The notes below the pieces were generated by a model, which worked only from the letters and a program-made list of their open reading frames with translations, searched no databases and was not told where the DNA came from. Below, in pieces: positions 1-64,000 of a DNA stretch of 64,000 bases; position 1 is the first letter of the stretch; the number at the start of each line of letters is the position of its first letter. The DNA lies in contig JANXNI010000081.1 of the NCBI GenBank assembly GCA_025354165.1, positions 1 to 64,000 of the forward strand. Direction: 5' to 3'. The DNA is from Burkholderiales bacterium (lineage in GTDB: Bacteria; Pseudomonadota; Gammaproteobacteria; Burkholderiales; Casimicrobiaceae). The translations under genes and the position numbers were made by a program.

Positions 1-75
1 CAAATGTCAGACACGGTTTCGCGTCTGGCCAAGGGTGCGGCTAAAGCTGCTGCGCCTGCTGCTGTCGCTGCTTAA
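1..75 (+). CDS. rpsP: 30S ribosomal protein S16, C-terminal end only
   Basis: Only the last 24 codons and a TAA stop are inside the window. The tail reads QMSDTVSRLAKG followed by an Ala/Lys-rich end, which fits the end of beta-proteobacterial S16, a small 30S assembly protein. The assignment leans strongly on context: rimM, trmD and rplS follow in the same direction, the standard rpsP-rimM-trmD-rplS operon. The gene start lies outside the window. Confidence 0.8.
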   Translation, partial: QMSDTVSRLAKGAAKAAAPAAVAA

Positions 76-119
76 GTTCGCTGTTTGCGGTGCGGTGATC
101 CCAGTGATCGCTGGCCGCG

Positions 120-722
120 ATGGTCGGTAGCGTGACGAAGCCAGAAAATAGCGCGGTTGAGCCTGTCGCAGACAGTGCTCCCGCCTCAGTCGCGGCTCCT
201 TTGGGGGGTTCGTCCAGCGCCGCGCCCAATCTCATTGCACTTGCTAAAGTAGGTCGCCCGTACGGATTGACCGGCGCGTTGCATTGGTATCCGTACTCGA
301 AAGACGCGCAGACCCTGCTCAAGGCGCGCGACGTGATGATCGGCACGACGATGTACGCCGTGACCCGCTCGCGTCGTCATGGCGAAAGCATCGTCGCTGA
401 AATTGTCGGCGTCACATCGCCCGAAGCTGCCGCTCGTCTCACCAACAAAGAAATCTTTGTCGACAAATCGTACTTTGCGGCGTTGCCTGAGGGCGAGTAT
501 TACTGGATCGATTTGATCGGTCTAACCTGTACAAATGGTGAACGCGTTTTCGGTGAAATCGCGGAGATTTTTGAGTCCGGCGCACATCCGATTTTGCGCG
601 TCAAACGGCCCGCTACCGATCCCACGCCCGGTGATGAGCTGATCCCATTCGTCGACGCCATTGTGCGCTCGGTGGATATTGCCGCACGTCGTGTTGACGT
701 GGACTGGGAAGGCATCGAGTAG
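120..722 (+). CDS. rimM: Ribosome maturation factor RimM
   Basis: RimM binds S19 and helps mature the 3' domain of 16S rRNA in the 30S subunit. The 200-residue product has a low-complexity Ala/Ser/Pro extension (about residues 1-37), then the RimM N-terminal barrel beginning IALAKVGRPYGLTGALHW, and a PRC-barrel half starting near residue 125 (EYYWIDLIGL). It is longer than the usual ~170 residues because of the N-terminal extension; an internal start would remove this, but no better start with a ribosome-binding site is seen. It sits 44 bases after rpsP and precedes trmD in the usual operon. Confidence 0.95.
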   Translation: MVGSVTKPENSAVEPVADSAPASVAAPLGGSSSAAPNLIALAKVGRPYGLTGALHWYPYSKDAQTLLKARDVMIGTTMYAVTRSRRHGESIVAEIVGVTSPEAAARLTNKEIFVDKSYFAALPEGEYYWIDLIGLTCTNGERVFGEIAEIFESGAHPILRVKRPATDPTPGDELIPFVDAIVRSVDIAARRVDVDWEGIE

Positions 723-872
723 TGCAAGGGCGCCTCCAAAAATTCGCTTTATCGGGATGCAGTGTTATGCGCGCGGCGCACAGCAACCGGAATGTACGCC
801 CTGGTACATGAGGATTGCGAGCACCGCGCAACGACATAATGCGCCCGAGACGTGATTTTTGGAGCCGTCCTC

Positions 873-1613
873 ATGCTGTCGATCTCATTGATCGCCGCGT
901 TTCCTGAGCTTGTTGAACACGCCCTTGACTACGGCGTGACGGGTCGTGCGCGGCGGCAAGGCTTGTGGCGTTGGCAAGGTTTTGCCCTGCATGATTTTGC
1001 GACCGACGCGCGGAAATCCATCGACGCCCGCCCCGCTGCAGGTGGTCCCGGCATGGTGCTGATGCCTGTGCCTTTGGATGCTGCCTTGGCCGCCGCGCGC
1101 CAATGGCACGGCGAGAAATCGTGCGTAGTTTTCATGAGCCCGGACGGCGCACCGCTAGAGCAAGCCCGCATCCGCGAATTTGCGCAAAACACACACATCA
1201 CGTTTGTTGCAGGCCGATACGAAGGCATCGACCAACGCTGGATTGACGCCAATGCCGACGCCATAGTTTCGGTAGGTGATTACGTGCTTTCCGGTGGTGA
1301 GTTAGCTGCAGCAGTCGTCATTGATAGCTGCGTGCGCCTGCTGCCGGGAGCCTTGGGTGACGCCGAATCCGCCACCTTTGAATCGTTTGCTGACGGCAAA
1401 CTGGACTGGCCGCAGTATGCGCTCACTGCATCGGGGGCCGAGCAAATCCCGGCAGAGCTCGCCAAGGGTGATCACGCAACCGTCAACCGCTGGCGCATCA
1501 AACAAGCACTCATCCGCACTTGGATGCGCCGCCCCGATTTGCTGGCACGAGCTAATCTCTCATTGGAAGAGATCGCCATGCTCGACGAATTTACCGAAAT
1601 CGGGTTAAAATAA
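873..1613 (+). CDS. trmD: tRNA (guanine-37-N1) methyltransferase
   Basis: TrmD methylates G37 of tRNAs that read CNN codons, preventing +1 frameshifting, using S-adenosylmethionine bound in a trefoil knot. The knot motifs are visible: GRYEGIDQR near residue 110 and SVGDYVLSGGELAA near residue 130. A GTG at 852 would add seven residues; the ATG at 873 is chosen because it has GGAG eight bases upstream and starts the protein at the usual point (MLSISLIAAFPE against the family's M-x-I-x-I-I-S-x-F-P-E). The 246-residue length is normal. Third gene of the rpsP-rimM-trmD-rplS operon. Confidence 0.95.
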   Translation: MLSISLIAAFPELVEHALDYGVTGRARRQGLWRWQGFALHDFATDARKSIDARPAAGGPGMVLMPVPLDAALAAARQWHGEKSCVVFMSPDGAPLEQARIREFAQNTHITFVAGRYEGIDQRWIDANADAIVSVGDYVLSGGELAAAVVIDSCVRLLPGALGDAESATFESFADGKLDWPQYALTASGAEQIPAELAKGDHATVNRWRIKQALIRTWMRRPDLLARANLSLEEIAMLDEFTEIGLK

Positions 1614-1715
1614 AAGGCTTACTGAAATTTCCTGCTTGTTTCATCGCTTGCCCCGGCAGCACTGGAACACACGGAACCTGATGTGTGTTGAGCGCAGGGC
1701 AATGTTCCCCGCGTA

Positions 1716-1738
1716 GATCAAAGCTTCAAGCCTTGATC
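1716..1738 (+). other. Hairpin in the trmD-rplS leader
   Basis: In the 183-base gap between trmD and rplS, bases 1716-1724 and 1730-1738 form an 8-of-9 pair stem (GATCAAAGC / GCCTTGATC, loop TTCAA). There is no T-run after it, so it is not a standard terminator. It may be part of the leader RNA ahead of rplS. The role is unknown. Confidence 0.3.
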
Positions 1739-1796
1739 GCACACCGCTCAGACTCTGAAAACACCAAAATAATCGTTACGAAGTTAGGGAACTGAA

Positions 1797-2177
1797 ATGT
1801 CAAAATTTTTGATCGCGCAGATCGAGGCTGAAGAAATCGCCCGTCTGAACAAGACCGTCCCAGCGTTCGCGCCAGGCGACACGGTCATTGTTAGCGTGAA
1901 CGTCGTTGAAGGCGAGCGCAAACGCATTCAGGCTTTCGAAGGCACCGTCATCGCCAAGCGGAACAAGGGCCTTAACAGCTCGTTCATCGTGCGCAAAATC
2001 TCGAACGGTGAAGGCGTTGAGCGTACGTTCCAGACTTACTCCACGCTGATCGCAACGATCGAAGTCAAACGCCGTGGTGACGTTCGTCGCGCCAAGCTGT
2101 ACTACCTCCGTGATCGTTCGGGCAAGTCCGCACGTATCAAAGAAAAGCTGTCTTTCAACAAGACACGCAAGGCATAA
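1797..2177 (+). CDS. rplS: 50S ribosomal protein L19
   Basis: L19 lies at the 30S-50S interface. The 126-residue protein is a full-length match to the family, with the conserved [18 protein letters not shown] region early and the [20 protein letters not shown] end. Its basic composition is typical. It follows trmD after a 183-base gap that contains a hairpin, and a strong intrinsic terminator follows at 2217-2242, so this marks the end of the ribosomal operon. Confidence 0.98.
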
Positions 2178-2216
2178 GACCCGACGCGCTGCCGAACAGC
2201 AGCGTGAATCCGCTAA

Positions 2217-2242
2217 CAAAACGGCCCGTCAGGGCCGTTTTG
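2217..2242 (+). terminator. Intrinsic terminator after rplS
   Basis: A 10-bp perfect stem (AAAACGGCCC, 2218-2227, with GGGCCGTTTT, 2232-2241) and a four-base loop. The A/T ends make it work in both directions, but the only gene pointing into it is rplS. Confidence 0.9.
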
Positions 2243-2338
2243 CATTTTCGACATTTAAACCCCACGTCAGTGCGGTGACCGCCCCCATTTTTCCGAGTGG
2301 GGCTATCATCCCTTCAACCTATTTGTCCAATTGAGTGC

Positions 2339-4180
2339 ATGCGCAACAGTCTTTACGACGCGCTCGAAGTATCGCCGTCAGCATCGACCCCGACGATTCA
2401 GACTGCATTGCGCAGTGTCGTCCGCCGTTTCTGGTCAGTGCCGCGTGATGCGTCAGGCGATTCCGAAGAAGCAGTGCGTTTCGCGGCACTCGCCGGGGCC
2501 ATTCTGGTCGATCGCATTCGACGCAAGGACTACGACGCTGCTCTGAATCCGGGCGTCGGTGCCGGCCCTTGGCGTCTACCCATCGGCGGATCGGCGGCGC
2601 GCGATGCGGCAGCTGAGGCAGGTAGCACCCAATCACGCATTCTGGCGGAGAACGGCGGAAGCGTGTCGCAGCTATCGGTCGAGGCGTCGACGCCGAGGTC
2701 TCTACCGGGCGTAGACGCACTCGCTGATCCATTGGCGGACGGTACGGCTTGGTCGTCCCCTATGGTTTGGCTCGGACTAGCGACTGCTTTGACTCTGGTG
2801 GTATTTGCTTGCGTGTGGTTCGTGGCGGTGTGGTTTCAGGGGTCAACGGCCTACGGTTTTGTTAGTGCCACAGCCGCTATCGTGGCGCTGATGATTGCCG
2901 CATTTATGTTGAGTCGTCCAAAAGAAGCGATGGGCCCCGCCGCTGGTTTATCGCGACTTGGCATCATCAAATGGCGACGCGAAGGCTCGGTCTTCATCGG
3001 CGTACCGCCGCCGCAACACGATACTGCATGGATATTCAAGCTGCGACTCATGGAGTTGACGCGCAGCGCCGCCGGCTTTGTCACCGCGACCAACGTTCAG
3101 CGCCGACTGTTTGCGCGGATCATTGACTACGCCATTGTCGGGATTGTTCTGTACGCCGTTTTGGCGCTGGGCGACCGCTTGATTGACTGGGGGGACGGGT
3201 GGTTCATGTTGATCCGTTCGCCTTTCGCGTTGCCCGTGCTCGTCGTGCTTGCCACGATTCCATTGGAGGCGTTTTCGCTGAAAACATTTCGAACCACACC
3301 GGGTAAGTGGTTGATGGGGCTCGTCGTGGTGTCGGGCATTACATGCCCCGCCGATCACCGCAAACCCGGCACCGTGCAACTCGCTTGGGCACGAGCAACG
3401 CGCTCGGCCTGGGCGGGGGCGGCCGTGGGCATTTGGCCAGTGGCGTTGTTCCGGCTGGCGAGTAATTGGCGCGACATCCGGGATCGCGAAGCCGACTGGG
3501 ACGCGTACGGCGACTCGGTCGTCATGGCGCGGCCGATGGCTCTGACGACGGTGGCCACTGGGCTCGCGGTCGTTTTAGCGACGGTGCTTATTCTGGCGTC
3601 TGGTTGGCGCCGTGACTACGCCGCAGCCTGGCCGCATTTGGCGGCGTGGGCGGCGACGTCGGAATCAGCGCTTTCACGACTTGTGCTTCCGAGGGCGACT
3701 GAGCCTGTATCGGTGGTCGCAACGCCTGCCGTCGTTTCGGCTGAGCCGGCTCCACCTGCGCCGGCGATGTCAGAGCCCACTCCGTCCGTGCCAGCACCGA
3801 CGCCGTCGCCTGTTGTTCCGAAGCTAGACCCTGTGACTGTCAAACCCGTCGCGCCGACAGCCGCTTCGGGCAACGACGCACAAGTGGATCAACAAGTCAG
3901 CGCGGCGCATGCACGGCGGGCGCGCATCGACGGCTACGCGCGACAAGTGGAAAGCGCCCGTCGCTCGGGAGGCACGGTCAACTACGCTAGTCTGCAAGGT
4001 AGTTGTCAGCGCTGGACGGTAGATCAACCGGGAAATGCCGAAGCCTGGCGCTGTCTGGGTTTGGCGCAATTTCAAAATGGCGCAGGGCGCGACTCACTGC
4101 CGGCGCTTCGGCAATCGCTCAAACTCGGTTCGAAAGACCCGCAGGTTGAGGATGCCATTTTGCGGATTCTACGGCCTTAA
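2339..4180 (+). CDS. J-domain-like / RDD membrane protein
   Basis: No characterised family covers the whole 613-residue product. Residues 1-70 resemble a DnaJ J-domain (NSLYDALEVSPSAS, then a long amphipathic helix), but the catalytic HPD is absent (VPRD stands in that region), so Hsp70 stimulation is doubtful. Two membrane segments follow at about 140-195. An RDD domain lies near 255-390 (RRLFARIIDYAIVG; TPGKWLMGLVVV), a membrane family of unclear function. After a further membrane helix comes a Pro/Ala/Val-rich linker and a C-terminal TPR-like end (NAEAWRCLGLAQFQNG). The ATG at 2339 is preferred to a GTG at 2297 because it begins right at the J-like fold. It is single, after the rplS terminator. 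Confidence 0.75.
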   Translation: MRNSLYDALEVSPSASTPTIQTALRSVVRRFWSVPRDASGDSEEAVRFAALAGAILVDRIRRKDYDAALNPGVGAGPWRLPIGGSAARDAAAEAGSTQSRILAENGGSVSQLSVEASTPRSLPGVDALADPLADGTAWSSPMVWLGLATALTLVVFACVWFVAVWFQGSTAYGFVSATAAIVALMIAAFMLSRPKEAMGPAAGLSRLGIIKWRREGSVFIGVPPPQHDTAWIFKLRLMELTRSAAGFVTATNVQRRLFARIIDYAIVGIVLYAVLALGDRLIDWGDGWFMLIRSPFALPVLVVLATIPLEAFSLKTFRTTPGKWLMGLVVVSGITCPADHRKPGTVQLAWARATRSAWAGAAVGIWPVALFRLASNWRDIRDREADWDAYGDSVVMARPMALTTVATGLAVVLATVLILASGWRRDYAAAWPHLAAWAATSESALSRLVLPRATEPVSVVATPAVVSAEPAPPAPAMSEPTPSVPAPTPSPVVPKLDPVTVKPVAPTAASGNDAQVDQQVSAAHARRARIDGYARQVESARRSGGTVNYASLQGSCQRWTVDQPGNAEAWRCLGLAQFQNGAGRDSLPALRQSLKLGSKDPQVEDAILRILRP

Positions 4181-4237
4181 TATCGTCCTAAAAAGCGCCG
4201 ATTTTCACGGCTGCAGTTTGCGCGGAACGGTGGCGTT

Positions 4238-4489
4238 TTACTTTCGCCGCAACACAAACGTAAATTCGCCGTTTGCCACCGACTGATCAATCAACGAATT
4301 GCCAGTTTGCCGCGAGAACGCCTGAAAATCGCGTTGTGAGGCCGGGTCAGTCGCCACCACTTTTAGCACCTGACCGCTCTTCATGTCGTTGAGTGCTTTT
4401 TTTGTACGCAAAATCGGCAGTGGGCAGTTGAGGCCACGCGCATCGACTTCACGGTCGGCAGAAGAGGGCGTCAGTGCGAGATCCGTCAT
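4238..4489 (-). CDS. TusA/SirA-family sulfurtransferase
   Basis: TusA-family proteins carry sulfur as a persulfide on one cysteine, for tRNA thiolation or other sulfur-transfer routes. The 83-residue protein has the signature DARGLNCPLPILRTKKAL with the sulfur-carrying Cys in CPLP, followed by the SGQVLKVVATDP strand. The length matches the family. It is convergent with the J-like/RDD gene and lies downstream of dolP on the same strand (57 bases). Whether it is true TusA or another member cannot be told from sequence alone. Confidence 0.9.
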   Translation of the reverse strand: MTDLALTPSSADREVDARGLNCPLPILRTKKALNDMKSGQVLKVVATDPASQRDFQAFSRQTGNSLIDQSVANGEFTFVLRRK

Positions 4490-4546
4490 TATCTTTGGTC
4501 GGCCGAGAGGCCGCTTGTTACAAGGCTTAAAGCCGATTGCCTGATT

Positions 4547-5146
4547 TTAATCGAGATACTCGAATAAGCGAACCACGCGCAAAACCCCGCTGGTCGTGCT
4601 TGCGAGCTGAGTCGCGGTATCGGCTTCGCTGCGTTTAACAATGCCGAGCAGGAACACCACGCCGGCCTCGGTGACGACCTTGACATGGTTTGCCTGAAAA
4701 CGGTTGGCTTCGAGAAAGCGCGTTTTCACGACCGTCGTCAGCCGCGTATCGTTGCTCACCGACATCACGCCCGCTTGCGGCCCGACGACCAGTTCATTGA
4801 AGATGCGCGTAATGCCTTTGACCGTGGAAATTTCCGCTTCAACGCCGCGTTTCACCTCGTCGGTGACCGCTTCGCCACTCACCAGCACCTGACGGTTGTA
4901 GCTCGTGATATTCACATGAACCTGACCACCAAATCGCGACTTGACGCGCAGCAGAGCCGAACTCTCAATGCTTTGATCGTCGACAAAGGTGCCAGGAGAG
5001 CGCCGGTCTTCGGCAATCGCTACGGTCGCCGCAGCGCCGCCAATCACCAACGGAACGCAGGCAGAGGTGAGTATCGTCACCGTAAGCGCAGCGAGTGTGA
5101 TGCCCAGCATTTTGATAGCGGTCGATTTATTGTGGCGTTGGGTCAT
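4547..5146 (-). CDS. dolP: Dual BON-domain outer-membrane lipoprotein (DolP/YraP-like)
   Basis: DolP is an outer-membrane lipoprotein that binds anionic phospholipids and supports envelope integrity. The 199-residue protein has a signal peptide with a likely lipid-attachment Cys (TILTSAC, near residue 27), then two BON domains (about 50-120 and 125-197). The start at 5146 is chosen because it has AGGAGA just upstream and gives a clean signal peptide; the frame is open further upstream but that part overlaps yraN. It lies 88 bases after yraN in the lpoA-yraN-dolP cluster. The SIS-domain gene diaA that often sits between yraN and dolP is absent. Confidence 0.88.
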   Translation of the reverse strand: MTQRHNKSTAIKMLGITLAALTVTILTSACVPLVIGGAAATVAIAEDRRSPGTFVDDQSIESSALLRVKSRFGGQVHVNITSYNRQVLVSGEAVTDEVKRGVEAEISTVKGITRIFNELVVGPQAGVMSVSNDTRLTTVVKTRFLEANRFQANHVKVVTEAGVVFLLGIVKRSEADTATQLASTTSGVLRVVRLFEYLD

Positions 5147-5234
5147 AACTGTCTCCTGAAAGATTTGATTATCGCCGTGCAATGCGTCAGACGTGCTGGA
5201 ATCGCTCGCGGTTCCACCGAGGACGCTAGGGCCG

Positions 5235-5576
5235 TCACGCACCAAAAACATTCTTCTCCCAAACCGGCGCGCTTTTTCCATCGAACAAGACGGCGTCCAC
5301 CCGACATGCGGGTGTATTCGGCAAAGCGCTGAGATACAGTCCGATCGCGCGCTGCAGCTTCGCCTGTTTTTGCGCGCCGATGCTCGCAATCGCGCCGCCG
5401 AAACGTTGGCTTTGGCGCTTGCGAACCTCAATGAACACGAGGGTCGCACCGTCTTTCATGATCAGGTCAATTTCGCCGAGCCGACAACGCCAGTTGCGCG
5501 CCACCAGCGTTAGCCCGGCAGCTTTCAGGAAAGTCTCGGCTTCACGTTCGTGTTGTTCTCCGTCGACTGTGGTCAC
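5235..5576 (-). CDS. yraN: YraN-family endonuclease-like protein
   Basis: YraN (UPF0102) has a Holliday-junction-resolvase/restriction-like fold; its biological role is not settled. The 113-residue protein shows the family core: EREAETFLKAAGL, RNWRCRLGEIDLIM and FIEVRKRQSQRFG, with the E-I-D-L and E-V-R/K catalytic-type positions. It begins with GTG at 5576, overlapping the lpoA stop by four bases (GTGA), so translation is probably coupled to lpoA. Confidence 0.92.
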   Translation of the reverse strand: MTTVDGEQHEREAETFLKAAGLTLVARNWRCRLGEIDLIMKDGATLVFIEVRKRQSQRFGGAIASIGAQKQAKLQRAIGLYLSALPNTPACRVDAVLFDGKSAPVWEKNVFGA

Positions 5577-6676
5577 GGGCCTACTTTAACCAATGTTCGC
5601 TCGCGAAATTCACCGATGATGGGTTGCCGTCGATATTGCGCATCTTTTAGCGTGAGTTGGCCAATAGCCCCGTCGAACGAGACCGGCAGCGTGTCTCGCC
5701 CCGCCGCAATCACCAGACGCGCGGCATCCAGACCCAGCGCATACAGCCGCGCGAGCGTTGGCGAAAGCGCGCTGCTCGGCATGTACTGCGCAAACTCTGT
5801 GCGCTCGGCATCGACGATCCAAGGCGCGTCGGCGATACGAATGCCGGTCCAGTCAACGGTGCGATCCAGAGCCACCTCGAAACTCGCGCTGGTGACGTAA
5901 ACAGCCATGCCGCGCAAATAAGGCCGAAGCTCTGTCAGAACCCCGCCACTGCCCGCAAACAACACACAATCGACGTTCTCGTTGCGCCATTTTTCGGCCG
6001 CACGCCGCCAGCCATCGCGGTTCGGCAGGCTGATCGTCGGCAACGGCGTGACCGACCGATCGCGCCAATACGTTGTAATCGCCACGCTAACACGCGACGA
6101 CATGGCCCCCGCTGACTCGGCCAGAATCGGTTTGCGACAGGCGTCGTCCGATGCCTGTTGCGCAACTGCCTCGGCTTCGCTTTCGAGATCGGGAGACAGG
6201 ACGGACAGCGGTTGCGGAGGCACGGTGCCGAGCGGTGACAGCATCAGCGTGGGTTTCGGTGATTGCAATTTGGCGAGCGCCAACGCTGTGACGTCAGTGC
6301 GCCCGAGCGGCCCGACCACCCAGTCGGTGTCTGGCGTGACGCAGCGCTCATACGCTTGCACCACCCCATCGACGCCGTACGCGCATTCAAGCACGCTGAT
6401 CTCCGCCTTTCGGGTTGCGAATACCGCACCAATGCCATCCCGCACCACGCTCGCAGCACGACGTAGCTGTGCGTTATCGAGCGGTAACAGCACGACGACG
6501 CGGAGCATTTGCAGCTTGGAATCCGCCGCTTGCGCTAAAGTGCGAGGCAAATCCGACACGATCCCGCTGGGCGCAAGTGTTTGCGCGCTGACGGGCATCG
6601 TAGAAATCAGCATCCCAAGCAACGACGCGGTCAGACAGGCTTCCGAGCCCGCTTTGAATTGCCAACCTACACTCAT
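5573..6676 (-). CDS. LpoA-like penicillin-binding protein activator
   Basis: The 367-residue product has a signal peptide (cleavage near VSA-Q) and a periplasmic-binding-protein-like fold of the LpoA C-terminal type, with segments such as LRVVVLLPLDNAQLRRAA and WVVGPLGRTDVTALAL. LpoA activates PBP1A peptidoglycan synthesis. Identification rests on fold-like features plus the conserved context: divergent from rsmI and upstream of yraN and dolP, as in many proteobacteria. Oddly, no lipobox Cys is seen, so this version may be soluble in the periplasm. The start at 6676 gives the signal peptide; its ATG is seven bases from the divergent rsmI ATG. Confidence 0.8.
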   Translation of the reverse strand: MSVGWQFKAGSEACLTASLLGMLISTMPVSAQTLAPSGIVSDLPRTLAQAADSKLQMLRVVVLLPLDNAQLRRAASVVRDGIGAVFATRKAEISVLECAYGVDGVVQAYERCVTPDTDWVVGPLGRTDVTALALAKLQSPKPTLMLSPLGTVPPQPLSVLSPDLESEAEAVAQQASDDACRKPILAESAGAMSSRVSVAITTYWRDRSVTPLPTISLPNRDGWRRAAEKWRNENVDCVLFAGSGGVLTELRPYLRGMAVYVTSASFEVALDRTVDWTGIRIADAPWIVDAERTEFAQYMPSSALSPTLARLYALGLDAARLVIAAGRDTLPVSFDGAIGQLTLKDAQYRRQPIIGEFRERTLVKVGP

Positions 6677-6683
6677 AAACGCA

Positions 6684-7544
6684 ATGTCCGAACCGTCAGA
6701 ATTTGAAATTGCATTGTATGTAGTGGCGACGCCTTTGGGGAACCTGGCTGACATCACCAAACGCGCGGTTTCGGTGTTCACGCAAGTTCCGGTGATCGCT
6801 TGCGAGGACACGCGGGTGACGCGCGATCTGCTGCGGCTTTTGGGCATTCCGGCTCCGGTGTTGTTCTCCGTGCGCGAGCACAATGAGCGCGAAGCGGCGG
6901 ATTCCGTGATTGCGCGGCTCGCGGCGGGCGAGGCGGTTGCCTATGCCAGCGACGCGGGAACGCCCGCCATTAGCGATCCTGGCGCACGTCTGGTGGCGGC
7001 GGTTCGCGAGGCCGGTTTTCCGATTATTCCGATTCCCGGCGTGAGCGCGGTCACGGCTGCATTGTCGGTCGCCGGACTCGAATCCACGGCGTTTACGTTT
7101 GTCGGCTTCGCGCCGGTGACGGTCACATCGCTCGCCCAATTTGTCGAACGCATCGCGGCACGCGTTGAAACGACCGTGTTTTTCGAATCGCCACATCGCG
7201 CCGACAAGACGCTGCAGGCGCTCGCCTCGGGCTTGCCCGTCGATTGTCGCGTGGTCATCGCACGCGAATTGACCAAAAAATTCGAGACCATCGTCGCGCT
7301 GCCTGCTGGCGAGATTGACGCATGGCGTGTTGCCAATGCGGAACGTATGCGCGGCGAGTTTGTCATTGTCGTGGCTGGGGCGGCTAGCGCCCCAGCGCAG
7401 ACGTTTGTTGATGCGCAAAAACTGTTGAGGACTTTGCTCGAAGAGTTGCCGCCCGCCAAGGCCGCAAAACTGGCGGCAAAAATCTCCGGCGAATCGCGTG
7501 AAGCGCTCTACGCGTTGGCTGAAAAATTGAAATCTGAGCGTTAA
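6684..7544 (+). CDS. rsmI: 16S rRNA (cytidine-1402-2'-O) methyltransferase
   Basis: RsmI methylates the ribose of C1402 in the 16S decoding centre using S-adenosylmethionine. The 286-residue protein has the tetrapyrrole-methylase fold: LYVVATPLGNLADITKRA at the N-terminus, EDTRVTRDLLRLLGI, ASDAGTPAISDPG, IPIPGVSAVTAALSVAG and FFESPHRADKTLQAL. The frame is open far upstream, but the ATG at 6684 is the family start. It is divergent from lpoA with only seven bases between the two start codons. A 116-bp palindromic repeat begins on the base after its stop. Confidence 0.96.
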   Translation: MSEPSEFEIALYVVATPLGNLADITKRAVSVFTQVPVIACEDTRVTRDLLRLLGIPAPVLFSVREHNEREAADSVIARLAAGEAVAYASDAGTPAISDPGARLVAAVREAGFPIIPIPGVSAVTAALSVAGLESTAFTFVGFAPVTVTSLAQFVERIAARVETTVFFESPHRADKTLQALASGLPVDCRVVIARELTKKFETIVALPAGEIDAWRVANAERMRGEFVIVVAGAASAPAQTFVDAQKLLRTLLEELPPAKAAKLAAKISGESREALYALAEKLKSER

Positions 7545-7660
7545 CAGCTTTTTTGTGAAATGACGAGTATATAAGGGCTACACGTTGTATTTTATAAAAG
7601 TCGATTAATGCCGAAAAGCATATGTTGCCCCGGTATAACGGTCGATTCCAAGAAAAGTTG
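7545..7660. repeat. 116-bp palindromic intergenic element, copy 1
   Basis: It starts CAGCTTTTTTGTGAAATG directly after the rsmI stop, has AAGGGCTA about 30 bases in, is centred exactly on TCGA (7601-7604), and the second half mirrors the first (ends AGAAAAGTTG). Only partial pairing is seen between the block ends. It fills most of the rsmI-mlaF gap. See the other copies for the shared pattern. Confidence 0.85.
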
Positions 7661-7695
7661 TTCGAAAAAATGACCACCCCGATACAATACTTTCC

Positions 7696-8538
7696 ATGAC
7701 ATTGGACTCCGTTTCTTCTCTCACCCCCGCCGCTCCAGCTATTGCTTGCGAAACGCTCGTTGAACTGAAGAACGTCAGCTTCGGCTACACCAAGGCACGG
7801 CAAATTTTGTCTGGCATTAATCTCATCGTTCCGCGCGGAAAACTGGTCGCCGTCATGGGCGGTTCCGGCTGCGGAAAGACCACGATTTTGCGGCTCTTGT
7901 GCGGCCAAATCAAGGCGACCAGTGGCGATGTATTGGTGAGCGGTCAATCGGTCGCCGAGATGAATCACGAGCAGATGTATGCGCATCGCCGCAGGCTCGG
8001 CATGCTGTTCCAGTTTGGCGCGTTGTTTACGGATCAAACCGTGTTTGAAAACATCGCCTTTCCGATGCGCGAACACACTGAATTGCCCGAAGAAATCATC
8101 CATGATCTCGTGCTCATGAAATTGAACGCCGTGGGCCTGCGAGGTGCCGCGAAACTAAAACCCAGTGAGCTTTCCGGCGGCATGGCGCGTCGCGTCGCGC
8201 TCGCGCGCACCATCGCGCTCGATCCCCAAATTGCGCTCTATGATGAGCCATTCGCGGGCCTCGATCCAATCTCGTTGTCCGTCGTTGGCCAGCTCATTCG
8301 CCGCCTGAACGATGCGCTCGGCATGACCTCGATTCTGGTCACGCACGACATCGCCGAATCATTGAAAATCGTTGACTACATTTACTTCGTTTCCGCAGGC
8401 AAAGTAGTCGCCCACGGCGACGTCGAGGCGATCAAAGCCAGCACCGATCCGTTCGTGCGGCAATTCGTCGACGGCCAGCCTGACGGCCCCGTGGGTTTTC
8501 ATTACCCGGCCAAAGCGCTTGCTGAGGATTTCGCGTGA
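7696..8538 (+). CDS. mlaF: Mla phospholipid transporter ATPase MlaF
   Basis: MlaF is the cytoplasmic ATPase of the MlaFEDB complex, which moves phospholipids between the inner membrane and the periplasmic carrier MlaC to keep outer-membrane lipid asymmetry. The 280 residues hold Walker [10 protein letters not shown], the signature LSGGMARR, Walker [14 protein letters not shown] and the switch His in LVTHDI. About 20 residues precede the usual start. It opens the mlaFEDACB operon; mlaE overlaps its stop by four bases. Confidence 0.95.
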
Positions 8539-9332
8539 ACGGTATCGCGCGGTTACTGACAAAACTGGGCGCATCGGTCACCGGTGGCATCGCCCGTCTC
8601 GGTTTCGCCACCCGCTTTTTCGTGGCCATCCTGCGCTTGAGCGGTACTACGTTTGCGCGGCCGCAACTCCTGTTGCGCGAGGTTTATCAGGCGGGCGTGC
8701 TCTCTCTCATCATCATCCTGATGAGCGGCCTGTTTATCGGCATGGTGCTCGCGCTTCAGGGTTACGAAACACTGGTGCGATTTGGCGCGGCAGAATCGAT
8801 GGGCATGTTAGTCGCGCTCTCACTGGTGCGTGAGCTCGGGCCGGTGGTTTCGGCACTCCTCTTCGCAAGCCGGGCCGGATCCGCGATCACCGCTGAAATC
8901 GGCCTGATGAAGACCACCGAACAGCTCGCTGCGATGGAAGTGATGGCCGTCGATCCGATTGCTCGTGTCGTGGCTCCGCGATTCTGGGGCGGTGTCATCT
9001 CGCTTCCATTGCTGGCGGCGCTGTTTTCAACGCTCGGGATCTATGGCGGTTATCTGGTCGGCGTGCGCCTGATCGGCATCGATAGCGGTGCCTACTGGGG
9101 ACAGATGTCGGCGGCAGTTGACTGGAAATATGACATCCTGAACGGCGTCATCAAAAGCCTTGTCTTTGCGGTGGCTATCAGCCTGATTGCGGTGTTTGAA
9201 GGCTATGATGCAACACCCACCGCCGAGGGGGTCTCAGCCGCCACCACGCGAACTGTGGTGACCTCGGCGCTGGCGATTCTCGCCCTTGATTTTGTACTCA
9301 CGGTCATCATGTTCCGTGGTGGAGCTGGATAA
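8535..9332 (+). CDS. mlaE: Mla transporter permease MlaE
   Basis: MlaE is the inner-membrane permease of the MlaFEDB lipid transporter. The 265-residue product has an N-terminal amphipathic part, then several membrane helices and the conserved family stretch [18 protein letters not shown] followed by [12 protein letters not shown]. It begins with GTG inside the mlaF stop (GTGA overlap), which is typical of coupled translation. mlaD starts on the very next base after its stop. Confidence 0.95.
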
Positions 9333-9869
9333 ATGAACAAAAAAATTATTGATTTATGGGTCGGCATTTTCGTAGCGATCGGTTTGGCCGCGCTGCTGTT
9401 TCTTGCCTTAAAAGTGGGCAATCTGCTCACCTTCAGCGAGGATCGTAAAGGCTACGAACTCGAGGCCCACTTTGAAAATATTGGCGCGTTAAAACCGCGC
9501 GCGCAGGTCAAAAGTGCTGGCGTTGTCGTAGGACGCGTTGAATCGGTACGGCTCGACAAAAAAACGTATGAGGCGGTCGCCCGCTTGCATCTTTTCCCTG
9601 AATATCAGTTTAGTCGCGACACCATCGCCACGGTGTACACCTCAGGGCTGCTCGGCGATCAGTTCATTGGTCTGGAGCCGGGCGGTGACACCGTTATGCT
9701 GAAGGACGAAGACCAGATCAAGAAAACCCAATCTGCAATTCAAATCGAAAAACTGATTTCGCAGTTTATGTTCAGCAAGGCTCAGGAAACACCGGCGCCC
9801 GTTGCTGCAACGCCAACCCCAGCCGCGGCCGCCCCAGCAAAGGTAGCGACACCCGGAGCCAAACCATGA
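9333..9869 (+). CDS. mlaD: Mla MCE-domain protein MlaD
   Basis: MlaD forms a hexameric ring in the periplasm, anchored to the inner membrane, through which lipids pass to or from MlaC. The 178 residues comprise an N-terminal membrane anchor (about 8-26), an MCE domain (about 40-118, with LKPRAQVKSAGVVVGRV and SGLLGDQFIGLEPGG) and a C-terminal Ala/Pro-rich tail. It abuts mlaE directly and overlaps mlaA by four bases. Confidence 0.95.
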   Translation: MNKKIIDLWVGIFVAIGLAALLFLALKVGNLLTFSEDRKGYELEAHFENIGALKPRAQVKSAGVVVGRVESVRLDKKTYEAVARLHLFPEYQFSRDTIATVYTSGLLGDQFIGLEPGGDTVMLKDEDQIKKTQSAIQIEKLISQFMFSKAQETPAPVAATPTPAAAAPAKVATPGAKP

Positions 9870-10576
9870 GTCGTACTTTCATCGTGCATGGCGTCAGCGT
9901 GATCGCTGGACTCGTTGCGCTGACGCTTTCCGGATGCGCTTCATTCCGGGCCGCCGCACCCGGTGACCCGCTGGAACCGGTCAATCGTGGCATCTACTCG
10001 TTTAACAGTACGTTCGATCATTACCTGCTGAAACCTATCGCCAAAGGCTACGACGCTGCGGTGCCCAATCTGGTGAAAACGGGCGTCAGCAACGTGTTTC
10101 AAAACGCAGCGGACGCGCAGTCAGTTGTGAGCGATGCCTTGCAGCTCAAGGGCGCAAAAATGGGAGATGATCTCGGCCGCGTGATCATCAACACCACGTT
10201 AGGTATCGGCGGAATTTTTGACCACGCAAGCGCAATGGGCATCGAGCGTGGCAACGAGGATCTGGGGCAAACGCTCGGCTATTGGGGCATTGGCGCGGGC
10301 CCCTATGTTGTGATTCCGTTCCTGGGCCCCTCGTCGCTGCGCGACGCGGTGGCGCGCTACCCGGAAGGTTTGTATGACCCCATCTCAACGCTGTCATCCG
10401 TACCGGTGCGCAACTCGTTACTGGGTGTGCGTGCGGTGGATGCGCGCGTGGGACTGTTCCCGGCTGAGAGCCTGATGAATCAGGCGGCGCTGGATCGCTA
10501 CACATTTTTGCGCTCTGCTTACTTGCAGCGGCGACAGAGCCTCGTGCTGGACGGTAAACGTCCAAAAGATGAATAA
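9866..10576 (+). CDS. mlaA: Outer-membrane lipoprotein MlaA (VacJ)
   Basis: MlaA sits in the outer membrane and removes mislocalised phospholipids from its outer leaflet, handing them to MlaC. The 236-residue protein has a lipoprotein signal with lipobox LSGC at residues 22-25, then the family stretch DPLEPVNRGIYSFNSTFD and IINTTLGIGGIFDHA, and GQTLGYWGIGAGPYVVIPFLGPSS. Its place inside the mla operon, between mlaD and mlaC, is common in betaproteobacteria but not in E. coli, where vacJ is separate. Confidence 0.95.
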   Translation: MSRTFIVHGVSVIAGLVALTLSGCASFRAAAPGDPLEPVNRGIYSFNSTFDHYLLKPIAKGYDAAVPNLVKTGVSNVFQNAADAQSVVSDALQLKGAKMGDDLGRVIINTTLGIGGIFDHASAMGIERGNEDLGQTLGYWGIGAGPYVVIPFLGPSSLRDAVARYPEGLYDPISTLSSVPVRNSLLGVRAVDARVGLFPAESLMNQAALDRYTFLRSAYLQRRQSLVLDGKRPKDE

Positions 10577-10592
10577 AAGGAATTTGAGCAGT

Positions 10593-11192
10593 ATGAAACG
10601 TAACAAATTGATCGCGATGTTCGCGTCGGTCGCACTCTTGGCATTGATGCCGGCCTCCGCGCAGGTTGCGCCTGACGAGATGGTAAAAACTGCCGCGACG
10701 GCGGTCACCTCCGTGCTCAAAAGCGACCCCGCCATCCTCGGCAACCCCGCCAAGCTGAAAGAGCTGATCGAGAATAAACTGCTCCCGAACTTCAATTTTC
10801 AGCGCATGACTCAGCTCGCAATGGGCCGTAACTGGGCCAAAGCCTCGCCCGAGCAGCAAACGGCGTTGACCAAAGAATTCCAGACCCTTCTGGTGCGCAC
10901 CTACTCCGGCGCGCTCGCGAGCTTTCGCAACAACACCATCGATTACAAGCCCTTGCGCATGGCGGCTGGCGAGACCGACGTTACCGTAAAAACCGTGGTT
11001 AATCAGGCTAATGGTCAAGGCATCCCGATTGATTATTCGCTCGAAAAAGCTGCCGATGGCAATTGGAAAGCCTACGACATCATCGTCGCTGGCGTCAGCC
11101 TTGTCACCAACTATCGCGACGAATTCAATACTGTCATTCGCGACCAGAGCGTTGATGCGCTGATCAAGCAGTTGCAGGCAAAAAACAAGTAG
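10593..11192 (+). CDS. mlaC: Periplasmic phospholipid carrier MlaC
   Basis: MlaC ferries phospholipid between MlaA and MlaFEDB. The 199-residue product begins with a Sec signal (KRNKLIAMFASVALLALM, cleavage after ASA), followed by the family core VKTAATAVTSVLKSDPA, NFQRMTQLAMGRNWAKA and YDIIVAGVSLVTNYRDEF. An in-frame ATG at 10569 inside mlaA would add eight residues; the start at 10593 is preferred because the signal peptide begins there. Confidence 0.94.
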   Translation: MKRNKLIAMFASVALLALMPASAQVAPDEMVKTAATAVTSVLKSDPAILGNPAKLKELIENKLLPNFNFQRMTQLAMGRNWAKASPEQQTALTKEFQTLLVRTYSGALASFRNNTIDYKPLRMAAGETDVTVKTVVNQANGQGIPIDYSLEKAADGNWKAYDIIVAGVSLVTNYRDEFNTVIRDQSVDALIKQLQAKNK

Positions 11193-11194
11193 TT

Positions 11195-11431
11195 ATGCAG
11201 CTTTCCGGGCCGCTCACCTTTGCCAACGTGCCCGCTTTGTGGGAAACGTTTGTAGTCGATGCCGTCGGTAAAGAGCGTATTGACGTCTCCGCCGTGACAG
11301 AGGTCGATTCGGCGGGGCTCGCCCTCATTTCGGCACTGAAGCGAAAAGCCGGACCACAATGCCGGGTGGTTGGTTTGACCGCGAAATTGGCTACGCTTGC
11401 CTCCGCCTACGACGTCGAAGCGCTGTTCTAA
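11195..11431 (+). CDS. mlaB: Mla STAS-domain protein MlaB
   Basis: MlaB is a small cytoplasmic STAS protein that binds MlaF and is needed for complex assembly and ATPase activity. The 78 residues hold the STAS core with IDVSAVTEVDSAGLALISAL, where the D-S-A-G loop is the phosphorylatable-type site. It starts two bases after the mlaC stop. It is shorter than E. coli MlaB but complete for the domain. Confidence 0.9.
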   Translation: MQLSGPLTFANVPALWETFVVDAVGKERIDVSAVTEVDSAGLALISALKRKAGPQCRVVGLTAKLATLASAYDVEALF

Positions 11432-11493
11432 TCCTCAGAACCCGGCTCGGGCGCTTGCTGCCCTAAAATCAGCAGGCTTAACCGAAGGCCTTC

Positions 11494-12408
11494 GTGATTT
11501 CTGATTCATCTGTCCCTGCTGTTGATTTAGTCGACATCAGCAAATCCTACCCCAATGTTCGCGCGCTCAACCACGTTTCACTGCGTGTCGAGCAGGGCGA
11601 ATTTTTTGCGTTGCTCGGCCCGAACGGTGCGGGCAAAACCACGCTTATTAGCATCCTTGCCGGACTAACGCGCGCCGACAGTGGCACCGCGAAAATCATG
11701 GGCTTCGATACGATTTCTGATTACCGCAACGCGCGCAAAAATCTCGGCGTCGTGCCGCAGGAGCTGGTGTTTGATCCCTTCTTCACGGTGCGCGAAACGC
11801 TGGCCATCCAGGCCAAGTATTACGGCGTGACCAAAGCCGACGCGTGGATCGATGAAATCCTGCATAACCTCGACTTGACGGATAAGGCCAACGCCAACAT
11901 GCGTGCGCTTTCCGGCGGCATGAAACGTCGCGTGCTGGTCGGGCAAGCGCTCGTGCACAAACCGCCCGTCATTGTGCTCGATGAGCCGACAGCGGGCGTC
12001 GATGTTGAGCTGCGGCAAAACCTGTGGACCTTCATCAAACGTTTGAACAACGAAGGGCACACCATTATTTTGACCACGCATTACATCGAAGAGGCCGAGG
12101 CGATGTGCGCCCGCGTGGCGATGCTTAAAAATGGCGAAGTTGTGGCGCTTGATACGACGGCCAATTTGCTGCGGGGTATGGCCGGGATTACCGTGCAGGT
12201 GTCCGCTGCCTCGTTGCCGCCGTCGTGGCGTGAACGCGCTGAGACGCAGGCGAGCGGCGCGGTGGGCTTCACGCTGAGTGGATACGCCGAACTCGAATCC
12301 ATGCTCGCGGCGTTTCGCGATGCCAATATCGCAATTAAGGAAATGAAGCTTGGCGAAGCCGACCTTGAGCAAGCCTTTTTGCGGTTGACGTCGAAGGAGG
12401 CTGCATGA
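11494..12408 (+). CDS. ABC-2 type transporter ATPase (YadG-like)
   Basis: The 304-residue protein is the ATP-binding subunit of an ABC-2 exporter: Walker A GPNGAGKTT, signature LSGGMKRR, Walker B VIVLDEPTAGVD, and a C-terminal extension of about 80 residues typical of the YadG/DrrA class. The start is GTG at 11494. The next gene, the permease, overlaps it by four bases. The pair follows mlaB in the same direction. The exported substrate is unknown; the position beside mla may suggest an envelope role, which is inference. Confidence 0.9.
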   Translation: MISDSSVPAVDLVDISKSYPNVRALNHVSLRVEQGEFFALLGPNGAGKTTLISILAGLTRADSGTAKIMGFDTISDYRNARKNLGVVPQELVFDPFFTVRETLAIQAKYYGVTKADAWIDEILHNLDLTDKANANMRALSGGMKRRVLVGQALVHKPPVIVLDEPTAGVDVELRQNLWTFIKRLNNEGHTIILTTHYIEEAEAMCARVAMLKNGEVVALDTTANLLRGMAGITVQVSAASLPPSWRERAETQASGAVGFTLSGYAELESMLAAFRDANIAIKEMKLGEADLEQAFLRLTSKEAA

Positions 12409-13258
12409 ATCCCGTCCCCATTCAGGCGAGTCAGGCGAATCAGACCGCTGCACCCCTTATCGTCGCATCATCCGTTGCGCCGCACTCGTCACCGCTCCTG
12501 GGTCCAGGTTTTCAGGCGCTCTTCTACAAGGAATGCCTGCGTTTCTGGAAGGTCGCTGCGCAAACGGTGGTGGCTCCCGTCGTCACAACATTGCTCTATC
12601 TGCTCATTTTTTCGCATGTGCTTCAGGGTACCGCCAAAGTATTCGATGGACGCGTGAGCTACGGCGAATTTCTGATCCCCGGTCTCATCATGATGGCGAT
12701 CCTGCAGAACGCGTTTGCCAACAGTTCGTCCTCGCTGATTCAGTCGAAAATGATGCGAAGTCTGATCTTCATACTGTTGCCGCCGATCACGTCGCTGGAG
12801 ATTTTCTGCGCGTATGTGTTCGGCTCAATGGTGCGGGGACTCTGCGTCGGCCTGGGTGTTTGGCTAATTACCCTGCCATTCATCCCTGCCAGCGTGCTGC
12901 ATCCGCTCTGGGTGATTGCCTTTGCGGCGGGCGGCAGCGCCATCATGGGCACGCTCGGTTTGATCGCTGGCATCTGGTCGGAAAAATTTGACCATCTCGC
13001 GCTCTTTCAAAACTTCATCATCATGCCGCTCACGTTTCTTTCGGGCGTGTTTTATTCGATTCATTCGTTGCCGGCCTTCTGGCAAAGTTTGTCGCACTTC
13101 AATCCTTTTTTCTACATGATCGACGGCTTCCGTTTCGGCTTCTTCGGCCTCTCGGACTTGAGCCCGTGGCTATCGCTCTCGGTCGTCATGTTTTTCGTCG
13201 TTCTCCTCTCCATCGTTGCCATGCGGATGCTGGCGACGGGTTACAAACTGAGACAGTA

Positions 13259-13259
<1 letters not shown>
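12405..13259 (+). CDS. ABC-2 type transporter permease (YadH-like)
   Basis: The 284-residue integral membrane protein has about six transmembrane helices after a 35-residue cytoplasmic N-terminus, with the ABC-2 membrane signature region QNFIIMPLTFLSGVFYSI. It starts within the ATPase stop and its own stop (TAA) shares one base with the bolA start, so ATPase, permease and bolA look co-translated. Substrate unknown. Confidence 0.9.
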
Positions 13260-15406
<2,147 letters not shown>

Positions 15407-15410
15407 GTAG

Positions 15411-15437
15411 ACTGTGGGAGCGGTTTTGCCACGATTG
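15411..15437 (+). repeat. REP-like sequence after hisG
   Basis: Five bases after the hisG stop lies TGTGGGAGCGGTTTTGCCACGA, which folds on itself (GTGG/CCAC and CGG/CCG-like pairing) and resembles the GTAGGAGCG REP class and the copy at 18017. It is a single unit here, with no inverted partner nearby. Confidence 0.6.
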
Positions 15438-15491
15438 CTGCGCTTGGTAAAAATCGCAGTAGAACTGCCCTCACAGGCAAGGCACGCTCAT

Positions 15492-15607
15492 TAGCTTTTT
15501 CTCGGAATGACCATTGTATGTGGGCCAGGGGCCCAATATGCAAAATATCGACAAACCCATAATTTGCGCTATACCCCTTGATAAATGGTGATTACAGACA
15601 AAAGCTG
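15492..15607. repeat. 116-bp palindromic intergenic element, copy 2 (hisG-hisD gap)
   Basis: Begins TAGCTTTTTCTCGGAATG, has GTGGGCC about 30 bases in, is centred exactly on TCGA (15548-15551), and ends ACAAAAGCTG, the mirror of the start. Length and symmetry match copy 1 to the base. It sits inside the his operon, ending 18 bases before the hisD ATG. Confidence 0.8.
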
Positions 15608-15625
15608 ATAGGCAACCCAGACTCC

Positions 15626-16918
15626 ATGAAACTCCTGAATTCCACCTCCGATGATTTCAACGCCACTCTGGATGCGCTGACGCATCACGCCGGAGCGCTC
15701 GATGCGGACGTAGATGCGAGAGTGGCGGAAATTCTGGCCGATGTGCGCGCTCGAGGCGATGCGGCAGTGCTCGATTACACGCGCAAATTTGATCGGTTGG
15801 ATGCGCCGTCAATGGTAACGCTCGAACTCTCAAAAGACGAGATGAAAACCGCATTTGACGCGCTTGATCCTGAGCTTAAATCCGCGTTGATACTGGCGCG
15901 TGATCGCATCGATGCGTATCACCGTCGCCAGGTCGCTGAGAGCTGGCGCTACACGGAAGCGGACGGAACGCAGCTAGGTGTGCAGATCACACCGCTGGAT
16001 CGCGTGGGTCTCTACGTGCCGGGTGGTAAAGCGGCGTACCCGTCGTCGCTCTTGATGAATGCGGTGCCCGCGAAGGTTGCTGGTGTCAAAGAAATCATTA
16101 TGGTCGTTCCAACGCCAGACGGCGTGAAGAACGCGACGGTGCTCGCCGCCGCGCATCTGGCGGGCGTGGATCGCGTGTTCACTATCGGCGGTGCGCAGGC
16201 CGTCGGGGCGATGGCTTTCGGTACGGCGACCGTGCCGCAGGTTGACAAGATCATTGGCCCCGGCAATGCCTATGTCGCTGCGGCCAAGCGCCGCGTGTTC
16301 GGCATCGTTGGCATCGACATGATCGCCGGCCCTTCGGAAATCCTCGTAATTGCCGACGAAAACGCGAACCCCGATTGGGTCGCGATGGATCTGTTTTCTC
16401 AAGCGGAGCATGATGAAGTCGCGCAGTCTATTTTGCTCACGCCATCTGAGGCGCTGATCGCCGCAGTACAAGCGAGTATTGAAAAGCTGCTACCCACGAT
16501 GCCACGCAAAGACATCATCGCTGCGTCGCTGGCTGGTCGTGGCGCAATCGTCAAAACGCGCTCGCTAGAAGAGGCGTGCGATATCAGCAATCGCATCGCG
16601 CCGGAGCATCTGGAATTGTCCGTGGCTGACCCGGAAAAACTGCTGCCGTTGCTGCGTCATGCAGGCGCGATTTTCATGGGTTACGGCAGCAGCGAAGCGC
16701 TCGGCGATTACGTGGCTGGCACCAATCATGTGCTGCCGACGTCGCGCTCAGCTCGTTTCTCTTCGCCGCTTGGTGTGTACGATTTTCAGAAGCGCACGAG
16801 CATTATTTACGCGTCGGCGCAGGGTGCAAACACGCTGGGCAAGGCTGCGGCGACACTGGCCTACGCCGAAGGCTTGCAGGCGCACGCGCGCGCTGCCGAA
16901 TTGAGGATGGAAAAATGA
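15626..16918 (+). CDS. hisD: Histidinol dehydrogenase
   Basis: HisD oxidises L-histidinol to L-histidine in two NAD+-dependent steps, the end of the pathway; it is a zinc enzyme. The 430-residue protein has [18 protein letters not shown], the signature [15 protein letters not shown] and [11 protein letters not shown], and the C-terminal [22 protein letters not shown] at 15578 would add 16 residues, but those lie inside the palindromic element, so ATG 15626 is the better start. Overlaps hisC by four bases. Confidence 0.97.
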
Positions 16919-18021
16919 CCAACGACGGCAAAACCGCCATGCGGGAACGCATCGCACAAACCGTGCGCCCCGAAGTGCAAGCCATGCGCGCCTACCCGGT
17001 CACGCCGCCGTGGACGGGCATCAAGATCGAGCTGATGGAGGACAACCATCTCGATTCCCCTCAGTCCGCGCCTGCCATGCGCGCAGCACTGGCGAAGGCT
17101 GTCTCTGAGGCGGCATTCAATCGCTACCCTGATCCCGCCGCGCCCGAACTCAAGGCCAAGCTGCGCGAAAAGCTCGGCATTGCCGCGCATCACGGCATCA
17201 TTCTCGGCTCCGGGTCGGACGAAATCATCACCATGATTTCGATGGCGATTCTTTCTGGCGGCGGCACAGTGCTCTCGCTTGAGCCCTCATTTGCTGTGTT
17301 CAAAAATGCAGCGAATGCAGTGGCGGGCCGCTACGTCAGCGTGCCGCTTAACGCAGATTTTTCGCTGGATCTCGATGCCACGCTTGCCGCGATCAAACGC
17401 GAGCAGCCGAAGCTCGTATGGATCGTGTTCCCGAACAACCCAACGGGAAATGCTTATCCTGACGAAGCGGTGGCAGCGATCATCCGCGCCACGCCGGGCC
17501 TGGTCGTCATCGACGAAGCTTACGAGCCGTTTGCTCAGCGTTCGTGGATGTCGCGGCTCGACGAATTTCCAAATCTACTGGTCATGCGCACGCTCTCCAA
17601 AATCGGCCTTGCGGGTGTGCGCCTTGGCTACGCATTCGGCGCGCCGGAGTGGATCAACGAGATCGACAAAGTTCGCGGGCCGTTTAACGTTGGCGTGTTG
17701 CAGCAGGTCGCGGCAACGGTGATGCTTGATCACTACGACGAGCTCAAGCGTCACGCCGCGTCGATGATCGCCGAACGCGAACGCCTGTTTGCCGCACTCA
17801 ACGCGTTACCGGGTGTCACGCCGTTTCCGTCAGTCGCGAATTTCGTGCTGGCCCGATTTCCGGATGCCACAGCGGTTCACGAAGGCCTGAAGGCGCGCGG
17901 CATTCTCGTTAAAAACGTGTCGGCGCAGCATCCGTTGATGATCAATACGCTGCGCATTTCGGTCGGCAAACCGGATGAAATGGATCAATTGCTGGCGGCG
18001 CTGAAGGCATTGGTGCTGTAG
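16915..18021 (+). CDS. hisC: Histidinol-phosphate aminotransferase
   Basis: HisC is a PLP enzyme that turns imidazole-acetol phosphate into histidinol phosphate. The 368-residue protein has [23 protein letters not shown] and the PLP-lysine motif [17 protein letters not shown], all conserved. It starts within the hisD stop codon (ATGA). Its stop codon forms part of a REP-like repeat that runs into the hisC-hisB gap. Confidence 0.96.
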
Positions 18022-18107
18022 GAGCGGTTCTGCCGCGATCAACCTTTTTCAATTTTCGGCGGGCGCGGCGACGCGCCTCTGCGCGCGCTAAGTCCGCGCT
18101 CCTACAA
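18017..18107. repeat. REP-like inverted pair (BIME-like) between hisC and hisB
   Basis: The left unit TGTAGGAGCGGTTCTGCCGC starts at the hisC stop codon; the right unit (about 18081-18107) is inverted and reads, on the minus strand, TTGTAGGAGCGCGGACTTAG followed by CGCGC. Each unit can fold by itself and the two can pair. This is the arrangement of REP pairs in other proteobacteria. It ends eight bases before the hisB ATG. Confidence 0.7.
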
Positions 18108-18114
18108 TATCGCC

Positions 18115-18717
18115 ATGAACACTTTTGCCCCCCGCATCGCCGCCGTCGAACGCAACACCAAAGAGACGCAGATCAAGGTTTCGATCAACCTTGATGGCAC
18201 TGGCAAGGCCGACCTCAACACCGGTGTGCCGTTTCTCGATCACATGCTCGACCAGCTCGCGCGGCACGGCATGATGGACGTGATGGTGCACGCCAATGGC
18301 GACCTGCACATCGACGCGCACCACACGGTGGAAGACATCGGCATCACGCTGGGGCAGGCGTTCAAGCAAGCGGCGGGTGACAAGGCGGGCATTTATCGCT
18401 ACGGGCATTCGTATGTGCCTTTGGACGAGGCATTATCGCGCGTGGTGATTGACCTTTCTGGTCGCCCTGGGCTTGAATTTAATGTGCCGTTCACACGCGC
18501 CATGATCGGCACGTTTGATGTTGATTTGACGCATGAGTTTTTTCAGGGCTTCGTGAATCACGCGCTGGTTACGTTGCACATTGACAACCTCAAAGGCGAC
18601 AACGCGCATCACCAGTGCGAGACCGTGTTCAAGGCGTTCGCACGGGCTTTGCGCATCGCGTGCGAACGCGATGCGCGTGCGGCGGGCGTGGTGGTTTCGA
18701 CTAAAGGCGTGCTCTAG
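18115..18717 (+). CDS. hisB: Imidazoleglycerol-phosphate dehydratase
   Basis: HisB (single-function form) dehydrates IGP to imidazole-acetol phosphate using manganese. The 200-residue length fits the dehydratase alone, without the phosphatase domain found in enterobacteria, so a separate histidinol phosphatase must exist elsewhere. Motifs: [32 protein letters not shown] and the C-terminal [16 protein letters not shown]. It follows hisC after the REP pair and precedes hisH by eight bases. Confidence 0.97.
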
Positions 18718-18725
18718 TTCGATCT

Positions 18726-19388
18726 ATGCAAACCATCGCAATCGTCGACTACGGCATGGGCAATCTGCGCTCGGTGGCGAAGGCGTTTTCGCATGTCGCG
18801 CCGGATCAGCGCGTATTGATCACCAGCGACGCCAAAGAAATCGCCGGTGCCGAACGCGTGGTGCTGCCCGGCCAAGCCGCGATGCCCGAGAGCATGGCGG
18901 CGCTCAACGCCTCCGGTCTGCGCGATGTGCTGAATCAAGTTTCGCGCGAAAAACCGTTCCTCGGTGTTTGTCTCGGCCTGCAAATGTTTTTCGAGACGAG
19001 CGAAGAGGGGCCACCAGGCGTCGGAACGCCCGCGCTAGGGTGGTTAAAAGGCCGCGTAGCGCGTTTCCCGAAGCCGCATGTAGATCTGGACGGAAGCGTG
19101 CTCAAAGTGCCTCATATGGGCTGGAATGCGGTGCATTTCCCCGAATCCGCACGCTCCCACCCGTGTTGGGCGGGCGTGGCAGAAGGAAGCGCGTTTTATT
19201 TTGCGCACAGCTTCTACGCGGTGCCCGCCGACGAAGCGGCGGTCGCGGGCATTACTGAATATCCGCGTCCAATCGGCGTAGCAGTGGCGCAGGCCAACAT
19301 TTTTGCGGTACAGTTCCATCCTGAAAAAAGCGCGGACGCGGGATTGCGTGTGCTACAAAATTTCTCGACCTGGAACGGATCGTTTTAG
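18726..19388 (+). CDS. hisH: Imidazole glycerol phosphate synthase, glutaminase subunit
   Basis: HisH releases ammonia from glutamine and passes it to HisF. The 220-residue protein has the class-I glutaminase triad: nucleophile Cys in LGVCLGLQMFFE and His/Glu in VQFHPEKSADAG. The oxyanion-side PG motif is VVLPGQAA. It pairs with hisF, which lies two genes downstream after hisA. Confidence 0.97.
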   Translation: MQTIAIVDYGMGNLRSVAKAFSHVAPDQRVLITSDAKEIAGAERVVLPGQAAMPESMAALNASGLRDVLNQVSREKPFLGVCLGLQMFFETSEEGPPGVGTPALGWLKGRVARFPKPHVDLDGSVLKVPHMGWNAVHFPESARSHPCWAGVAEGSAFYFAHSFYAVPADEAAVAGITEYPRPIGVAVAQANIFAVQFHPEKSADAGLRVLQNFSTWNGSF

Positions 19389-19457
19389 CGCCGTTCACAT
19401 CACCTAAAGTTTCCATCCAGCAGCGAATTCGCCGCACCAGCTCTTCAATATTTCCCC

Positions 19458-20186
19458 ATGCTAGTCATCCCAGCCATTGATCTCAAAGACGGTCATTGCG
19501 TGCGCCTGCGTCAAGGCGATATGGACAACGTCACGGTGTTCTCCGAGGACCCGGCCGCGATGGCGCGCCACTGGGTCGATCAAGGGGCGACACGTTTGCA
19601 TCTGGTTGATCTGAACGGCGCGGTTCAGGGCAAGCCGATCAACGAGCGCGCGATCAAAGCGATCCTCTCGGAAGTGGGCGAGGAAATTGAGGTGCAGTTG
19701 GGCGGCGGTATTCGCGATCTCGACATCATCGAGCGCTATCTCGACGACGGCATTGATTACGTCATCATCGGCACCGCAGCGGTCAAAAACCCCGGCTTCC
19801 TGCACGACGCCTGCAACGCCTTCCCGGGCACCGTAATCGTCGGCCTCGATGCCAAAGACGGAAAGATTGCCATCGACGGCTGGAGCAAACTCACCGGCCA
19901 CGACGCCCTCGACCTCGGCAAGCGCTTCGAGGACTACGGAATCGAAGGCATCATCTATACGGACATCGGTCGTGACGGCATGGGCACGGGAATCAATATC
20001 GAAGCGACAGTGCGTCTTGCGCAGCCGCTGCGCGTGCCGGTTTATGCGTCGGGCGGGATTCACAATGTTGAGCACATCAAGCTTCTGAAGCCGTATCAGG
20101 CAGATGGCATTGCGGGTGTGGTTTGTGGTCGCGCTTTGTATGAAGGCACGCTGGATTTTCGCGCGGCTGTCGCGGCGCTTAAGTGA
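19458..20186 (+). CDS. hisA: ProFAR isomerase HisA
   Basis: HisA carries out the Amadori rearrangement of ProFAR to PRFAR on a TIM barrel. The 242-residue protein has the catalytic Asp pair at [14 protein letters not shown] (near residue 8) and [11 protein letters not shown] (near residue 173), and the phosphate-binding GG at QLGGGIRD and ASGGIHN. It ends 10 bases before the hisF ATG. Confidence 0.97.
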
Positions 20187-20196
20187 GCGTTCGCTG

Positions 20197-20952
20197 ATGC
20201 TTTGCAAACGCATCATCCCGTGCCTCGACATCAAAGACGGACGCGTCGTTAAAGGCGTGAATTTCGTTGGCCTTCGCGATGCCGGTGATCCGGTTGAAGT
20301 CGCGAAACGCTACAACGATCAGGGCGCAGACGAGCTTTGTTTTCTGGACATCACGGCGAGCGTTGAAGCGCGTGGTTTGCTTTACGAATTGATTGAACGC
20401 GTCGCGTCACAAGTGTTCATACCGCTCACCGTTGGCGGTGGCGTTAAAACGGCGGAAGACCTGCGGCCCCTGCTGAATGCGGGTGCGGACAAGGTGAGCA
20501 TCAATACGGCTGGTGTGAACCGACCGGAAATTTTCAACGAAGCGAGTCATTTTTACGGCGCGCAATGCGTGGTTGCGGCGATTGATGCGAAGCAAACACG
20601 GCCCGGTTTTTTTGAAGTCTTCATTCATGGTGGCCGCACGCCTACCGGTAAAAATGCGATTGAATGGGCGCGTGAAGTCGCTGATCGCGGTGCCGGAGAA
20701 ATTCTGCTCACCAGCATGGATCGCGACGGCGCGAAGATTGGGTTTGACCTTGAACTCACGCGCGCCATTGCTGATGCGGTGAGCATCCCAGTGATCGCTT
20801 CAGGCGGCGTTGGCAATCTTCAGCATCTTGTAGACGGCGTGGTCAAGGGCGGCGCAGATGCCGTGCTTGCGGCGAGCATTTTTCACTATGGCGAGCACAC
20901 GGTCGGTGAGGCGAAAGCGATGATGCGAGCGGCAGGGATTCGCGTTCGCTAG
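20197..20952 (+). CDS. hisF: Imidazole glycerol phosphate synthase, cyclase subunit
   Basis: HisF uses ammonia from HisH to make imidazole glycerol phosphate and AICAR. The 251-residue barrel begins [20 protein letters not shown] (Asp in LDIKDG) and has the second catalytic Asp in [20 protein letters not shown] and ASGGVGN bind phosphate. The frame is open upstream into hisA, but ATG 20197 is the family start. It is the last his gene here; hisI and hisE, which usually follow in relatives, are missing. Confidence 0.97.
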
Positions 20953-20977
20953 GCGCGCTCGCGCTGTGACGTGGCCG

Positions 20978-21469
20978 TCATCGATTAATCAATAGCGCTG
21001 CGGCAAAAATACCGATCATCATAAACACGAGTACGAGCTTCACGACGGTACCGATGAGCAGGCCGAGCCACGTCGCAAAGCCGACTTTCGCGGCCTGACG
21101 CGTGTTTCGTTGCGCGATAAATTCACCGATGGCCGCACCGACGAACGGCATGAACAGGACGCCCAGAAGCCCCATGAAAATACCAGCGATAGTCCCGAGC
21201 GCCGCGCCCACCAGCGCCAGCTTGCTGGCGCCTACTTTTTTGGCGCCAAGAATCGTCGCAAAATAATCGGTGGCCCAGGCCACGACCGCGAGCGCGCCGA
21301 TGATTGCGACCACCCACCACTTCACGCGAGTGAAGTCGTCCATCCACGCGCCCATCACAACGCCCGCCAGCACCAGAATCGTTCCCGGTAACGCGGGTAG
21401 AACCGTGCCCGCGACGCCCGCCACTATCAGAAGCGCGACGACGATCCAGCCGAGAATATGTGTGTCCAT
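20978..21469 (-). CDS. DUF456 family small membrane protein
   Basis: The 163-residue hydrophobic protein has about four to five membrane helices with the DUF456 glycine-rich hairpin pattern (VAGTVLPALPGTILVLAG and GIFMGLLGVLFMPFVGAAIG). Function of the family is unknown. It is convergent with hisF (25-base gap), occupying the place where hisI/hisE would be expected. A TTG at 21496 could start it nine residues earlier; ATG 21469 is preferred. Confidence 0.85.
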   Translation of the reverse strand: MDTHILGWIVVALLIVAGVAGTVLPALPGTILVLAGVVMGAWMDDFTRVKWWVVAIIGALAVVAWATDYFATILGAKKVGASKLALVGAALGTIAGIFMGLLGVLFMPFVGAAIGEFIAQRNTRQAAKVGFATWLGLLIGTVVKLVLVFMMIGIFAAALLINR

Positions 21470-21581
21470 GTGCAGCGCTACGACCGTAGCGATCAACGAG
21501 TCAATCAGCCGTCGAGTTTAGTGCGCCGCCGAAACTGCGCGCTCAATTGCAGAGGCCGCTGCATCATGATCGTACGATATT

Positions 21582-21698
21582 TGGCTTTTCTGAGAAATCG
21601 CAGTTCGCGCTTGGGCGACAGGTCAAATTGATGTGATGTCGACTTTAAGCGAAATACGGCTGTATCCCATAATAGGAAGTGGTTTTAGCGAAAAGCTG
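21582..21698. repeat. Palindromic intergenic element, copy 3
   Basis: Begins TGGCTTTTCTGAGAAATC, centre GTCGAC (TCGA at 21639-21642), ends TTTTAGCGAAAAGCTG. It is 117 bp, one base off perfect symmetry. It lies in the 430-base divergent gap between the DUF456 gene and the Old Yellow Enzyme gene; nothing else recognisable is in that gap. Confidence 0.75.
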
Positions 21699-21899
21699 AA
21701 TGAGCGCCCTGCAGGCCACGCGATGCTCGCGATCAATCGTAACCCGCATTCGATGCGGTGTCGTTGGCCGATTCTCCTTGCCAGCGCGACTATCCATGCC
21801 GCACGGACTAAACATTCATTCTGCTGGCTCTTGATATGCCTTTGCCCGGCGCAAAGTCATACAGGCATTTGCAAGTTTTAGAACAACACACTCCTTCGC

Positions 21900-23006
21900 A
21901 TGAATTCCCAAGCCACCACCCTGTTTTCTCCCATCCGCATCGGTGCAATCGACGCCACCAACCGCATCTTCATGGCTCCGCTCACACGCTGCCGCTCCAC
22001 GCCGGGCACTGATGCGCCGAACGCGATGATCGCTGAGTATTACGGGCAGCGAGCGACCGCCGGCATCATCGTCAGCGAGGCGACTCAGGTGTTGCCAACC
22101 GGTAAGGGTTACGTCGGCACGCCCGGCATTTACAGCGCCGAGCAGGAAGCGGGCTGGAAGCTTGCGACCGCAGCCGTTCACGCCAAAGGCGGAAAAATCG
22201 TTGCGCAGCTTTGGCACGTCGGCGCGATCTCGCATCCCGACTTGCAGCCCGGCCATGTGTTGCCCGTGTCAGCGTCCACCGGCTACAACCCCGGCGGCAC
22301 GATTTACACGCAAAACGGCAAAGTGGATCGCGTCGCCGCGCGCGGACTCGAAACCGCTGAAGTGAAAGCTTATGTCGAGGCTTATCGTCATTCGGCAGAG
22401 GTGGCCAAACGCGCGGGCTTCGACGGTGTTGAGATTCACAGCGCCAACGGCTACCTGCTTGAGCAATTCATTCGCGATAGCTCAAACAAACGCACCGATG
22501 AATATGGCGGGGCAATCGAAAACCGCATTCGCTTCACGCTTGAAGTGGTCGATGCGGCGATCTCGGTGTGGGGCAAGGAGCGTGTCGGCATTCGCCTGTC
22601 ACCTGTCACCGCCTCGAATGGCGCCATGCCCGATAGCAACACGCAGGCGACGTACGGTGCGCTAATCGAGGCGCTCGCAAAACGTGGCATTGCGTTTGTA
22701 CATTTCATCGAAGGCAACACCGGCGGCGCGCGCGACTTCAAGGATTTTGATTTCGCGTGGGCCAAGAAGACGTTGTCCGCTGCCGGCGTTGCCTATGTCG
22801 GCAATAACAAATATGACCGCGCGATGGCGATTGATGCGGTTGCGCATGGTGCCGTTGATGCCGTCGCGTTCGGCGTGCCGTTTATCGCCAACCCGGACTT
22901 GCCGGAACGCTTGAAGCTTGACGTGCCGCTCAATGCAGCGAATCCGAAGACGTTCTACAGCGCGGGCCCAGAGGGCTACACCGACTATCCGACGCTTGCA
23001 ACGTAG
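21900..23006 (+). CDS. nemA: Old Yellow Enzyme family flavin oxidoreductase
   Basis: OYE-family enzymes reduce activated C=C bonds (enals, enones, nitro compounds) with FMN and NAD(P)H. The 368-residue barrel has NRIFMAPLTRCRSTPG at the FMN end, the substrate-binding His/Asn pair in GVEIHSANGYLLEQF, DEYGGAIENRIRF, and the C-terminal GVPFIANPDLPER. It is monocistronic between two palindromic repeat copies. The NemA name is by class only; the true substrate is unknown. Confidence 0.9.
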   Translation: MNSQATTLFSPIRIGAIDATNRIFMAPLTRCRSTPGTDAPNAMIAEYYGQRATAGIIVSEATQVLPTGKGYVGTPGIYSAEQEAGWKLATAAVHAKGGKIVAQLWHVGAISHPDLQPGHVLPVSASTGYNPGGTIYTQNGKVDRVAARGLETAEVKAYVEAYRHSAEVAKRAGFDGVEIHSANGYLLEQFIRDSSNKRTDEYGGAIENRIRFTLEVVDAAISVWGKERVGIRLSPVTASNGAMPDSNTQATYGALIEALAKRGIAFVHFIEGNTGGARDFKDFDFAWAKKTLSAAGVAYVGNNKYDRAMAIDAVAHGAVDAVAFGVPFIANPDLPERLKLDVPLNAANPKTFYSAGPEGYTDYPTLAT

Positions 23007-23083
23007 GTTGTTGCTGCGCGTGAAATGCGTTCTTGGGGAGTAAAGGGCATCTCAAAAGACTTTAGTAGCAGCACGCTGCAATA

Positions 23084-23200
23084 CAGCTTCTGAATGAAAC
23101 CGTTATCTGCATTGGGGCAATGGGTCGTTTCGCGGTAAATCGACTTTTGCACAAATCGCTTGCTGCCCCAATTGCAATAATGGATTGATGGCAATAGCGG
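23084..23200. repeat. Palindromic intergenic element, copy 4
   Basis: Begins CAGCTTCTGAATGAAACC, has TTGGGGCA about 30 bases in, centre AAATCGACTTT (TCGA 23140-23143), then the mirrored TGCCCCAATTG block. The right tip (AATAGCGG) is worn compared with AAAAGCTG. It is in the 324-base gap ahead of the dockerin/head-repeat protein. Confidence 0.7.
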
Positions 23201-23330
23201 TATATCTTGCCTGGCGCAAGCGCATATCGGAACGCGCGGTCATATCGCACAGGTTGTTCGATAATTGCTGAATAAAATCGCGCGCCAGCTCTCCCATATT
23301 GGCGTCGCAGCCAATTGCAGAGGAATCTTC

Positions 23331-24707
23331 ATGCTTGTTTCGCGCGCATCCATCGGCGTCTTCACAGTTGCGTCCAGCCTGTCCATGATAAGTTTTGCGG
23401 CGACCTGCCCATTCGACACCGGTGGCTCCGATGCGCTAAATGATGGCGTGGTGCTCACGCGCTACGCGTTGGGCCTCACCGGCACCCCGCTCGTTGCGAG
23501 CACCCGCTACGCCAGTCTCGACCCGTTACAGGTCAAAGCCAATATCGAATGCGTCGGATGCGCGCTCGACGTCAACGGCGACGGTCAGATTGACAGTGTC
23601 GACGCCACCGTCATTGCCCGTCACCTCGCCGGTTTTCAGGGCGCTTCGCTCACAGCCGGTCTGGCGCTCGGTGTCGGCACACGAAACACCCCAGCGTCAG
23701 TGACGAGTTTTCTGGCGAATGGCTGTGCAGTGGGCGGCGCTATTAATGCGTTCGTGCAAAACGGCAACGCATTTGGCGCGCCCGCCGTGCTCGGTGTGAC
23801 TGATGGTCAGCCGCTCGCCGTAACCACGGGCGTTGGCAACGGCATGCGCATCAGTGCAGCCATTGTGTCTGGCTCTTATCAGACCATCAACACCATTAAC
23901 GGCTCCAGCGCCAACACGGTCAGTGCCAGCGCCTTCGGGGCCACCATCGCGGGCGGCGGCGCGATGTTTGACGGCTCGCCCAACGCCAATTTGGTCACCG
24001 CGAGCTTTGGCTCTGTGGGCGGTGGCTTGCAGAACGTGGCAGGATCGTTCGCCAGCGTGGCGGGCGGTTCTGGCAACGCAGCCTCGTCAACAGGGGCGGC
24101 TGTCGGTGGTGGCGTGTCGAACGCTGCCACTGCACGTTATTCAACGGTTTCTGGCGGCGTCGTGAATCAAGCTGTCGCTGATAACGCCAGCGTTTCCGGT
24201 GGCGCGTTCAATCAGGCTACCGCCCGGTCCAGCACCATCACGGGAGGCACCTACGGGATAGCTACTTTTTACGGACAGCAAGCTCACGCAGCAGGCGCGT
24301 TCAATGCCGCGCAAGGCTCCGCGCAAGCCAGTGAATACGTGCTTCGCACCCGAACCAGCGAAAACACCACTACCGAACTGTTTCTCGATGGCAGCTTTCA
24401 GAGCATCGTTTTCGCCGACGAACGCATTGCTGCTTTTGACGTGCAGCTAGTCGCCAAAGACGAGCGCACCAACGCGGCCATTACGGGCTTCTACACTTTT
24501 CGCTGTGTGTACGGTCATAACGTGACGCAGGGTGCGTTCATCCGCCCCTCGGGCTGTAACAAGACCCCGATCCAAACAGACGAACCATTGTGGGACGCCA
24601 ATGTTAGTGTCGGTGCTTCCGGCCAATTTGCGATTAGCGTCAATGGAGTTGCCGGGCAAAATGTGCGTTGGGTCGCAACGATCCGCGCGACGGAAGTTTC
24701 CAACTAG
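23331..24707 (+). CDS. Secreted dockerin plus YadA-head-repeat surface protein
   Basis: The 458-residue protein has a signal peptide (about 1-24), a dockerin-like module at about 26-105 with one good calcium loop (DVNGDGQIDSVD, from residue 80) and a poorer first one, a beta-rich region, six 15-residue repeats at about 226-315 with the pattern SV-x-GG-x-x-N-x-A, and a C-terminal beta domain with two Cys. The repeats resemble YadA-type head motifs, but no membrane anchor follows. ATG 23331 with AGAGGAA upstream is the start. Likely exported and surface-attached or released; function unknown. Confidence 0.75.
   Translation: MLVSRASIGVFTVASSLSMISFAATCPFDTGGSDALNDGVVLTRYALGLTGTPLVASTRYASLDPLQVKANIECVGCALDVNGDGQIDSVDATVIARHLAGFQGASLTAGLALGVGTRNTPASVTSFLANGCAVGGAINAFVQNGNAFGAPAVLGVTDGQPLAVTTGVGNGMRISAAIVSGSYQTINTINGSSANTVSASAFGATIAGGGAMFDGSPNANLVTASFGSVGGGLQNVAGSFASVAGGSGNAASSTGAAVGGGVSNAATARYSTVSGGVVNQAVADNASVSGGAFNQATARSSTITGGTYGIATFYGQQAHAAGAFNAAQGSAQASEYVLRTRTSENTTTELFLDGSFQSIVFADERIAAFDVQLVAKDERTNAAITGFYTFRCVYGHNVTQGAFIRPSGCNKTPIQTDEPLWDANVSVGASGQFAISVNGVAGQNVRWVATIRATEVSN
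24006..24275 (+). repeat. Six tandem 15-residue head-type repeats (in-frame)
   Basis: Within the secreted protein, six units of 45 bases encode x-SV-x-GG-x-x-N-x-A-x4 (for example ASVSGGAFNQATARS). The DNA differs between units, so the repeat is old and kept at the protein level. Confidence 0.8.
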
Positions 24708-24712
24708 GGGCG

Positions 24713-25450
24713 TCAGCCCACACTAATATAGCCACCGTCCACCGGCAGGATGCTGCCCGTGACGTAGCGAGCGGCGTCCGAGCACAGGAACATGATCGGG
24801 TCGGCGATTTCTGAGGTTTCCGCCCAGCGGTTCATCGGAATGCGGCCCATGATCTGCGCGTTGCGCTCAGGGTTTTCGCGGGCACCGCGCGAAAGTTCCG
24901 TGATCACCCAGCCGGGCGCGACCGCGTTCACGCGAATGCCGTCGGGCGCATAGGCGCAGCCCAGCGACATCACGAGGTTTTTCACACCGCCTTTCGACGC
25001 CGAATACGCGGGTTGCACCGGCCCGCCGAAAAAGCTCATCACTGAGCCGATGAAGACAATCGCGCCTTTAGACTTGGCAAGAAGCGGACGCGCCGCGGTG
25101 GACACGCGCATGCCACCGTTCAAATTGACGTCGATTACTTCGGCAAATGTTGCCGGATCGTGCTCCGCCGCGCGGCGGATGATGCCCGCCGAGTTCACCA
25201 CAAAATCGAGTTGATTGAGCGAGCCGATCAGCTGCTTCACCGCCTCGTCATCGCGCACGTTCAACGCTTCAATGCGAATATTTGCGAAGTCGGGATTGAC
25301 CTTCGCGGCCATTATTTCCTGCTCAGTCACGCCGCACGCGATCACGCTCGCCCCCGCGCGCTTGAAGGCAAGCGAAGCTGCCGCGCCGATGCCAGAAACG
25401 CCGCCCGTGACGAGCGCGACCTTGTTTGTGAAGTCGAAAGTTGTATTCAT
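24713..25450 (-). CDS. SDR-family NAD(P)-dependent oxidoreductase
   Basis: A 245-residue short-chain dehydrogenase: cofactor motif VTGGVSGIG, NSAG variant of the NNAG motif, catalytic Ser in FIGSVMSFFGG, and YSASK for the Tyr/Lys pair. The C-terminal SDAARYVTGSILPVDGGY is typical of FabG-like SDRs. Substrate unknown. It ends five bases from the convergent surface-protein gene and lies downstream of ettA on the same strand. Confidence 0.92.
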   Translation of the reverse strand: MNTTFDFTNKVALVTGGVSGIGAAASLAFKRAGASVIACGVTEQEIMAAKVNPDFANIRIEALNVRDDEAVKQLIGSLNQLDFVVNSAGIIRRAAEHDPATFAEVIDVNLNGGMRVSTAARPLLAKSKGAIVFIGSVMSFFGGPVQPAYSASKGGVKNLVMSLGCAYAPDGIRVNAVAPGWVITELSRGARENPERNAQIMGRIPMNRWAETSEIADPIMFLCSDAARYVTGSILPVDGGYISVG

Positions 25451-25536
25451 CGTGTCAATCTATCGTTGAAACGCGCAACGCGCGAAGCTTAAAGAGAAAG
25501 TCCGTCCGCTGCTCTGCCATTCCGTTACGGCCGAAC

Positions 25537-27198
25537 TTACTTCAATCCCTTAAACCTAACCCGCTTGGGCCGCGCGCCTTCTTCACCGAGTCGATGCACT
25601 TTATCGGCTTCGTACTCATGGAAGTTGCCGTTGAAGAACGTCCATTGGCTGTCGCCTTCGCATGCGAGGATGTGGGTGCAAATCTTGTCGAGGAACCAGC
25701 GATCATGCGAGATGACCAGCGCGGTGCCGGCGAATTCGAGCAGCGCATCTTCCAGCGCACGCAATGTTTCGACGTCGAGATCATTGGACGGTTCGTCGAG
25801 CAAAAGCACGTTCGCGCCCTTGAGCAGCGTCTTCGCCAGATGCAAGCGCCCGCGCTCACCGCCGGACAAATTGCCGACCAGTTTTTGCTGATCCGCACCT
25901 TTAAAGTTGAAGCGGCCGATGTAGGCGCGGCTCTGCATTTCGAAGCGGCCGACTTGCAGAATATCCGCGCCGCCGGAGACGTCTTGCCAGACGGTTTTGT
26001 CGTTGGTGAGGCTTTCGCGGGATTGGTCGACGAAGGACATCTGCACGGTTTGGCCGATGACGACTTCGCCTTTGTCCGGCGTTTCGACGCCCTGAATCAT
26101 TTTGAAGATCGTTGATTTACCGGCACCGTTCGGGCCGATGATGCCAACGATTGCGCCGGGTGGAATGGCGAACGACAAGTCGTCGATCAGCATGCGGTCC
26201 CCGAAGCTCTTGCTGACGTTTTTGAACTCGATGACCTGATTACCCAAACGCTCCGCCACTGGGATGAAAATCTCGTTGGTTTCGTTCCTCGTCTGATATT
26301 CGTGGCTCGACAATTCTTCAAATCGTGTGAGGCGCGCCTTGCTCTTGGCCTGACGGCCCTTCGGGTTCTGGCGAACCCATTCGAGCTCTTTCTTCAACGC
26401 TTTCTGGCGGGCAGATTCGCTCGATTCTTCTTTCTTCAGGCGGTCGCCCTTTTGCTCAAGCCACGAGCTGTAATTGCCCTTGTACGGAATGCCCTGTCCG
26501 CGATCTAGTTCGAGAATCCATTCGGCCGCGTTGTCCAGGAAGTAGCGATCATGGGTAACGGCGACCACGGTGCCCGCATAGCGCGACAAAAATTGCTCCA
26601 GCCATTCCACGCTCTCGGCGTCCAGGTGGTTGGTCGGTTCGTCAAGCAACAGCATGTCCGGCTTCGATAACAACAGGCGACAGAGCGCGACGCGGCGCTT
26701 CTCACCACCGGATAAATGACCCACTTTTGCGTCCCACGGCGGCAGACGTAGTGCGTCGGCTGCGACTTCAAGCTGAGCTTCGGTGTTGTGGCCGTCGCCC
26801 GATGCGATGATGGCTTCCAGTTCGGCCTGCTCTTTCGCGAGCGCATCGAAATCGGCATCTTCCTCACCATACGCGGCATACACCTCATCAAGCCGCGCTT
26901 GAGCTGCCTTGACGCCGCCGAGCCCTTCTTCCACCACTTCGCGAACGGTTTTATCGCCGTCAACCAGCGGCTCCTGCGGCAGATAACCGACCTTGGTGCC
27001 GGGATTCGGGCGCGCCTCGCCGGTGAAATCCTTGTCGACACCCGCCATGATTTTGAGCACGGTGGATTTGCCCGCGCCGTTCATGCCCAGAAGCCCAATC
27101 TTTGCTCCGGGGAAGAACGAAAGCGTGATGTCTTTGATGATCTGGCGTTTCGGCGGAACAATTTTGCTCACGCCGTTCATGGTGTAGATGTATTGCAT
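25537..27198 (-). CDS. ettA: Energy-dependent translational throttle protein EttA
   Basis: EttA is an ABC-F ATPase that binds the ribosomal E site and gates entry into elongation according to ATP/ADP. The 553-residue protein has two ABC modules: Walker A GMNGAGKST and GPNGAGKST, signatures LSGGEKRR and LSGGERGR, Walker B MLLLDEPTNHLD and VLLLDEPSNDLD. The linker with charged helices between them and the N-terminal MQYIYTMNGVSKIVPP are EttA-specific. It has no membrane segment. Possible co-transcription with the upstream PAS-GGDEF-EAL gene (55-base gap). Confidence 0.97.
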   Translation of the reverse strand: MQYIYTMNGVSKIVPPKRQIIKDITLSFFPGAKIGLLGMNGAGKSTVLKIMAGVDKDFTGEARPNPGTKVGYLPQEPLVDGDKTVREVVEEGLGGVKAAQARLDEVYAAYGEEDADFDALAKEQAELEAIIASGDGHNTEAQLEVAADALRLPPWDAKVGHLSGGEKRRVALCRLLLSKPDMLLLDEPTNHLDAESVEWLEQFLSRYAGTVVAVTHDRYFLDNAAEWILELDRGQGIPYKGNYSSWLEQKGDRLKKEESSESARQKALKKELEWVRQNPKGRQAKSKARLTRFEELSSHEYQTRNETNEIFIPVAERLGNQVIEFKNVSKSFGDRMLIDDLSFAIPPGAIVGIIGPNGAGKSTIFKMIQGVETPDKGEVVIGQTVQMSFVDQSRESLTNDKTVWQDVSGGADILQVGRFEMQSRAYIGRFNFKGADQQKLVGNLSGGERGRLHLAKTLLKGANVLLLDEPSNDLDVETLRALEDALLEFAGTALVISHDRWFLDKICTHILACEGDSQWTFFNGNFHEYEADKVHRLGEEGARPKRVRFKGLK

Positions 27199-27253
27199 AT
27201 CTGGGGCAGGCCTGCGATGAAAGGTGAGGCGATTTTTTCGCCTTAACCCATAA

Positions 27254-29338
27254 TTATCTCAGGCCAGTCCATTCAGGCGAGATGCGCGCGCCTCCGGTGG
27301 TAAGTCGCGTTTCGATTTCAGCGGGCGACATCGGGCGCTCAAACAAAAATCCCTGCCCGTAAATGACGCCTTCGGCGATCAAGAACTCCGCCTGCTCGCT
27401 GGTTTCGATGCCCTCGGCGATGACGTGAATCCCAAGGCTCTTCGCCAGCGTCGACAGCGCCCGAACTATCGCCACGTCCACCCGCCGGTGCGGCACGCCT
27501 TGTATAAAGCTGCGATCCAGTTTCACCAGATCAATGCGCAGGCGTTTGAGATAGGCAAGCGACGAATAACCCGCGCCCAGATCGTCGAGTACGACGCGTA
27601 CACCGAGCGCCCGAAGCCCGTTGACGGTGGTCACGCTGGCGACGTCAGCGTCGACCAGTACGCTCTCTGTCAGTTCGACGAACAATCGCTGCGCGGGCAA
27701 GCCGTGGTTTTTTAGCTGTGTGGCGATGAAGTCGACGAAATCTACTTCGCGCAACTGATGCGCAGAAACATTGATCGTCAGTCGAAGCGGCGCGCTAAAT
27801 TGCCGCGACCACTGCCCCGCCTGCGCAATCGCCTGCGTGGCGATAGCTCGCCCCACGCGTCCGATCAGCCCTTGTTCCTCTGCGGTCGCAATAAATTGTT
27901 CTGGCATCAGGAGCCCACGCGTGGGGTGCTGCCAGCGCGCCAGCGCCTCGACCCCGCGCCAGAGCCCCGCCGGCATCTCAATAATGGGCTGATAGACGGT
28001 GAACAATTCATCCCGATCCACTGCCATGCGCAGGTCGGTGGCAACCATCAACTGGTGCCGCGCCTTTTCTGCTAGTGCTGGTGCAAATCGTTCGGCGCTG
28101 CTCGCACCTTTGCTCTTTGCCGAAAACATCGCCAGATCGGCGTGCACCAAAAGCTCGTTGAAGCTCTGCGCGTCATCGGGAGATAGCGCGATACCGATGC
28201 TCGCACCGAGGTCAAAACTCATGCCCAGAATGAGCAATGGATCCACGAACGCAGAGAGCAATTGCGACGCTTTGAGCACGGCATCGCCATCGCCATGAAC
28301 AGGCATCATCAGACCAAATTCATCGCCTCCCAAACGCGCCAGAATGTCCTCGGGCCTCACGACGGTTCGCAGCCGTCGCGCGACCTCCCGCAGCACCGCG
28401 TCGCCGACCCGGTGACCGTGCGCGTCATTAACCAGCTTGAAGCGATTTAAATCGATAAACAGCATCGCAAATCGTTGCGCAGCGGCAGTGCCATTGGTCA
28501 GCCGCGCCTCGCACAACTGCTCGAAATGCATGCGATTATTGAGCCCGGTTAGTGCATCAGTTTTCGCCAGGTCTTTCAGCCGTGCCTGATCATGCATGCG
28601 CTGTGTGACGTCGCGCAAGTTCATCACGATGCCGCCGACTGCGGGGTCGTCCGAGCAGTCGTTAGCGAACGTACCAATAAAGCGATACGAGCCGTCGCTG
28701 TGACGATGGCGGGCGATACTTTCACGACCAGTGTTCATGCGCTGCGTCACGTTGTAGAGCTCGGCGCGATGCTCGGCGACATCGTCCTCATGTATGCCGT
28801 CGAAAAGATTGGTGCCGGTCAATGCCTCGGGCGTCACGCCTAACAGTGGCCAGACGCCGGCGCTCGCATACAGCACGCGGCCATCGATCCCGACAATCGT
28901 GGTGGCCACGAGCGCTCGTTCGGTCAGCGCACGGAAGCGTCGCTCACTATCGCGTAAAAGCGCTTCCGTGCGTAACCGGTCAGTGATGTCCTCAACCGTG
29001 CCTTCCAGCATCACGATCTCGCCGTGCCCATTGCGCAGCACATGCGCGGTTTCCGAGACCCAGATGCGTTTGCGTGTCTTGTGCTGGTACACCTCGGAGA
29101 TGAAATTGGTGACGTAGCCGTTGGTTTGCATTTGCGTGAGAAATACATCGCGGCGCCCCGGGTCAACGTACCACTGGCTCAGATCGTCGATCGCCGCCAA
29201 TGCATCCACCTCGCTGTCATAGCCGTTGAGCCGGGCCAAAGCAAGGTTAGTGCGCACCTGATGACCATCAACGGTCGATCGGTATGCGCCGATCAAGAGC
29301 AGATCGAAGAGGCTGTCAGTGGCGGGATAGGTGGGCAT
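27254..29338 (-). CDS. PAS-PAS-GGDEF-EAL c-di-GMP protein
   Basis: A soluble 694-residue protein with two PAS domains (about 10-125 and 130-250), a diguanylate cyclase domain (intact GGDEF at 337-341) and a phosphodiesterase domain (EAL at 464-466, with LDDLGAGYSSLAYLKRL and DLVKLDRSFI). An inhibitory site RPED lies exactly five residues before GGDEF. Both catalytic signatures are intact, so the net direction cannot be told from sequence. No membrane segment is seen; the PAS domains probably sense a cytoplasmic signal. ATG 29338 is preferred over a TTG one codon earlier. Confidence 0.95.
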   Translation of the reverse strand: MPTYPATDSLFDLLLIGAYRSTVDGHQVRTNLALARLNGYDSEVDALAAIDDLSQWYVDPGRRDVFLTQMQTNGYVTNFISEVYQHKTRKRIWVSETAHVLRNGHGEIVMLEGTVEDITDRLRTEALLRDSERRFRALTERALVATTIVGIDGRVLYASAGVWPLLGVTPEALTGTNLFDGIHEDDVAEHRAELYNVTQRMNTGRESIARHRHSDGSYRFIGTFANDCSDDPAVGGIVMNLRDVTQRMHDQARLKDLAKTDALTGLNNRMHFEQLCEARLTNGTAAAQRFAMLFIDLNRFKLVNDAHGHRVGDAVLREVARRLRTVVRPEDILARLGGDEFGLMMPVHGDGDAVLKASQLLSAFVDPLLILGMSFDLGASIGIALSPDDAQSFNELLVHADLAMFSAKSKGASSAERFAPALAEKARHQLMVATDLRMAVDRDELFTVYQPIIEMPAGLWRGVEALARWQHPTRGLLMPEQFIATAEEQGLIGRVGRAIATQAIAQAGQWSRQFSAPLRLTINVSAHQLREVDFVDFIATQLKNHGLPAQRLFVELTESVLVDADVASVTTVNGLRALGVRVVLDDLGAGYSSLAYLKRLRIDLVKLDRSFIQGVPHRRVDVAIVRALSTLAKSLGIHVIAEGIETSEQAEFLIAEGVIYGQGFLFERPMSPAEIETRLTTGGARISPEWTGLR

Positions 29339-29442
29339 CAATCAGCGAAGGTGCGAGCGGCTTTCAGCCTGTGCGATCAGCCCGAGCGGTTACGATGCAC
29401 GATCATAACCAGTTTTCTGCACCATTAACCCGATCCGTCGTC

Positions 29443-30309
29443 ATGCGCACCTATCGATACCACCTCGTTAATGTCTTCGTCGAATCTGATGCGGCCACCT
29501 TTGGCGGCAATCCGCTCTGTGTGTTTGAGAATGCGCGGGGCATGTCCGACTGCGAAATGCAATCGCTCGCGGCGCAGTTCAATTTGTCAGAAACGACGTT
29601 TCTTCTGCCGCGTGACAACGCGCCACCAAACGTGCGAATCTTCACGCCCGCGTTTGAGATGCCGTTTGCTGGGCATCCTACGATTGGCACGTCGTTCGTT
29701 GTCAATGCTATTGGACTGCCCGGCTGCACGGGCAATGCATTGACGCTCAACATGAAGGCGGGTGACATCCCGGTGACACTGGAAGCCGCGGGATGGACGC
29801 TCACGGCGAACGCCCACGCCAGCCGTAGCAGTGGAATTTCTCGTGCGGACACCGCAGTAATGCTGGGTATCGCGGAGGCTGATCTCGCGCAGGAAGCCCG
29901 CTATGTGGACAATGGCAGCGAGCAACTGGTGATCCCGGTTGCCTCGGTCGAAGCGCTCGCACGCGTCAAACCGAGCGCTCAGTTGTTGTCAAAGTTTGTC
30001 CGCAACAAGCTGGAGCGTTATCTCGCCTATGTCGTCGCCCGTGTCTCTAAGGATCGCTTTCAGGTGCGCTTTTTCTTCCCGAAAGACGGCGACATGATGG
30101 CGGAGGATCCGGGAACGGGCTCCGCCTGCGCGTGTCTGGGTGGCTATCTGCTTGATTCGGGCGAACCCACGCCGTCGCAGTTCACAGTGACGCAGGGCGA
30201 GTTCATTAACCGCCTGAATGTGCTGCAGCTCTCATTGACGGCGGACAAGCGGGTTCGTGTTGGCGGGCGCGTGGTGGCGCTTGGCAGCGGAGAGATTCGT
30301 CTGCCGTGA
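29443..30309 (+). CDS. PhzF-family isomerase/epimerase-like protein
   Basis: The 288-residue protein has the PhzF duplicated fold: FVESDAATFGGNPLCVFE, the catalytic-type Glu in FNLSETTFLLPR, FEMPFAGHPTIGTSFV and DPGTGSACACLGGYLL. Members isomerise or epimerise diverse small molecules; outside phenazine clusters their role is mostly unknown. No phenazine genes are nearby. The ATG at 29443 is the family start, 104 bases from the divergent c-di-GMP gene. Confidence 0.93.
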   Translation: MRTYRYHLVNVFVESDAATFGGNPLCVFENARGMSDCEMQSLAAQFNLSETTFLLPRDNAPPNVRIFTPAFEMPFAGHPTIGTSFVVNAIGLPGCTGNALTLNMKAGDIPVTLEAAGWTLTANAHASRSSGISRADTAVMLGIAEADLAQEARYVDNGSEQLVIPVASVEALARVKPSAQLLSKFVRNKLERYLAYVVARVSKDRFQVRFFFPKDGDMMAEDPGTGSACACLGGYLLDSGEPTPSQFTVTQGEFINRLNVLQLSLTADKRVRVGGRVVALGSGEIRLP

Positions 30310-30334
30310 CGGCCCTTGCTCGTCTCAAGCGTTG

Positions 30335-31231
30335 TCACCATTCAGAAAGGCAGCTGTAACCAGTTTTTGCGTAGTACACGCCGATCTCTGCTCCGAGGCC
30401 TGCAAAAGGTATGTCGATCACCGTGATGGATTGATAGTCCGTATCAACCAGTGTGGACGACCAAACGCCTTTGGCAACGCCATATAGTTCGGCTTCAACG
30501 CCTGGTTTGAGGGCGATATCTTTCAGCACTTTCAGGCGTGCGGCGTCGTCCAGTCGTTCCAGCATCAGGCTTGCCGTCTTCAGTAGCGGACCCAGCTTGC
30601 CAGCACCCTTGACCAGGTCAGCAAATTTGCCGCCAAAGCTCAGTGCCCAGTCGAGGCCGTCGGCGGTGTATGAGCTGAACTCCGTGGCTCTGGTAAAGCC
30701 AGTAGCAAATACGACGGCGAAACCGACAGCACCACCTACCGATATTCCAGCTCGCGCGCCAAGTGCGCCGATGCCACAGCCGTGGCCGCGACTCGCACAG
30801 TTAAATAGCGCTGCAACTTGTCCTTCACCGCCCACCGCCAAGCCGCCGCCACCCTTGAGCATCAGTCCGACCCACGAATGTGGCACCGGTTTATCCGATG
30901 GCCGCCAGAAACCCGTTCGTGGTAATTGCCCGGATGGGCTCGCGCCGTAAGCAGTGCCGCCACCAAGGCCTCCGGCAAGGCCAAGATAGACGAAGCGCGA
31001 TCCGTCGGGATTGAACAGCTCGATAGAGATGCCGGGCGTTTCCTTGTAAATGCCGAAGCCCGTGAATCCTGGCAAGTTCGCCTTCGCACTCGGAGACATC
31101 GCGGCTACGTTTTTCGCCCACCATTGCGGCGAAGTGAATAGGTCACCCGGCCGAAACACGGAATACTGCTTGGTTTGAAGCTCGACCTGCGTCGACATAC
31201 TTTGAATACTGACGTCAACATAACGCGACAT
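30335..31231 (-). CDS. Orphan glycine-rich protein of unknown function
   Basis: I do not recognise this 298-residue protein. Residues 1-60 are ordinary (RPGDLFTSPQWWAKNVA), residues 60-185 are very rich in Gly/Ala (LGLAGGLGGGTAYGASPSG; LGARAGISVGGAVGFAVVFA), and the C-terminus is helical then beta-like, ending in a Cys-containing tail. No signal peptide or clear membrane anchor is seen, although the Gly/Ala part could insert in membranes. It is convergent with the PhzF gene and has a 305-base gap upstream with nothing recognisable. Confidence 0.65.
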   Translation of the reverse strand: MSRYVDVSIQSMSTQVELQTKQYSVFRPGDLFTSPQWWAKNVAAMSPSAKANLPGFTGFGIYKETPGISIELFNPDGSRFVYLGLAGGLGGGTAYGASPSGQLPRTGFWRPSDKPVPHSWVGLMLKGGGGLAVGGEGQVAALFNCASRGHGCGIGALGARAGISVGGAVGFAVVFATGFTRATEFSSYTADGLDWALSFGGKFADLVKGAGKLGPLLKTASLMLERLDDAARLKVLKDIALKPGVEAELYGVAKGVWSSTLVDTDYQSITVIDIPFAGLGAEIGVYYAKTGYSCLSEW

Positions 31232-31536
31232 GATGAACCCCTCGATTCAGAGTTGGCCGGGCGCGATGATGTTGAGCGCGGTTCTCATGTTGCTGCGCAC
31301 AATCAATTCGCTTCTCTAGCCTGGAGCTCATTATTGGCCAAAGCCGGTACTTATGATCGGCGCAAACGGCTTCGGGGGGTTACGACAGGTTACGTGACGT
31401 ATCTGTTGGTCAACAACTGAGCGGCGTTTTGCAGTCCGATCACGGCATCGAAATGTTGAAGGGCTGAAGGAGTCCAGGGTTGTAAGGTTCGCTTATTGAC
31501 TACGACAAACCGCAACCCAATGGCCGGATTTCAACT
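31232..31536. other. 305-base gap, nothing recognised
   Basis: Divergent gap between the orphan Gly-rich gene and the DUF1223 gene. No repeat element of the 116-bp family, no RNA gene and no good promoter could be recognised by eye. It must carry the promoters of both genes. Confidence 0.4.
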
Positions 31537-32286
31537 ATGCCCCGTCGTTTTCAACTACTCACGTTAGCGCTGTTCGGCGCGGTTTCGTCTGTCAGCGCAG
31601 CCAACGACGCGTGCAAAACCGTAAGCAAACTGACCGTGCCGACCGTGATTGAGCTCTACACCTCGGAAGGGTGCAATTCCTGCCCGCCAGCCGATCAATG
31701 GTTGTCACAAACCGTCGCGCAGATGCGTGGCGTAAAAGACAACAACGTGATTGCGCTTGCATTCCATGTTGACTATTGGGACTACATCGGCTGGAAAGAC
31801 ATATTCGCGCAGCCGTCGTTTTCGCAGCGACAATCTGCACTCGCCCGGAGCGGTGGCGCGTCGGGCGTTTATACCCCGCAGGTGTTTGTAAACGGGAAGG
31901 ATGACCGTAGCTGGATGCGCGGCGGCAGTCAGCCTTCGGCGGCGCCAGCGCCCGTGAAGTTCACGCTGACATCGCAGTGGCGCGACGATAAAGTCGTCGT
32001 GAGTGGCAAGCTGTCGGAGGCAAACGCGGCAGTTCGCTTGCGGTATGCGGTCACCGAAAACAGTCTGGTCAGCACGGTCAAAGCCGGCGAAAACAGAGGC
32101 GAAACGCTGCACCACGACGCCGTCGTGCGCGCTCACGGCACGCTAACCGCCGACAGCGCTGGTGCATTCAACGCAACTGTTCGCGTGCCCGCTGAAATGC
32201 GCCGTAATTCGAGTTTGTTGCACGTCATCGCCGAAGACGCACGCGGAAATCCGGTTGCTGCGGCGACTTTGGCTTGCGTTTTGTAG
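31537..32286 (+). CDS. DUF1223 periplasmic thioredoxin-like protein
   Basis: The 249-residue protein has a signal peptide (about 1-21, cleavage after VSA) and the DUF1223 core: VIELYTSEGCNSCPPADQWL with a CxxC, ALAFHVDYWDYIGWKDIFA and GVYTPQVFVNG. The fold resembles thioredoxin with an extra C-terminal beta domain. A redox role in the periplasm is likely but unproven. It is followed by a palindromic repeat copy. Confidence 0.92.
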   Translation: MPRRFQLLTLALFGAVSSVSAANDACKTVSKLTVPTVIELYTSEGCNSCPPADQWLSQTVAQMRGVKDNNVIALAFHVDYWDYIGWKDIFAQPSFSQRQSALARSGGASGVYTPQVFVNGKDDRSWMRGGSQPSAAPAPVKFTLTSQWRDDKVVVSGKLSEANAAVRLRYAVTENSLVSTVKAGENRGETLHHDAVVRAHGTLTADSAGAFNATVRVPAEMRRNSSLLHVIAEDARGNPVAAATLACVL

Positions 32287-32290
32287 GCAT

Positions 32291-32406
32291 CAGCTTTTCA
32301 CTGAAAGTACGACTACACGTGGGCTAAAGGCAAAATAGCGCTAAAGTCGAAAATTTGCCTAATGGCCGTTTAGCCCATACGCATAGGGCATTCCAGCGAA
32401 AAGCTG
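32291..32406. repeat. 116-bp palindromic intergenic element, copy 5
   Basis: The best-preserved copy. It starts CAGCTTTTCACTGAAAG and ends CCAGCGAAAAGCTG, with TGGGCTAAA on the left and TTTAGCCCA on the right, and TCGA at the exact centre (32347-32350). By hand, about 34 of 58 positions match between the two arms, concentrated in the tips and the GGGCTAAA block. Confidence 0.88.
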
Positions 32407-32410
32407 CTTT

Positions 32411-32500
32411 CGTAGGGTGTGCATCAAAATGCGCACCGTCGTCGCGTCTATCCTCATTGATTTTTCGAGCCAACGGTGCGCACGCTGGTACGCATCCGAC
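32411..32500. repeat. Inverted repeat pair of a second type
   Basis: Right after copy 5, TGCGCACCGTCGTCG (from 32430) and CGAGCCAACGGTGCGCA (to 32482) can pair, with the flanks GTAGGGTGTGCATC and GCGTACCAGCGTGCGC (minus strand) extending the similarity. It has no evident similarity to the 116-bp family. Confidence 0.55.
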
Positions 32501-32545
32501 AGGGCACGTGCTTTACGCACGCCAGCGATTGCGCAATAGTCCAGA

Positions 32546-32570
32546 CTGTATTACAGTAGTAGTACAGTAG
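32546..32570 (+). promoter_or_regulatory. Probable GntR operator upstream of the ABC operon
   Basis: CTGTATTACAG (32546-32556) is a perfect palindrome, and TACAGTAG is repeated at 32552 and 32563, 11 bases apart, one helical turn. It ends 25 bases before the GntR gene start. YtrA-type GntR repressors control their own operons from such sites, so autoregulation is the likely use. Confidence 0.55.
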
Positions 32571-32595
32571 ACAAACGCAAATCCATCACACAAAC

Positions 32596-32991
32596 GTGTT
32601 CCGCTTCGATCTTTCACCTTCATCACCGACGCCGATCTATCGCCAGATTGTTGATCAGGTGGCGCGTGCGGTGGCTTCTGGCAGCTTGCAGGCGGGCGAC
32701 GAATTGCCGTCCGTTCGTGCTGTCGCGCAGCAGCATGTGGTGAACCCTATGACGGTGTCGAAGGCGTATGCGCTGCTCGAACAGCAGGGCACCATCGAGC
32801 GACGCCGCGGGCTCGGCATGATCGTTCGCGCGGGCGAGGCGTCGGCGCTCGACGAGCGACTTGCCTTACTGCAACCCGCACTGGATCACGCAGCAGCGGT
32901 GAGCCGTCAGCTTGCTATCACGCCGAAGCAGGCGATGGCCGCTCTGAAACTTACCCTCGAACTCCCAAACAAGGTGAATCTCGATGAATGA
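32596..32991 (+). CDS. GntR-family transcriptional regulator (YtrA type)
   Basis: The 131-residue protein has the GntR winged helix (TPIYRQIVDQVARAVASG; LPSVRAVAQQHVVNPMTV; YALLEQQGTIERRRGLGM) and only a short C-terminal helical tail, the layout of the YtrA subfamily that usually regulates an adjacent ABC transporter. The start is GTG at 32596. It overlaps the ABC ATPase gene by eight bases. A palindrome/direct-repeat site lies just upstream. Confidence 0.93.
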   Translation: MFRFDLSPSSPTPIYRQIVDQVARAVASGSLQAGDELPSVRAVAQQHVVNPMTVSKAYALLEQQGTIERRRGLGMIVRAGEASALDERLALLQPALDHAAAVSRQLAITPKQAMAALKLTLELPNKVNLDE

Positions 32992-33877
32992 GCCTAACGC
33001 CACGACGGCCACCACAGCCGCGATCAACGTCGATCATTTGAGTCTTTCCTACGGTGGCGTCACCGTGGTGAACGACGTGAGTTTTTCGGTCGCACCGGGC
33101 TCGGTGCTCGGCATCCTCGGCCGCAACGGTGCGGGCAAAACATCGCTGCTGCAATGCATGCTCGGACTCACGGTGGCGCAGACGGGAACAGCGGATTTAC
33201 TGGGCTGCCCGAGCCTTGCGCTGACCGACGACGTGAAGGCGCGATTGGGCTACGTCGCGCAGTCGCCGGAGCTGTTCGACTGGCTACGCGTTCGCGAACA
33301 GATTTCGCTGATCGGCGGGCTCTACCCCGGCTGGTCGGAGGCGCGCGCGCAGGCGCTGTGCCGACGATTCGACCTGCCGGACGACATGCGTGTGAGGAAA
33401 CTCTCGCCCGGCGAAAAGCAGCGTCTCGCGATCGTGCTGGCGCTCGCCCATCGGCCGGAACTGCTAGTGTTTGACGAACCCGTAGCGAGCCTCGATCCGG
33501 TCGGGCGGCGCGATTTTTTGCGCTCATTGTTTGAGCAGGAATCGTTAAACGGCGAAGCCGTGACCGTCGTGATTTCAAGTCATCTGCTGGAAGACCTTGA
33601 GCGCGTCGCAACGCATTTGTTGTTCTTAAATCACGGACGCATTCAGCTCATGGGCGCACGCGACGAATTGTCGGAACAGGTGCGGCTGTTCGTGACGAAA
33701 CATGGGCTGGCCGCGCAACCCGGTTTGCTGCACAGTAAAAAACTGGACGATCACACCTGGCAGCACGTGCTTGACTTGCGCCAGTTTCCAGCGGATGCCC
33801 TGCCGCCCGGCACGCACGTTGACGAAGACATGCATGCGCTCGGCCTCGCCGACCTTTTTGTGGCGCTCAACTCATGA
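32984..33877 (+). CDS. ABC transporter ATPase of GntR-linked operon
   Basis: The 297-residue protein has Walker A GRNGAGKTS, the signature LSPGEKQRLAI (a variant of LSGGQ), Walker B LLVFDEPVASLDP, and a C-terminal tail of about 70 residues. It resembles the YtrB type. It overlaps both the regulator and the membrane-protein gene, so all three are probably translated together. Substrate unknown. Confidence 0.93.
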   Translation: MNEPNATTATTAAINVDHLSLSYGGVTVVNDVSFSVAPGSVLGILGRNGAGKTSLLQCMLGLTVAQTGTADLLGCPSLALTDDVKARLGYVAQSPELFDWLRVREQISLIGGLYPGWSEARAQALCRRFDLPDDMRVRKLSPGEKQRLAIVLALAHRPELLVFDEPVASLDPVGRRDFLRSLFEQESLNGEAVTVVISSHLLEDLERVATHLLFLNHGRIQLMGARDELSEQVRLFVTKHGLAAQPGLLHSKKLDDHTWQHVLDLRQFPADALPPGTHVDEDMHALGLADLFVALNS

Positions 33878-35475
33878 AAGCCGCCACCTTCAAGCAGCGC
33901 GAACAGATGCTCTTGCGTCTGGCGGAGGGTTTGTTTGGTGGCTGGATGACGCTCTTGATGGGCGTTGGCGCGATTGTGTGTGGATATGTTGCGCTGGCTT
34001 ACGCGCTGTTTGTCGGGGCGTGGTCAGGCCACAGTGGGTTCAATACTTTTGCTAGCGTGAGCGGAATGTTTCCAGCTGCTGCGTTTATTAGCGGCGCATT
34101 GATGTTGGTCGTAGCGCGCAACGCAGCGCACACGCATCCATTACTCAGGCTCGCGCCCAATGCTCAAAGCGTATTGCAGGCACTCATGGCCCGCAGTGCC
34201 GTGATGATGGTGATCGCATCGGTGCCCGCCATCGTACTGCGCGCGCATTGGATCACTATGCAGCATGCGAATCAGACCACGCAATTCTCGTTGCACGATA
34301 TTTCCGGCCAGACGTATTTGAAAGTGGCGCTCTACTTAGTCGCGGTGGCGATTGCTGTGTTCATCACGTTTGGCCCGCTGCGCACGGCGGTGCGCTTTGC
34401 GGGACTGCCAGTCATGTACGGCGTAATGCCGTTCTCTTCAACCGGATTTTCGTGGCTACCGTTCTATCTTTGCGCAGGGATCGTGAGCTTGAAATGGTTG
34501 ACGCAATTTATTGCGAAACGTCATTCGTTGCCATCGCGTCCGCTCAATGATGATCGGACTTCGGGCAAATGGCAAGAGGCGTGGCGATCAACGGGCGAGC
34601 TTTGGCAGCGCTGGGAGGCGCGGCAATTGCGGCGCGCGGCGCGTGCGCATGACACCGACGACGGCACTGTCAAACGAGTGTCGGCCCTGCTCGCGCCGCG
34701 TCAATACAACGGATTCCAGAGCGCGGCGGCGCTGCTTGGGGCGATCACTATCGCGCTTATGCCTGGTTCGGTGCTTGGGGTCGCCACGGCCTGGCCGTTC
34801 ACGTTTCTGATTTCGATTGTGTTTTTGTCGACACCGCCGATGCTGCTGTCGCGCATCTGGCTGTTGCCGCTCGGTGCGGCGCGCGAGCGCATGGGGCACA
34901 TTCTCGCCGCCGTGTGGATGCGATCAGTGCGTACGCGGCTCATGATTTGCGTGATGCTGGCGATTTGCATGAAAGGTTTATTGTGGAGTTTCGGTTGGTG
35001 GGATCACGGTAATTCGATGTTTGACGAAAGCAACAGCGTGCGATTTTTATGGGGCCCGCTCGCGCAAGTGCTGGCGCTGCACGGCGTGATCATGAGCGCG
35101 TGCTTGCTGGTGACAGCGTCGCCGCGCGCTTTGCAATGGGCCACGCCGTCCAGCGTGGCATCATTTGTAAACGCCGCGATGCTCTGTGCCCTGGCCTTTG
35201 CGCTGAAATGGGTGATCAACGAAACGATGCCATCTACGGTCGGGCACGATGCTGCGCTCGGCGTGTTTGTCGCGGTGAACGGACTCATGTTGCCGCTCAT
35301 CGCGTGGCTCTTCCACATCGCGCTGCGTCGAACGTGGAAAACGGCGAATCTGGCCGCGATTTCGGCCGCGATGCAAGCGCAGGAAGAGCGCCAACGGCGA
35401 GCGTTCGTTGTTCAACCCGACCGGCTATATGCGGTGCAGTATCCGGACGGTTCGATCAGGCATGAGCGGTTATGA
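33874..35475 (+). CDS. Multi-pass membrane protein, likely ABC permease partner
   Basis: The 533-residue protein has roughly ten to twelve hydrophobic helices in two groups (about 20-190 and 275-490), separated by a charged cytoplasmic segment (about 205-265, many Arg). It does not show a family signature that I recognise, but its place directly after the ATPase, with a four-base overlap, makes it the likely permease. Each group could be one half of a two-fold permease. Ends near a palindromic repeat copy. Confidence 0.75.
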   Translation: MKAATFKQREQMLLRLAEGLFGGWMTLLMGVGAIVCGYVALAYALFVGAWSGHSGFNTFASVSGMFPAAAFISGALMLVVARNAAHTHPLLRLAPNAQSVLQALMARSAVMMVIASVPAIVLRAHWITMQHANQTTQFSLHDISGQTYLKVALYLVAVAIAVFITFGPLRTAVRFAGLPVMYGVMPFSSTGFSWLPFYLCAGIVSLKWLTQFIAKRHSLPSRPLNDDRTSGKWQEAWRSTGELWQRWEARQLRRAARAHDTDDGTVKRVSALLAPRQYNGFQSAAALLGAITIALMPGSVLGVATAWPFTFLISIVFLSTPPMLLSRIWLLPLGAARERMGHILAAVWMRSVRTRLMICVMLAICMKGLLWSFGWWDHGNSMFDESNSVRFLWGPLAQVLALHGVIMSACLLVTASPRALQWATPSSVASFVNAAMLCALAFALKWVINETMPSTVGHDAALGVFVAVNGLMLPLIAWLFHIALRRTWKTANLAAISAAMQAQEERQRRAFVVQPDRLYAVQYPDGSIRHERL

Positions 35476-35503
35476 CGTCGCTGAAAAACTCAAATCCGCG
35501 AAG

Positions 35504-35621
35504 CAGCATTATTGACGTAGGCCCCGTTGGTAAAGGATTAGCGCCGGTTTTTTGCGATTGTCGACAAGTAGATAAATGTGCGGCTCGCCCTTATAAAAAG
35601 GGGGCATTCACACAAATGCTG
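35504..35621. repeat. Palindromic intergenic element, copy 6
   Basis: Begins CAGCATTATTGACG, centre TTGTCGACAA (TCGA at 35561-35564), ends TTCACACAAATGCTG. It is 118 bp and symmetric around the centre. It lies in the convergent gap between the permease and the deaminase genes, where it could act as a two-way transcription barrier. Confidence 0.72.
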
Positions 35622-35643
35622 ATCAAGGCTGACTAGAGGTGTC

Positions 35644-36711
<1,068 letters not shown>

Positions 36712-36973
36712 CTACCCGCGCGGCGAGCGGTCACAGGTCGAAGTTCGCTTCCGGACAAGCTCGCGATCCGCCAAGTCATCACCGTGACGCAGGCGATTGA
36801 AGACCGGGTTTTGATTGACCAAGTATCGTTGAGTCTCGTCGCGGCTACGCGGCGTCAGAGGTTTGCAAGCAAGTTCAGGCAAACTACGGCCTATAAGCAA
36901 TGCAAACGCCCGCGCGGCCACCAAAAAAGTGGTGCCGCCGATGTCGAATCCATCACTATTCCCGGAGACCCCG

Positions 36974-39208
36974 ATGACAAAATCGCAGCCGACCATCATT
37001 TACACCCTGACCGATGAGGCCCCGCTGCTGGCGACTCACGCCTTTTTGCCCATCATTCGTGCCTTCACGGGACCTGCGGGCATCAACGTCACAACCAGTG
37101 ACATTTCGGTGGCAGCGCGCGTGCTGGGCGAATTTCCCGAGTTTCTGACTGAGGCGCAGCGCGTGCCTGACAATCTCGCCGAGCTGGGCAAACTGACGTT
37201 GTTGCCGACGACCAATATCATCAAGCTGCCGAACATCAGCGCCTCGGTGTCGCAGCTGATGACGTGCATCAAAGAGCTTCAGGCCAAAGGCTACCCAATT
37301 CCCGATTACCCGGAAGATCCGAAGACCGACGAAGAAAAGTCGATTCGTGCCCGCTATTCCAAATGCACTGGCAGCGCCGTGAACCCGGTGCTGCGCGAAG
37401 GCAACTCGGATCGCCGTGCACCGCTGGCGGTCAAAAATTACGCGCGCAAGAATCCGCACAGCATGGCCGAATGGAGCCAGGCCTCGCGCTCGCACGTCTC
37501 GCACATGCATCACGGCGACTTCTATCACGGCGAAAAATCGATCACGCTCGACAAAGCGCGCGACGTCAAGATGGAACTCATCACCAAGAGCGGCAAGACC
37601 ATCGTATTGAAGCCCAAAGTCGCGCTGCTCGACCGCGAAATCATCGACAGCATGTTTATGAGCAAGAAGGCGCTTCTCGACTTCTACGAGAAAGAGATTG
37701 AGGATGCGCACAAAACCGGCGTGATGTTCTCGCTGCATGTGAAAGCAACGATGATGAAGGTGTCGCACCCCATCGTATTCGGCCACTGTGTGCGTATCTT
37801 CTACAAGGATGCCTTCGAGAAACACGGCAAACTGTTCGAAGAGTTGGGCGTCAATGTCAACAACGGGATGGTCAATCTCTACGACAAAATCACTACGTTG
37901 CCACAAAGTAAACAGGACGAGATCAAGCGCGACCTGCACGCCTGTCATGAAGGTCGCCCCGAGCTGGCGATGGTCGATTCCGCGAAAGGCATCACCAATT
38001 TCCATTTGCCGAACGACGTGATCGTTGACGCATCGATGCCAGCGATGATTCGTAACGGTGGCAAGATGTGGGGTGCCGATGGACGCCTCAAAGACGTCAA
38101 GGCCGTGATGCCGGAGAGCACCTTCGCTCGCATCTATCAGGAGATCATCAATTTCTGCAAATGGCACGGCGCATTCGACCCGCGAACGATGGGCACAGTG
38201 CCGAACGTCGGTCTGATGGCCCAGCAGGCTGAAGAATATGGCTCGCATGACAAAACGTTCGAAATCAGCGAGGATGGTGTCGCCAACATCACCGATCTGG
38301 CCACCGGCGAAGTGCTGCTGAGCGAGAACGTCGAGGCAGGCGACATCTGGCGCATGTGTCAGGTCAAGGACGCCGCAATTCGCGACTGGGTCAAGCTCGC
38401 CGTCAACCGCACGCGCAATTCCGGCATGCCCGTGGTGTTCTGGCTCGACTCTTATCGTCCGCACGAAGCCCAGCTGATCACCAAGGTGAAGATGTACCTG
38501 CATGAGCACAACACGGCGGGTCTTGACATCCAGATCATGAGTCAGGTGCGCGCCATGCGCTACACGCTGGAGCGCGTGATTCGTGGACTGGACACCATCA
38601 GCGCCACCGGGAACATCCTGCGTGACTACTTGACGGATTTGTTTCCGATCATGGAACTCGGCACCAGCGCCAAGATGCTCTCCATCGTGCCTTTGATGGC
38701 CGGTGGCGGCATGTACGAGACCGGCGCGGGCGGCTCAGCGCCAAAGCACGTTCAGCAGCTCGTTGAAGAAAACCACTTGCGTTGGGATTCACTCGGTGAG
38801 TTCCTGGCGCTGGCTGTTTCGCTCGAAGATCTTGGTATCAAGACTGGAAATGACCACGCAAAGATCCTCGCCAAAACGCTGGATGCGGCCACCGGAAAAT
38901 TGCTCGATAACAACAAGAATCCGTCGCCGAAGACCGGACAGCTCGACAATCGTGGCAGCCAGTTCTATCTGGCGATGTACTGGGCGCAAGAACTGGCAGC
39001 GCAAACGGAGGACACCGCGTTGGCTACGCGTTTTGCATCGCTGGCAAAGGCACTGACGGATAACGAGAAAAAGATCGTCGCTGAGCTTGCGGCAGTACAA
39101 GGCAAACCGGTTGATATCGGCGGCTATTACAAAGCAGACGACGCCAAGGTTGATGCAGTGATGCGGCCCAGCCAGACGCTCAACGCGGTGCTGGCTGCGG
39201 CGGCGTAG
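36974..39208 (+). CDS. icd: Isocitrate dehydrogenase (NADP+), monomeric type
   Basis: This TCA-cycle enzyme converts isocitrate to 2-oxoglutarate with NADP+. The 744-residue length and sequence ([20 protein letters not shown] at the start; [39 protein letters not shown]) are those of the monomeric IDH class, unrelated in length to the ~415-residue dimeric form. ATG 36974 with GGAGA upstream is the start. A terminator follows at 39274. Confidence 0.97.
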
Positions 39209-39273
39209 TCGCGTAGTCGCACAGTCACACGTGCGACCGCGTCGCTAGCGCTTAGCTAACGACGCAGCGACTG

Positions 39274-39298
39274 AAAGCGTCCCGATCTGGGACGCTTT
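39274..39298 (+). terminator. Intrinsic terminator after icd
   Basis: A 10-bp stem AAAGCGTCCC/GGGACGCTTT with a five-base loop, then TTG. It also faces the end of the minus-strand small gene at 39312, so it can serve both convergent genes. Confidence 0.85.
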
Positions 39299-39311
39299 TG
39301 TCAGTAGCCGA

Positions 39312-39650
39312 CTAAATTGCGCACTTGTTGGATTTTTGCGCTGCTTTCACCATCTTCAGATCCGCACGAATTTCTGCTAGTTGAGCGTCGGCGTTACCGT
39401 GGTCAGCCGAGGTCCACCAGGGCCATCCCGTCAGCAAAAAGCCGACCGTGTTTTTGATTGCGGCTTCGCTGCTCTTTTTCTTCTTTCCGTCCGCGACGGC
39501 CAGGTCTGCCTTGGCTAGCGCGTCGCTTTCCTTGCCCAGATCGGCACAGGACTGCTTCTGGAAGTAGGCGAAATCCACGGCGAATGTTGGTGCGGCTGAC
39601 AAGGTGGACAGCGCTGCGCTGATGACGACTGCTGACAAACGAAGTTTCAT
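39312..39650 (-). CDS. Small periplasmic protein of unknown function
   Basis: A 112-residue protein with a clear signal peptide (about 1-24, cleavage after TFA) and two cysteines, one near the start of the mature part (KQSCADLG) and one at the end (KCAI), which could form a disulfide. A Lys-rich stretch (DGKKKKSSEAAIKN) and a GFLLTGWPWW hydrophobic patch suggest a short membrane-interacting part. No family is recognised with confidence. Monocistronic. Confidence 0.75.
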   Translation of the reverse strand: MKLRLSAVVISAALSTLSAAPTFAVDFAYFQKQSCADLGKESDALAKADLAVADGKKKKSSEAAIKNTVGFLLTGWPWWTSADHGNADAQLAEIRADLKMVKAAQKSNKCAI

Positions 39651-39806
39651 TGAAATTTCCTCAGGTGGGTTGAAAAAAACGGTGATGCCAGTCTATGAGT
39701 CGCACCGTACCCCTGTCCTTAAATATTCTTAAATCTGCGCGATGAGGCGACAAAAGAAACAGCTGGCAGATGTCGCCGACAAGAAGTATTGGCGTGCAAT
39801 TCTTTA

Positions 39807-39922
39807 TGGCTTTTTGCTACAGCGCCGATTGTATAGGGGATGAACGCGGAAAATGTCGATAATCGACTTTTGCCTAAACCAGCGTTTAGCCCCTATTAAA
39901 CTTGGGCCGTACGGTAAAGCTG
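39807..39922. repeat. 116-bp palindromic intergenic element, copy 7
   Basis: Begins TGGCTTTTTGCTACAGC, has TATAGGGGATG about 30 bases in, TCGA at the exact centre (39863-39866) and a second TCGA seven bases earlier, then GTTTAGCCCCTATTA and ends GGTAAAGCTG. The remaining parts of this 629-base gap (39651-39806 and 39923-40200) hold nothing I recognise. Confidence 0.8.
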
Positions 39923-40200
39923 TTAACCATTTTTTTGACACGACCACTCCGCTCTGACGCGATCGAACGGACTCGGTCTGTCGTTGTTGCCCGTGGCGAT
40001 TCAAAAACCGCGCTGCCAGTGGATACGGGTGGAAGTCAACAACGATTCCGGGGCAAATACGCTGTTGACACGGTCCGTGGTGCAAATCGCTGGAAGCGAC
40101 GATTGGCGACTAGGTGCCCTTATGAGTTCGCGCGAAGGAAGTGTCGTGTTCAGCCTTTGACGACGCGATGATCGCGCGAATGTAAATCCAGACATAGCGC

Positions 40201-40229
40201 AAAAAAAAGGCCGCTGTTGCGGCCCTTTT
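40201..40229 (-). terminator. Intrinsic terminator of the cold-shock gene
   Basis: On the minus strand, GGCCGC-AACA-GCGGCC followed by eight T residues; the strong U-tract on this strand shows it belongs to the csp gene. Confidence 0.88.
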
Positions 40230-40279
40230 CTATTTGTGCCCCGAGTTCGCATAGATCGAACTGGGCGCTCCCCACGGCG

Positions 40280-40489
40280 TTACTGCGGTGGGTTTTGAAT
40301 GTTGGATGCCTGCTTGCCCTTTGGGCCCGGAACCACTTCGAAGGCTACTTTCTGGCCTTCTTTCAACGAACGGAAGCCGTCCATCTGAATCGCGGAGAAA
40401 TGCGCGAACACGTCATCGGTGCCGTCATCCGGCTTAATAAAGCCAAACCCTTTGGCGTCGTTAAACCATTTCACTGTGCCTGTTGTCAT
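40280..40489 (-). CDS. Cold-shock protein (CspA family)
   Basis: A 69-residue cold-shock domain with both RNA-binding motifs: [15 protein letters not shown] (RNP1 KGFGFI) and [10 protein letters not shown] (RNP2 VFAHF). These proteins bind single-stranded nucleic acids and melt RNA structure. ATG 40489 has GGGAG upstream. The divergent gap to clpS is 282 bases and holds an inverted repeat at 40591; a long 5' leader, common for csp genes, would fit there. Confidence 0.96.
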
Positions 40490-40590
40490 AAAAATACTCC
40501 CTACTGCATAAAGCTTGTTTTGGTTGGTGACACACACATACGGCATCGGAAAGGAACCCCCCAGTCCGACGCCAGAGCGCCTGCCATTTA

Positions 40591-40608
40591 CGTTGTACAT
40601 TTATACAA
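40591..40608. promoter_or_regulatory. Inverted repeat GTTGTA-N6-TACAAC between csp and clpS
   Basis: A perfect 6-bp inverted repeat with a six-base spacer, in the divergent csp/clpS gap, 102 bases before the csp ATG. It looks like a dimer-binding operator; the regulator is unknown. Confidence 0.4.
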
Positions 40609-40771
40609 CCCTCTTCGTCAAGCGGATAATCGCGAAACGACCGAAAGTTGACGGATGTACGAGGTTTTACTGCTACCAACCCGCGAGTGCGAAACCGGAT
40701 TGGCATGCCGTATGCTCTTGAAATCCCGATTTCGCAACCGATATTCGTGGTTAGTAAGAAACAAACTCAGC

Positions 40772-41095
40772 ATGGCAGTCCACTCTCCCCGCTCTAACCC
40801 AAACGAAGGTTCGGTTCTCGAAGCCGAGCGCGTCAGCACCAAGCCGCCTCCGATGTATCGGGTGCTACTGCTGAACGACGATTACACGCCGATGGATTTT
40901 GTGGTCGGCGTGCTGCAGCAGGTGTTCATGTTGACGCGTGAACAGGCCACGCAAGTGATGCTGCAGGTGCATCGCACAGGCGTTGGCACCTGTGGTGTCT
41001 TCACCAAAGAAGTGGCGGATACGAAGGTCTCGCAAGTCGCAGAACTCGCAGAGTCCCACCAGCATCCGCTTCAGTGTACGATGGAGCCTAACTAG
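40772..41095 (+). CDS. clpS: ClpA adaptor protein ClpS
   Basis: ClpS brings N-degron substrates to ClpAP. The 107-residue protein has a disordered N-terminus and the ClpS core [20 protein letters not shown] with the substrate-pocket Asn-Asp, then [21 protein letters not shown] 40772 is the start; further upstream the frame is open but not conserved. It precedes clpA by 130 bases. Confidence 0.96.
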
Positions 41096-41225
41096 TGTTT
41101 TCGTTGGTGACGGTAACGTCAAAAACATACAACGCGCAGTTAGGCGAATCCACCAACGCTGCTATCGCGCAGCCGTGGATACGACAGTTACAAGTCGACG
41201 ATTCGTCGACAGCAAGGCAATTCAA

Positions 41226-43520
41226 ATGATCGCGCAAGAGTTAGAAGTCAGTTTGCACATGGCATTTGTCGAAGCCCGGCAAAAGCGCCATGAATTCATC
41301 ACCGTTGAGCACTTGCTGCTCGCCATGCTCGACAACCCGAGCGCGGCCGAAGTGATGCGCGCGTGTGCCGTTGATCTCGACGAGTTGCGCACCGCGCTCG
41401 CCAATTTCATCAACGAACATACGCCGCGCTTGCCGCAAAACAGCGAGAGCGACACGACGCCGACGCAGGGTTTCCAGCGCGTGATTCAACGCGCGATTTT
41501 GCACGTGCAATCGTCGGGCAAAAAAGAAGTGACTGGTGCCAACGTGCTCGTCGCGATTTTTGGCGAGAAGGATTCACACGCGGTTTATTTCCTGAATCAG
41601 CGCGGCGTCACGCGTCTCGACGTTGTGAACTACATCAGCCACGGCATCAGCAAAGTCCCGAAAGACAAGAACGAAAAAGCAGAAGCCGGTGAAGGCGAAA
41701 CCGCGAAGGAAGAGGCCCCGCAAGGCGCGCTCGAAAACTTTACGGTCAACCTGAATGCCCAAGCCAAAGCGGGCAAGATCGATCCGATGATCGGTCGGGC
41801 GAACGAGCTTGAGCGTCTCGTGCAAATCCTCTGCCGTCGTCGCAAAAATAATCCGCTGCTCGTGGGTGAGGCTGGCGTGGGCAAAACTGCCATCGCTGAA
41901 GGTCTCGCCAAACGTATCGTCGATAAAGAAGTGCCGGACGTGCTCGCCGATTGCGTGGTGTACTCGCTTGATATGGGCGCGTTGCTCGCTGGCACTAAAT
42001 ATCGCGGTGATTTTGAAGCGCGGTTGAAGGCGGTGCTCAAGCAGCTTTCCGAAAAAGCCAACGGCATTCTGTTCATCGACGAAATTCACACCATCATTGG
42101 TGCAGGCGCCGCCAGTGGCGGCACGCTTGACGCTTCGAATCTGCTCAAGCCTGCATTGTCAAATGGCGGCTTGAAGTGTATTGGAGCGACGACTTACGCC
42201 GAGTTCCGTCAGGTGTTCGAGAAGGACAATGCGCTCGCGCGCCGCTTCCAGAAAATCGATGTCGTTGAGCCTTCCATTAGCGAGACCGTTGAGATTCTGC
42301 GTGGACTGAAACCCAAATACGAAGCGCATCACAACGTCAAATATTCGCCCGCTGCGATTACCGCTGCTGCTGAATTGTCTGCGCGTCACATCAACGATCG
42401 TCATCTGCCCGACAAGGCCATTGACGTGATTGATGAGGCCGGTGCCGCACAAAAAATTCTGCCGAAATCGAAGCAGAAGAAAACCATCGGCAAGAGCGAG
42501 ATTGAAGACATCGTCGCCAAGATTGCTCGCATTCCCGCGAAGACGGTTTCCACCGATGATCGCAATAGTTTGCGCACATTGGATCGCGATTTGAAGAACG
42601 TGGTTTATGGGCAGGACAAGGCAATCGAAGCGCTGACATCCGCCATCAAAATGGCGCGTAGTGGCCTCGGCAATCCACGCAAACCGATTGGCTCGTTCCT
42701 GTTCTCTGGCCCGACAGGCGTGGGAAAAACCGAAGTCGCGCGGCAGCTTGCGTTTAGCCTCGGCGTAGAGCTTTTGCGCTTTGACATGAGCGAGTACATG
42801 GAGCGACACGCGGTGAGCCGTCTGATCGGCGCGCCACCGGGTTATGTGGGCTATGACCAGGGCGGACAGTTGACCGAAGGCGTGACAAAAAATCCGTACT
42901 GCGTGCTCCTGCTCGACGAAATCGAAAAAGCGCACCCAGACATCTACAACGTGTTGTTGCAGGTGATGGATCACGGCACGCTGACCGACAACAACGGTCG
43001 CAAAGCGGACTTCCGCAATGTGATCATCGTGATGACCACGAACGCGGGGGCGGAGACGCTGACCAAAAACGTCATTGGCTTCAACAACAGCAAAGAAGTC
43101 GGCGACGAGATGGAGGCCATCAAGCGCATGTTCACGCCCGAGTTCAGAAATCGCCTCGACGCGACGATCAGCTTCGGCGCGCTCACGCACGAGGTCATCC
43201 TGAAAGTGGTCGACAAGTTCCTCCTTGAACTCGAAGGTCAACTGCACGAGAAAAAGGTTGATCCCGAATTCTCGCAAGCGCTGCGTGATTACCTCGCCAA
43301 AAAAGGCTTCGACCCGCACATGGGCGCGCGCCCAATGGCCCGCCTCATTCAGGACACGATTCGTCGTGCCTTGGCCGACGAATTGTTGTTCGGCAAGTTG
43401 GTCGGCGGCGGCAAGGTGATGATCGACATTGATGTCGACGCGAAAGGGGATGGCAAAGTGAAGCTTACATTCCCGGAAAACGACGTGCCAAAAGAGGCAG
43501 CGGAAGAGGCGACGGTTTAG
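41226..43520 (+). CDS. clpA: ATP-dependent Clp protease ATPase subunit ClpA
   Basis: ClpA unfolds substrates and feeds them to ClpP. The 764-residue protein begins MIAQELEVSLHMAFVEARQK (Clp N-domain), then AAA+ module 1 (Walker A GEAGVGKTA, Walker B ILFIDEIH) and module 2 (Walker A GPTGVGKTE, Walker B VLLLDEIEKAH). The ClpP-binding loop is in the second module. ATG 41226 is the start. A UUCG-loop terminator follows. Confidence 0.98.
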   Translation: MIAQELEVSLHMAFVEARQKRHEFITVEHLLLAMLDNPSAAEVMRACAVDLDELRTALANFINEHTPRLPQNSESDTTPTQGFQRVIQRAILHVQSSGKKEVTGANVLVAIFGEKDSHAVYFLNQRGVTRLDVVNYISHGISKVPKDKNEKAEAGEGETAKEEAPQGALENFTVNLNAQAKAGKIDPMIGRANELERLVQILCRRRKNNPLLVGEAGVGKTAIAEGLAKRIVDKEVPDVLADCVVYSLDMGALLAGTKYRGDFEARLKAVLKQLSEKANGILFIDEIHTIIGAGAASGGTLDASNLLKPALSNGGLKCIGATTYAEFRQVFEKDNALARRFQKIDVVEPSISETVEILRGLKPKYEAHHNVKYSPAAITAAAELSARHINDRHLPDKAIDVIDEAGAAQKILPKSKQKKTIGKSEIEDIVAKIARIPAKTVSTDDRNSLRTLDRDLKNVVYGQDKAIEALTSAIKMARSGLGNPRKPIGSFLFSGPTGVGKTEVARQLAFSLGVELLRFDMSEYMERHAVSRLIGAPPGYVGYDQGGQLTEGVTKNPYCVLLLDEIEKAHPDIYNVLLQVMDHGTLTDNNGRKADFRNVIIVMTTNAGAETLTKNVIGFNNSKEVGDEMEAIKRMFTPEFRNRLDATISFGALTHEVILKVVDKFLLELEGQLHEKKVDPEFSQALRDYLAKKGFDPHMGARPMARLIQDTIRRALADELLFGKLVGGGKVMIDIDVDAKGDGKVKLTFPENDVPKEAAEEATV

Positions 43521-43541
43521 TTCGAACCGCGTCGATCACGC

Positions 43542-43568
43542 AAAACGGCAGCTTCGGCTGCCGTTTTT
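43542..43568 (+). terminator. Intrinsic terminator after clpA
   Basis: An 11-bp perfect stem AAAACGGCAGC/GCTGCCGTTTT closed by a UUCG tetraloop and followed by T. The palindromic element copy 8 starts five bases later. Confidence 0.93.
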
Positions 43569-43572
43569 GTAT

Positions 43573-43690
43573 CAGCTTTTTTGGTGAAATGGTTGCTGCG
43601 TGCGGGCTGATCGTCGATTTATCGTAATACGTGAGCGCAAATTGCCAACGTCACTTGCAGCCCAATTGCGATGGCGGTGTGTATCGCCCG
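43573..43690. repeat. Palindromic intergenic element, copy 8 (overlaps a gene end)
   Basis: Begins CAGCTTTTTTGGTGAAATGG, has GCGGGCTGA about 30 bases in, and the mirrored TGCAGCCCAATTGC on the right, which matches the right arm of copy 4. The centre has diverged (no clean TCGA at the midpoint) and the right tip is lost. The right arm supplies the last codons and stop of the minus-strand DUF6624 gene. Confidence 0.55.
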
Positions 43691-44316
43691 CCGAACGCAG
43701 CGGCATATTGTGATATTGACCTTAGCCCAATACTTGCGCGGATTGCGTCGAGTTTGGCTTCGTTCTCCTCGACCAACGGTCGCCACGCAAAGCCTCCTCC
43801 GGGCCGGTAGCAAACTTGCGAACCATAGACCTGTGGTCGCCCATTGCGCACATTGATGCGATCCTCAAGTGTTGCCAGATGAGTTGGATCGGCCTCCTTG
43901 GCGACGACCGCCGCCTTGAGCGACGGTAGATACGTTTCCTGAACCGGTAGCGGCGAGTGTTGCACGATCAGAAATGCGGCGAGGGCAGCTTTCTCGCCGA
44001 ACGCAGATTTCGTAGGCCAGACAAATTTGCAAACGATCGTGTCAAGCAGCGCAAGATTTTCTCTATCGACTGTAAGCCGTTCTTTGATCCGCTTGTCTTT
44101 CTCCTCAGGCGATAACGGATTCATCGCTGACGAATCACCGACCCCGCCCAGATTTTTGCGAACCAACTGATCTCGTACCACCGCCGCTTCGAGTTGCGTG
44201 CGCGCTTCAGCAATCGTTCCTGCGAAAGCGGATGCGACGTCGCAGCGCTGCGCGAACGCAGCCGTTGACGCGAACAACAAGCCGACCAAAGCAAGCATTT
44301 GGCTGATGCGTGTCAT
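43651..44316 (-). CDS. DUF6624-like secreted protein
   Basis: The 221-residue protein has a signal peptide (about 1-22, cleavage after AFA) and the DUF6624 pattern: CKFVWPTKSAFGEKAALAAF, LIVQHSPLPVQETYLPSL, LEDRINVRNGRPQVYGSQVC. The function of the family is unknown. It is the last of four genes with four-base overlaps (argH-SemiSWEET-reductase-this). Its last residues (SQLGCK) come from sequence shared with palindromic repeat copies. Confidence 0.8.
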   Translation of the reverse strand: MTRISQMLALVGLLFASTAAFAQRCDVASAFAGTIAEARTQLEAAVVRDQLVRKNLGGVGDSSAMNPLSPEEKDKRIKERLTVDRENLALLDTIVCKFVWPTKSAFGEKAALAAFLIVQHSPLPVQETYLPSLKAAVVAKEADPTHLATLEDRINVRNGRPQVYGSQVCYRPGGGFAWRPLVEENEAKLDAIRASIGLRSISQYAAAFGGRYTPPSQLGCK

Positions 44317-45173
44317 CCTAATCGCTTGATCAAACTTGAAGTATCCAGCCGGTTGCCTCCCGCCTGTTGCACGTCCGCGTAGAACTGATCGACGAGCGCT
44401 GTGACAGGCAGCCTCGCGCCATTGCGTTTGGCCTCATCAAGGCAGATGCCCAAATCCTTGCGCATCCAGTCGACTGCAAAACCAAAGTCGAATTTGCCCT
44501 CGACCATTGTGCTGCCGCGATTTTCCATTTGCCAGCTTTGCGCTGCGCCTTTGCTGATGACATCGAGCACGAGCTTGGCGTCGATGCCCGCTTTTTGCGC
44601 GAACGCGAGGCCTTCAGCGAGTGCTTGCACAAGGCCCGCGATGCAGATCTGGTTCACCATTTTTGTGAGTTGCCCCGCGCCGCTTGGCCCCATCAGTGTG
44701 ACGGCTTTCGCGTAAAGCGCGAGCACGTGTTTCACCGAGTCGAACGCAGCCTGATCGCCGCCGCACATGATGGTGAGCTTGCCGTTCTCAGCGCCTGCCT
44801 GACCGCCGGAGACGGGTGCGTCGATGAAGTGTTTGCCGAGCTTTTTGGCTTCAGCATCGACCTCACGTGCGACATCGGCTGAAGCCGTGGTGTGGTCGAC
44901 CAGCACTGCGTTAGCGCCCAAACCCGCGAGCGCGCCGTCGGTGCCGTAGATCACCGAGCGCACGTCGTTATCGTTGCCGACGCACATCAAGACGATGTCT
45001 GCATCATGTGCTGCTTCACGCGGAGTCGCTGCCGAGGCTCCTCCAAAGGCCGCAACCCACATCGCTGATTTCTCGGCGTTGCGGTTGTAAACGGTGACGC
45101 TATGGCCACCTTTTTGCAGGTGACCGGCCATTGGAAAGCCCATTACGCCAAGGCCCAAGAATGCTAATTTCAT
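44313..45173 (-). CDS. 3-hydroxyisobutyrate dehydrogenase-like reductase
   Basis: A beta-hydroxyacid dehydrogenase family member of 286 residues: Rossmann motif FLGLGVMGFPMAGHL, VDHTTASADVAREV, the substrate-loop FIDAPVSGGQAGAENGKL, and the catalytic Lys region GQLTKMVNQI. The likely activity is NAD(P)-dependent reduction of a small hydroxyacid (for example tartronate semialdehyde), but the substrate cannot be told. Four-base overlaps with both neighbours. Confidence 0.92.
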   Translation of the reverse strand: MKLAFLGLGVMGFPMAGHLQKGGHSVTVYNRNAEKSAMWVAAFGGASAATPREAAHDADIVLMCVGNDNDVRSVIYGTDGALAGLGANAVLVDHTTASADVAREVDAEAKKLGKHFIDAPVSGGQAGAENGKLTIMCGGDQAAFDSVKHVLALYAKAVTLMGPSGAGQLTKMVNQICIAGLVQALAEGLAFAQKAGIDAKLVLDVISKGAAQSWQMENRGSTMVEGKFDFGFAVDWMRKDLGICLDEAKRNGARLPVTALVDQFYADVQQAGGNRLDTSSLIKRLG

Positions 45174-45445
45174 TGTGTATTTCCAGTTACAGTCTTATCG
45201 AATAACAGTTTCATCACGCAGATTGCGAGTGAGAGTCCGAACGTGATTGCGTTCGCGGTCATGATCGACATTGAGCCGACATTGATGCCGTACAGCAACC
45301 ATAGAAATGTACCCACCGTGAACACCGCGACCATGCCCCACGACAGGTCGCGCGCCGAGCGTGTCTGCCAGATTTTCCAGACTTGCGGGATGAAGGACGC
45401 GGTGGTGAGGGTGCCGGCCATCAGGCCCAGGGTTTCAGCGTTCAA
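45170..45445 (-). CDS. SemiSWEET sugar transporter family protein
   Basis: A 91-residue protein with three membrane helices and a PQ motif ([20 protein letters not shown]), the bacterial half-size SWEET; two copies form a sugar pore. It starts with TTG overlapping the argH stop (TTGA). A sugar transporter between argH and a hydroxyacid reductase is an unusual pairing; substrate unknown. Confidence 0.88.
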
Positions 45446-46860
45446 GCGAGTCTTGCCTTCGCCAACTTGATCTCTTCACGAACACGCTCAGGCGCGGTGC
45501 CGCCCACATGCTTGCGCGCCGCGACCGAGCCTTCGAGCGTGAGCGAAGCGAACACGTCCTCAGTAATCACCGACGAGAACGCTTGCAATTCCACGAGCGA
45601 CAACTCCGCGAGATCAACGCCTTTAACTTCGGCCGCCTTCACCGCACGCGCGACACATTCATGCGAATCACGGAACGGCACGCCTTTGCGCACAAGGTAG
45701 TCCGCGAGATCGGTTGCCGTAGCAAATCCCTCGCTCGCCGCAGCACGCATGCGATCCGCTTTGACGCGAATGCCGCCGATCATGTCGGCGTAAATAATCA
45801 GCGTTTGCGTGATCGTTTCTACGGTATCGAACAGCGGCTCTTTGTCTTCCTGATTGTCCTTGTTGTAGGTCAGCGGCTGGCCTTTCATGAGCGTCGTCAG
45901 CGCCACGAGATGCCCCTGAACGCGCGCCATTTTTCCACGCACAAGCTCCGCCACATCTGGGTTTTTCTTCTGCGGCATGATCGAACTGCCCGTGCAGAAA
46001 CGATCCGCAATATCAATGAAACCAAAGCGCGGGCTCATCCACAAAATCAGCTCTTCGCTAATGCGCGAAAGGTGCATCATTGTGATCGTGCATGCGTTCA
46101 AAAACTCAATCGCAAAATCACGATCACTCACGGCGTCCAGCGAGTTGCGACACACAGCGTCAAAGCCCAGCGCCTTCGCTGTCATCTCGCGATCAATCGG
46201 AAACGTCGTGCCCGCGAGCGCGGCCGCTCCGAGCGGCGAGCGGTTTACACGCTTTCGGCAATCGAGAATCCGCTCATGGTCACGTGCAAACATTTCTACA
46301 TAAGCCATCAAATGATGACCTAGCGTCACCGGCATTGCCACCTGCAAATGCGTGAAACCTGGAAGAATCGTGTCGGTGTGAAACTCCGCAAACTTGACAA
46401 ACGCGAGCTGTAATTTCACCAGCAGATGCGCGATCTGATCGCATGCCGCGCGGGTGTACAGGCGCACATCGGTCGCCACCTGATCATTGCGCGAACGGCC
46501 CGTGTGCAGGCGCTTTCCGGCATCGCCAACGAGTTTCGTCAGACGCATTTCAACGTTGAAATGAACGTCTTCCAGATCGAGCGACCATTCAAATTTTCCC
46601 GATGCGATTTCGTCCTTGATCGTTGCCATGCCGCGCTCGATGTCGGCGAGATCCTGCGCCGTGATCACACCGACGGCGGCGAGCATGCGCGCATGCGCGA
46701 GCGAACCGGCAATGTCAAATTCGGCGAGCCGATAGTCAAACGGAATCGACGCCGTGTAGCGCTTGACGATTTCGGCAACGGGCTCATCGAAGCGACCGGA
46801 CCAGCCAGAGGAGGTTGAAGCGGAGGAAGGGTTGACGGCGACTGATGGGGATGCTTGCAT
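45442..46860 (-). CDS. argH: Argininosuccinate lyase
   Basis: ArgH splits argininosuccinate into arginine and fumarate. The 472-residue protein has the superfamily signature [34 protein letters not shown] and [15 protein letters not shown]. It leads the minus-strand four-gene operon and is divergent from algZ (92-base gap), the same neighbourhood as argH-fimS-algR in Pseudomonas. Confidence 0.98.
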
Positions 46861-46952
46861 GTTCGGGTGGTCTGGAATAGGCTCGAAAGTCGCGAAGACG
46901 TAGAGCCATAAGCAGGCGCGAATAAGTCGCCGAGGACGATTACATTCACACC

Positions 46953-47987
46953 ATGAAGACGCAAATTTTAGCCCGCAAGGAGCGTGACGCGCGGGAGGCG
47001 GTGTTTCCCGACCTTAGGAACGTCGGCATTCTCGCGCGCGCGCTCATCCTGTATATGGCGATGGTGCTCGCCTATGCGCTCGCGATCACCGCGCAGCCGT
47101 ATGACCTGATCATCAATATTGCTGTCGTGCTGGCGGCTGGCTTGCCAGTGGCAGCGCTGGTCGGCGCTGCGTGGGCCTTATTGACCCCGTGGCTGCGTCG
47201 GCTCGCCTATTGGCAAGCGGCATGGCTGCTAACTGCGCTGACGGTGATGGTGGCCGCATGGGGAGCACGATTGACCGACGCGCCGCCCTGGCGTGCTGTG
47301 CCACTTGCACTACTTGGGTTGGTCGCGATTCTGGTTTACTTTCACACGCTGGGTCGCGCGCTGTCCCCGGCGGTCACGGAGGCAAGATTGCAGGCACTAC
47401 AGGCGCGTATCCGACCGCACTTCCTGTTCAACTCAATCAACGGTGTGCTGGGCGTGTTACGCGCTGACCCGAAGCGGGCGGAAACCGCGCTGGAAGACAT
47501 GGCGGACCTGTTTCGTGTGCTGATGCGCGAGAACCGCGATCTACAGCCGCTTGCCGACGAAATCACGTTGACGCGGCAATATCTCAACCTCGAAAAAATG
47601 CGCCTCGGTGATCGCCTTAACGTAGTGTGGAAATTGGACAAAATGCCGCCTGACGCTGTCGTGCCGCCGCTCGTGTTGCAGCCGATTGCCGAGAACGCCG
47701 TGTATCACGGCATCGAGCCAACGCAAGCTCCGGGCGTGATCGAAATCGAAGTCGCACGATTGAGGGGTGAAATCACTATCACCGTGAAAAATCCCTTCCT
47801 CGAACGGGCTGGGGCGCATCACGGCGGCAATAAGATGGCGATGAGCAATATTCGCGAACGGCTAGCGCTGCACTTTGACGCCGAGGCACGCGTGAGCTCC
47901 GGTCCGCGCGATGGTCGCTATCAGGTGCAGCTCGTGTTGCCCTACGTCGCCATGACAAAAACCACTGACACCCGATCTCTAGTATGA
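46953..47987 (+). CDS. algZ: LytS/AlgZ-type sensor histidine kinase
   Basis: The 344-residue protein has about four membrane helices (about 25-140), then the His_kinase domain with the phosphorylated-type His in [16 protein letters not shown] and the N-box [10 protein letters not shown]. The G-box is reduced, as in the FimS/AlgZ family. It overlaps algR by four bases and lies next to argH, as in Pseudomonas argH-fimS-algR. Signal unknown. Confidence 0.9.
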
Positions 47988-48757
47988 CCAATATGGCCGC
48001 CCCTGTCCGCCCCAAACGCATCATCATCGCCGACGACGAACCGCCCGCGCGCCGCCGTTTGTTTGACCTGCTGGATGAGCTGCAACCCGCGTTCCCGCAC
48101 GTTGTTGTGGCCGAGGTGGACAACGGTCGCGCCGCGCTGCAGGCTGCGCAGCAGGGCGCCGACGTGGTTCTGCTCGACATCAACATGCCCGAAATGGACG
48201 GCCTCGAAACCGCACGCCATTTGCTCAAAATGGACAACGCGCCGAGTGTGATTTTCATTACGGCGTATGAGCAGCATGCGCTCGCTGCGTTCGAAGTTCA
48301 TGCGGTGGATTATTTGCTGAAACCGGTGCGTCGTGAGCGATTGCTGGCCGCACTGCAACGCGTCGCGCCACTGACCGAAACCCAGCTTGAAGCGTTGCCG
48401 CGTGGCGCTCGACGTTACCTGAGCATCAGCGAGCGTGGCCGCCTGTTACTAGTGCCCAGCGATGATGTGATTTTTTTTCGCGCTGAGCAAAAGTACATCA
48501 CTGTCGTCACCGCCGAAAAAGAGCACTTGCTGGAGGATTCACTCACCCGAATCGACGAGGAGTTCGGTGGCAGATTTTTGCGTATTCACCGCAATTGTCT
48601 GGCCCGAGCTGATTTGATTGAGACGTTTGAGCGCGATGCCGATGCTGACGGTGAGGCGCAGTGGATCGTTACGCTGCGCGGGCGTCCGGAACGCCTGCCT
48701 GTGAGCCGCAGGCAACATGCTCAGGTTCGCTCACTGGCGAAACGGGTCAGAGAGTAG
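47984..48757 (+). CDS. algR: LytTR-family response regulator (AlgR-like)
   Basis: A 257-residue regulator with a receiver domain (about 7-130; phospho-Asp in DVVLLDINMPEMDG; FITAYEQHALAAFEVHAVDY) and a LytTR DNA-binding domain (about 145-255; RIHRNCLARADLIE, LPVSRRQ). It forms a two-component pair with the kinase upstream. In Pseudomonas, AlgR controls alginate, twitching and virulence; targets here are unknown. Confidence 0.95.
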   Translation: MTNMAAPVRPKRIIIADDEPPARRRLFDLLDELQPAFPHVVVAEVDNGRAALQAAQQGADVVLLDINMPEMDGLETARHLLKMDNAPSVIFITAYEQHALAAFEVHAVDYLLKPVRRERLLAALQRVAPLTETQLEALPRGARRYLSISERGRLLLVPSDDVIFFRAEQKYITVVTAEKEHLLEDSLTRIDEEFGGRFLRIHRNCLARADLIETFERDADADGEAQWIVTLRGRPERLPVSRRQHAQVRSLAKRVRE

Positions 48758-48914
48758 GGCCATACTCTAAGAAGTTCCGATGGACGCCGGCGAAAGGCCT
48801 GCGGCGATGTCGGTGTACTCCCTGCGCAGTTGTCTCTGTTGTCATTTCCTGCACTGCCGCAAGTTCCTTCGGCGTGAATAGAATGCTCGCTTCATCAAAG
48901 AAAAAATCCTCTTC

Positions 48915-49856
48915 ATGCAAGAACCCCGTGTCCTCATCTGTGGCTCTATGGCCTTTGACACAATTTGTGTGTTTCAGGGGAAGTTTGCGGATCACATCGT
49001 GTCGGGTGCCACGCACAAAATCAACGTGTCGTTTCTGGTTGAAAACATGCGCCGCGAGTTTGGTGGTTGCGCGGGCAATATTGCTTACTCGTTGAGGCTC
49101 TTGGGTGGTGCGCCGGTGATCTGCGCGACGATTGGCGACGATGGCGCAGATTATCGTGATCGTATGGCGCGGCTTGGCATTGGCCTGGACGCCGTCACCG
49201 TCGCGCCGGGCTCGTTCACCGCGAACTGCCACATCACGACCGATCTTGATGACAACCAGATCACGAGCTTTCATGCGGGCGCGATGTTTCAGTCGCAATT
49301 GAATGACGTGACCGCCATCGACAAGATCGCGCTCGGCATCGTTGCACCCGATGGTCGCGATGGCATGTTCCGTCATGCGCGCGGTTTCGCGTCGAAAAAA
49401 ATTCCTTTCATCTTCGATCCCGGTCAGGCGATGCCTGCGTTCTCCGGCGATGAAATCGTCGAGCTGATCGGCATGGCCGATTATTTGACGGTGAACGATT
49501 ACGAAGCCGAAATGATCGCGCAGAAAACCGGTCGCCCGATTGAGTCCTTCGCGCCGGGATTGAAGGCGCTGATCGTGACGCTGGGCGCGCAGGGCTCACG
49601 AATTTATGCTGACGGTAAGTTCACCGACGTGCCGGTGGTGCCAGCGACGACGCTGGTTGATCCAACGGGCTGTGGTGACGCATTCCGCGCTGGCCTCCTG
49701 TACGGCATCGCGCATCAATGGTCGGTGGAAAAGGCGTGCAAACTGGGCAGCCTGCTGGGCTCGATCAAGATCGGCGAGCGCGGCGGTCAAAATCACCAGT
49801 CAAGTGTGGATGCGCTTCGGGAGCGCTTTGTGACGACGTGGAAAGAGGCTTGGTAG
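48915..49856 (+). CDS. PfkB-family kinase, adenosine kinase-like
   Basis: The 313-residue protein is a PfkB sugar/nucleoside kinase: VLICGSMAFDTICVFQGKF, GGCAGNIAYSLRLLGG, and the C-terminal anion-hole motif DPTGCGDAFRAG with the catalytic Asp. The F-G-G-C-A-G-N segment and length fit bacterial adenosine kinases. It would salvage adenosine to AMP, which fits the adenine-deaminase gene in the same window. Convergent with the bactofilin gene. Confidence 0.88.
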   Translation: MQEPRVLICGSMAFDTICVFQGKFADHIVSGATHKINVSFLVENMRREFGGCAGNIAYSLRLLGGAPVICATIGDDGADYRDRMARLGIGLDAVTVAPGSFTANCHITTDLDDNQITSFHAGAMFQSQLNDVTAIDKIALGIVAPDGRDGMFRHARGFASKKIPFIFDPGQAMPAFSGDEIVELIGMADYLTVNDYEAEMIAQKTGRPIESFAPGLKALIVTLGAQGSRIYADGKFTDVPVVPATTLVDPTGCGDAFRAGLLYGIAHQWSVEKACKLGSLLGSIKIGERGGQNHQSSVDALRERFVTTWKEAW

Positions 49857-49870
49857 ACGCGCCCCCAGCG

Positions 49871-49892
49871 CCCGCACTTCCAAATGTGCGGG
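49871..49892 (+). terminator. Possible hairpin between convergent kinase and bactofilin genes
   Basis: CCCGCAC (49871-49877) pairs with GTGCGGG (49886-49892), loop of eight. No T-run follows, so termination is uncertain. Confidence 0.35.
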
Positions 49893-49899
49893 ATTAGCG

Positions 49900-50604
49900 T
49901 TACGCCCGGATCGCCGACTTCTGCGACACCGTGATCGACATCGACGAATAGCCATCTTCAAAGCGGCCATCGGTCATCGGGCCGAGGTCGAAGCCGTCGA
50001 GCACTTTTGGCACGACGCGCTTGATATCGGCGGCGCTGACCTTGGCCTGTTTGGCCAAACCAATTTCGGTGGCGCGAATCTTTCCGATCAGCGTCGCGCT
50101 GGGGAACACCGCGAGTGAACCGCGCACTTGTAGCGAGCCATCGAATTCGCCGAGAATTTCGCCTTCATTGACGCGGACGGAACCCATCACGCGGCCCCCT
50201 TCAGCGATGATGATTTTATGAGCGTGAACGGTGGCCTCCAGCGTGCCAAGCACACGCAGTGTCTGACAGTAAATCGGCTGATCCGTCGTCATCGTCATAT
50301 CTTTACCGATGGTCAGTACGCCGTCGAGACCGGAGACGGCCATCGTGCATTCGCCGTCCCGTGGCATGATTTTGGAGAGTTCGGACGGCGTGATGGTGGG
50401 GGCCATCGTGTAGTCGCGAATCTTGTGTCCGGTTTCGTCTTTTGCGCCGAGAGCAGACAGTGAATCACCGAGCACGGCGAGCGTATGCGCAAGATGTGGA
50501 TCAATGCCCGGGTTGCCAGCATGCCCGGGTGACGACGGCATTAGTCGGTTCGTCGCCAACGATGCGCCGGTTTTGCCGCCAAACCAATTTGCAATGAAGC
50601 CCAT
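49900..50604 (-). CDS. Bactofilin (polymer-forming cytoskeletal protein)
   Basis: The 234-residue protein has a long N-terminal part and a beta-helix core with the bactofilin repeat pattern (TLRVLGTLEATVHAHKIII; GSVRVNEGEILGEFDGSLQV; SATLIGKIRATEIGLAKQAK). Bactofilins form filaments and help shape cells or place cell-wall enzymes. The extended N-terminus is longer than usual. It is separated from the CsgG-like gene by 494 bases holding a palindromic element. Confidence 0.88.
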   Translation of the reverse strand: MGFIANWFGGKTGASLATNRLMPSSPGHAGNPGIDPHLAHTLAVLGDSLSALGAKDETGHKIRDYTMAPTITPSELSKIMPRDGECTMAVSGLDGVLTIGKDMTMTTDQPIYCQTLRVLGTLEATVHAHKIIIAEGGRVMGSVRVNEGEILGEFDGSLQVRGSLAVFPSATLIGKIRATEIGLAKQAKVSAADIKRVVPKVLDGFDLGPMTDGRFEDGYSSMSITVSQKSAIRA

Positions 50605-50833
50605 ATTACGCCCTCAGTTTCAGTGATCTGCTCACTCTATGGCAAGGTGCGTGCCTGAGCACTTTCCCGGGGATTCATCCGAAAAAAAACGGTTTCGCAG
50701 TCAATTTTCGTGTTGCAACATGACGAAATTTGACACCCGTGTGACGAGTTGTGCTGACGGAGTGACGGCGGCACACCGGTTTGCGCGTCGCGTGTGATGA
50801 TCCACGGCTGCTTTCCGGCGTGAATTCTATTTA

Positions 50834-50949
50834 CAGCTTTGTCGTGAAAGTGCCGCTTAATAGGGGCTGTGTTCGATTTATTCTTTAAGTCGACTTACGA
50901 GCTTTTAAGCGTCTAATCCAAGCAGGAAGGTATTTGTAAAAGAAAGCTG
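50834..50949. repeat. 116-bp palindromic intergenic element, copy 9
   Basis: Begins CAGCTTTGTCGTGAAAGTG, has ATAGGGGCTG about 30 bases in, AAGTCGACTT at the exact centre (TCGA 50890-50893), and ends AAAAGAAAGCTG. Length and symmetry match copies 1, 2, 5 and 7. The flanks of this 494-base gap (50605-50833 and 50950-51050) show nothing else that I recognise. Confidence 0.85.
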
Positions 50950-51054
50950 ACAATCAGGATCACAGCAAAAAATTACCGCAAGTCCAAGACATTCACGTAG
51001 CCGCCGTCATTGCGAGCTACGGTCACAGGCCGCTCGCCGATCAAAGCAAATGAA

Positions 51055-51077
51055 AAGGCCCGCACGAAGCGGGCCTT
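51055..51077 (-). terminator. Intrinsic terminator of the CsgG-like gene
   Basis: On the minus strand AAGGCCCGC pairs with GCGGGCCTT across a five-base loop, followed by TTCATTTG. Confidence 0.75.
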
Positions 51078-51098
51078 ACGGGTGCAGAGGACGAAACG

Positions 51099-52166
51099 CT
51101 ATTTCGCCAGTTCGTTCATCGTGTTTTGATCGAGCTGTCCGCTGATCGTCAGGCGACGGTCACGCTGGAATGCGCGAATCTGGGCAACCGTATTGCGACC
51201 CAATTGACCATCAGGCGAACCGACGTTGTAGCCCAGTTGATTTAACTTGACTTGCGCGTCGCGCACCGACATGTTGGCGTTTGCGCCGGCATGTGACGAC
51301 GGGCCTGCTGCCTGGCTGGACTGTACGGACGCGCCTTGTTGTTGCGAGCCGCCTTCAACGGCGAGACGCCCCCCGGTACCCATGCCGCGGTCACCCATCG
51401 ACTGCGGGCTGTAGTTTTTCACCGCGTTGATGATGTTGTTGTATGAGTCAGTAAACGCAGCGGTGACCACTTTCCCCTGTGGGGTGTTGGTGTAACCACC
51501 CGCACCACCGAAACCGTTCGAACCCACCAGCACAGCGCCAAGGTTGAAGTCGGTGTTGGACGAAGAGCCCTCAGCCGCCGCTACCTGAACACCTGAACGG
51601 TTGTCCACCAGGGTCAGCATCACGGCCGCTTCGTTGGTCTGGATGCCACCGGCCACCGCGCCGAGCACACCAAGACGACCGCCAAAGCCGCCCAGCGCCC
51701 CGCCGAGGCCGCTGGTGCCGCGAGCGCTCATCAGCACTTCAGGCGTCAGCGAATAATCCGCAGCAACCATCTGGCCTTTGCCGAAGTTCGAGTTGTTCCT
51801 CATTTCGCCGGAGTTTTGCAATGCGCGCTCTTGCTGCATGTTGGCCATCGCGCGGCCGCGCTCCACCACGATGAAGCAGTTGGATTGCTGGATCAGGAGA
51901 CGTAACACCGGAGCGGTCGAACCGAGCCGGTACTTGTCCGTGTAGGCGCGATACCAGTCAAGCGAGTTGTCTTCAACCAGCGCGATAGTGCCCGCCGGAC
52001 GATCGCAACGGCCAAGCTTGGCGTTAACGTTTTGTGCTGCAGCTCCGCCCGTGGATCCAGTCGCGGCCGTTCGGGCCTGGTCTGAGCCTATTTTGGGCTG
52101 GGTGGCGTCACAGCCAGCAAGCGCTATCGCTGCGCCAATCAGGCTGAGTGCGAGAATTCGTGACAT
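51099..52166 (-). CDS. CsgG-family lipoprotein with C-terminal peptidoglycan-binding domain
   Basis: The 355-residue protein has a lipoprotein signal with Cys at residue 19 (ALAGC), a CsgG/HfaB-like domain (about 45-250; CFIVVERGRAMANMQQERAL, SLTPEVLMSARG, LTLVDNRSGVQVAAAEG), a Gln/Ser-rich linker, and a PG_binding_1 domain at about 295-355 (VRDAQVKLNQLGYNVGSPDG). ATG 52166 has AGGAGA upstream. CsgG proteins form outer-membrane secretion pores; the peptidoglycan-binding end would tie this one to the cell wall. No curli subunit genes are nearby. Confidence 0.85.
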   Translation of the reverse strand: MSRILALSLIGAAIALAGCDATQPKIGSDQARTAATGSTGGAAAQNVNAKLGRCDRPAGTIALVEDNSLDWYRAYTDKYRLGSTAPVLRLLIQQSNCFIVVERGRAMANMQQERALQNSGEMRNNSNFGKGQMVAADYSLTPEVLMSARGTSGLGGALGGFGGRLGVLGAVAGGIQTNEAAVMLTLVDNRSGVQVAAAEGSSSNTDFNLGAVLVGSNGFGGAGGYTNTPQGKVVTAAFTDSYNNIINAVKNYSPQSMGDRGMGTGGRLAVEGGSQQQGASVQSSQAAGPSSHAGANANMSVRDAQVKLNQLGYNVGSPDGQLGRNTVAQIRAFQRDRRLTISGQLDQNTMNELAK

Positions 52167-52352
52167 GAAAGTGTCTCCTGAAAAAATGTCGGTGTACTGG
52201 AACAGACGCAATCGCCCGGCGCAAAGTGTCATGCCACGCACGGATAGCGTCAAAGTTTCTATCAGTGGCGGCAATGATAGTGAAATCCGGGGTTTAAGAC
52301 CACCGGGCAAGCCCTGCACACTTGTCCGCGTTAGCTGCAGGAGCCAACCGTA

Positions 52353-53123
52353 GTGTGGTTTTACTGGCGTCTTGCACGGCTGACCGGCAAACTTCTGATC
52401 GGACTCTGGATTTCGGTGACTTCGTTCGCCCGTGGCGATTCGGTGCGGCGGCACGCCATTATTCGCAGCTGGTCGCGCGAGATTCTCCATCTTGCGGGCG
52501 TTGACGTTCGTGCCATTGGCTTCCCGACCGACTCTGAGCGGCCCGTGACGCTGATCGCCAATCATGTGTCGTGGGCTGATATTTTCGCGCTGAATACGCA
52601 GCGCGCCTGTCACTTCATCGCCAAGGCAGAGCTACGGCAATGGCCGCTCGCTGGACGCCTGCTGGCTAACGTTGGCACCATCTTCATTAATCGCAGTGAT
52701 CGCAAAGAAACGCATCGGCTGAAGCGCGTCGTGCACGAACTGCTCGAAGCGGGCGAGACGGTGGCGGTTTTTCCCGAGGGCACGACGAGTGACGGCCACG
52801 GCGTTTTGAAGTTTCACGCGTCGCTGCTGGAGCCGATTGTGGCGTCCGAGGGCGAAGTGTGGGTGGTCGCGATTCGCTATTTTCGTGGGCACGGCACTGA
52901 GCGAACGGATGCGGCGGCCTACATCGGCGATATGACGCTACTGCAATCGTTGCAACTGATTCACGACTGCGGGCTGGTGGTGGCGGAGCTGCATTTCATC
53001 GAAGCGATCAATTGTGCGGGCTTGAGTCGCCGCGCCGTGGCCCAGCGTGCAGAAGCGGCCATCCGTGCATTTATTTCGTCCGATGAATCCACCTGTGAAC
53101 CGGACGGCGAAAGCACCCGCTAG
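52353..53123 (+). CDS. plsC: 1-acyl-sn-glycerol-3-phosphate acyltransferase
   Basis: PlsC-family enzyme of 256 residues that acylates lysophosphatidic acid at the inner membrane. Motifs: NHVSWADIF (NHxxxxD) and VFPEGTTSDG (block III FPEGT). One N-terminal membrane helix. The final codons overlap the convergent apaH end by four bases. Confidence 0.9.
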   Translation: MWFYWRLARLTGKLLIGLWISVTSFARGDSVRRHAIIRSWSREILHLAGVDVRAIGFPTDSERPVTLIANHVSWADIFALNTQRACHFIAKAELRQWPLAGRLLANVGTIFINRSDRKETHRLKRVVHELLEAGETVAVFPEGTTSDGHGVLKFHASLLEPIVASEGEVWVVAIRYFRGHGTERTDAAAYIGDMTLLQSLQLIHDCGLVVAELHFIEAINCAGLSRRAVAQRAEAAIRAFISSDESTCEPDGESTR

Positions 53124-53950
53124 TCGGACATCAGGGACATCGCCTGTTGACTCGGCACCTGAAAAATCGCTCCATCGTCGAGCCGCCTGGCGGTCAGCGC
53201 GCCGCCCCAGAGACAGCCCGAATCGAGCAGACTGACAGTGGGCAACAGACGCAGGCCTTCGCTCGACCAATGCCCCGAAATGACATGCGCGCTGCTTGAT
53301 CGACGTCCAGGCAACGCGAACCACGGCGAGTAACCGTCCGGCGCAAACGACGCATCGCGCTTTTCGTGAAATTCAATCTCGGAAAATGCTGTACAAAAGC
53401 GCAGCCGCGCAAACGCGTTTACGACGGCACGGTGGCGGGCAACACCCGCTAAATCGTCATGCCAGATGCGCGGCTCGTTACCGAAAAGCTTGCGTAGAAA
53501 TTCACGATAGTTCGACCCGCGCAATTCATGCTCAATCTCGCGCGCCAGTGCCGCCGCGTCAGCAACAGTCCAGGCGGGCAGCAAACCTGCGTGCACGATG
53601 ACGTTCGTGCCAATCTCAATTATTAGTGGCCGTTGGCGCAACCAGTCGACAAGCGCTCGTGCGTCCGGCTGACGCAACACCTGATCCAGCGTGTCACCGC
53701 TGTGCAACTTCGAGAACCGCTCGAACGCCATGATCAGAAAAAAGTCATGATTGCCGAGCACGCAATCAGCCACACCTGCGTCTGCCAACGCTTTCACGCG
53801 GCGCAAAGCCTCAGCCGACTTCGGCCCGCGATTAACCAGATCGCCGACAAAGTAAACGCGGTCTACAGTGGCGTCAAATCGAATGAGCGTTAGTAGCTCG
53901 ACCAGCTCGTCGTCGCAGCCTTGAATATCACCGATGACGTATGTACTCAC
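53120..53950 (-). CDS. apaH: Bis(5'-nucleosyl)-tetraphosphatase, symmetrical
   Basis: ApaH cuts Ap4A into two ADP. The 276-residue phosphoesterase has YVIGDIQGCDDELVELL, VYFVGDLVNRGPKSAEAL and LGNHDFFLIM, the metal-binding GDxxG, GDxVxRG and GNHD blocks. It begins with GTG at 53950. It is convergent with plsC, overlapping by four bases. Confidence 0.97.
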   Translation of the reverse strand: MSTYVIGDIQGCDDELVELLTLIRFDATVDRVYFVGDLVNRGPKSAEALRRVKALADAGVADCVLGNHDFFLIMAFERFSKLHSGDTLDQVLRQPDARALVDWLRQRPLIIEIGTNVIVHAGLLPAWTVADAAALAREIEHELRGSNYREFLRKLFGNEPRIWHDDLAGVARHRAVVNAFARLRFCTAFSEIEFHEKRDASFAPDGYSPWFALPGRRSSSAHVISGHWSSEGLRLLPTVSLLDSGCLWGGALTARRLDDGAIFQVPSQQAMSLMSD

Positions 53951-53957
53951 GAGGGCA

Positions 53958-54104
53958 CCTCTAATAATTCATTTGTGCGGCGCATTGTGTCGTCGCGCGG
54001 TGCTCGCGCATTTGCCAAAAGCGCTCACGTACCAGGGCGGGAGCTTCGGTTGCTGCGCTCCGGGCTTCTAACACTGCATCCTCAAAAATGAATTTTCAGT
54101 GAGG
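53958..54104. repeat. MITE-like sequence upstream of apaH
   Basis: Ends are imperfect inverted repeats: CCTCTAATAATTCATTTG on the left, and CCTCACTGAAAATTCATTT (minus strand) on the right, about 147 bp apart. The right end also folds by itself. It has no coding capacity. It differs from the 116-bp family. Confidence 0.45.
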
Positions 54105-54139
54105 CCCATGATTTGCGCGCTGCGTCAGCAGAAACAAAA

Positions 54140-54159
54140 AACGCGCCCTGAGGCGCGTT
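54140..54159 (-). terminator. Intrinsic terminator of the cytochrome c gene
   Basis: On the minus strand AACGCGCC-TCAG-GGCGCGTT followed by TTTTG. Confidence 0.85.
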
Positions 54160-54179
54160 GACGGATAAGCGTTGCGACA

Positions 54180-54668
54180 TTACTTTGACTTGGCAACTTG
54201 GTAGTCGACGGCTGCTTTGACTTCTTCGTCGCTCAGCGCGACTTGACCGCCCTTGGCCGGCATTGCCTTGAATCCTTTGAGCGCGTGTTCGTACAAGGTG
54301 CTAACGCCCTGCGCGATGCGCGGTGCCCACAGTCCCTTATCACCCATCTTAGGCGCGCCAGCGATACCTGCGCCGTGGCAGGCTACACAAGCACCGTTAA
54401 AAACTTCTTCGCCACTTTTTGCTTTGGCCGCGATCACTGGCACGACGGCAGCGGCAGGCGGTGGTGCGCCGTCGAACTTCACAAGTTCTCCCACTGGGCG
54501 GATGCGCTGAAGCACGGACGCTTTCGACTCGGTCGCGTCAATGTGCTTGCTACCGGTCACAAGTTGCGCGCCAAGTACAGCGATGCCTACTGGAATTATC
54601 AGCGCCAGAATGCAAACGACGATAAGCTGCTTGGGTGTCTTGATCAGTGTGCCGTGTTCTTCGCTCAT
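54180..54668 (-). CDS. Membrane-anchored cytochrome c5-like protein
   Basis: The 162-residue protein has an N-terminal membrane anchor (about 14-35, LIVVCILALIIPVGIAVLG), a flexible Pro/Ala linker, and one class-I heme domain: ACVACHGAG with CxxCH, and Met in KAMPAKGG as the distal ligand. It is an electron carrier facing the periplasm. The start at 54668 (MSEEHGTLIKTPKQ) is preferred to an upstream TTG at 54728. Divergent from the tRNA-Arg gene. Confidence 0.9.
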   Translation of the reverse strand: MSEEHGTLIKTPKQLIVVCILALIIPVGIAVLGAQLVTGSKHIDATESKASVLQRIRPVGELVKFDGAPPPAAAVVPVIAAKAKSGEEVFNGACVACHGAGIAGAPKMGDKGLWAPRIAQGVSTLYEHALKGFKAMPAKGGQVALSDEEVKAAVDYQVAKSK

Positions 54669-54795
54669 ACCTGTGATTTTGCCTATGACGTGGATGGACG
54701 ACGGCTTTGCGGAAGCTGCGTCTGACAACTTTCAATTATAGCGAGGCGTACTGGTGAGCGATTCAGCCAGCAGACCGGCCACCGAAGCCGCCCCC

Positions 54796-54801
54796 TATAA
54801 T
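54796..54801 (+). promoter_or_regulatory. -10 box of the tRNA-Arg promoter
   Basis: A perfect TATAAT lies nine bases before the mature tRNA 5' end; no good -35 box is seen at the normal distance, so the promoter may rely on extended -10 or upstream sequences. Confidence 0.55.
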
Positions 54802-54810
54802 CCTGCCAAT

Positions 54811-54887
54811 GCGCCCGTAGCTCAGCTGGATAGAGTATTGGTTTCCGAAGCCAAGGGTCACTGGTTCGACTCCAGTCGGGCGCGCCA
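54811..54887 (+). tRNA. tRNA-Arg (anticodon CCG)
   Basis: A 77-base cloverleaf: seven-base acceptor stem GCGCCCG/CGGGCGC, anticodon loop TTCCGAA with CCG at 54845-54847, T-loop TTCGACT, and an encoded CCA end. It reads CGG arginine codons. Confidence 0.97.
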
Positions 54888-54926
54888 TCTTCACACTTCC
54901 CGCCAACGTATTTCCTTCACTCTGTT

Positions 54927-56120
54927 TTGTCTTCCCCTTCCAGTTTGACGCCGCACGAGCGACGCGCGAGCGGCTGGCTCGCCAGCATTGTTGCTCTCCG
55001 CCTGTTCGGGCTGTTTTCAATATTTCCGGTATTTGCAATTTATGGGCGAGATTTGCCCGGCGGCCAGGAGTCGTACCTGATTGCGCTGGCGATTTCAATT
55101 TACGGTTTTACGCAAGGGCTTTTTCAGCTGCCGTTTGGTGCCGCATCGGATCGTTTTGGCCGCAAGAGAATCATCGTCATCGGCCTGTTGATTCTTATGC
55201 TCGGTAGCGTGGTCGCGGCGATGTCGACGACGATTGTCGGTGTCATCGTCGGCCGCGCTTTGCAGGGGGCGGGCGCTGTCAGCGCCGCTGCGTCAGCCTT
55301 CATTGCGGACTCGACGCGTGCAGAGGTGCGCACCAAAGCGATGGCGATGGTCGGTGCTGCGGTCGGCGTCACGTTCGCCGTGGCCTTGATCAGTGCGCCG
55401 CCGTTGACCGCGTGGATTGGATTGTCGGGGCTTTTTTGGCTGACCGCTGCGCTGGCAATGTGCGGCGTGATCATCGTGGTGTGGGTGGTTCCGTCGGCAC
55501 CGTTGCAACCGCAGCCGGCCGAAACTTTGCGCCACGGCGACGTATTGTTTGATCCGCAGCTACTACGGCTGAATCTAGGTGTTTTCGTACTATTTATCTG
55601 CCAGACGGCAATCTTTATTGTCCTGCCGACGCAACTCGTGCATCTCGGCCATCTACCATCGCCGCAGCACTGGATGGTGTATGCACCGGTATTGCTGGTC
55701 TCATTCGCAGCAATGATTCCACCGTTGCTTGCCGCCGAGCGACGGGGCAAGATTCGCGAAGTGTTTCTGGGCGCTGTGGCGCTGCTGTTTGTGGCGATGC
55801 TCGCTGCGCCGTTTGCAGCGAGCGCGGCACTAACGGGTCTGGTGATTTTTTTGCTGCTGTTTTTCATTGCCTTGAACCTGCTTGAGGCGCTGCAGCCGTC
55901 GTTGGTATCGCGCCTGGCACCGCCGCACTTAAAGGGCTTCGCGATGGGGGTTTACAACACGACGCAAGCCTTTGGTCTGTTTCTGGGCGGCGTTCTGGGC
56001 GGCACGCTGTCAAAGCGATTTGGCGATAGCGCGGTGTTTTATGTTTGCGCTGCGCTCACCGCGTTTTGGTTCGTTGCGGCCTGGTCAATGAAGCCGCCGG
56101 CGAGCAAACACAAAAGCTAA
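54927..56120 (+). CDS. MFS transporter (YajR-type)
   Basis: The 397-residue protein has twelve membrane helices and the MFS loop motif GAASDRFGRKRIIVIG between helices 2 and 3, plus GRALQGAGAVSAAASAF in helix 4. The start is TTG at 54927 (no ATG precedes the first helix); it begins 39 bases after the tRNA gene, so co-transcription with tRNA-Arg is possible. Substrate unknown; YajR-like MFS proteins are often called drug or inner-membrane efflux transporters. Confidence 0.88.
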   Translation: MSSPSSLTPHERRASGWLASIVALRLFGLFSIFPVFAIYGRDLPGGQESYLIALAISIYGFTQGLFQLPFGAASDRFGRKRIIVIGLLILMLGSVVAAMSTTIVGVIVGRALQGAGAVSAAASAFIADSTRAEVRTKAMAMVGAAVGVTFAVALISAPPLTAWIGLSGLFWLTAALAMCGVIIVVWVVPSAPLQPQPAETLRHGDVLFDPQLLRLNLGVFVLFICQTAIFIVLPTQLVHLGHLPSPQHWMVYAPVLLVSFAAMIPPLLAAERRGKIREVFLGAVALLFVAMLAAPFAASAALTGLVIFLLLFFIALNLLEALQPSLVSRLAPPHLKGFAMGVYNTTQAFGLFLGGVLGGTLSKRFGDSAVFYVCAALTAFWFVAAWSMKPPASKHKS

Positions 56121-56159
56121 GCGGGCGGCCTGCCGTTATTTAGCATTGATGCTCGAGCT

Positions 56160-56876
56160 CTAGTTAAGCGGTTGATTCAACTGAATCAGCCGAATATGCT
56201 CCTCGCGCTCCTGATCAACGATGGCTTTGATGAAATCCTGCGCACGGTCCATGTGTGCGAATGCTGCGTAGCCACGCTCCAGAAAGGTGTGCAAGCCGCC
56301 GACGCCACCAATCTGCGCCGGACCGCTCATCATGCGTAGCAGGCCACGCAGCAACGGCAAACGCGACAGCTTGTCGAGTGCGAGACCGATGTCGCGCGTC
56401 AATTCAATTTGCTGCAAGCGCAGGTCGAATTGCCCCATCGCCCGATAGGCGGCAGCGTACGATGCTTCAGTGAGGACGAGCGGGGCACTTGCCGTTTGCG
56501 TCGTCCGCAATTGCCTTACCATCAGCCCGTCCATGCGCTCCGACAAGGCGTCCATTTCAAGTGCTGCCGCCAGCGTGCGCAACGCCCTATCCGGAAGAAA
56601 TTTCACCAGAATTTTGATCACGCGTTCGATGTCTGCGTCGCGTTGTGTGAGATCTTCTGTCGAATACAACTCGGTCAAAAAGAACGTGGTGGCAGGACCA
56701 TACTTCGGCGATTTCAGCAGTGCAGCATGGGTCATCGCAAGACGCGCTTGCTGCCAGGAGCGAACCGCCAATCGGTCAGCCGCGCCAATATCCGAGCTCG
56801 CTGCCGATATGCGCTCAGTACGCGCCGCAGCAAAGTGCGAGCGTAACAATGATTCAACGGAATTAAATTTCGCCAT
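56160..56876 (-). CDS. FFLEELY-motif protein (FFLTELY variant)
   Basis: A 238-residue, mostly helical, soluble protein. The diagnostic block is GPATTFFLTELYSTEDLTQR, the FFLEELY motif with Thr in place of the first Glu, followed by DADIERVIKILVKFLP. Function is unknown. The C-terminus (LHTFLERGYAAFAHM) is also family-typical. It is convergent with the MFS gene and faces away from the oxidoreductase cluster. Confidence 0.8.
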   Translation of the reverse strand: MAKFNSVESLLRSHFAAARTERISAASSDIGAADRLAVRSWQQARLAMTHAALLKSPKYGPATTFFLTELYSTEDLTQRDADIERVIKILVKFLPDRALRTLAAALEMDALSERMDGLMVRQLRTTQTASAPLVLTEASYAAAYRAMGQFDLRLQQIELTRDIGLALDKLSRLPLLRGLLRMMSGPAQIGGVGGLHTFLERGYAAFAHMDRAQDFIKAIVDQEREEHIRLIQLNQPLN

Positions 56877-57005
56877 GACCGAAGCGTAACCAGTTCGCTG
56901 GTATCGCTAGAAATATGAGTCCAGAATACCACTGGGTGTAGATAACTCGCTCTAACGAGACTACCTAGAATCGGCGCAGTTTGATGAATCGGGAGAACGC
57001 GATCC

Positions 57006-57521
57006 ATGTGGTCACGACGCAGGGTTATCTTTGTGGGAGTGGCGGGGGCCGTAGCTGCGGGCGCGGCGTTGGTGTTGCCACGGCTAGGTTCATCGGGTGC
57101 CGCTCCGTCGGGAGTTGCGTTGGCCTCCGAGCACGCTGACATGTTGCGCGCCGTTGCTCAAGCGTTGCTCGGATCGGCGTTGCCGACTGAAGCAGACCCA
57201 CGTAATCACGAACTGACCCGCGTGACGACGGCTACGGGCGCATTGATTGCAAATCTGCCGCCGTCAACGCGTAAAGAAATCGCCGACCTGTTCGGTCTGC
57301 TTGCGCTCAAACCCGTGCGTGCTCTTCTCGGTTATTCGGGGGATTGGGCGGGAGCGGACATCCCGGCAGTAACGATATTTCTAGCCGCTCTTCGCGACAG
57401 TTCAATCGGTCTAAAGCAGCAGGCGTATTTCGCCCTGCATGATCTGCTGCTTGGCAGTTTTTACGCTGAGCCATCCACCTGGGGCGCAACGGGCTACCCT
57501 GGTCCTCCTAAATTGGCTTAA
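57006..57521 (+). CDS. Tat-signal small subunit of a GMC oxidoreductase
   Basis: A 171-residue protein with an N-terminal twin-arginine signal (SRRRVIFVGVAG, then a hydrophobic run to about residue 25), followed by an all-helical domain. It sits 17 bases before the GMC oxidoreductase gene. Small Tat-exported subunits (gluconate dehydrogenase subunit 3-like) accompany GMC-type dehydrogenases and carry them across the membrane folded; the same role is inferred here. No heme motif is seen. Confidence 0.75.
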   Translation: MWSRRRVIFVGVAGAVAAGAALVLPRLGSSGAAPSGVALASEHADMLRAVAQALLGSALPTEADPRNHELTRVTTATGALIANLPPSTRKEIADLFGLLALKPVRALLGYSGDWAGADIPAVTIFLAALRDSSIGLKQQAYFALHDLLLGSFYAEPSTWGATGYPGPPKLA

Positions 57522-57538
57522 CGACCTGAAATACTCCA

Positions 57539-59131
57539 ATGATTAACGATCCGATTCGTGAAGGCCTGGCTAAAGGTTGGCTACACATTGACGCGTCCCA
57601 ACTCGGGAAAGACGCCGTGCTTGAAGCCGATGTGTGCATCATTGGCACCGGAGCTGGGGGGGGCATTGCCGCAGATGTGCTGTCCGACACAGGCCTCAAA
57701 GTGGTGATGATCGAGGAGGGTATGCTGCGCTCCTCGACTGATTTCCGCATGCTTGAGTCCGAGGCCTATCCCACGCTTTATCAAGAGTCCGCGTCACGTA
57801 AAACCGCTGACAAGGCAATCAATATTTTGCAGGGCCGAACGGTTGGTGGCTCGACGACAGTGAACTGGACTACCAGCTTTCGCACGCCCTCGCCTACGCT
57901 CAAATTCTGGCGCGAACGGTTTGGTTTGAGCGAGCTGACGGACGAGCACATGGCGGGCTGGTTCAAGCTCGCCGAAGCGCTCGTCAATATTACCGATTGG
58001 GCCGTGCCGCCAAATGAAAACAATGCCGTGCTTGAGCGCGGTGGCAACAAACTCGGCATCAAGGTGGAACGAATCCGCCGCAATGTAAAAGGTTGCTACA
58101 ACCTGGGCTACTGTGGCATGGGTTGCCCGACTAACGCCAAGCAATCAATGCTGGTTACGACGATTCCGGCGGCGTTGTCGCGCGGTGCCGTGCTCGTGAG
58201 CCGCGCTCGAGCTGAGAAGCTCGTTTTCGACAGCGGTCGTGTCTCGAGCGTTGATTGCGTAGCCATGCAGGGTACTGGCTATGACACGGGCAACGTTCAC
58301 GTGCGCGTCACGGCGAAGCATTTCATCGTTGCCGGCGGCGCAATCAATTCCCCAGCGTTGTTGATGCGGTCAAAAACGCCTGATCCGTATGGCCGCCTCG
58401 GTCGTCGAACGTTTTTGCACCCGTCGCTGGTATCGGGTGCTGACATGGGCAACAAAGTGGAGGGCTGGCAGGGTGCGCCGCAAACCACTTACAGTGATCA
58501 CTACCTGAGTACGCAAGCCATTGATGGCCCGATGGGCTTCAAGCTGGAAGTACCACCGGTGCACCCCGTGCTCTATGCGATTACGGTTAACGGCATGAGC
58601 GAGCATCACCGTGCACGAATCACTAATATGGCCAACACGCAGGTCACTATTGCGCTGTGTCGCGATGGTTTTCATCCCGATAGCGAGGGCGGCAGCGTGA
58701 GACTTTTGGGTGATGGAATGCCGCAGCTTGACTATAAGTTAAACAATTACTTTTTCGATGCCGCGAAACGCGCGTTGCTGGCGATGGCTGAAATTCAGTT
58801 TGCCGCAGGTGCGAAGGAGGTGTTCCCTGTGGACGAACGAATCAACGGTTATCGAACCTGGGCCGAGGCCAAAGCGGGCCTTGCCGCGCTTGACCTGAAG
58901 CCACTTTCCACACGCGTCGCCAGCGCTCATGTAATGGGCGGCTGTAATATGGCGAAGGATGAAAAAGAAGGCGTAGTGAATGTATATGGGCGACATCATC
59001 AGGTGGAGAATTTAAGTGTGATGGACGGATCGGTATTCCCGACTTCCATCGGTGCGAATCCGCAGCTTTCCGTCTACGGTCTGGCGTGGCGAAATGCGGC
59101 CCGCCTGGCTGGTGACATGCGGCGTAGCTAA
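57539..59131 (+). CDS. GMC-family FAD-dependent oxidoreductase
   Basis: The 530-residue flavoprotein has the FAD Rossmann motif DVCIIGTGAGGG (Gly36-38-40), the GMC signature GRTVGGSTTVNW, and the C-terminal catalytic His464 (SAHVMGGC) and Asn507 (IGANPQ). Cys residues in KGCYNLGYCGMGCP resemble the Cys-rich loop of related alcohol dehydrogenases. It lacks its own export signal, so it may ride with the Tat subunit. Substrate unknown; the lipase-like gene next door hints at a sterol, alcohol or ester-derived substrate. Confidence 0.92.
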   Translation: MINDPIREGLAKGWLHIDASQLGKDAVLEADVCIIGTGAGGGIAADVLSDTGLKVVMIEEGMLRSSTDFRMLESEAYPTLYQESASRKTADKAINILQGRTVGGSTTVNWTTSFRTPSPTLKFWRERFGLSELTDEHMAGWFKLAEALVNITDWAVPPNENNAVLERGGNKLGIKVERIRRNVKGCYNLGYCGMGCPTNAKQSMLVTTIPAALSRGAVLVSRARAEKLVFDSGRVSSVDCVAMQGTGYDTGNVHVRVTAKHFIVAGGAINSPALLMRSKTPDPYGRLGRRTFLHPSLVSGADMGNKVEGWQGAPQTTYSDHYLSTQAIDGPMGFKLEVPPVHPVLYAITVNGMSEHHRARITNMANTQVTIALCRDGFHPDSEGGSVRLLGDGMPQLDYKLNNYFFDAAKRALLAMAEIQFAAGAKEVFPVDERINGYRTWAEAKAGLAALDLKPLSTRVASAHVMGGCNMAKDEKEGVVNVYGRHHQVENLSVMDGSVFPTSIGANPQLSVYGLAWRNAARLAGDMRRS

Positions 59132-59134
59132 ATC

Positions 59135-60085
59135 GTGAGCGCGCCGCTGGGGGGTCAGACCGGGCGCGTTTTCCCGGTGCCGCTCTGGACCGCATCCATG
59201 ATGCTGCTAACGGTTGAATTTGCGCTGTGGAGTTGGCTGGTGAACCACTTTTACTTTCAACCCGGACGGTTGGCAGGTTGCGCCGTTCTGGTCATAGCAT
59301 TGGCGCTGGGCGTCAGAGCGCTAGTTGCCTTGGCGAGCTATTTTTTTTCACGATGGAAAGGCTCACCGGTGCCAGTCGCGATGCAGATGGGGCCGCTCGC
59401 ATGGCTTCACTTCTTTGCAATTGAATGCTTTCATCTTTGCATCCAGAACCTGATCCTGATCCCGTTTCGTGGCTTGTTTCACACGGCAAGCGAACGCGGC
59501 AACAGTGATGCACGCGGTCCAGTACTGTTGCTTCAATCCGGTTACGTCAACAACGGCGCAGTGTGGTTTTTCACTGCGCGTGCGCTCGAACGCAGGGGTT
59601 TCCGAGTCTTCACTATCGACCAACCGGTTTTTGCATCGATCGATGTGATGGGAAAGCTACTGGCCAGGCGCCTAGACGAGGTTCTTGTGCTCACGGGCGA
59701 GCAACATCTCACCCTCATTGCACACAGTATGGGTGGACTTATCTGCCGCGCCTACTTGCGGCAGTTTGGCGTTGCAAAAGTGGCGCAACTGGTGACGCTC
59801 GGCTCTCCGCACCATGGCACCTTCCACGCCTATCTGGCAAGCGGCGCGAACGGTTTGCAAATGCGACCCGGCAACCCCTGGCTGCTGACACTTGGCGAAA
59901 CGCCGGTAACGGTGCCATTCACCAGTATTTTTAGCGCACATGACACGGTCATATCGCCGCAAGACTCATCAAGGATGTCCGAGGCCACAAACGTTGAAAT
60001 TTCCGGCACTGGACATGTCAGCATGCCCAGCGGAAAGGCAGCTCGCCGCACGTTGATATCTGTACTCGAACGGGCGCACTCCTGA
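59135..60085 (+). CDS. Membrane-anchored alpha/beta-hydrolase (lipase-like)
   Basis: The 316-residue protein has two N-terminal membrane helices (about 19-37 and 45-70) and an alpha/beta-hydrolase domain with a full candidate triad: Ser198 in LIAHSMGG (the elbow has Ala instead of the usual Gly), Asp270 in FSAHD, His294 in GTGHVSMPSG. GSPHHGTF is typical of triacylglycerol-lipase-like proteins. GTG start at 59135, three bases after the GMC stop, so the three genes probably form one operon. Confidence 0.85.
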   Translation: MSAPLGGQTGRVFPVPLWTASMMLLTVEFALWSWLVNHFYFQPGRLAGCAVLVIALALGVRALVALASYFFSRWKGSPVPVAMQMGPLAWLHFFAIECFHLCIQNLILIPFRGLFHTASERGNSDARGPVLLLQSGYVNNGAVWFFTARALERRGFRVFTIDQPVFASIDVMGKLLARRLDEVLVLTGEQHLTLIAHSMGGLICRAYLRQFGVAKVAQLVTLGSPHHGTFHAYLASGANGLQMRPGNPWLLTLGETPVTVPFTSIFSAHDTVISPQDSSRMSEATNVEISGTGHVSMPSGKAARRTLISVLERAHS

Positions 60086-60263
60086 CGCGAATTTGGGGCA
60101 AAAACCGCGTCAAAAACGAGACGCCTACAAGACGACGGCGTTTTCGCCTACGTGCTCGGGGTCCACTGAAGGCTAATATTCAATACACACGATAATCAAC
60201 TGGCCGATTTTTCCCTGTTCGCACGCTGTCTGGAGTGCGTCAACAACTTTCTGTGAGCTTCTT

Positions 60264-60638
60264 TTGGCGCTGCGCATCTATCTGGTTGAAGACAACCTGC
60301 TTATTCGCGAGAATCTAACGTCTACTTTAACGGAATTGGTAGACACTGAATTTGTAGGGTGGGCTGACGGCGAGCGTGCAGCAATTGACTGGCTTGGTGC
60401 GAACGCTGACAGTTGGGATTTGGCGATCGTGGATCTATTTCTTAAGCAGGGCAACGGCTTGGGAGTGGTTGGCGCGTGCCGCACGCGGACAGCTGAAAAA
60501 AAGCTCGTCGTGCTGACCAATTACGCGACGCCTGCGGTGCGCGAACGTTGCATGGCACTGGGCGCAGACGCCGTATTTGACAAGTCCAACGATATCGAAA
60601 AACTGGTGGAATTTTGCGTCGAGCAAAGCGGCCGCTGA
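60264..60638 (+). CDS. Single-domain response regulator
   Basis: A 124-residue stand-alone receiver: acidic pair in YLVEDNLLIRENL, phospho-Asp in WDLAIVDLFLKQGNG, Thr in LVVLTNYATPAVRER, and Lys in DAVFDKSND. It has no output domain, so it probably acts by protein contact. The start is TTG at 60264. It is convergent with the NarL-type regulator gene and close to the CHASE3 kinase, a possible partner. Confidence 0.88.
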   Translation: MALRIYLVEDNLLIRENLTSTLTELVDTEFVGWADGERAAIDWLGANADSWDLAIVDLFLKQGNGLGVVGACRTRTAEKKLVVLTNYATPAVRERCMALGADAVFDKSNDIEKLVEFCVEQSGR

Positions 60639-60703
60639 GTCAGCGGGCTATGGGCGCCAATATCGCGCCCCGCGCTAATTTCGTCACCCACAGCAATCAA
60701 CGA

Positions 60704-61342
60704 TCAGTCGATCACCTTGTTCTTGAGTGCGTAATACGTCAGACTGCTGTTCGATGTCAGCCCCATTTTTTCCATAATGCGTGTGCGGTACGTGCTCACC
60801 GTCTTCACGCTGATCGACAACCCTTCGGCGATGTCGCCAACCGTTTCACCCTTGGCCAGTCGAACAAATACCTGAAATTCACGCTCCGACAGTTGTTCAT
60901 GCGGCAACCCCTCATCCGGGCGCGTCAGTTGTTGCGCCAACAACTCCGCTACGGCAGGCGTGATGTGACGCCGCCCCTGCGCTACGGTGCGAATGGCGGC
61001 CACAATTTCCGACGGCTCGCACTGTTTGCTCAAATAGCCACTGGCACCCTGACGAATGAGATTCAATGCGTAATGCTCTTCCGGGTAGCCGCTCAAGATC
61101 AGAATCGCGAGGTCCGGTGCCTTGGCGCGAATCATCGCGAGCGCGTCGATGCCGGTTTGTCCCGGCATCGACAGATCCATAAGCAGGACGTCCATTTCTG
61201 TCTTGCGAACCAGATCGATTGCTTCACCGCCACTGCCTGCTTCGCCGACGACCTGCAAATCCGATTCGTCCTCGAAGTACTGACGCAGGCCGGATCTGAC
61301 GATGCTGTGGTCGTCGACAATGCCGATTCTGATCTTGATCAT
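60704..61342 (-). CDS. NarL/LuxR-family response regulator
   Basis: A 212-residue regulator: receiver (about 1-120; RIGIVDDHSIVRSGLRQY, phospho-Asp in MDVLLMDLSMPGQTG) and a LuxR-type helix-turn-helix (about 145-212; LSEREFQVFVRLAKGE, VKTVSTYRTRIMEKMGL). ATG 61342 is chosen over a GTG three codons upstream. It is divergent from the CHASE3 kinase (111 bases), the most likely partner. Confidence 0.95.
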   Translation of the reverse strand: MIKIRIGIVDDHSIVRSGLRQYFEDESDLQVVGEAGSGGEAIDLVRKTEMDVLLMDLSMPGQTGIDALAMIRAKAPDLAILILSGYPEEHYALNLIRQGASGYLSKQCEPSEIVAAIRTVAQGRRHITPAVAELLAQQLTRPDEGLPHEQLSEREFQVFVRLAKGETVGDIAEGLSISVKTVSTYRTRIMEKMGLTSNSSLTYYALKNKVID

Positions 61343-61453
61343 TCGATGCACTACCTAAAAAAATTGAAGCTAACTGAGTTTAGCGTCAGTCGTCATTGCT
61401 TTCAGCCTGATCCGCGCCAGCGCGCAAACAAATTCGATTTTTAGAGGGCCGCC

Positions 61454-62917
61454 ATGGCGATCAAGTTCCACCCCATTCAATGGCTCAAGCAAACCAAATC
61501 GACATTGGCGCTCCCCATGGCCGTCGTTGCTGTCGCATGCCTTGTCGCGCTCAACGAGTTTGGCTATCAGCGCTCAATCGTTAGCGCAGAAAACATGTCG
61601 TTGCAACAGGAAAAGCGGGGCGCACTCAATGCCTTGTTGCAAAACATGCTCGATGCAGAGACCGGGCAGCGTGGTTACCTGTTGACGGGAGATCAAAAAT
61701 ATCTGGATTCCTACGGTGACGCTCTCGTCCAGATTGCGCCTGATCTCGACAAGCTGCGCGATCTCTACGTCAATGACCGTGCGCAAGTTGCGCAGTTTTC
61801 CGAACTGTCCCGAAGTGTGTCGAAGAAACTCGCCGAGCTTGAAGTCACGATTAAGTTGCGCCAACTCGGCGGAGAGACCGAGAACTGGATGCAGGTTGTA
61901 CGTACCGACGTGGGCCGTAGTTACATGGATGCAGTGCGGGACAAGGGCAATGCCCTCATCTCTGCGGCGTCGGTGGATATCGCCGTGAGTCGCATCCGAA
62001 TTGATCAGAGTCTCACCATTTCACGTGTCGGAGTGACGCTCGCGGCGCTTCTCGGGTTATTGGCATTTCATTTGTACCTTCGGCAAACCCAAAAGCTGAA
62101 TGCTGCGGGTGAAACGCAGCGCCTCATGCTCGCCAGAGAGCGCGATCGAATGGGCGAGCTGGTGCGTGAACGGACGGCGCGCCTGTCAGAACTCGCGAGC
62201 CATCTTCAGGTAGTGCAGGAGAAGGAGCGAGATCGCCTTGCCCGGGAGTTGCATGATGAGCTTGGCGCGTTACTGACCGCGGCCAAATTCGACGTGGCAC
62301 GCATCAAATCAAAGATCCCCCTTGACAATCCGGAACTTTCCAAACGGCTAACGCATTTGAACGAATCATTGAATGCGGGCATTGCGCTTAAGCGTCGAAT
62401 CGTTGAGGATTTGCGCCCATCGTCGCTGTCGAATCTTGGGCTCGAATCCGCGCTTGCAATTCTGACCAGCGAATTCAGCGAACGCACCGGTGTTCAAGTG
62501 ACAACGGACATCGAAGCCGTTGACCTAGGGCCAGATGCGGAGCTGACGGTCTATCGAACGGTACAGGAATCGCTCACTAATGTCGCGAAGTATGCGGACG
62601 CAAAAGAGGTAGTGGTATCACTACATGGCTACGAACATCACATTGAGGTGAGCGTTGACGACAACGGGCGAGGCTTTGACGTCGACAATCGTCAGAACGC
62701 GAGTCATGGCTTGCCTGGCATGCGCCATCGCATCGAGGCACTCAACGGTGTGCTCAAAGTATCGTCGTCTCCAGGACATGGCTCGCGCGTACATGCCGTG
62801 TTCCCCCGACCGAAGATAATTGCCGCCAGTGCGAGCCGCATAGGTGACGGAAATGCCGATGGCGACGCGTTTGCCGCCGACGCCACTAGCTCGCCACCGT
62901 CGCCCCACATTAGCTAA
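61454..62917 (+). CDS. CHASE3-domain sensor histidine kinase (NarX class)
   Basis: The 487-residue kinase has two membrane helices (about 18-38 and 192-210) flanking a periplasmic CHASE3 domain (about 40-185, signature AETGQRGYLLTGD), a cytoplasmic HisKA_3 dimer region with His267 in RLARELHDELGALL, and an HATPase domain (DNGRGFDVDNR near residue 403). HisKA_3 kinases pair with NarL-type regulators, and one is divergent next door. ATG 61454 has AGAGGG upstream. Signal unknown. Confidence 0.94.
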   Translation: MAIKFHPIQWLKQTKSTLALPMAVVAVACLVALNEFGYQRSIVSAENMSLQQEKRGALNALLQNMLDAETGQRGYLLTGDQKYLDSYGDALVQIAPDLDKLRDLYVNDRAQVAQFSELSRSVSKKLAELEVTIKLRQLGGETENWMQVVRTDVGRSYMDAVRDKGNALISAASVDIAVSRIRIDQSLTISRVGVTLAALLGLLAFHLYLRQTQKLNAAGETQRLMLARERDRMGELVRERTARLSELASHLQVVQEKERDRLARELHDELGALLTAAKFDVARIKSKIPLDNPELSKRLTHLNESLNAGIALKRRIVEDLRPSSLSNLGLESALAILTSEFSERTGVQVTTDIEAVDLGPDAELTVYRTVQESLTNVAKYADAKEVVVSLHGYEHHIEVSVDDNGRGFDVDNRQNASHGLPGMRHRIEALNGVLKVSSSPGHGSRVHAVFPRPKIIAASASRIGDGNADGDAFAADATSSPPSPHIS

Positions 62918-63111
62918 CGCACTGTACTCACGATCCTCGCTAACGATGCGTACTGTGAGCGCCGTCCTACACCGCCACCGTCGGCGATCCGACATCACGT
63001 TAAGCGACTCACCGATGTTCTGAGCCTCGGGCCCCGAACAAAATCTCTCCTATGGCAACGACTTGTTATTCAAGCGCAAGCCAAACAGCCACCCAGCTTT
63101 AGGAGTTCACC

Positions 63112-63273
63112 ATGTTGCATTACGCAGTTGTCTTTTTAGTAGTCGCCCTCATTGCGGCGGTCTTCGGGTTTGGTGGCATCGCCGCCGGAGCTGTGGAAAT
63201 CGCAAAGATTCTTTTCTACATATTCGCCTTCATCGCGATCGTGACTTTCGTGCTGAGCTTGATTCGTAAGTAA
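63112..63273 (+). CDS. DUF1328 family small membrane protein
   Basis: A 53-residue protein of two hydrophobic helices ([38 protein letters not shown]) with a Gly-rich turn (GGIAAGAVE), exactly the DUF1328 (YtjA-like) pattern. AGGAG lies seven bases before the ATG. Such proteins are often induced by envelope or osmotic stress, an inference from family context. First of three small envelope genes. Confidence 0.93.
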
Positions 63274-63338
63274 TCGCTCCGCCGCAGAACCAGTCGCACT
63301 GACCCAAATTTAAACCCCTTACTCTCAGGAAAAATATT

Positions 63339-63758
63339 ATGAAATACGCTAACACTCTATCCTCTGTTGACACCCTTCAAGACGAAATCAGCAAGCGCGG
63401 CAACCAGATTGTCAACGGTATCGAAGATGGTATTGACTCAGCCCACGATGCAGCCCAGAGCGCCCTCTCCAACGCCTCAGGCAAACTTGAGAATTTGCAG
63501 AGTGGCCTGAAGCCTGCGATTGAGCGCTTCGCCTCCCGTAGCGCTGAAATGGCACAAAGCGGGCTCGACGCCACCCGCGAGGCCGGCAGCCGCGCCAAGG
63601 CAACAGCATCGCGCTACGCCAACGCCTGCGAAAACTATGTCACCGAGCAACCAATGAAATCGGTCGCTATCGCCGCAGCAGCAGGCGCAACGTTGGCTGC
63701 GCTATTAATTCTGGCGCGTAACCGTTCGAACTATCGCACTCAGTACAACGGCCGATAG
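63339..63758 (+). CDS. DUF883/YqjD-like membrane-anchored protein
   Basis: The 139-residue protein has a long hydrophilic amphipathic helical part (about 1-105) and a C-terminal membrane helix (MKSVAIAAAAGATLAALLIL) with a short basic tail, the YqjD/ElaB pattern of inner-membrane proteins that can bind ribosomes. It lies between DUF1328 and the YqjE-like gene, a common set. Confidence 0.85.
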   Translation: MKYANTLSSVDTLQDEISKRGNQIVNGIEDGIDSAHDAAQSALSNASGKLENLQSGLKPAIERFASRSAEMAQSGLDATREAGSRAKATASRYANACENYVTEQPMKSVAIAAAAGATLAALLILARNRSNYRTQYNGR

Positions 63759-63803
63759 CCAAACACTGCCTCGCTAACGAAATCTGCAGGAAAGAAGATC
63801 GTC

Positions 63804-64000
63804 ATGCTGGTTCCGCTCTTTAATCTGGTCACACATCGACCTGATCTAATCATCGATCACTTGGCGGGCTATTTAAAGCTCGTTCAGGATGAGTTGAGCA
63901 GCGCGAAACAGCAGATGATTCGTCGCGCGATAGCGGGTGCAGTCGCGCTGGTCTTTGCAGTTGCATTTATCGTGCTAGCCGGTGTGGCGATTATGCTGGC
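63804..64000 (+). CDS. YqjE-like phage holin family protein, 5' part
   Basis: The first 65 codons are in the window and continue past its end. The product begins MLVPLFNLVTHRPDLIIDHL, then a helix and a hydrophobic membrane segment (RRAIAGAVALVFAVAFIVLAG). It resembles Phage_holin_3_6/YqjE proteins, which travel with DUF883 genes. RBS-like AGGAAAGAAG lies upstream. Confidence 0.75.
   Translation, partial: MLVPLFNLVTHRPDLIIDHLAGYLKLVQDELSSAKQQMIRRAIAGAVALVFAVAFIVLAGVAIML

Follow-up and report, generated by a model that had tools for sequence, protein, structure and literature searches.

The 64,000-nucleotide stretch of DNA analyzed here (the window) carries multiple copies of a large, two-fold symmetric element that recurs in the genome of its source bacterium (G000) and in most other genomes of the genus, a group of uncultured bacteria. 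We consider it probable that these elements are large dyad protein-binding, DNA-wrapping sites that organize the chromosome. They are symmetric without being under real pairing constraint, their positions are conserved between species, they favor 3′ ends and convergent gaps, and they are evenly spaced in four of the five species examined. From these observations we infer protein binding, wrapping of the DNA, a role in its topology, and the likely nature of the protein that reads the sites.

In the window, the elements sit in intergenic gaps. Their tips have the sequence CAGCTTTTnnnTGAAA, their center is TCGA, and half-positions 31-36 hold a GGGCTA block. A preliminary description had reported nine near-exact copies in the window. 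The repeated dyad family with its GGGCTA block and TCGA center is real, and a two-arm weight matrix recovers eight full copies, all exactly 116 bp long. Their two-arm scores range from 42.6 to 107.2 with a matrix whose training set included these same copies, and the maximum for reversed sequence is 7.3 in 582 kb. The lengths of 117-118 bp originally given for three copies become 116 bp once these are registered at 21583, 23084, and 35505. The ninth copy, placed at 43573, is at best a possible one-armed relic, and even this is not established by its score, because its half score of 20.9 is below the maximum found in reversed sequence (17.6, 20.2, and 26.6 on both strands of the reversed 582 kb). 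The features are as follows.

7545..7660, no strand assigned: full 116-bp element, score 96.6, directly 3′ of the stop codon of a predicted rsmI-like gene
15492..15607, no strand assigned: full 116-bp element, score 98.7, in the gap between hisG-like and hisD-like genes
21583..21698, no strand assigned: full 116-bp element, score 65.6, divergent gap
23084..23199, no strand assigned: full 116-bp element, score 48.8, co-directional gap
32291..32406, no strand assigned: full 116-bp element and the best in the window, score 107.2, four bases past a predicted stop codon
35505..35620, no strand assigned: weaker full 116-bp element, score 42.6, convergent gap
39807..39922, no strand assigned: full 116-bp element, score 85.4, co-directional gap with both genes on the minus strand
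43574..43631, plus strand: possible relic, left half-element only, half score 20.9 and two-arm score 2.2, convergent gap
50834..50949, no strand assigned: full 116-bp element, score 76.2, co-directional gap with both genes on the minus strand

The family is genome-wide, with 56 elements in the 582 kb of G000 that were examined, which extrapolates to approximately 450 per genome. A pattern made of the 12 fixed tip bases occurs 159 times in G000, compared to zero times for the reversed pattern. Of 17 genomes of the genus, 16 contain matches to the model. A sample of 392 genomes from 157 further genera of the order contains none, and so the family appears to be restricted to the genus in the samples searched. 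Two members of the genus, G009 and G016, carry few or no elements. In the complete chromosome of G005, the 89 distinct places among the best matches listed are spread without bias over tenths (chi-square p 0.93).

Among 21 viral contigs gathered by three pattern scans, only one (L140) carries a convincing element (score 69.9). Contig L141 reaches 30.7 with the weakly specific G002 matrix, and the G002 or G007 matrices give scores of 23-24 for contigs L280, L289, and L292. None of these four is supported by the G000 matrix, and they are not counted. Nine pattern-matching loci in other named bacteria are attributed to chance, with no two-arm score above 5.5. No match to a named family emerged: searching Rfam at the gathering score yields one tRNA in the window and no family match for the element, and a distant blastn search with one copy, the best in the window, returns no match among plasmids and phages. 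Word searches of a limited collection of literature likewise found no description of such an element family.

The copies are far from near-exact, as their pairwise identity within a genome has a median of 41-55% and a maximum of 57-71% (142 copies from five genomes, 22-37 each). What persists is a set of blocks, namely AGCTTTT near the tips, GGGC approximately 25 bp from the dyad, and TCGA at the dyad. Each half holds 42.9 bits of information, of which 21.3 reflect A+T versus G+C, leaving about half of the sequence information of the element base-specific. With no correction for sample size, each site totals approximately 86 bits, whereas approximately 13 would suffice to locate the sites; such a total is unusual for a genome-wide binding site. 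Both consensus and length are species-specific. The element is 116 bp in 50 of 56 copies from G000, 117-118 bp in 27 of 30 from G005, and 118 bp in 40 of 51 from G007. In G007, G occupies half-position 35 in 61% of copies, turning GGGCTA into GGGCGA, and little is left of the TGAAA block. An apparent avoidance of TpA at half-positions 44-47 (60 of 94, versus an expectation of 5/16) was dropped because intergenic control runs give a similar share, 60%.

The symmetry of the arms had been proposed to reflect selection on a hairpin, or on a site for a transposase or RNA-processing factor. However, among 71 copies of 116 bp, arms match at 30.9 of 58 positions, and shuffling the arms from copy to copy gives 30.6 (z 0.97), paired cells amount to 62.8% versus 62.2% (69 copies; 75 of 500 shuffles as high), and covariation is 0.188 versus 0.183 (104 of 500 shuffles as high). 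Thus, real arms hardly outdo shuffled ones, if at all, there is essentially no covariation beyond the shared consensus, and an RNA hairpin was rejected. A slight surplus of arm pairing, at z 2.06 for the unselected G000 copies and z 1.84 for G007, counts against our preferred explanation.

As originally noted, the window copies are all intergenic and occupy co-directional, convergent, and divergent gaps. More broadly, 164 of 176 copies lie between genes. The 12 that our own gene finder places within genes, nine of them in G007, are another point against the preferred explanation. Elements favor 3′ ends and convergent gaps: summed over five genomes and counting gaps of at least 100 bp, an element is present in 40 of 99 gaps between convergent genes, 94 of 384 between co-directional genes, and 27 of 158 between divergent genes, and the facing stop codon is at a median distance of 22-31 bp in four of five species. 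The strength of the two arms is equal relative to the direction of transcription (102 co-directional copies, p 0.83). Elements are spaced 5-12 kb apart, with coefficients of variation of 0.64, 0.60, 0.64, and 0.47 in four of five species, compared to 0.98, 0.94, 0.94, and 0.86 when gaps of the same orientation are chosen at random (p ≤0.001). In the fifth species, G012 (13 copies), spacing is not significant and only one of 13 convergent gaps holds an element, which also speaks against our preferred explanation.

The positions of the elements are shared between species. At the 7545 junction, the element is found in the orthologous gap of G001, G004, G005, G006, G012, and G014, as well as in G007 when scored with its own matrix (38); the G002 score of 19.8 is below the threshold for that genome. 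At the 15492 junction, it is present in G001, G004, G006, and G014, is weak in G012, where it lies beside an insertion, and is absent in G002, G007, and G005 (whose junction is approximately 40 bp). Among orthologous gaps in unselected segments, both species carry the element in 16 cases, a single species does in 10, and neither does in 96 (odds ratio 73, p 5e-12), with the pair G002-G007 supplying 74 of the 122 gaps and 14 of the 16 shared elements. For distant species pairs, position conservation rests on few gaps, which tempers our preferred explanation. The spacers between blocks are near saturation because orthologues agree at 0.319 of spacer positions, compared to 0.302 for non-orthologues. 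Conserved junctions and retained blocks, together with nearly saturated spacers, support the original proposal that selection acts on the site and that simple recent copying is not responsible.

Given these characteristics, we propose that a protein complex binds a double-stranded, two-fold site of approximately 116-118 bp via the AGCTTTT, GGGC, and TCGA blocks, and bends or wraps the DNA between them and, at least in G000, also beyond them. Bending or wrapping is suggested by the helical phasing of A+T. In the G000 flanks, this phasing has a period of 10.7 bp (power 0.082, versus a jitter maximum of 0.032) and extends approximately 35 bp past each tip, covering >130 bp in all. The G007 flanks have a period of 10.6 bp with a power of 0.025, just under the null maximum of 0.029, and the flanks of G005, G002, and G012 are well within the jitter null; that G000 alone exceeds its null weighs against the proposal. 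Inside the element, the A+T period is 9.4-10 bp. The hundreds of sites would be old, vertically inherited, held at the same junctions by purifying selection, and evenly spread. On this basis, their most likely role is in the architecture or topology of the chromosome, for instance as anchors or as loading sites of the gyrase type, bounding supercoil domains of approximately 5-12 kb. Gyrase is one candidate for the reader; an architectural protein peculiar to the lineage is no less likely.

It is not settled whether the supercoil domains of bacteria end at boundaries that are fixed and defined by sequence. Symmetric sites that number in the hundreds, are conserved and evenly spaced, and follow a code particular to each species would be sequence-defined candidates for such boundaries, and they make the question testable via the protein that binds them. 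In its most specific form, which we put forward only tentatively, the proposal is that a chromosome-wide, evenly spaced grid of several hundred nucleosome-like wrapping sites of 116-118 bp, read by one co-evolving complex, sets supercoil domains of 5-12 kb in a genus in which no type IIA topoisomerase other than gyrase was detected.

A special case of the protein-site proposal is that the elements are strong DNA gyrase sites similar to BIME-2 or the Mu SGS, where DNA would be wrapped around both C-terminal domains of GyrA and cleaved at the 4-bp TCGA dyad, and which would be placed where positive supercoils collect. In E. coli, the motif common to gyrase sites spans 130 bp, is centered symmetrically on a 4-bp cleavage site, and has arms with a period of 10.75 bp, and gyrase is attracted by BIME-2 repeats (PMC6379681). 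The dyad with a 4-bp palindromic center in 116-118 bp is close to this motif, although not 130 bp, and the period of the G000 flanks, the preference for convergent and 3′-end gaps, and a phage contig carrying the element, as Mu carries its SGS, are all in line with gyrase. Moreover, ParC is below the cut-off in all 17 genomes of the genus. Where ParC is present, in four other genomes, ParE matches score 676-708 bits; in 11 genomes of the genus they are ≤525 bits and fall at GyrB-like genes of full length. The curated ParE cut-off is reached in no genome. Absence of ParC above the cut-off and this ParE pattern mean that no type IIA topoisomerase except gyrase was detected in the genus. However, the blocks are base-specific, unlike the degenerate E. 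coli motif, the internal A+T period is not 10.75 bp, and other genera without ParC above the cut-off also lack the sites. Furthermore, G009 and G016 have ordinary GyrA yet few or no elements, so gyrase can do without the sites, and a search for an unusual GyrA in the genus found none apart from a short tail. Under the A+T profile, the Mu SGS does not stand out: at its predicted dyad it ranks 1612 of 36602 with one profile width, and 2300, 1347, and 1188 of approximately 36,600 with three others. On balance, we regard this explanation as rather unlikely.

It is improbable that the elements are what remains of an old MITE or REPIN family that was spread by a transposase, with the blocks kept as transposase-binding ends. 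Hundreds of dispersed, intergenic, lineage-specific palindromes would be expected from such a history, and matches to a Y1 transposase occur in all 11 element-bearing genomes of the genus that were tested and in neither G009 nor G016. Some orthologous gaps without an element are ≤37 bp, which gain could also explain. However, Y1 genes are also found in four of five genomes tested outside the genus, no near-identical copies exist among those compared (highest pairwise identity 0.71), spacers are near-saturated while blocks and junctions are conserved, and spacing is even. Neither convincing target-site duplications nor a full-length transposon with the same ends, which would accord with the transposase site envisaged in the preliminary description, came to light. 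Specifically, the left and right flanks are no more alike than shuffled ones in 25 of 28 tests (k 2-9, four genomes), and the remaining three have p 0.016-0.032 at different k. Inverted pairs of lone arms 150-6000 bp apart are absent from the segments of G000, G005, G007, and G012, and lone arms are rare, with two above 18 in 582 kb of G000. No element is close to the two RAYT-like genes in the DNA examined, the nearest being approximately 2.4 kb away in G005 and approximately 5 kb away on the one side examined in G007. The tags GTAG and CGTC lie ≤6 bp from few tips (5 and 0 of 112 in G000, 3 and 3 of 60 in G005, 2 and 3 of 102 in G007, and 0 and 0 of 26 in G012), and pairing covariation is lacking, so that the elements do not have the short, imperfect, tagged hairpin of the REP/BIME/REPIN class. 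The element is not an active mobile element.

Even less probable is that the elements are operators of a large regulon under one transcription factor. A species-specific consensus shared by many sites does imply a trans-acting reader, but the Pfam-annotated neighbors of the window copies are functionally unrelated, and neither the 3′-end and convergent-gap preference nor the even spacing along the chromosome suits operators. The TCGATAAA center resembles the E. coli H-NS site. H-NS was rejected as the reader because its distribution does not track the elements: the H-NS domain is matched in six of 26 genomes, including G009 and G016, and in none of the element-rich G001, G006, and G007. Integron attC sites are unlikely given the spacing of several kilobases and the conserved housekeeping junctions.

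Very improbable is the idea that the elements are RNA structures in 3′ regions (hairpins, bidirectional terminators, or the processing signals suggested at the outset), which the short distance to the facing stop codon, the complementary consensus arms, and the weak pairing excess in unselected G000 copies would favor, but which is opposed by compensatory change no higher than in shuffles, by the elements in divergent gaps, by arms that are alike relative to transcription, and by the lack of an Rfam match.

Among known systems, strong gyrase sites share with these elements a large dyad, a 4-bp center, and a helically phased composition (PMC6379681). They differ in that the elements have base-specific blocks and, in G000, phasing over >130 bp, and gyrase is only a candidate reader. 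REP/BIME/REPIN sequences, characterized by GTAG or CGTC and associated with RAYT, are likewise dispersed, high in copy number, and intergenic, and share the gap preference, being found preferentially in unidirectional and convergent gaps downstream of genes (PMC3733652). In contrast, the elements described here are 116-118-bp dyads without pairing constraint, with few GTAG or CGTC tips, no near-identical copies among those compared, even spacing, and conserved junctions. In matS/MatP and parS/ParB, one protein reads many fixed chromosomal sites, which are short and regionally restricted. We liken the elements to these systems in their many fixed chromosomal sites and in their putative single reader, and distinguish them by a length of approximately 116 bp and by a distribution that, among the best matches listed, is without bias over the tenths of the G005 chromosome.

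The elements of this genus form a set of large dyad DNA sites that are real, old, selected, genus-specific and regularly spaced. We infer that they most likely act as chromosome-architecture or topology sites. A half-site matrix of 58 positions, trained on copies from the source genome (G000) and then iterated, located paired inverted half-sites at 105 places in 610 kb with scores of 22.9-113, whereas reversed sequence never scored above -5. Because this first set was picked by pattern, it is biased. Unselected continuous segments of five genomes of the genus were also scanned with species-specific matrices, the threshold being the higher of 20 or the top reversed-sequence score plus one unit. 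The least secure calls are those of G002 (reversed maximum 24.9). Extrapolation from 582 kb gives about 450 copies in G000.

Copies in unselected segments, and coefficient of variation (CV) of their spacing compared with gaps of like orientation drawn at random
Genome; copies / DNA scanned; CV observed versus random; p
G000; 56 / 582 kb; 0.64 versus 0.98; <0.001
G005; 30 / 400 kb; 0.60 versus 0.94; 0.001
G007; 51 / 280 kb; 0.64 versus 0.94; <0.001
G002; 26 / 200 kb; 0.47 versus 0.86; <0.001
G012; 13 / 200 kb; 0.66 versus 0.82; 0.18

Nine copies had been counted in the window by the preliminary description. Eight are full elements, all of 116 bp, and the ninth is only a possible relic. Rfam at its gathering score returned one tRNA alone in the window. 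The relic and other features of the window and genome are as follows.

43574: possible one-armed relic, half score 20.9, not exceeding the reversed-sequence maximum of 26.6
49900-50604: bactofilin-domain gene adjoining the element at 50834
54811-54884: the tRNA gene
G000:C58:14400-14648: the only Y1 transposase match of G000, with an in-frame TAA inside

The half-site consensus in G000 is CAGCTTTTnnnTGAAAnnnCnnTTnnAtnnGGGCTAnnnnnnnWWWWnnnnnnWWrTC, and the second half is its mirror image about TCGA. AGCTTTT, GGGC and the central TC and GA are base-specific; other positions need only A or T, with 94-99% A+T at half-positions 45-47 and 54-55. Each half carries 42.9 bits, comprising 21.3 for A+T versus G+C and 21.6 that are base-specific, where about 13.3 bits would be enough to locate 56 sites in the scanned G000 DNA. 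Internal A+T phasing has a best period of 9.4-10 bp, varying with the part analysed. In G000 it carries on into the flanks (period 10.7 bp, power 0.082 versus a jitter-null maximum of 0.032), and a larger pattern-selected set (193 flanks) looks similar (best period 11.3 bp). The G007 flanks (10.6 bp, power 0.025) fall slightly below their null maximum of 0.029, and flank phasing in G005, G002 and G012 does not rise above the jitter null.

If pairing were selected, as in the hairpin originally suggested, variable positions should match more within one copy than between arms of different copies. Within-copy arms match at 30.9 of 58 positions versus 30.6 for arms from different copies (71 copies). 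An alignment of 69 copies has 62.8% standard pairs, a value that 75 of 500 shuffles reach or exceed (shuffled level 62.2%). Small excesses occur in unselected G000 (30.8 versus 30.0, z 2.06, 50 copies) and G007 (z 1.84, 40 copies); z is -0.9 and 1.55 for the two main lengths among G005 copies, and -0.07 in G002. Arms that match no better, or only slightly better, than shuffled ones make a hairpin very unlikely. Arm strength relative to transcription likewise shows no difference in 102 co-directional copies. Missing pairing constraint and equal arms are what a dyad protein site predicts.

The copies are also not near-exact, as first described: within a genome, pairwise identity has a median of 41-55% and peaks at 57-71% (142 copies, five genomes). 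This low identity, flanks without convincing target duplication, and shared orthologous junctions indicate that the family is not an active mobile element. Among orthologous junctions in unselected segments, 16 hold the element in both species, 10 in one and 96 in neither (odds ratio 73, p 5e-12); the pair G002-G007 supplies 74 of these 122 junctions. A larger set that includes element-chosen loci gives 45, 30 and 285. Spacer identity at shared junctions is 0.319, near the background of 0.302 for non-orthologous pairs (0.50-0.58 in the closest pair, G000-G001), yet the conserved blocks are still recognisable. The proposal of selection rather than simple recent copying is thus supported. In three of the 10 discordant junctions the element-free gap measures at most 37 bp, consistent with deletion, though it could also reflect a gain. 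Among eight relatives with fetched junctions, the window's rsmI junction holds the element in seven (G002 reaching only 19.8) and hisG-hisD in five (absent from G005, G002 and G007).

By the calls of a simple purpose-made gene finder, 164 of 176 copies lie outside genes, as do 109/109 of an earlier pattern-selected set; the other 12 fall inside called genes (G007 nine, G002 two, G012 one). Among gaps of 100 bp or more in the five genomes, elements occupy 40/99 convergent, 94/384 co-directional and 27/158 divergent gaps, G012 alone lacking the convergent preference (1/13 gaps). In G012 the facing stop codon is a median 93 bp away (nine cases); in the other four species it is 22-31 bp away. On average, copies lie 5.4-12 kb apart in the four species with significant regularity and 16 kb apart in G012. 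Among the best matches listed for the complete G005 chromosome (89 distinct places), no regional bias over tenths was found (p 0.93). A recent modelling study works with a topological domain of 21 kb, which it regards as consistent with reported Escherichia coli sizes (PMC12622846).

A sequence-only covariance model built from 69 copies finds matches in 16 of 17 genus genomes, G000 included, and in none of 43 outside it (at most 61 candidates were scored in each). In a 399-genome sample of the order, with stricter filters and nine candidates scored per genome, six of seven genus members match and none of 392 others from 157 genera do, a search that could miss weak or very divergent copies. G009 and G016 are small genomes of the genus (about 2.5 Mb) with few or no elements: G009 has a handful, with none in 162 kb of contigs, and G016 has none by the model search, 32 kb having been read directly. 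They offer a natural contrast for tracing the gene of a reader, a putative protein that recognises the elements. Length is 116 bp in 50/56 copies of G000, 117-118 bp in 27/30 of G005 and 118 bp in 40/51 of G007, where GGGCGA replaces GGGCTA (half-position 35 is G in 61%) and little of the TGAAA block is left. Concerted change of this kind, in consensus and length but without copying, suggests a reader that acts in trans and would co-evolve with its sites.

H-NS is rejected as that reader because its presence fails to track the elements. In E. coli, gyrase sites have a common 130-bp motif, symmetric around a 4-bp cleavage site and with a 10.75-bp periodicity in its arms, and BIME-2 repeats draw gyrase (PMC6379681). 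Gyrase is one candidate, and seems to be the only type IIA topoisomerase in the genus: ParC exceeds its cut-off in 0/17 genus genomes and no ParE-level match occurs in the 11 tested, a relative reading, as four ParC-bearing genomes also fall just under the curated ParE cut-off. However, ParC passes in only four of 19 other family genomes searched, and several other genera of the family likewise have no ParC over cut-off and are element-free, so its absence is context, not proof. GyrA of the genus is ordinary. A short conserved tail, Q-x-E/D-L-I/L/V, closes the protein in 13 genus genomes; it is absent from 12 other aligned GyrA proteins, and we take it to resemble loosely a beta-clamp-binding motif. 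Scored with the A+T profile of the elements, the predicted dyad at the annotated gyrase cut site of phage Mu ranks 1612 of 36602. At least as likely a reader is an architectural protein that is sequence-specific and confined to this lineage, acting alone or together with gyrase.

One element lies on a viral contig (L140) whose genes include a phage repressor, a primosomal protein and a DNA ligase.

L140:8842-8958: the single element of the phage contig, between two genes

An element carried by a phage is reminiscent of the central gyrase site of Mu.
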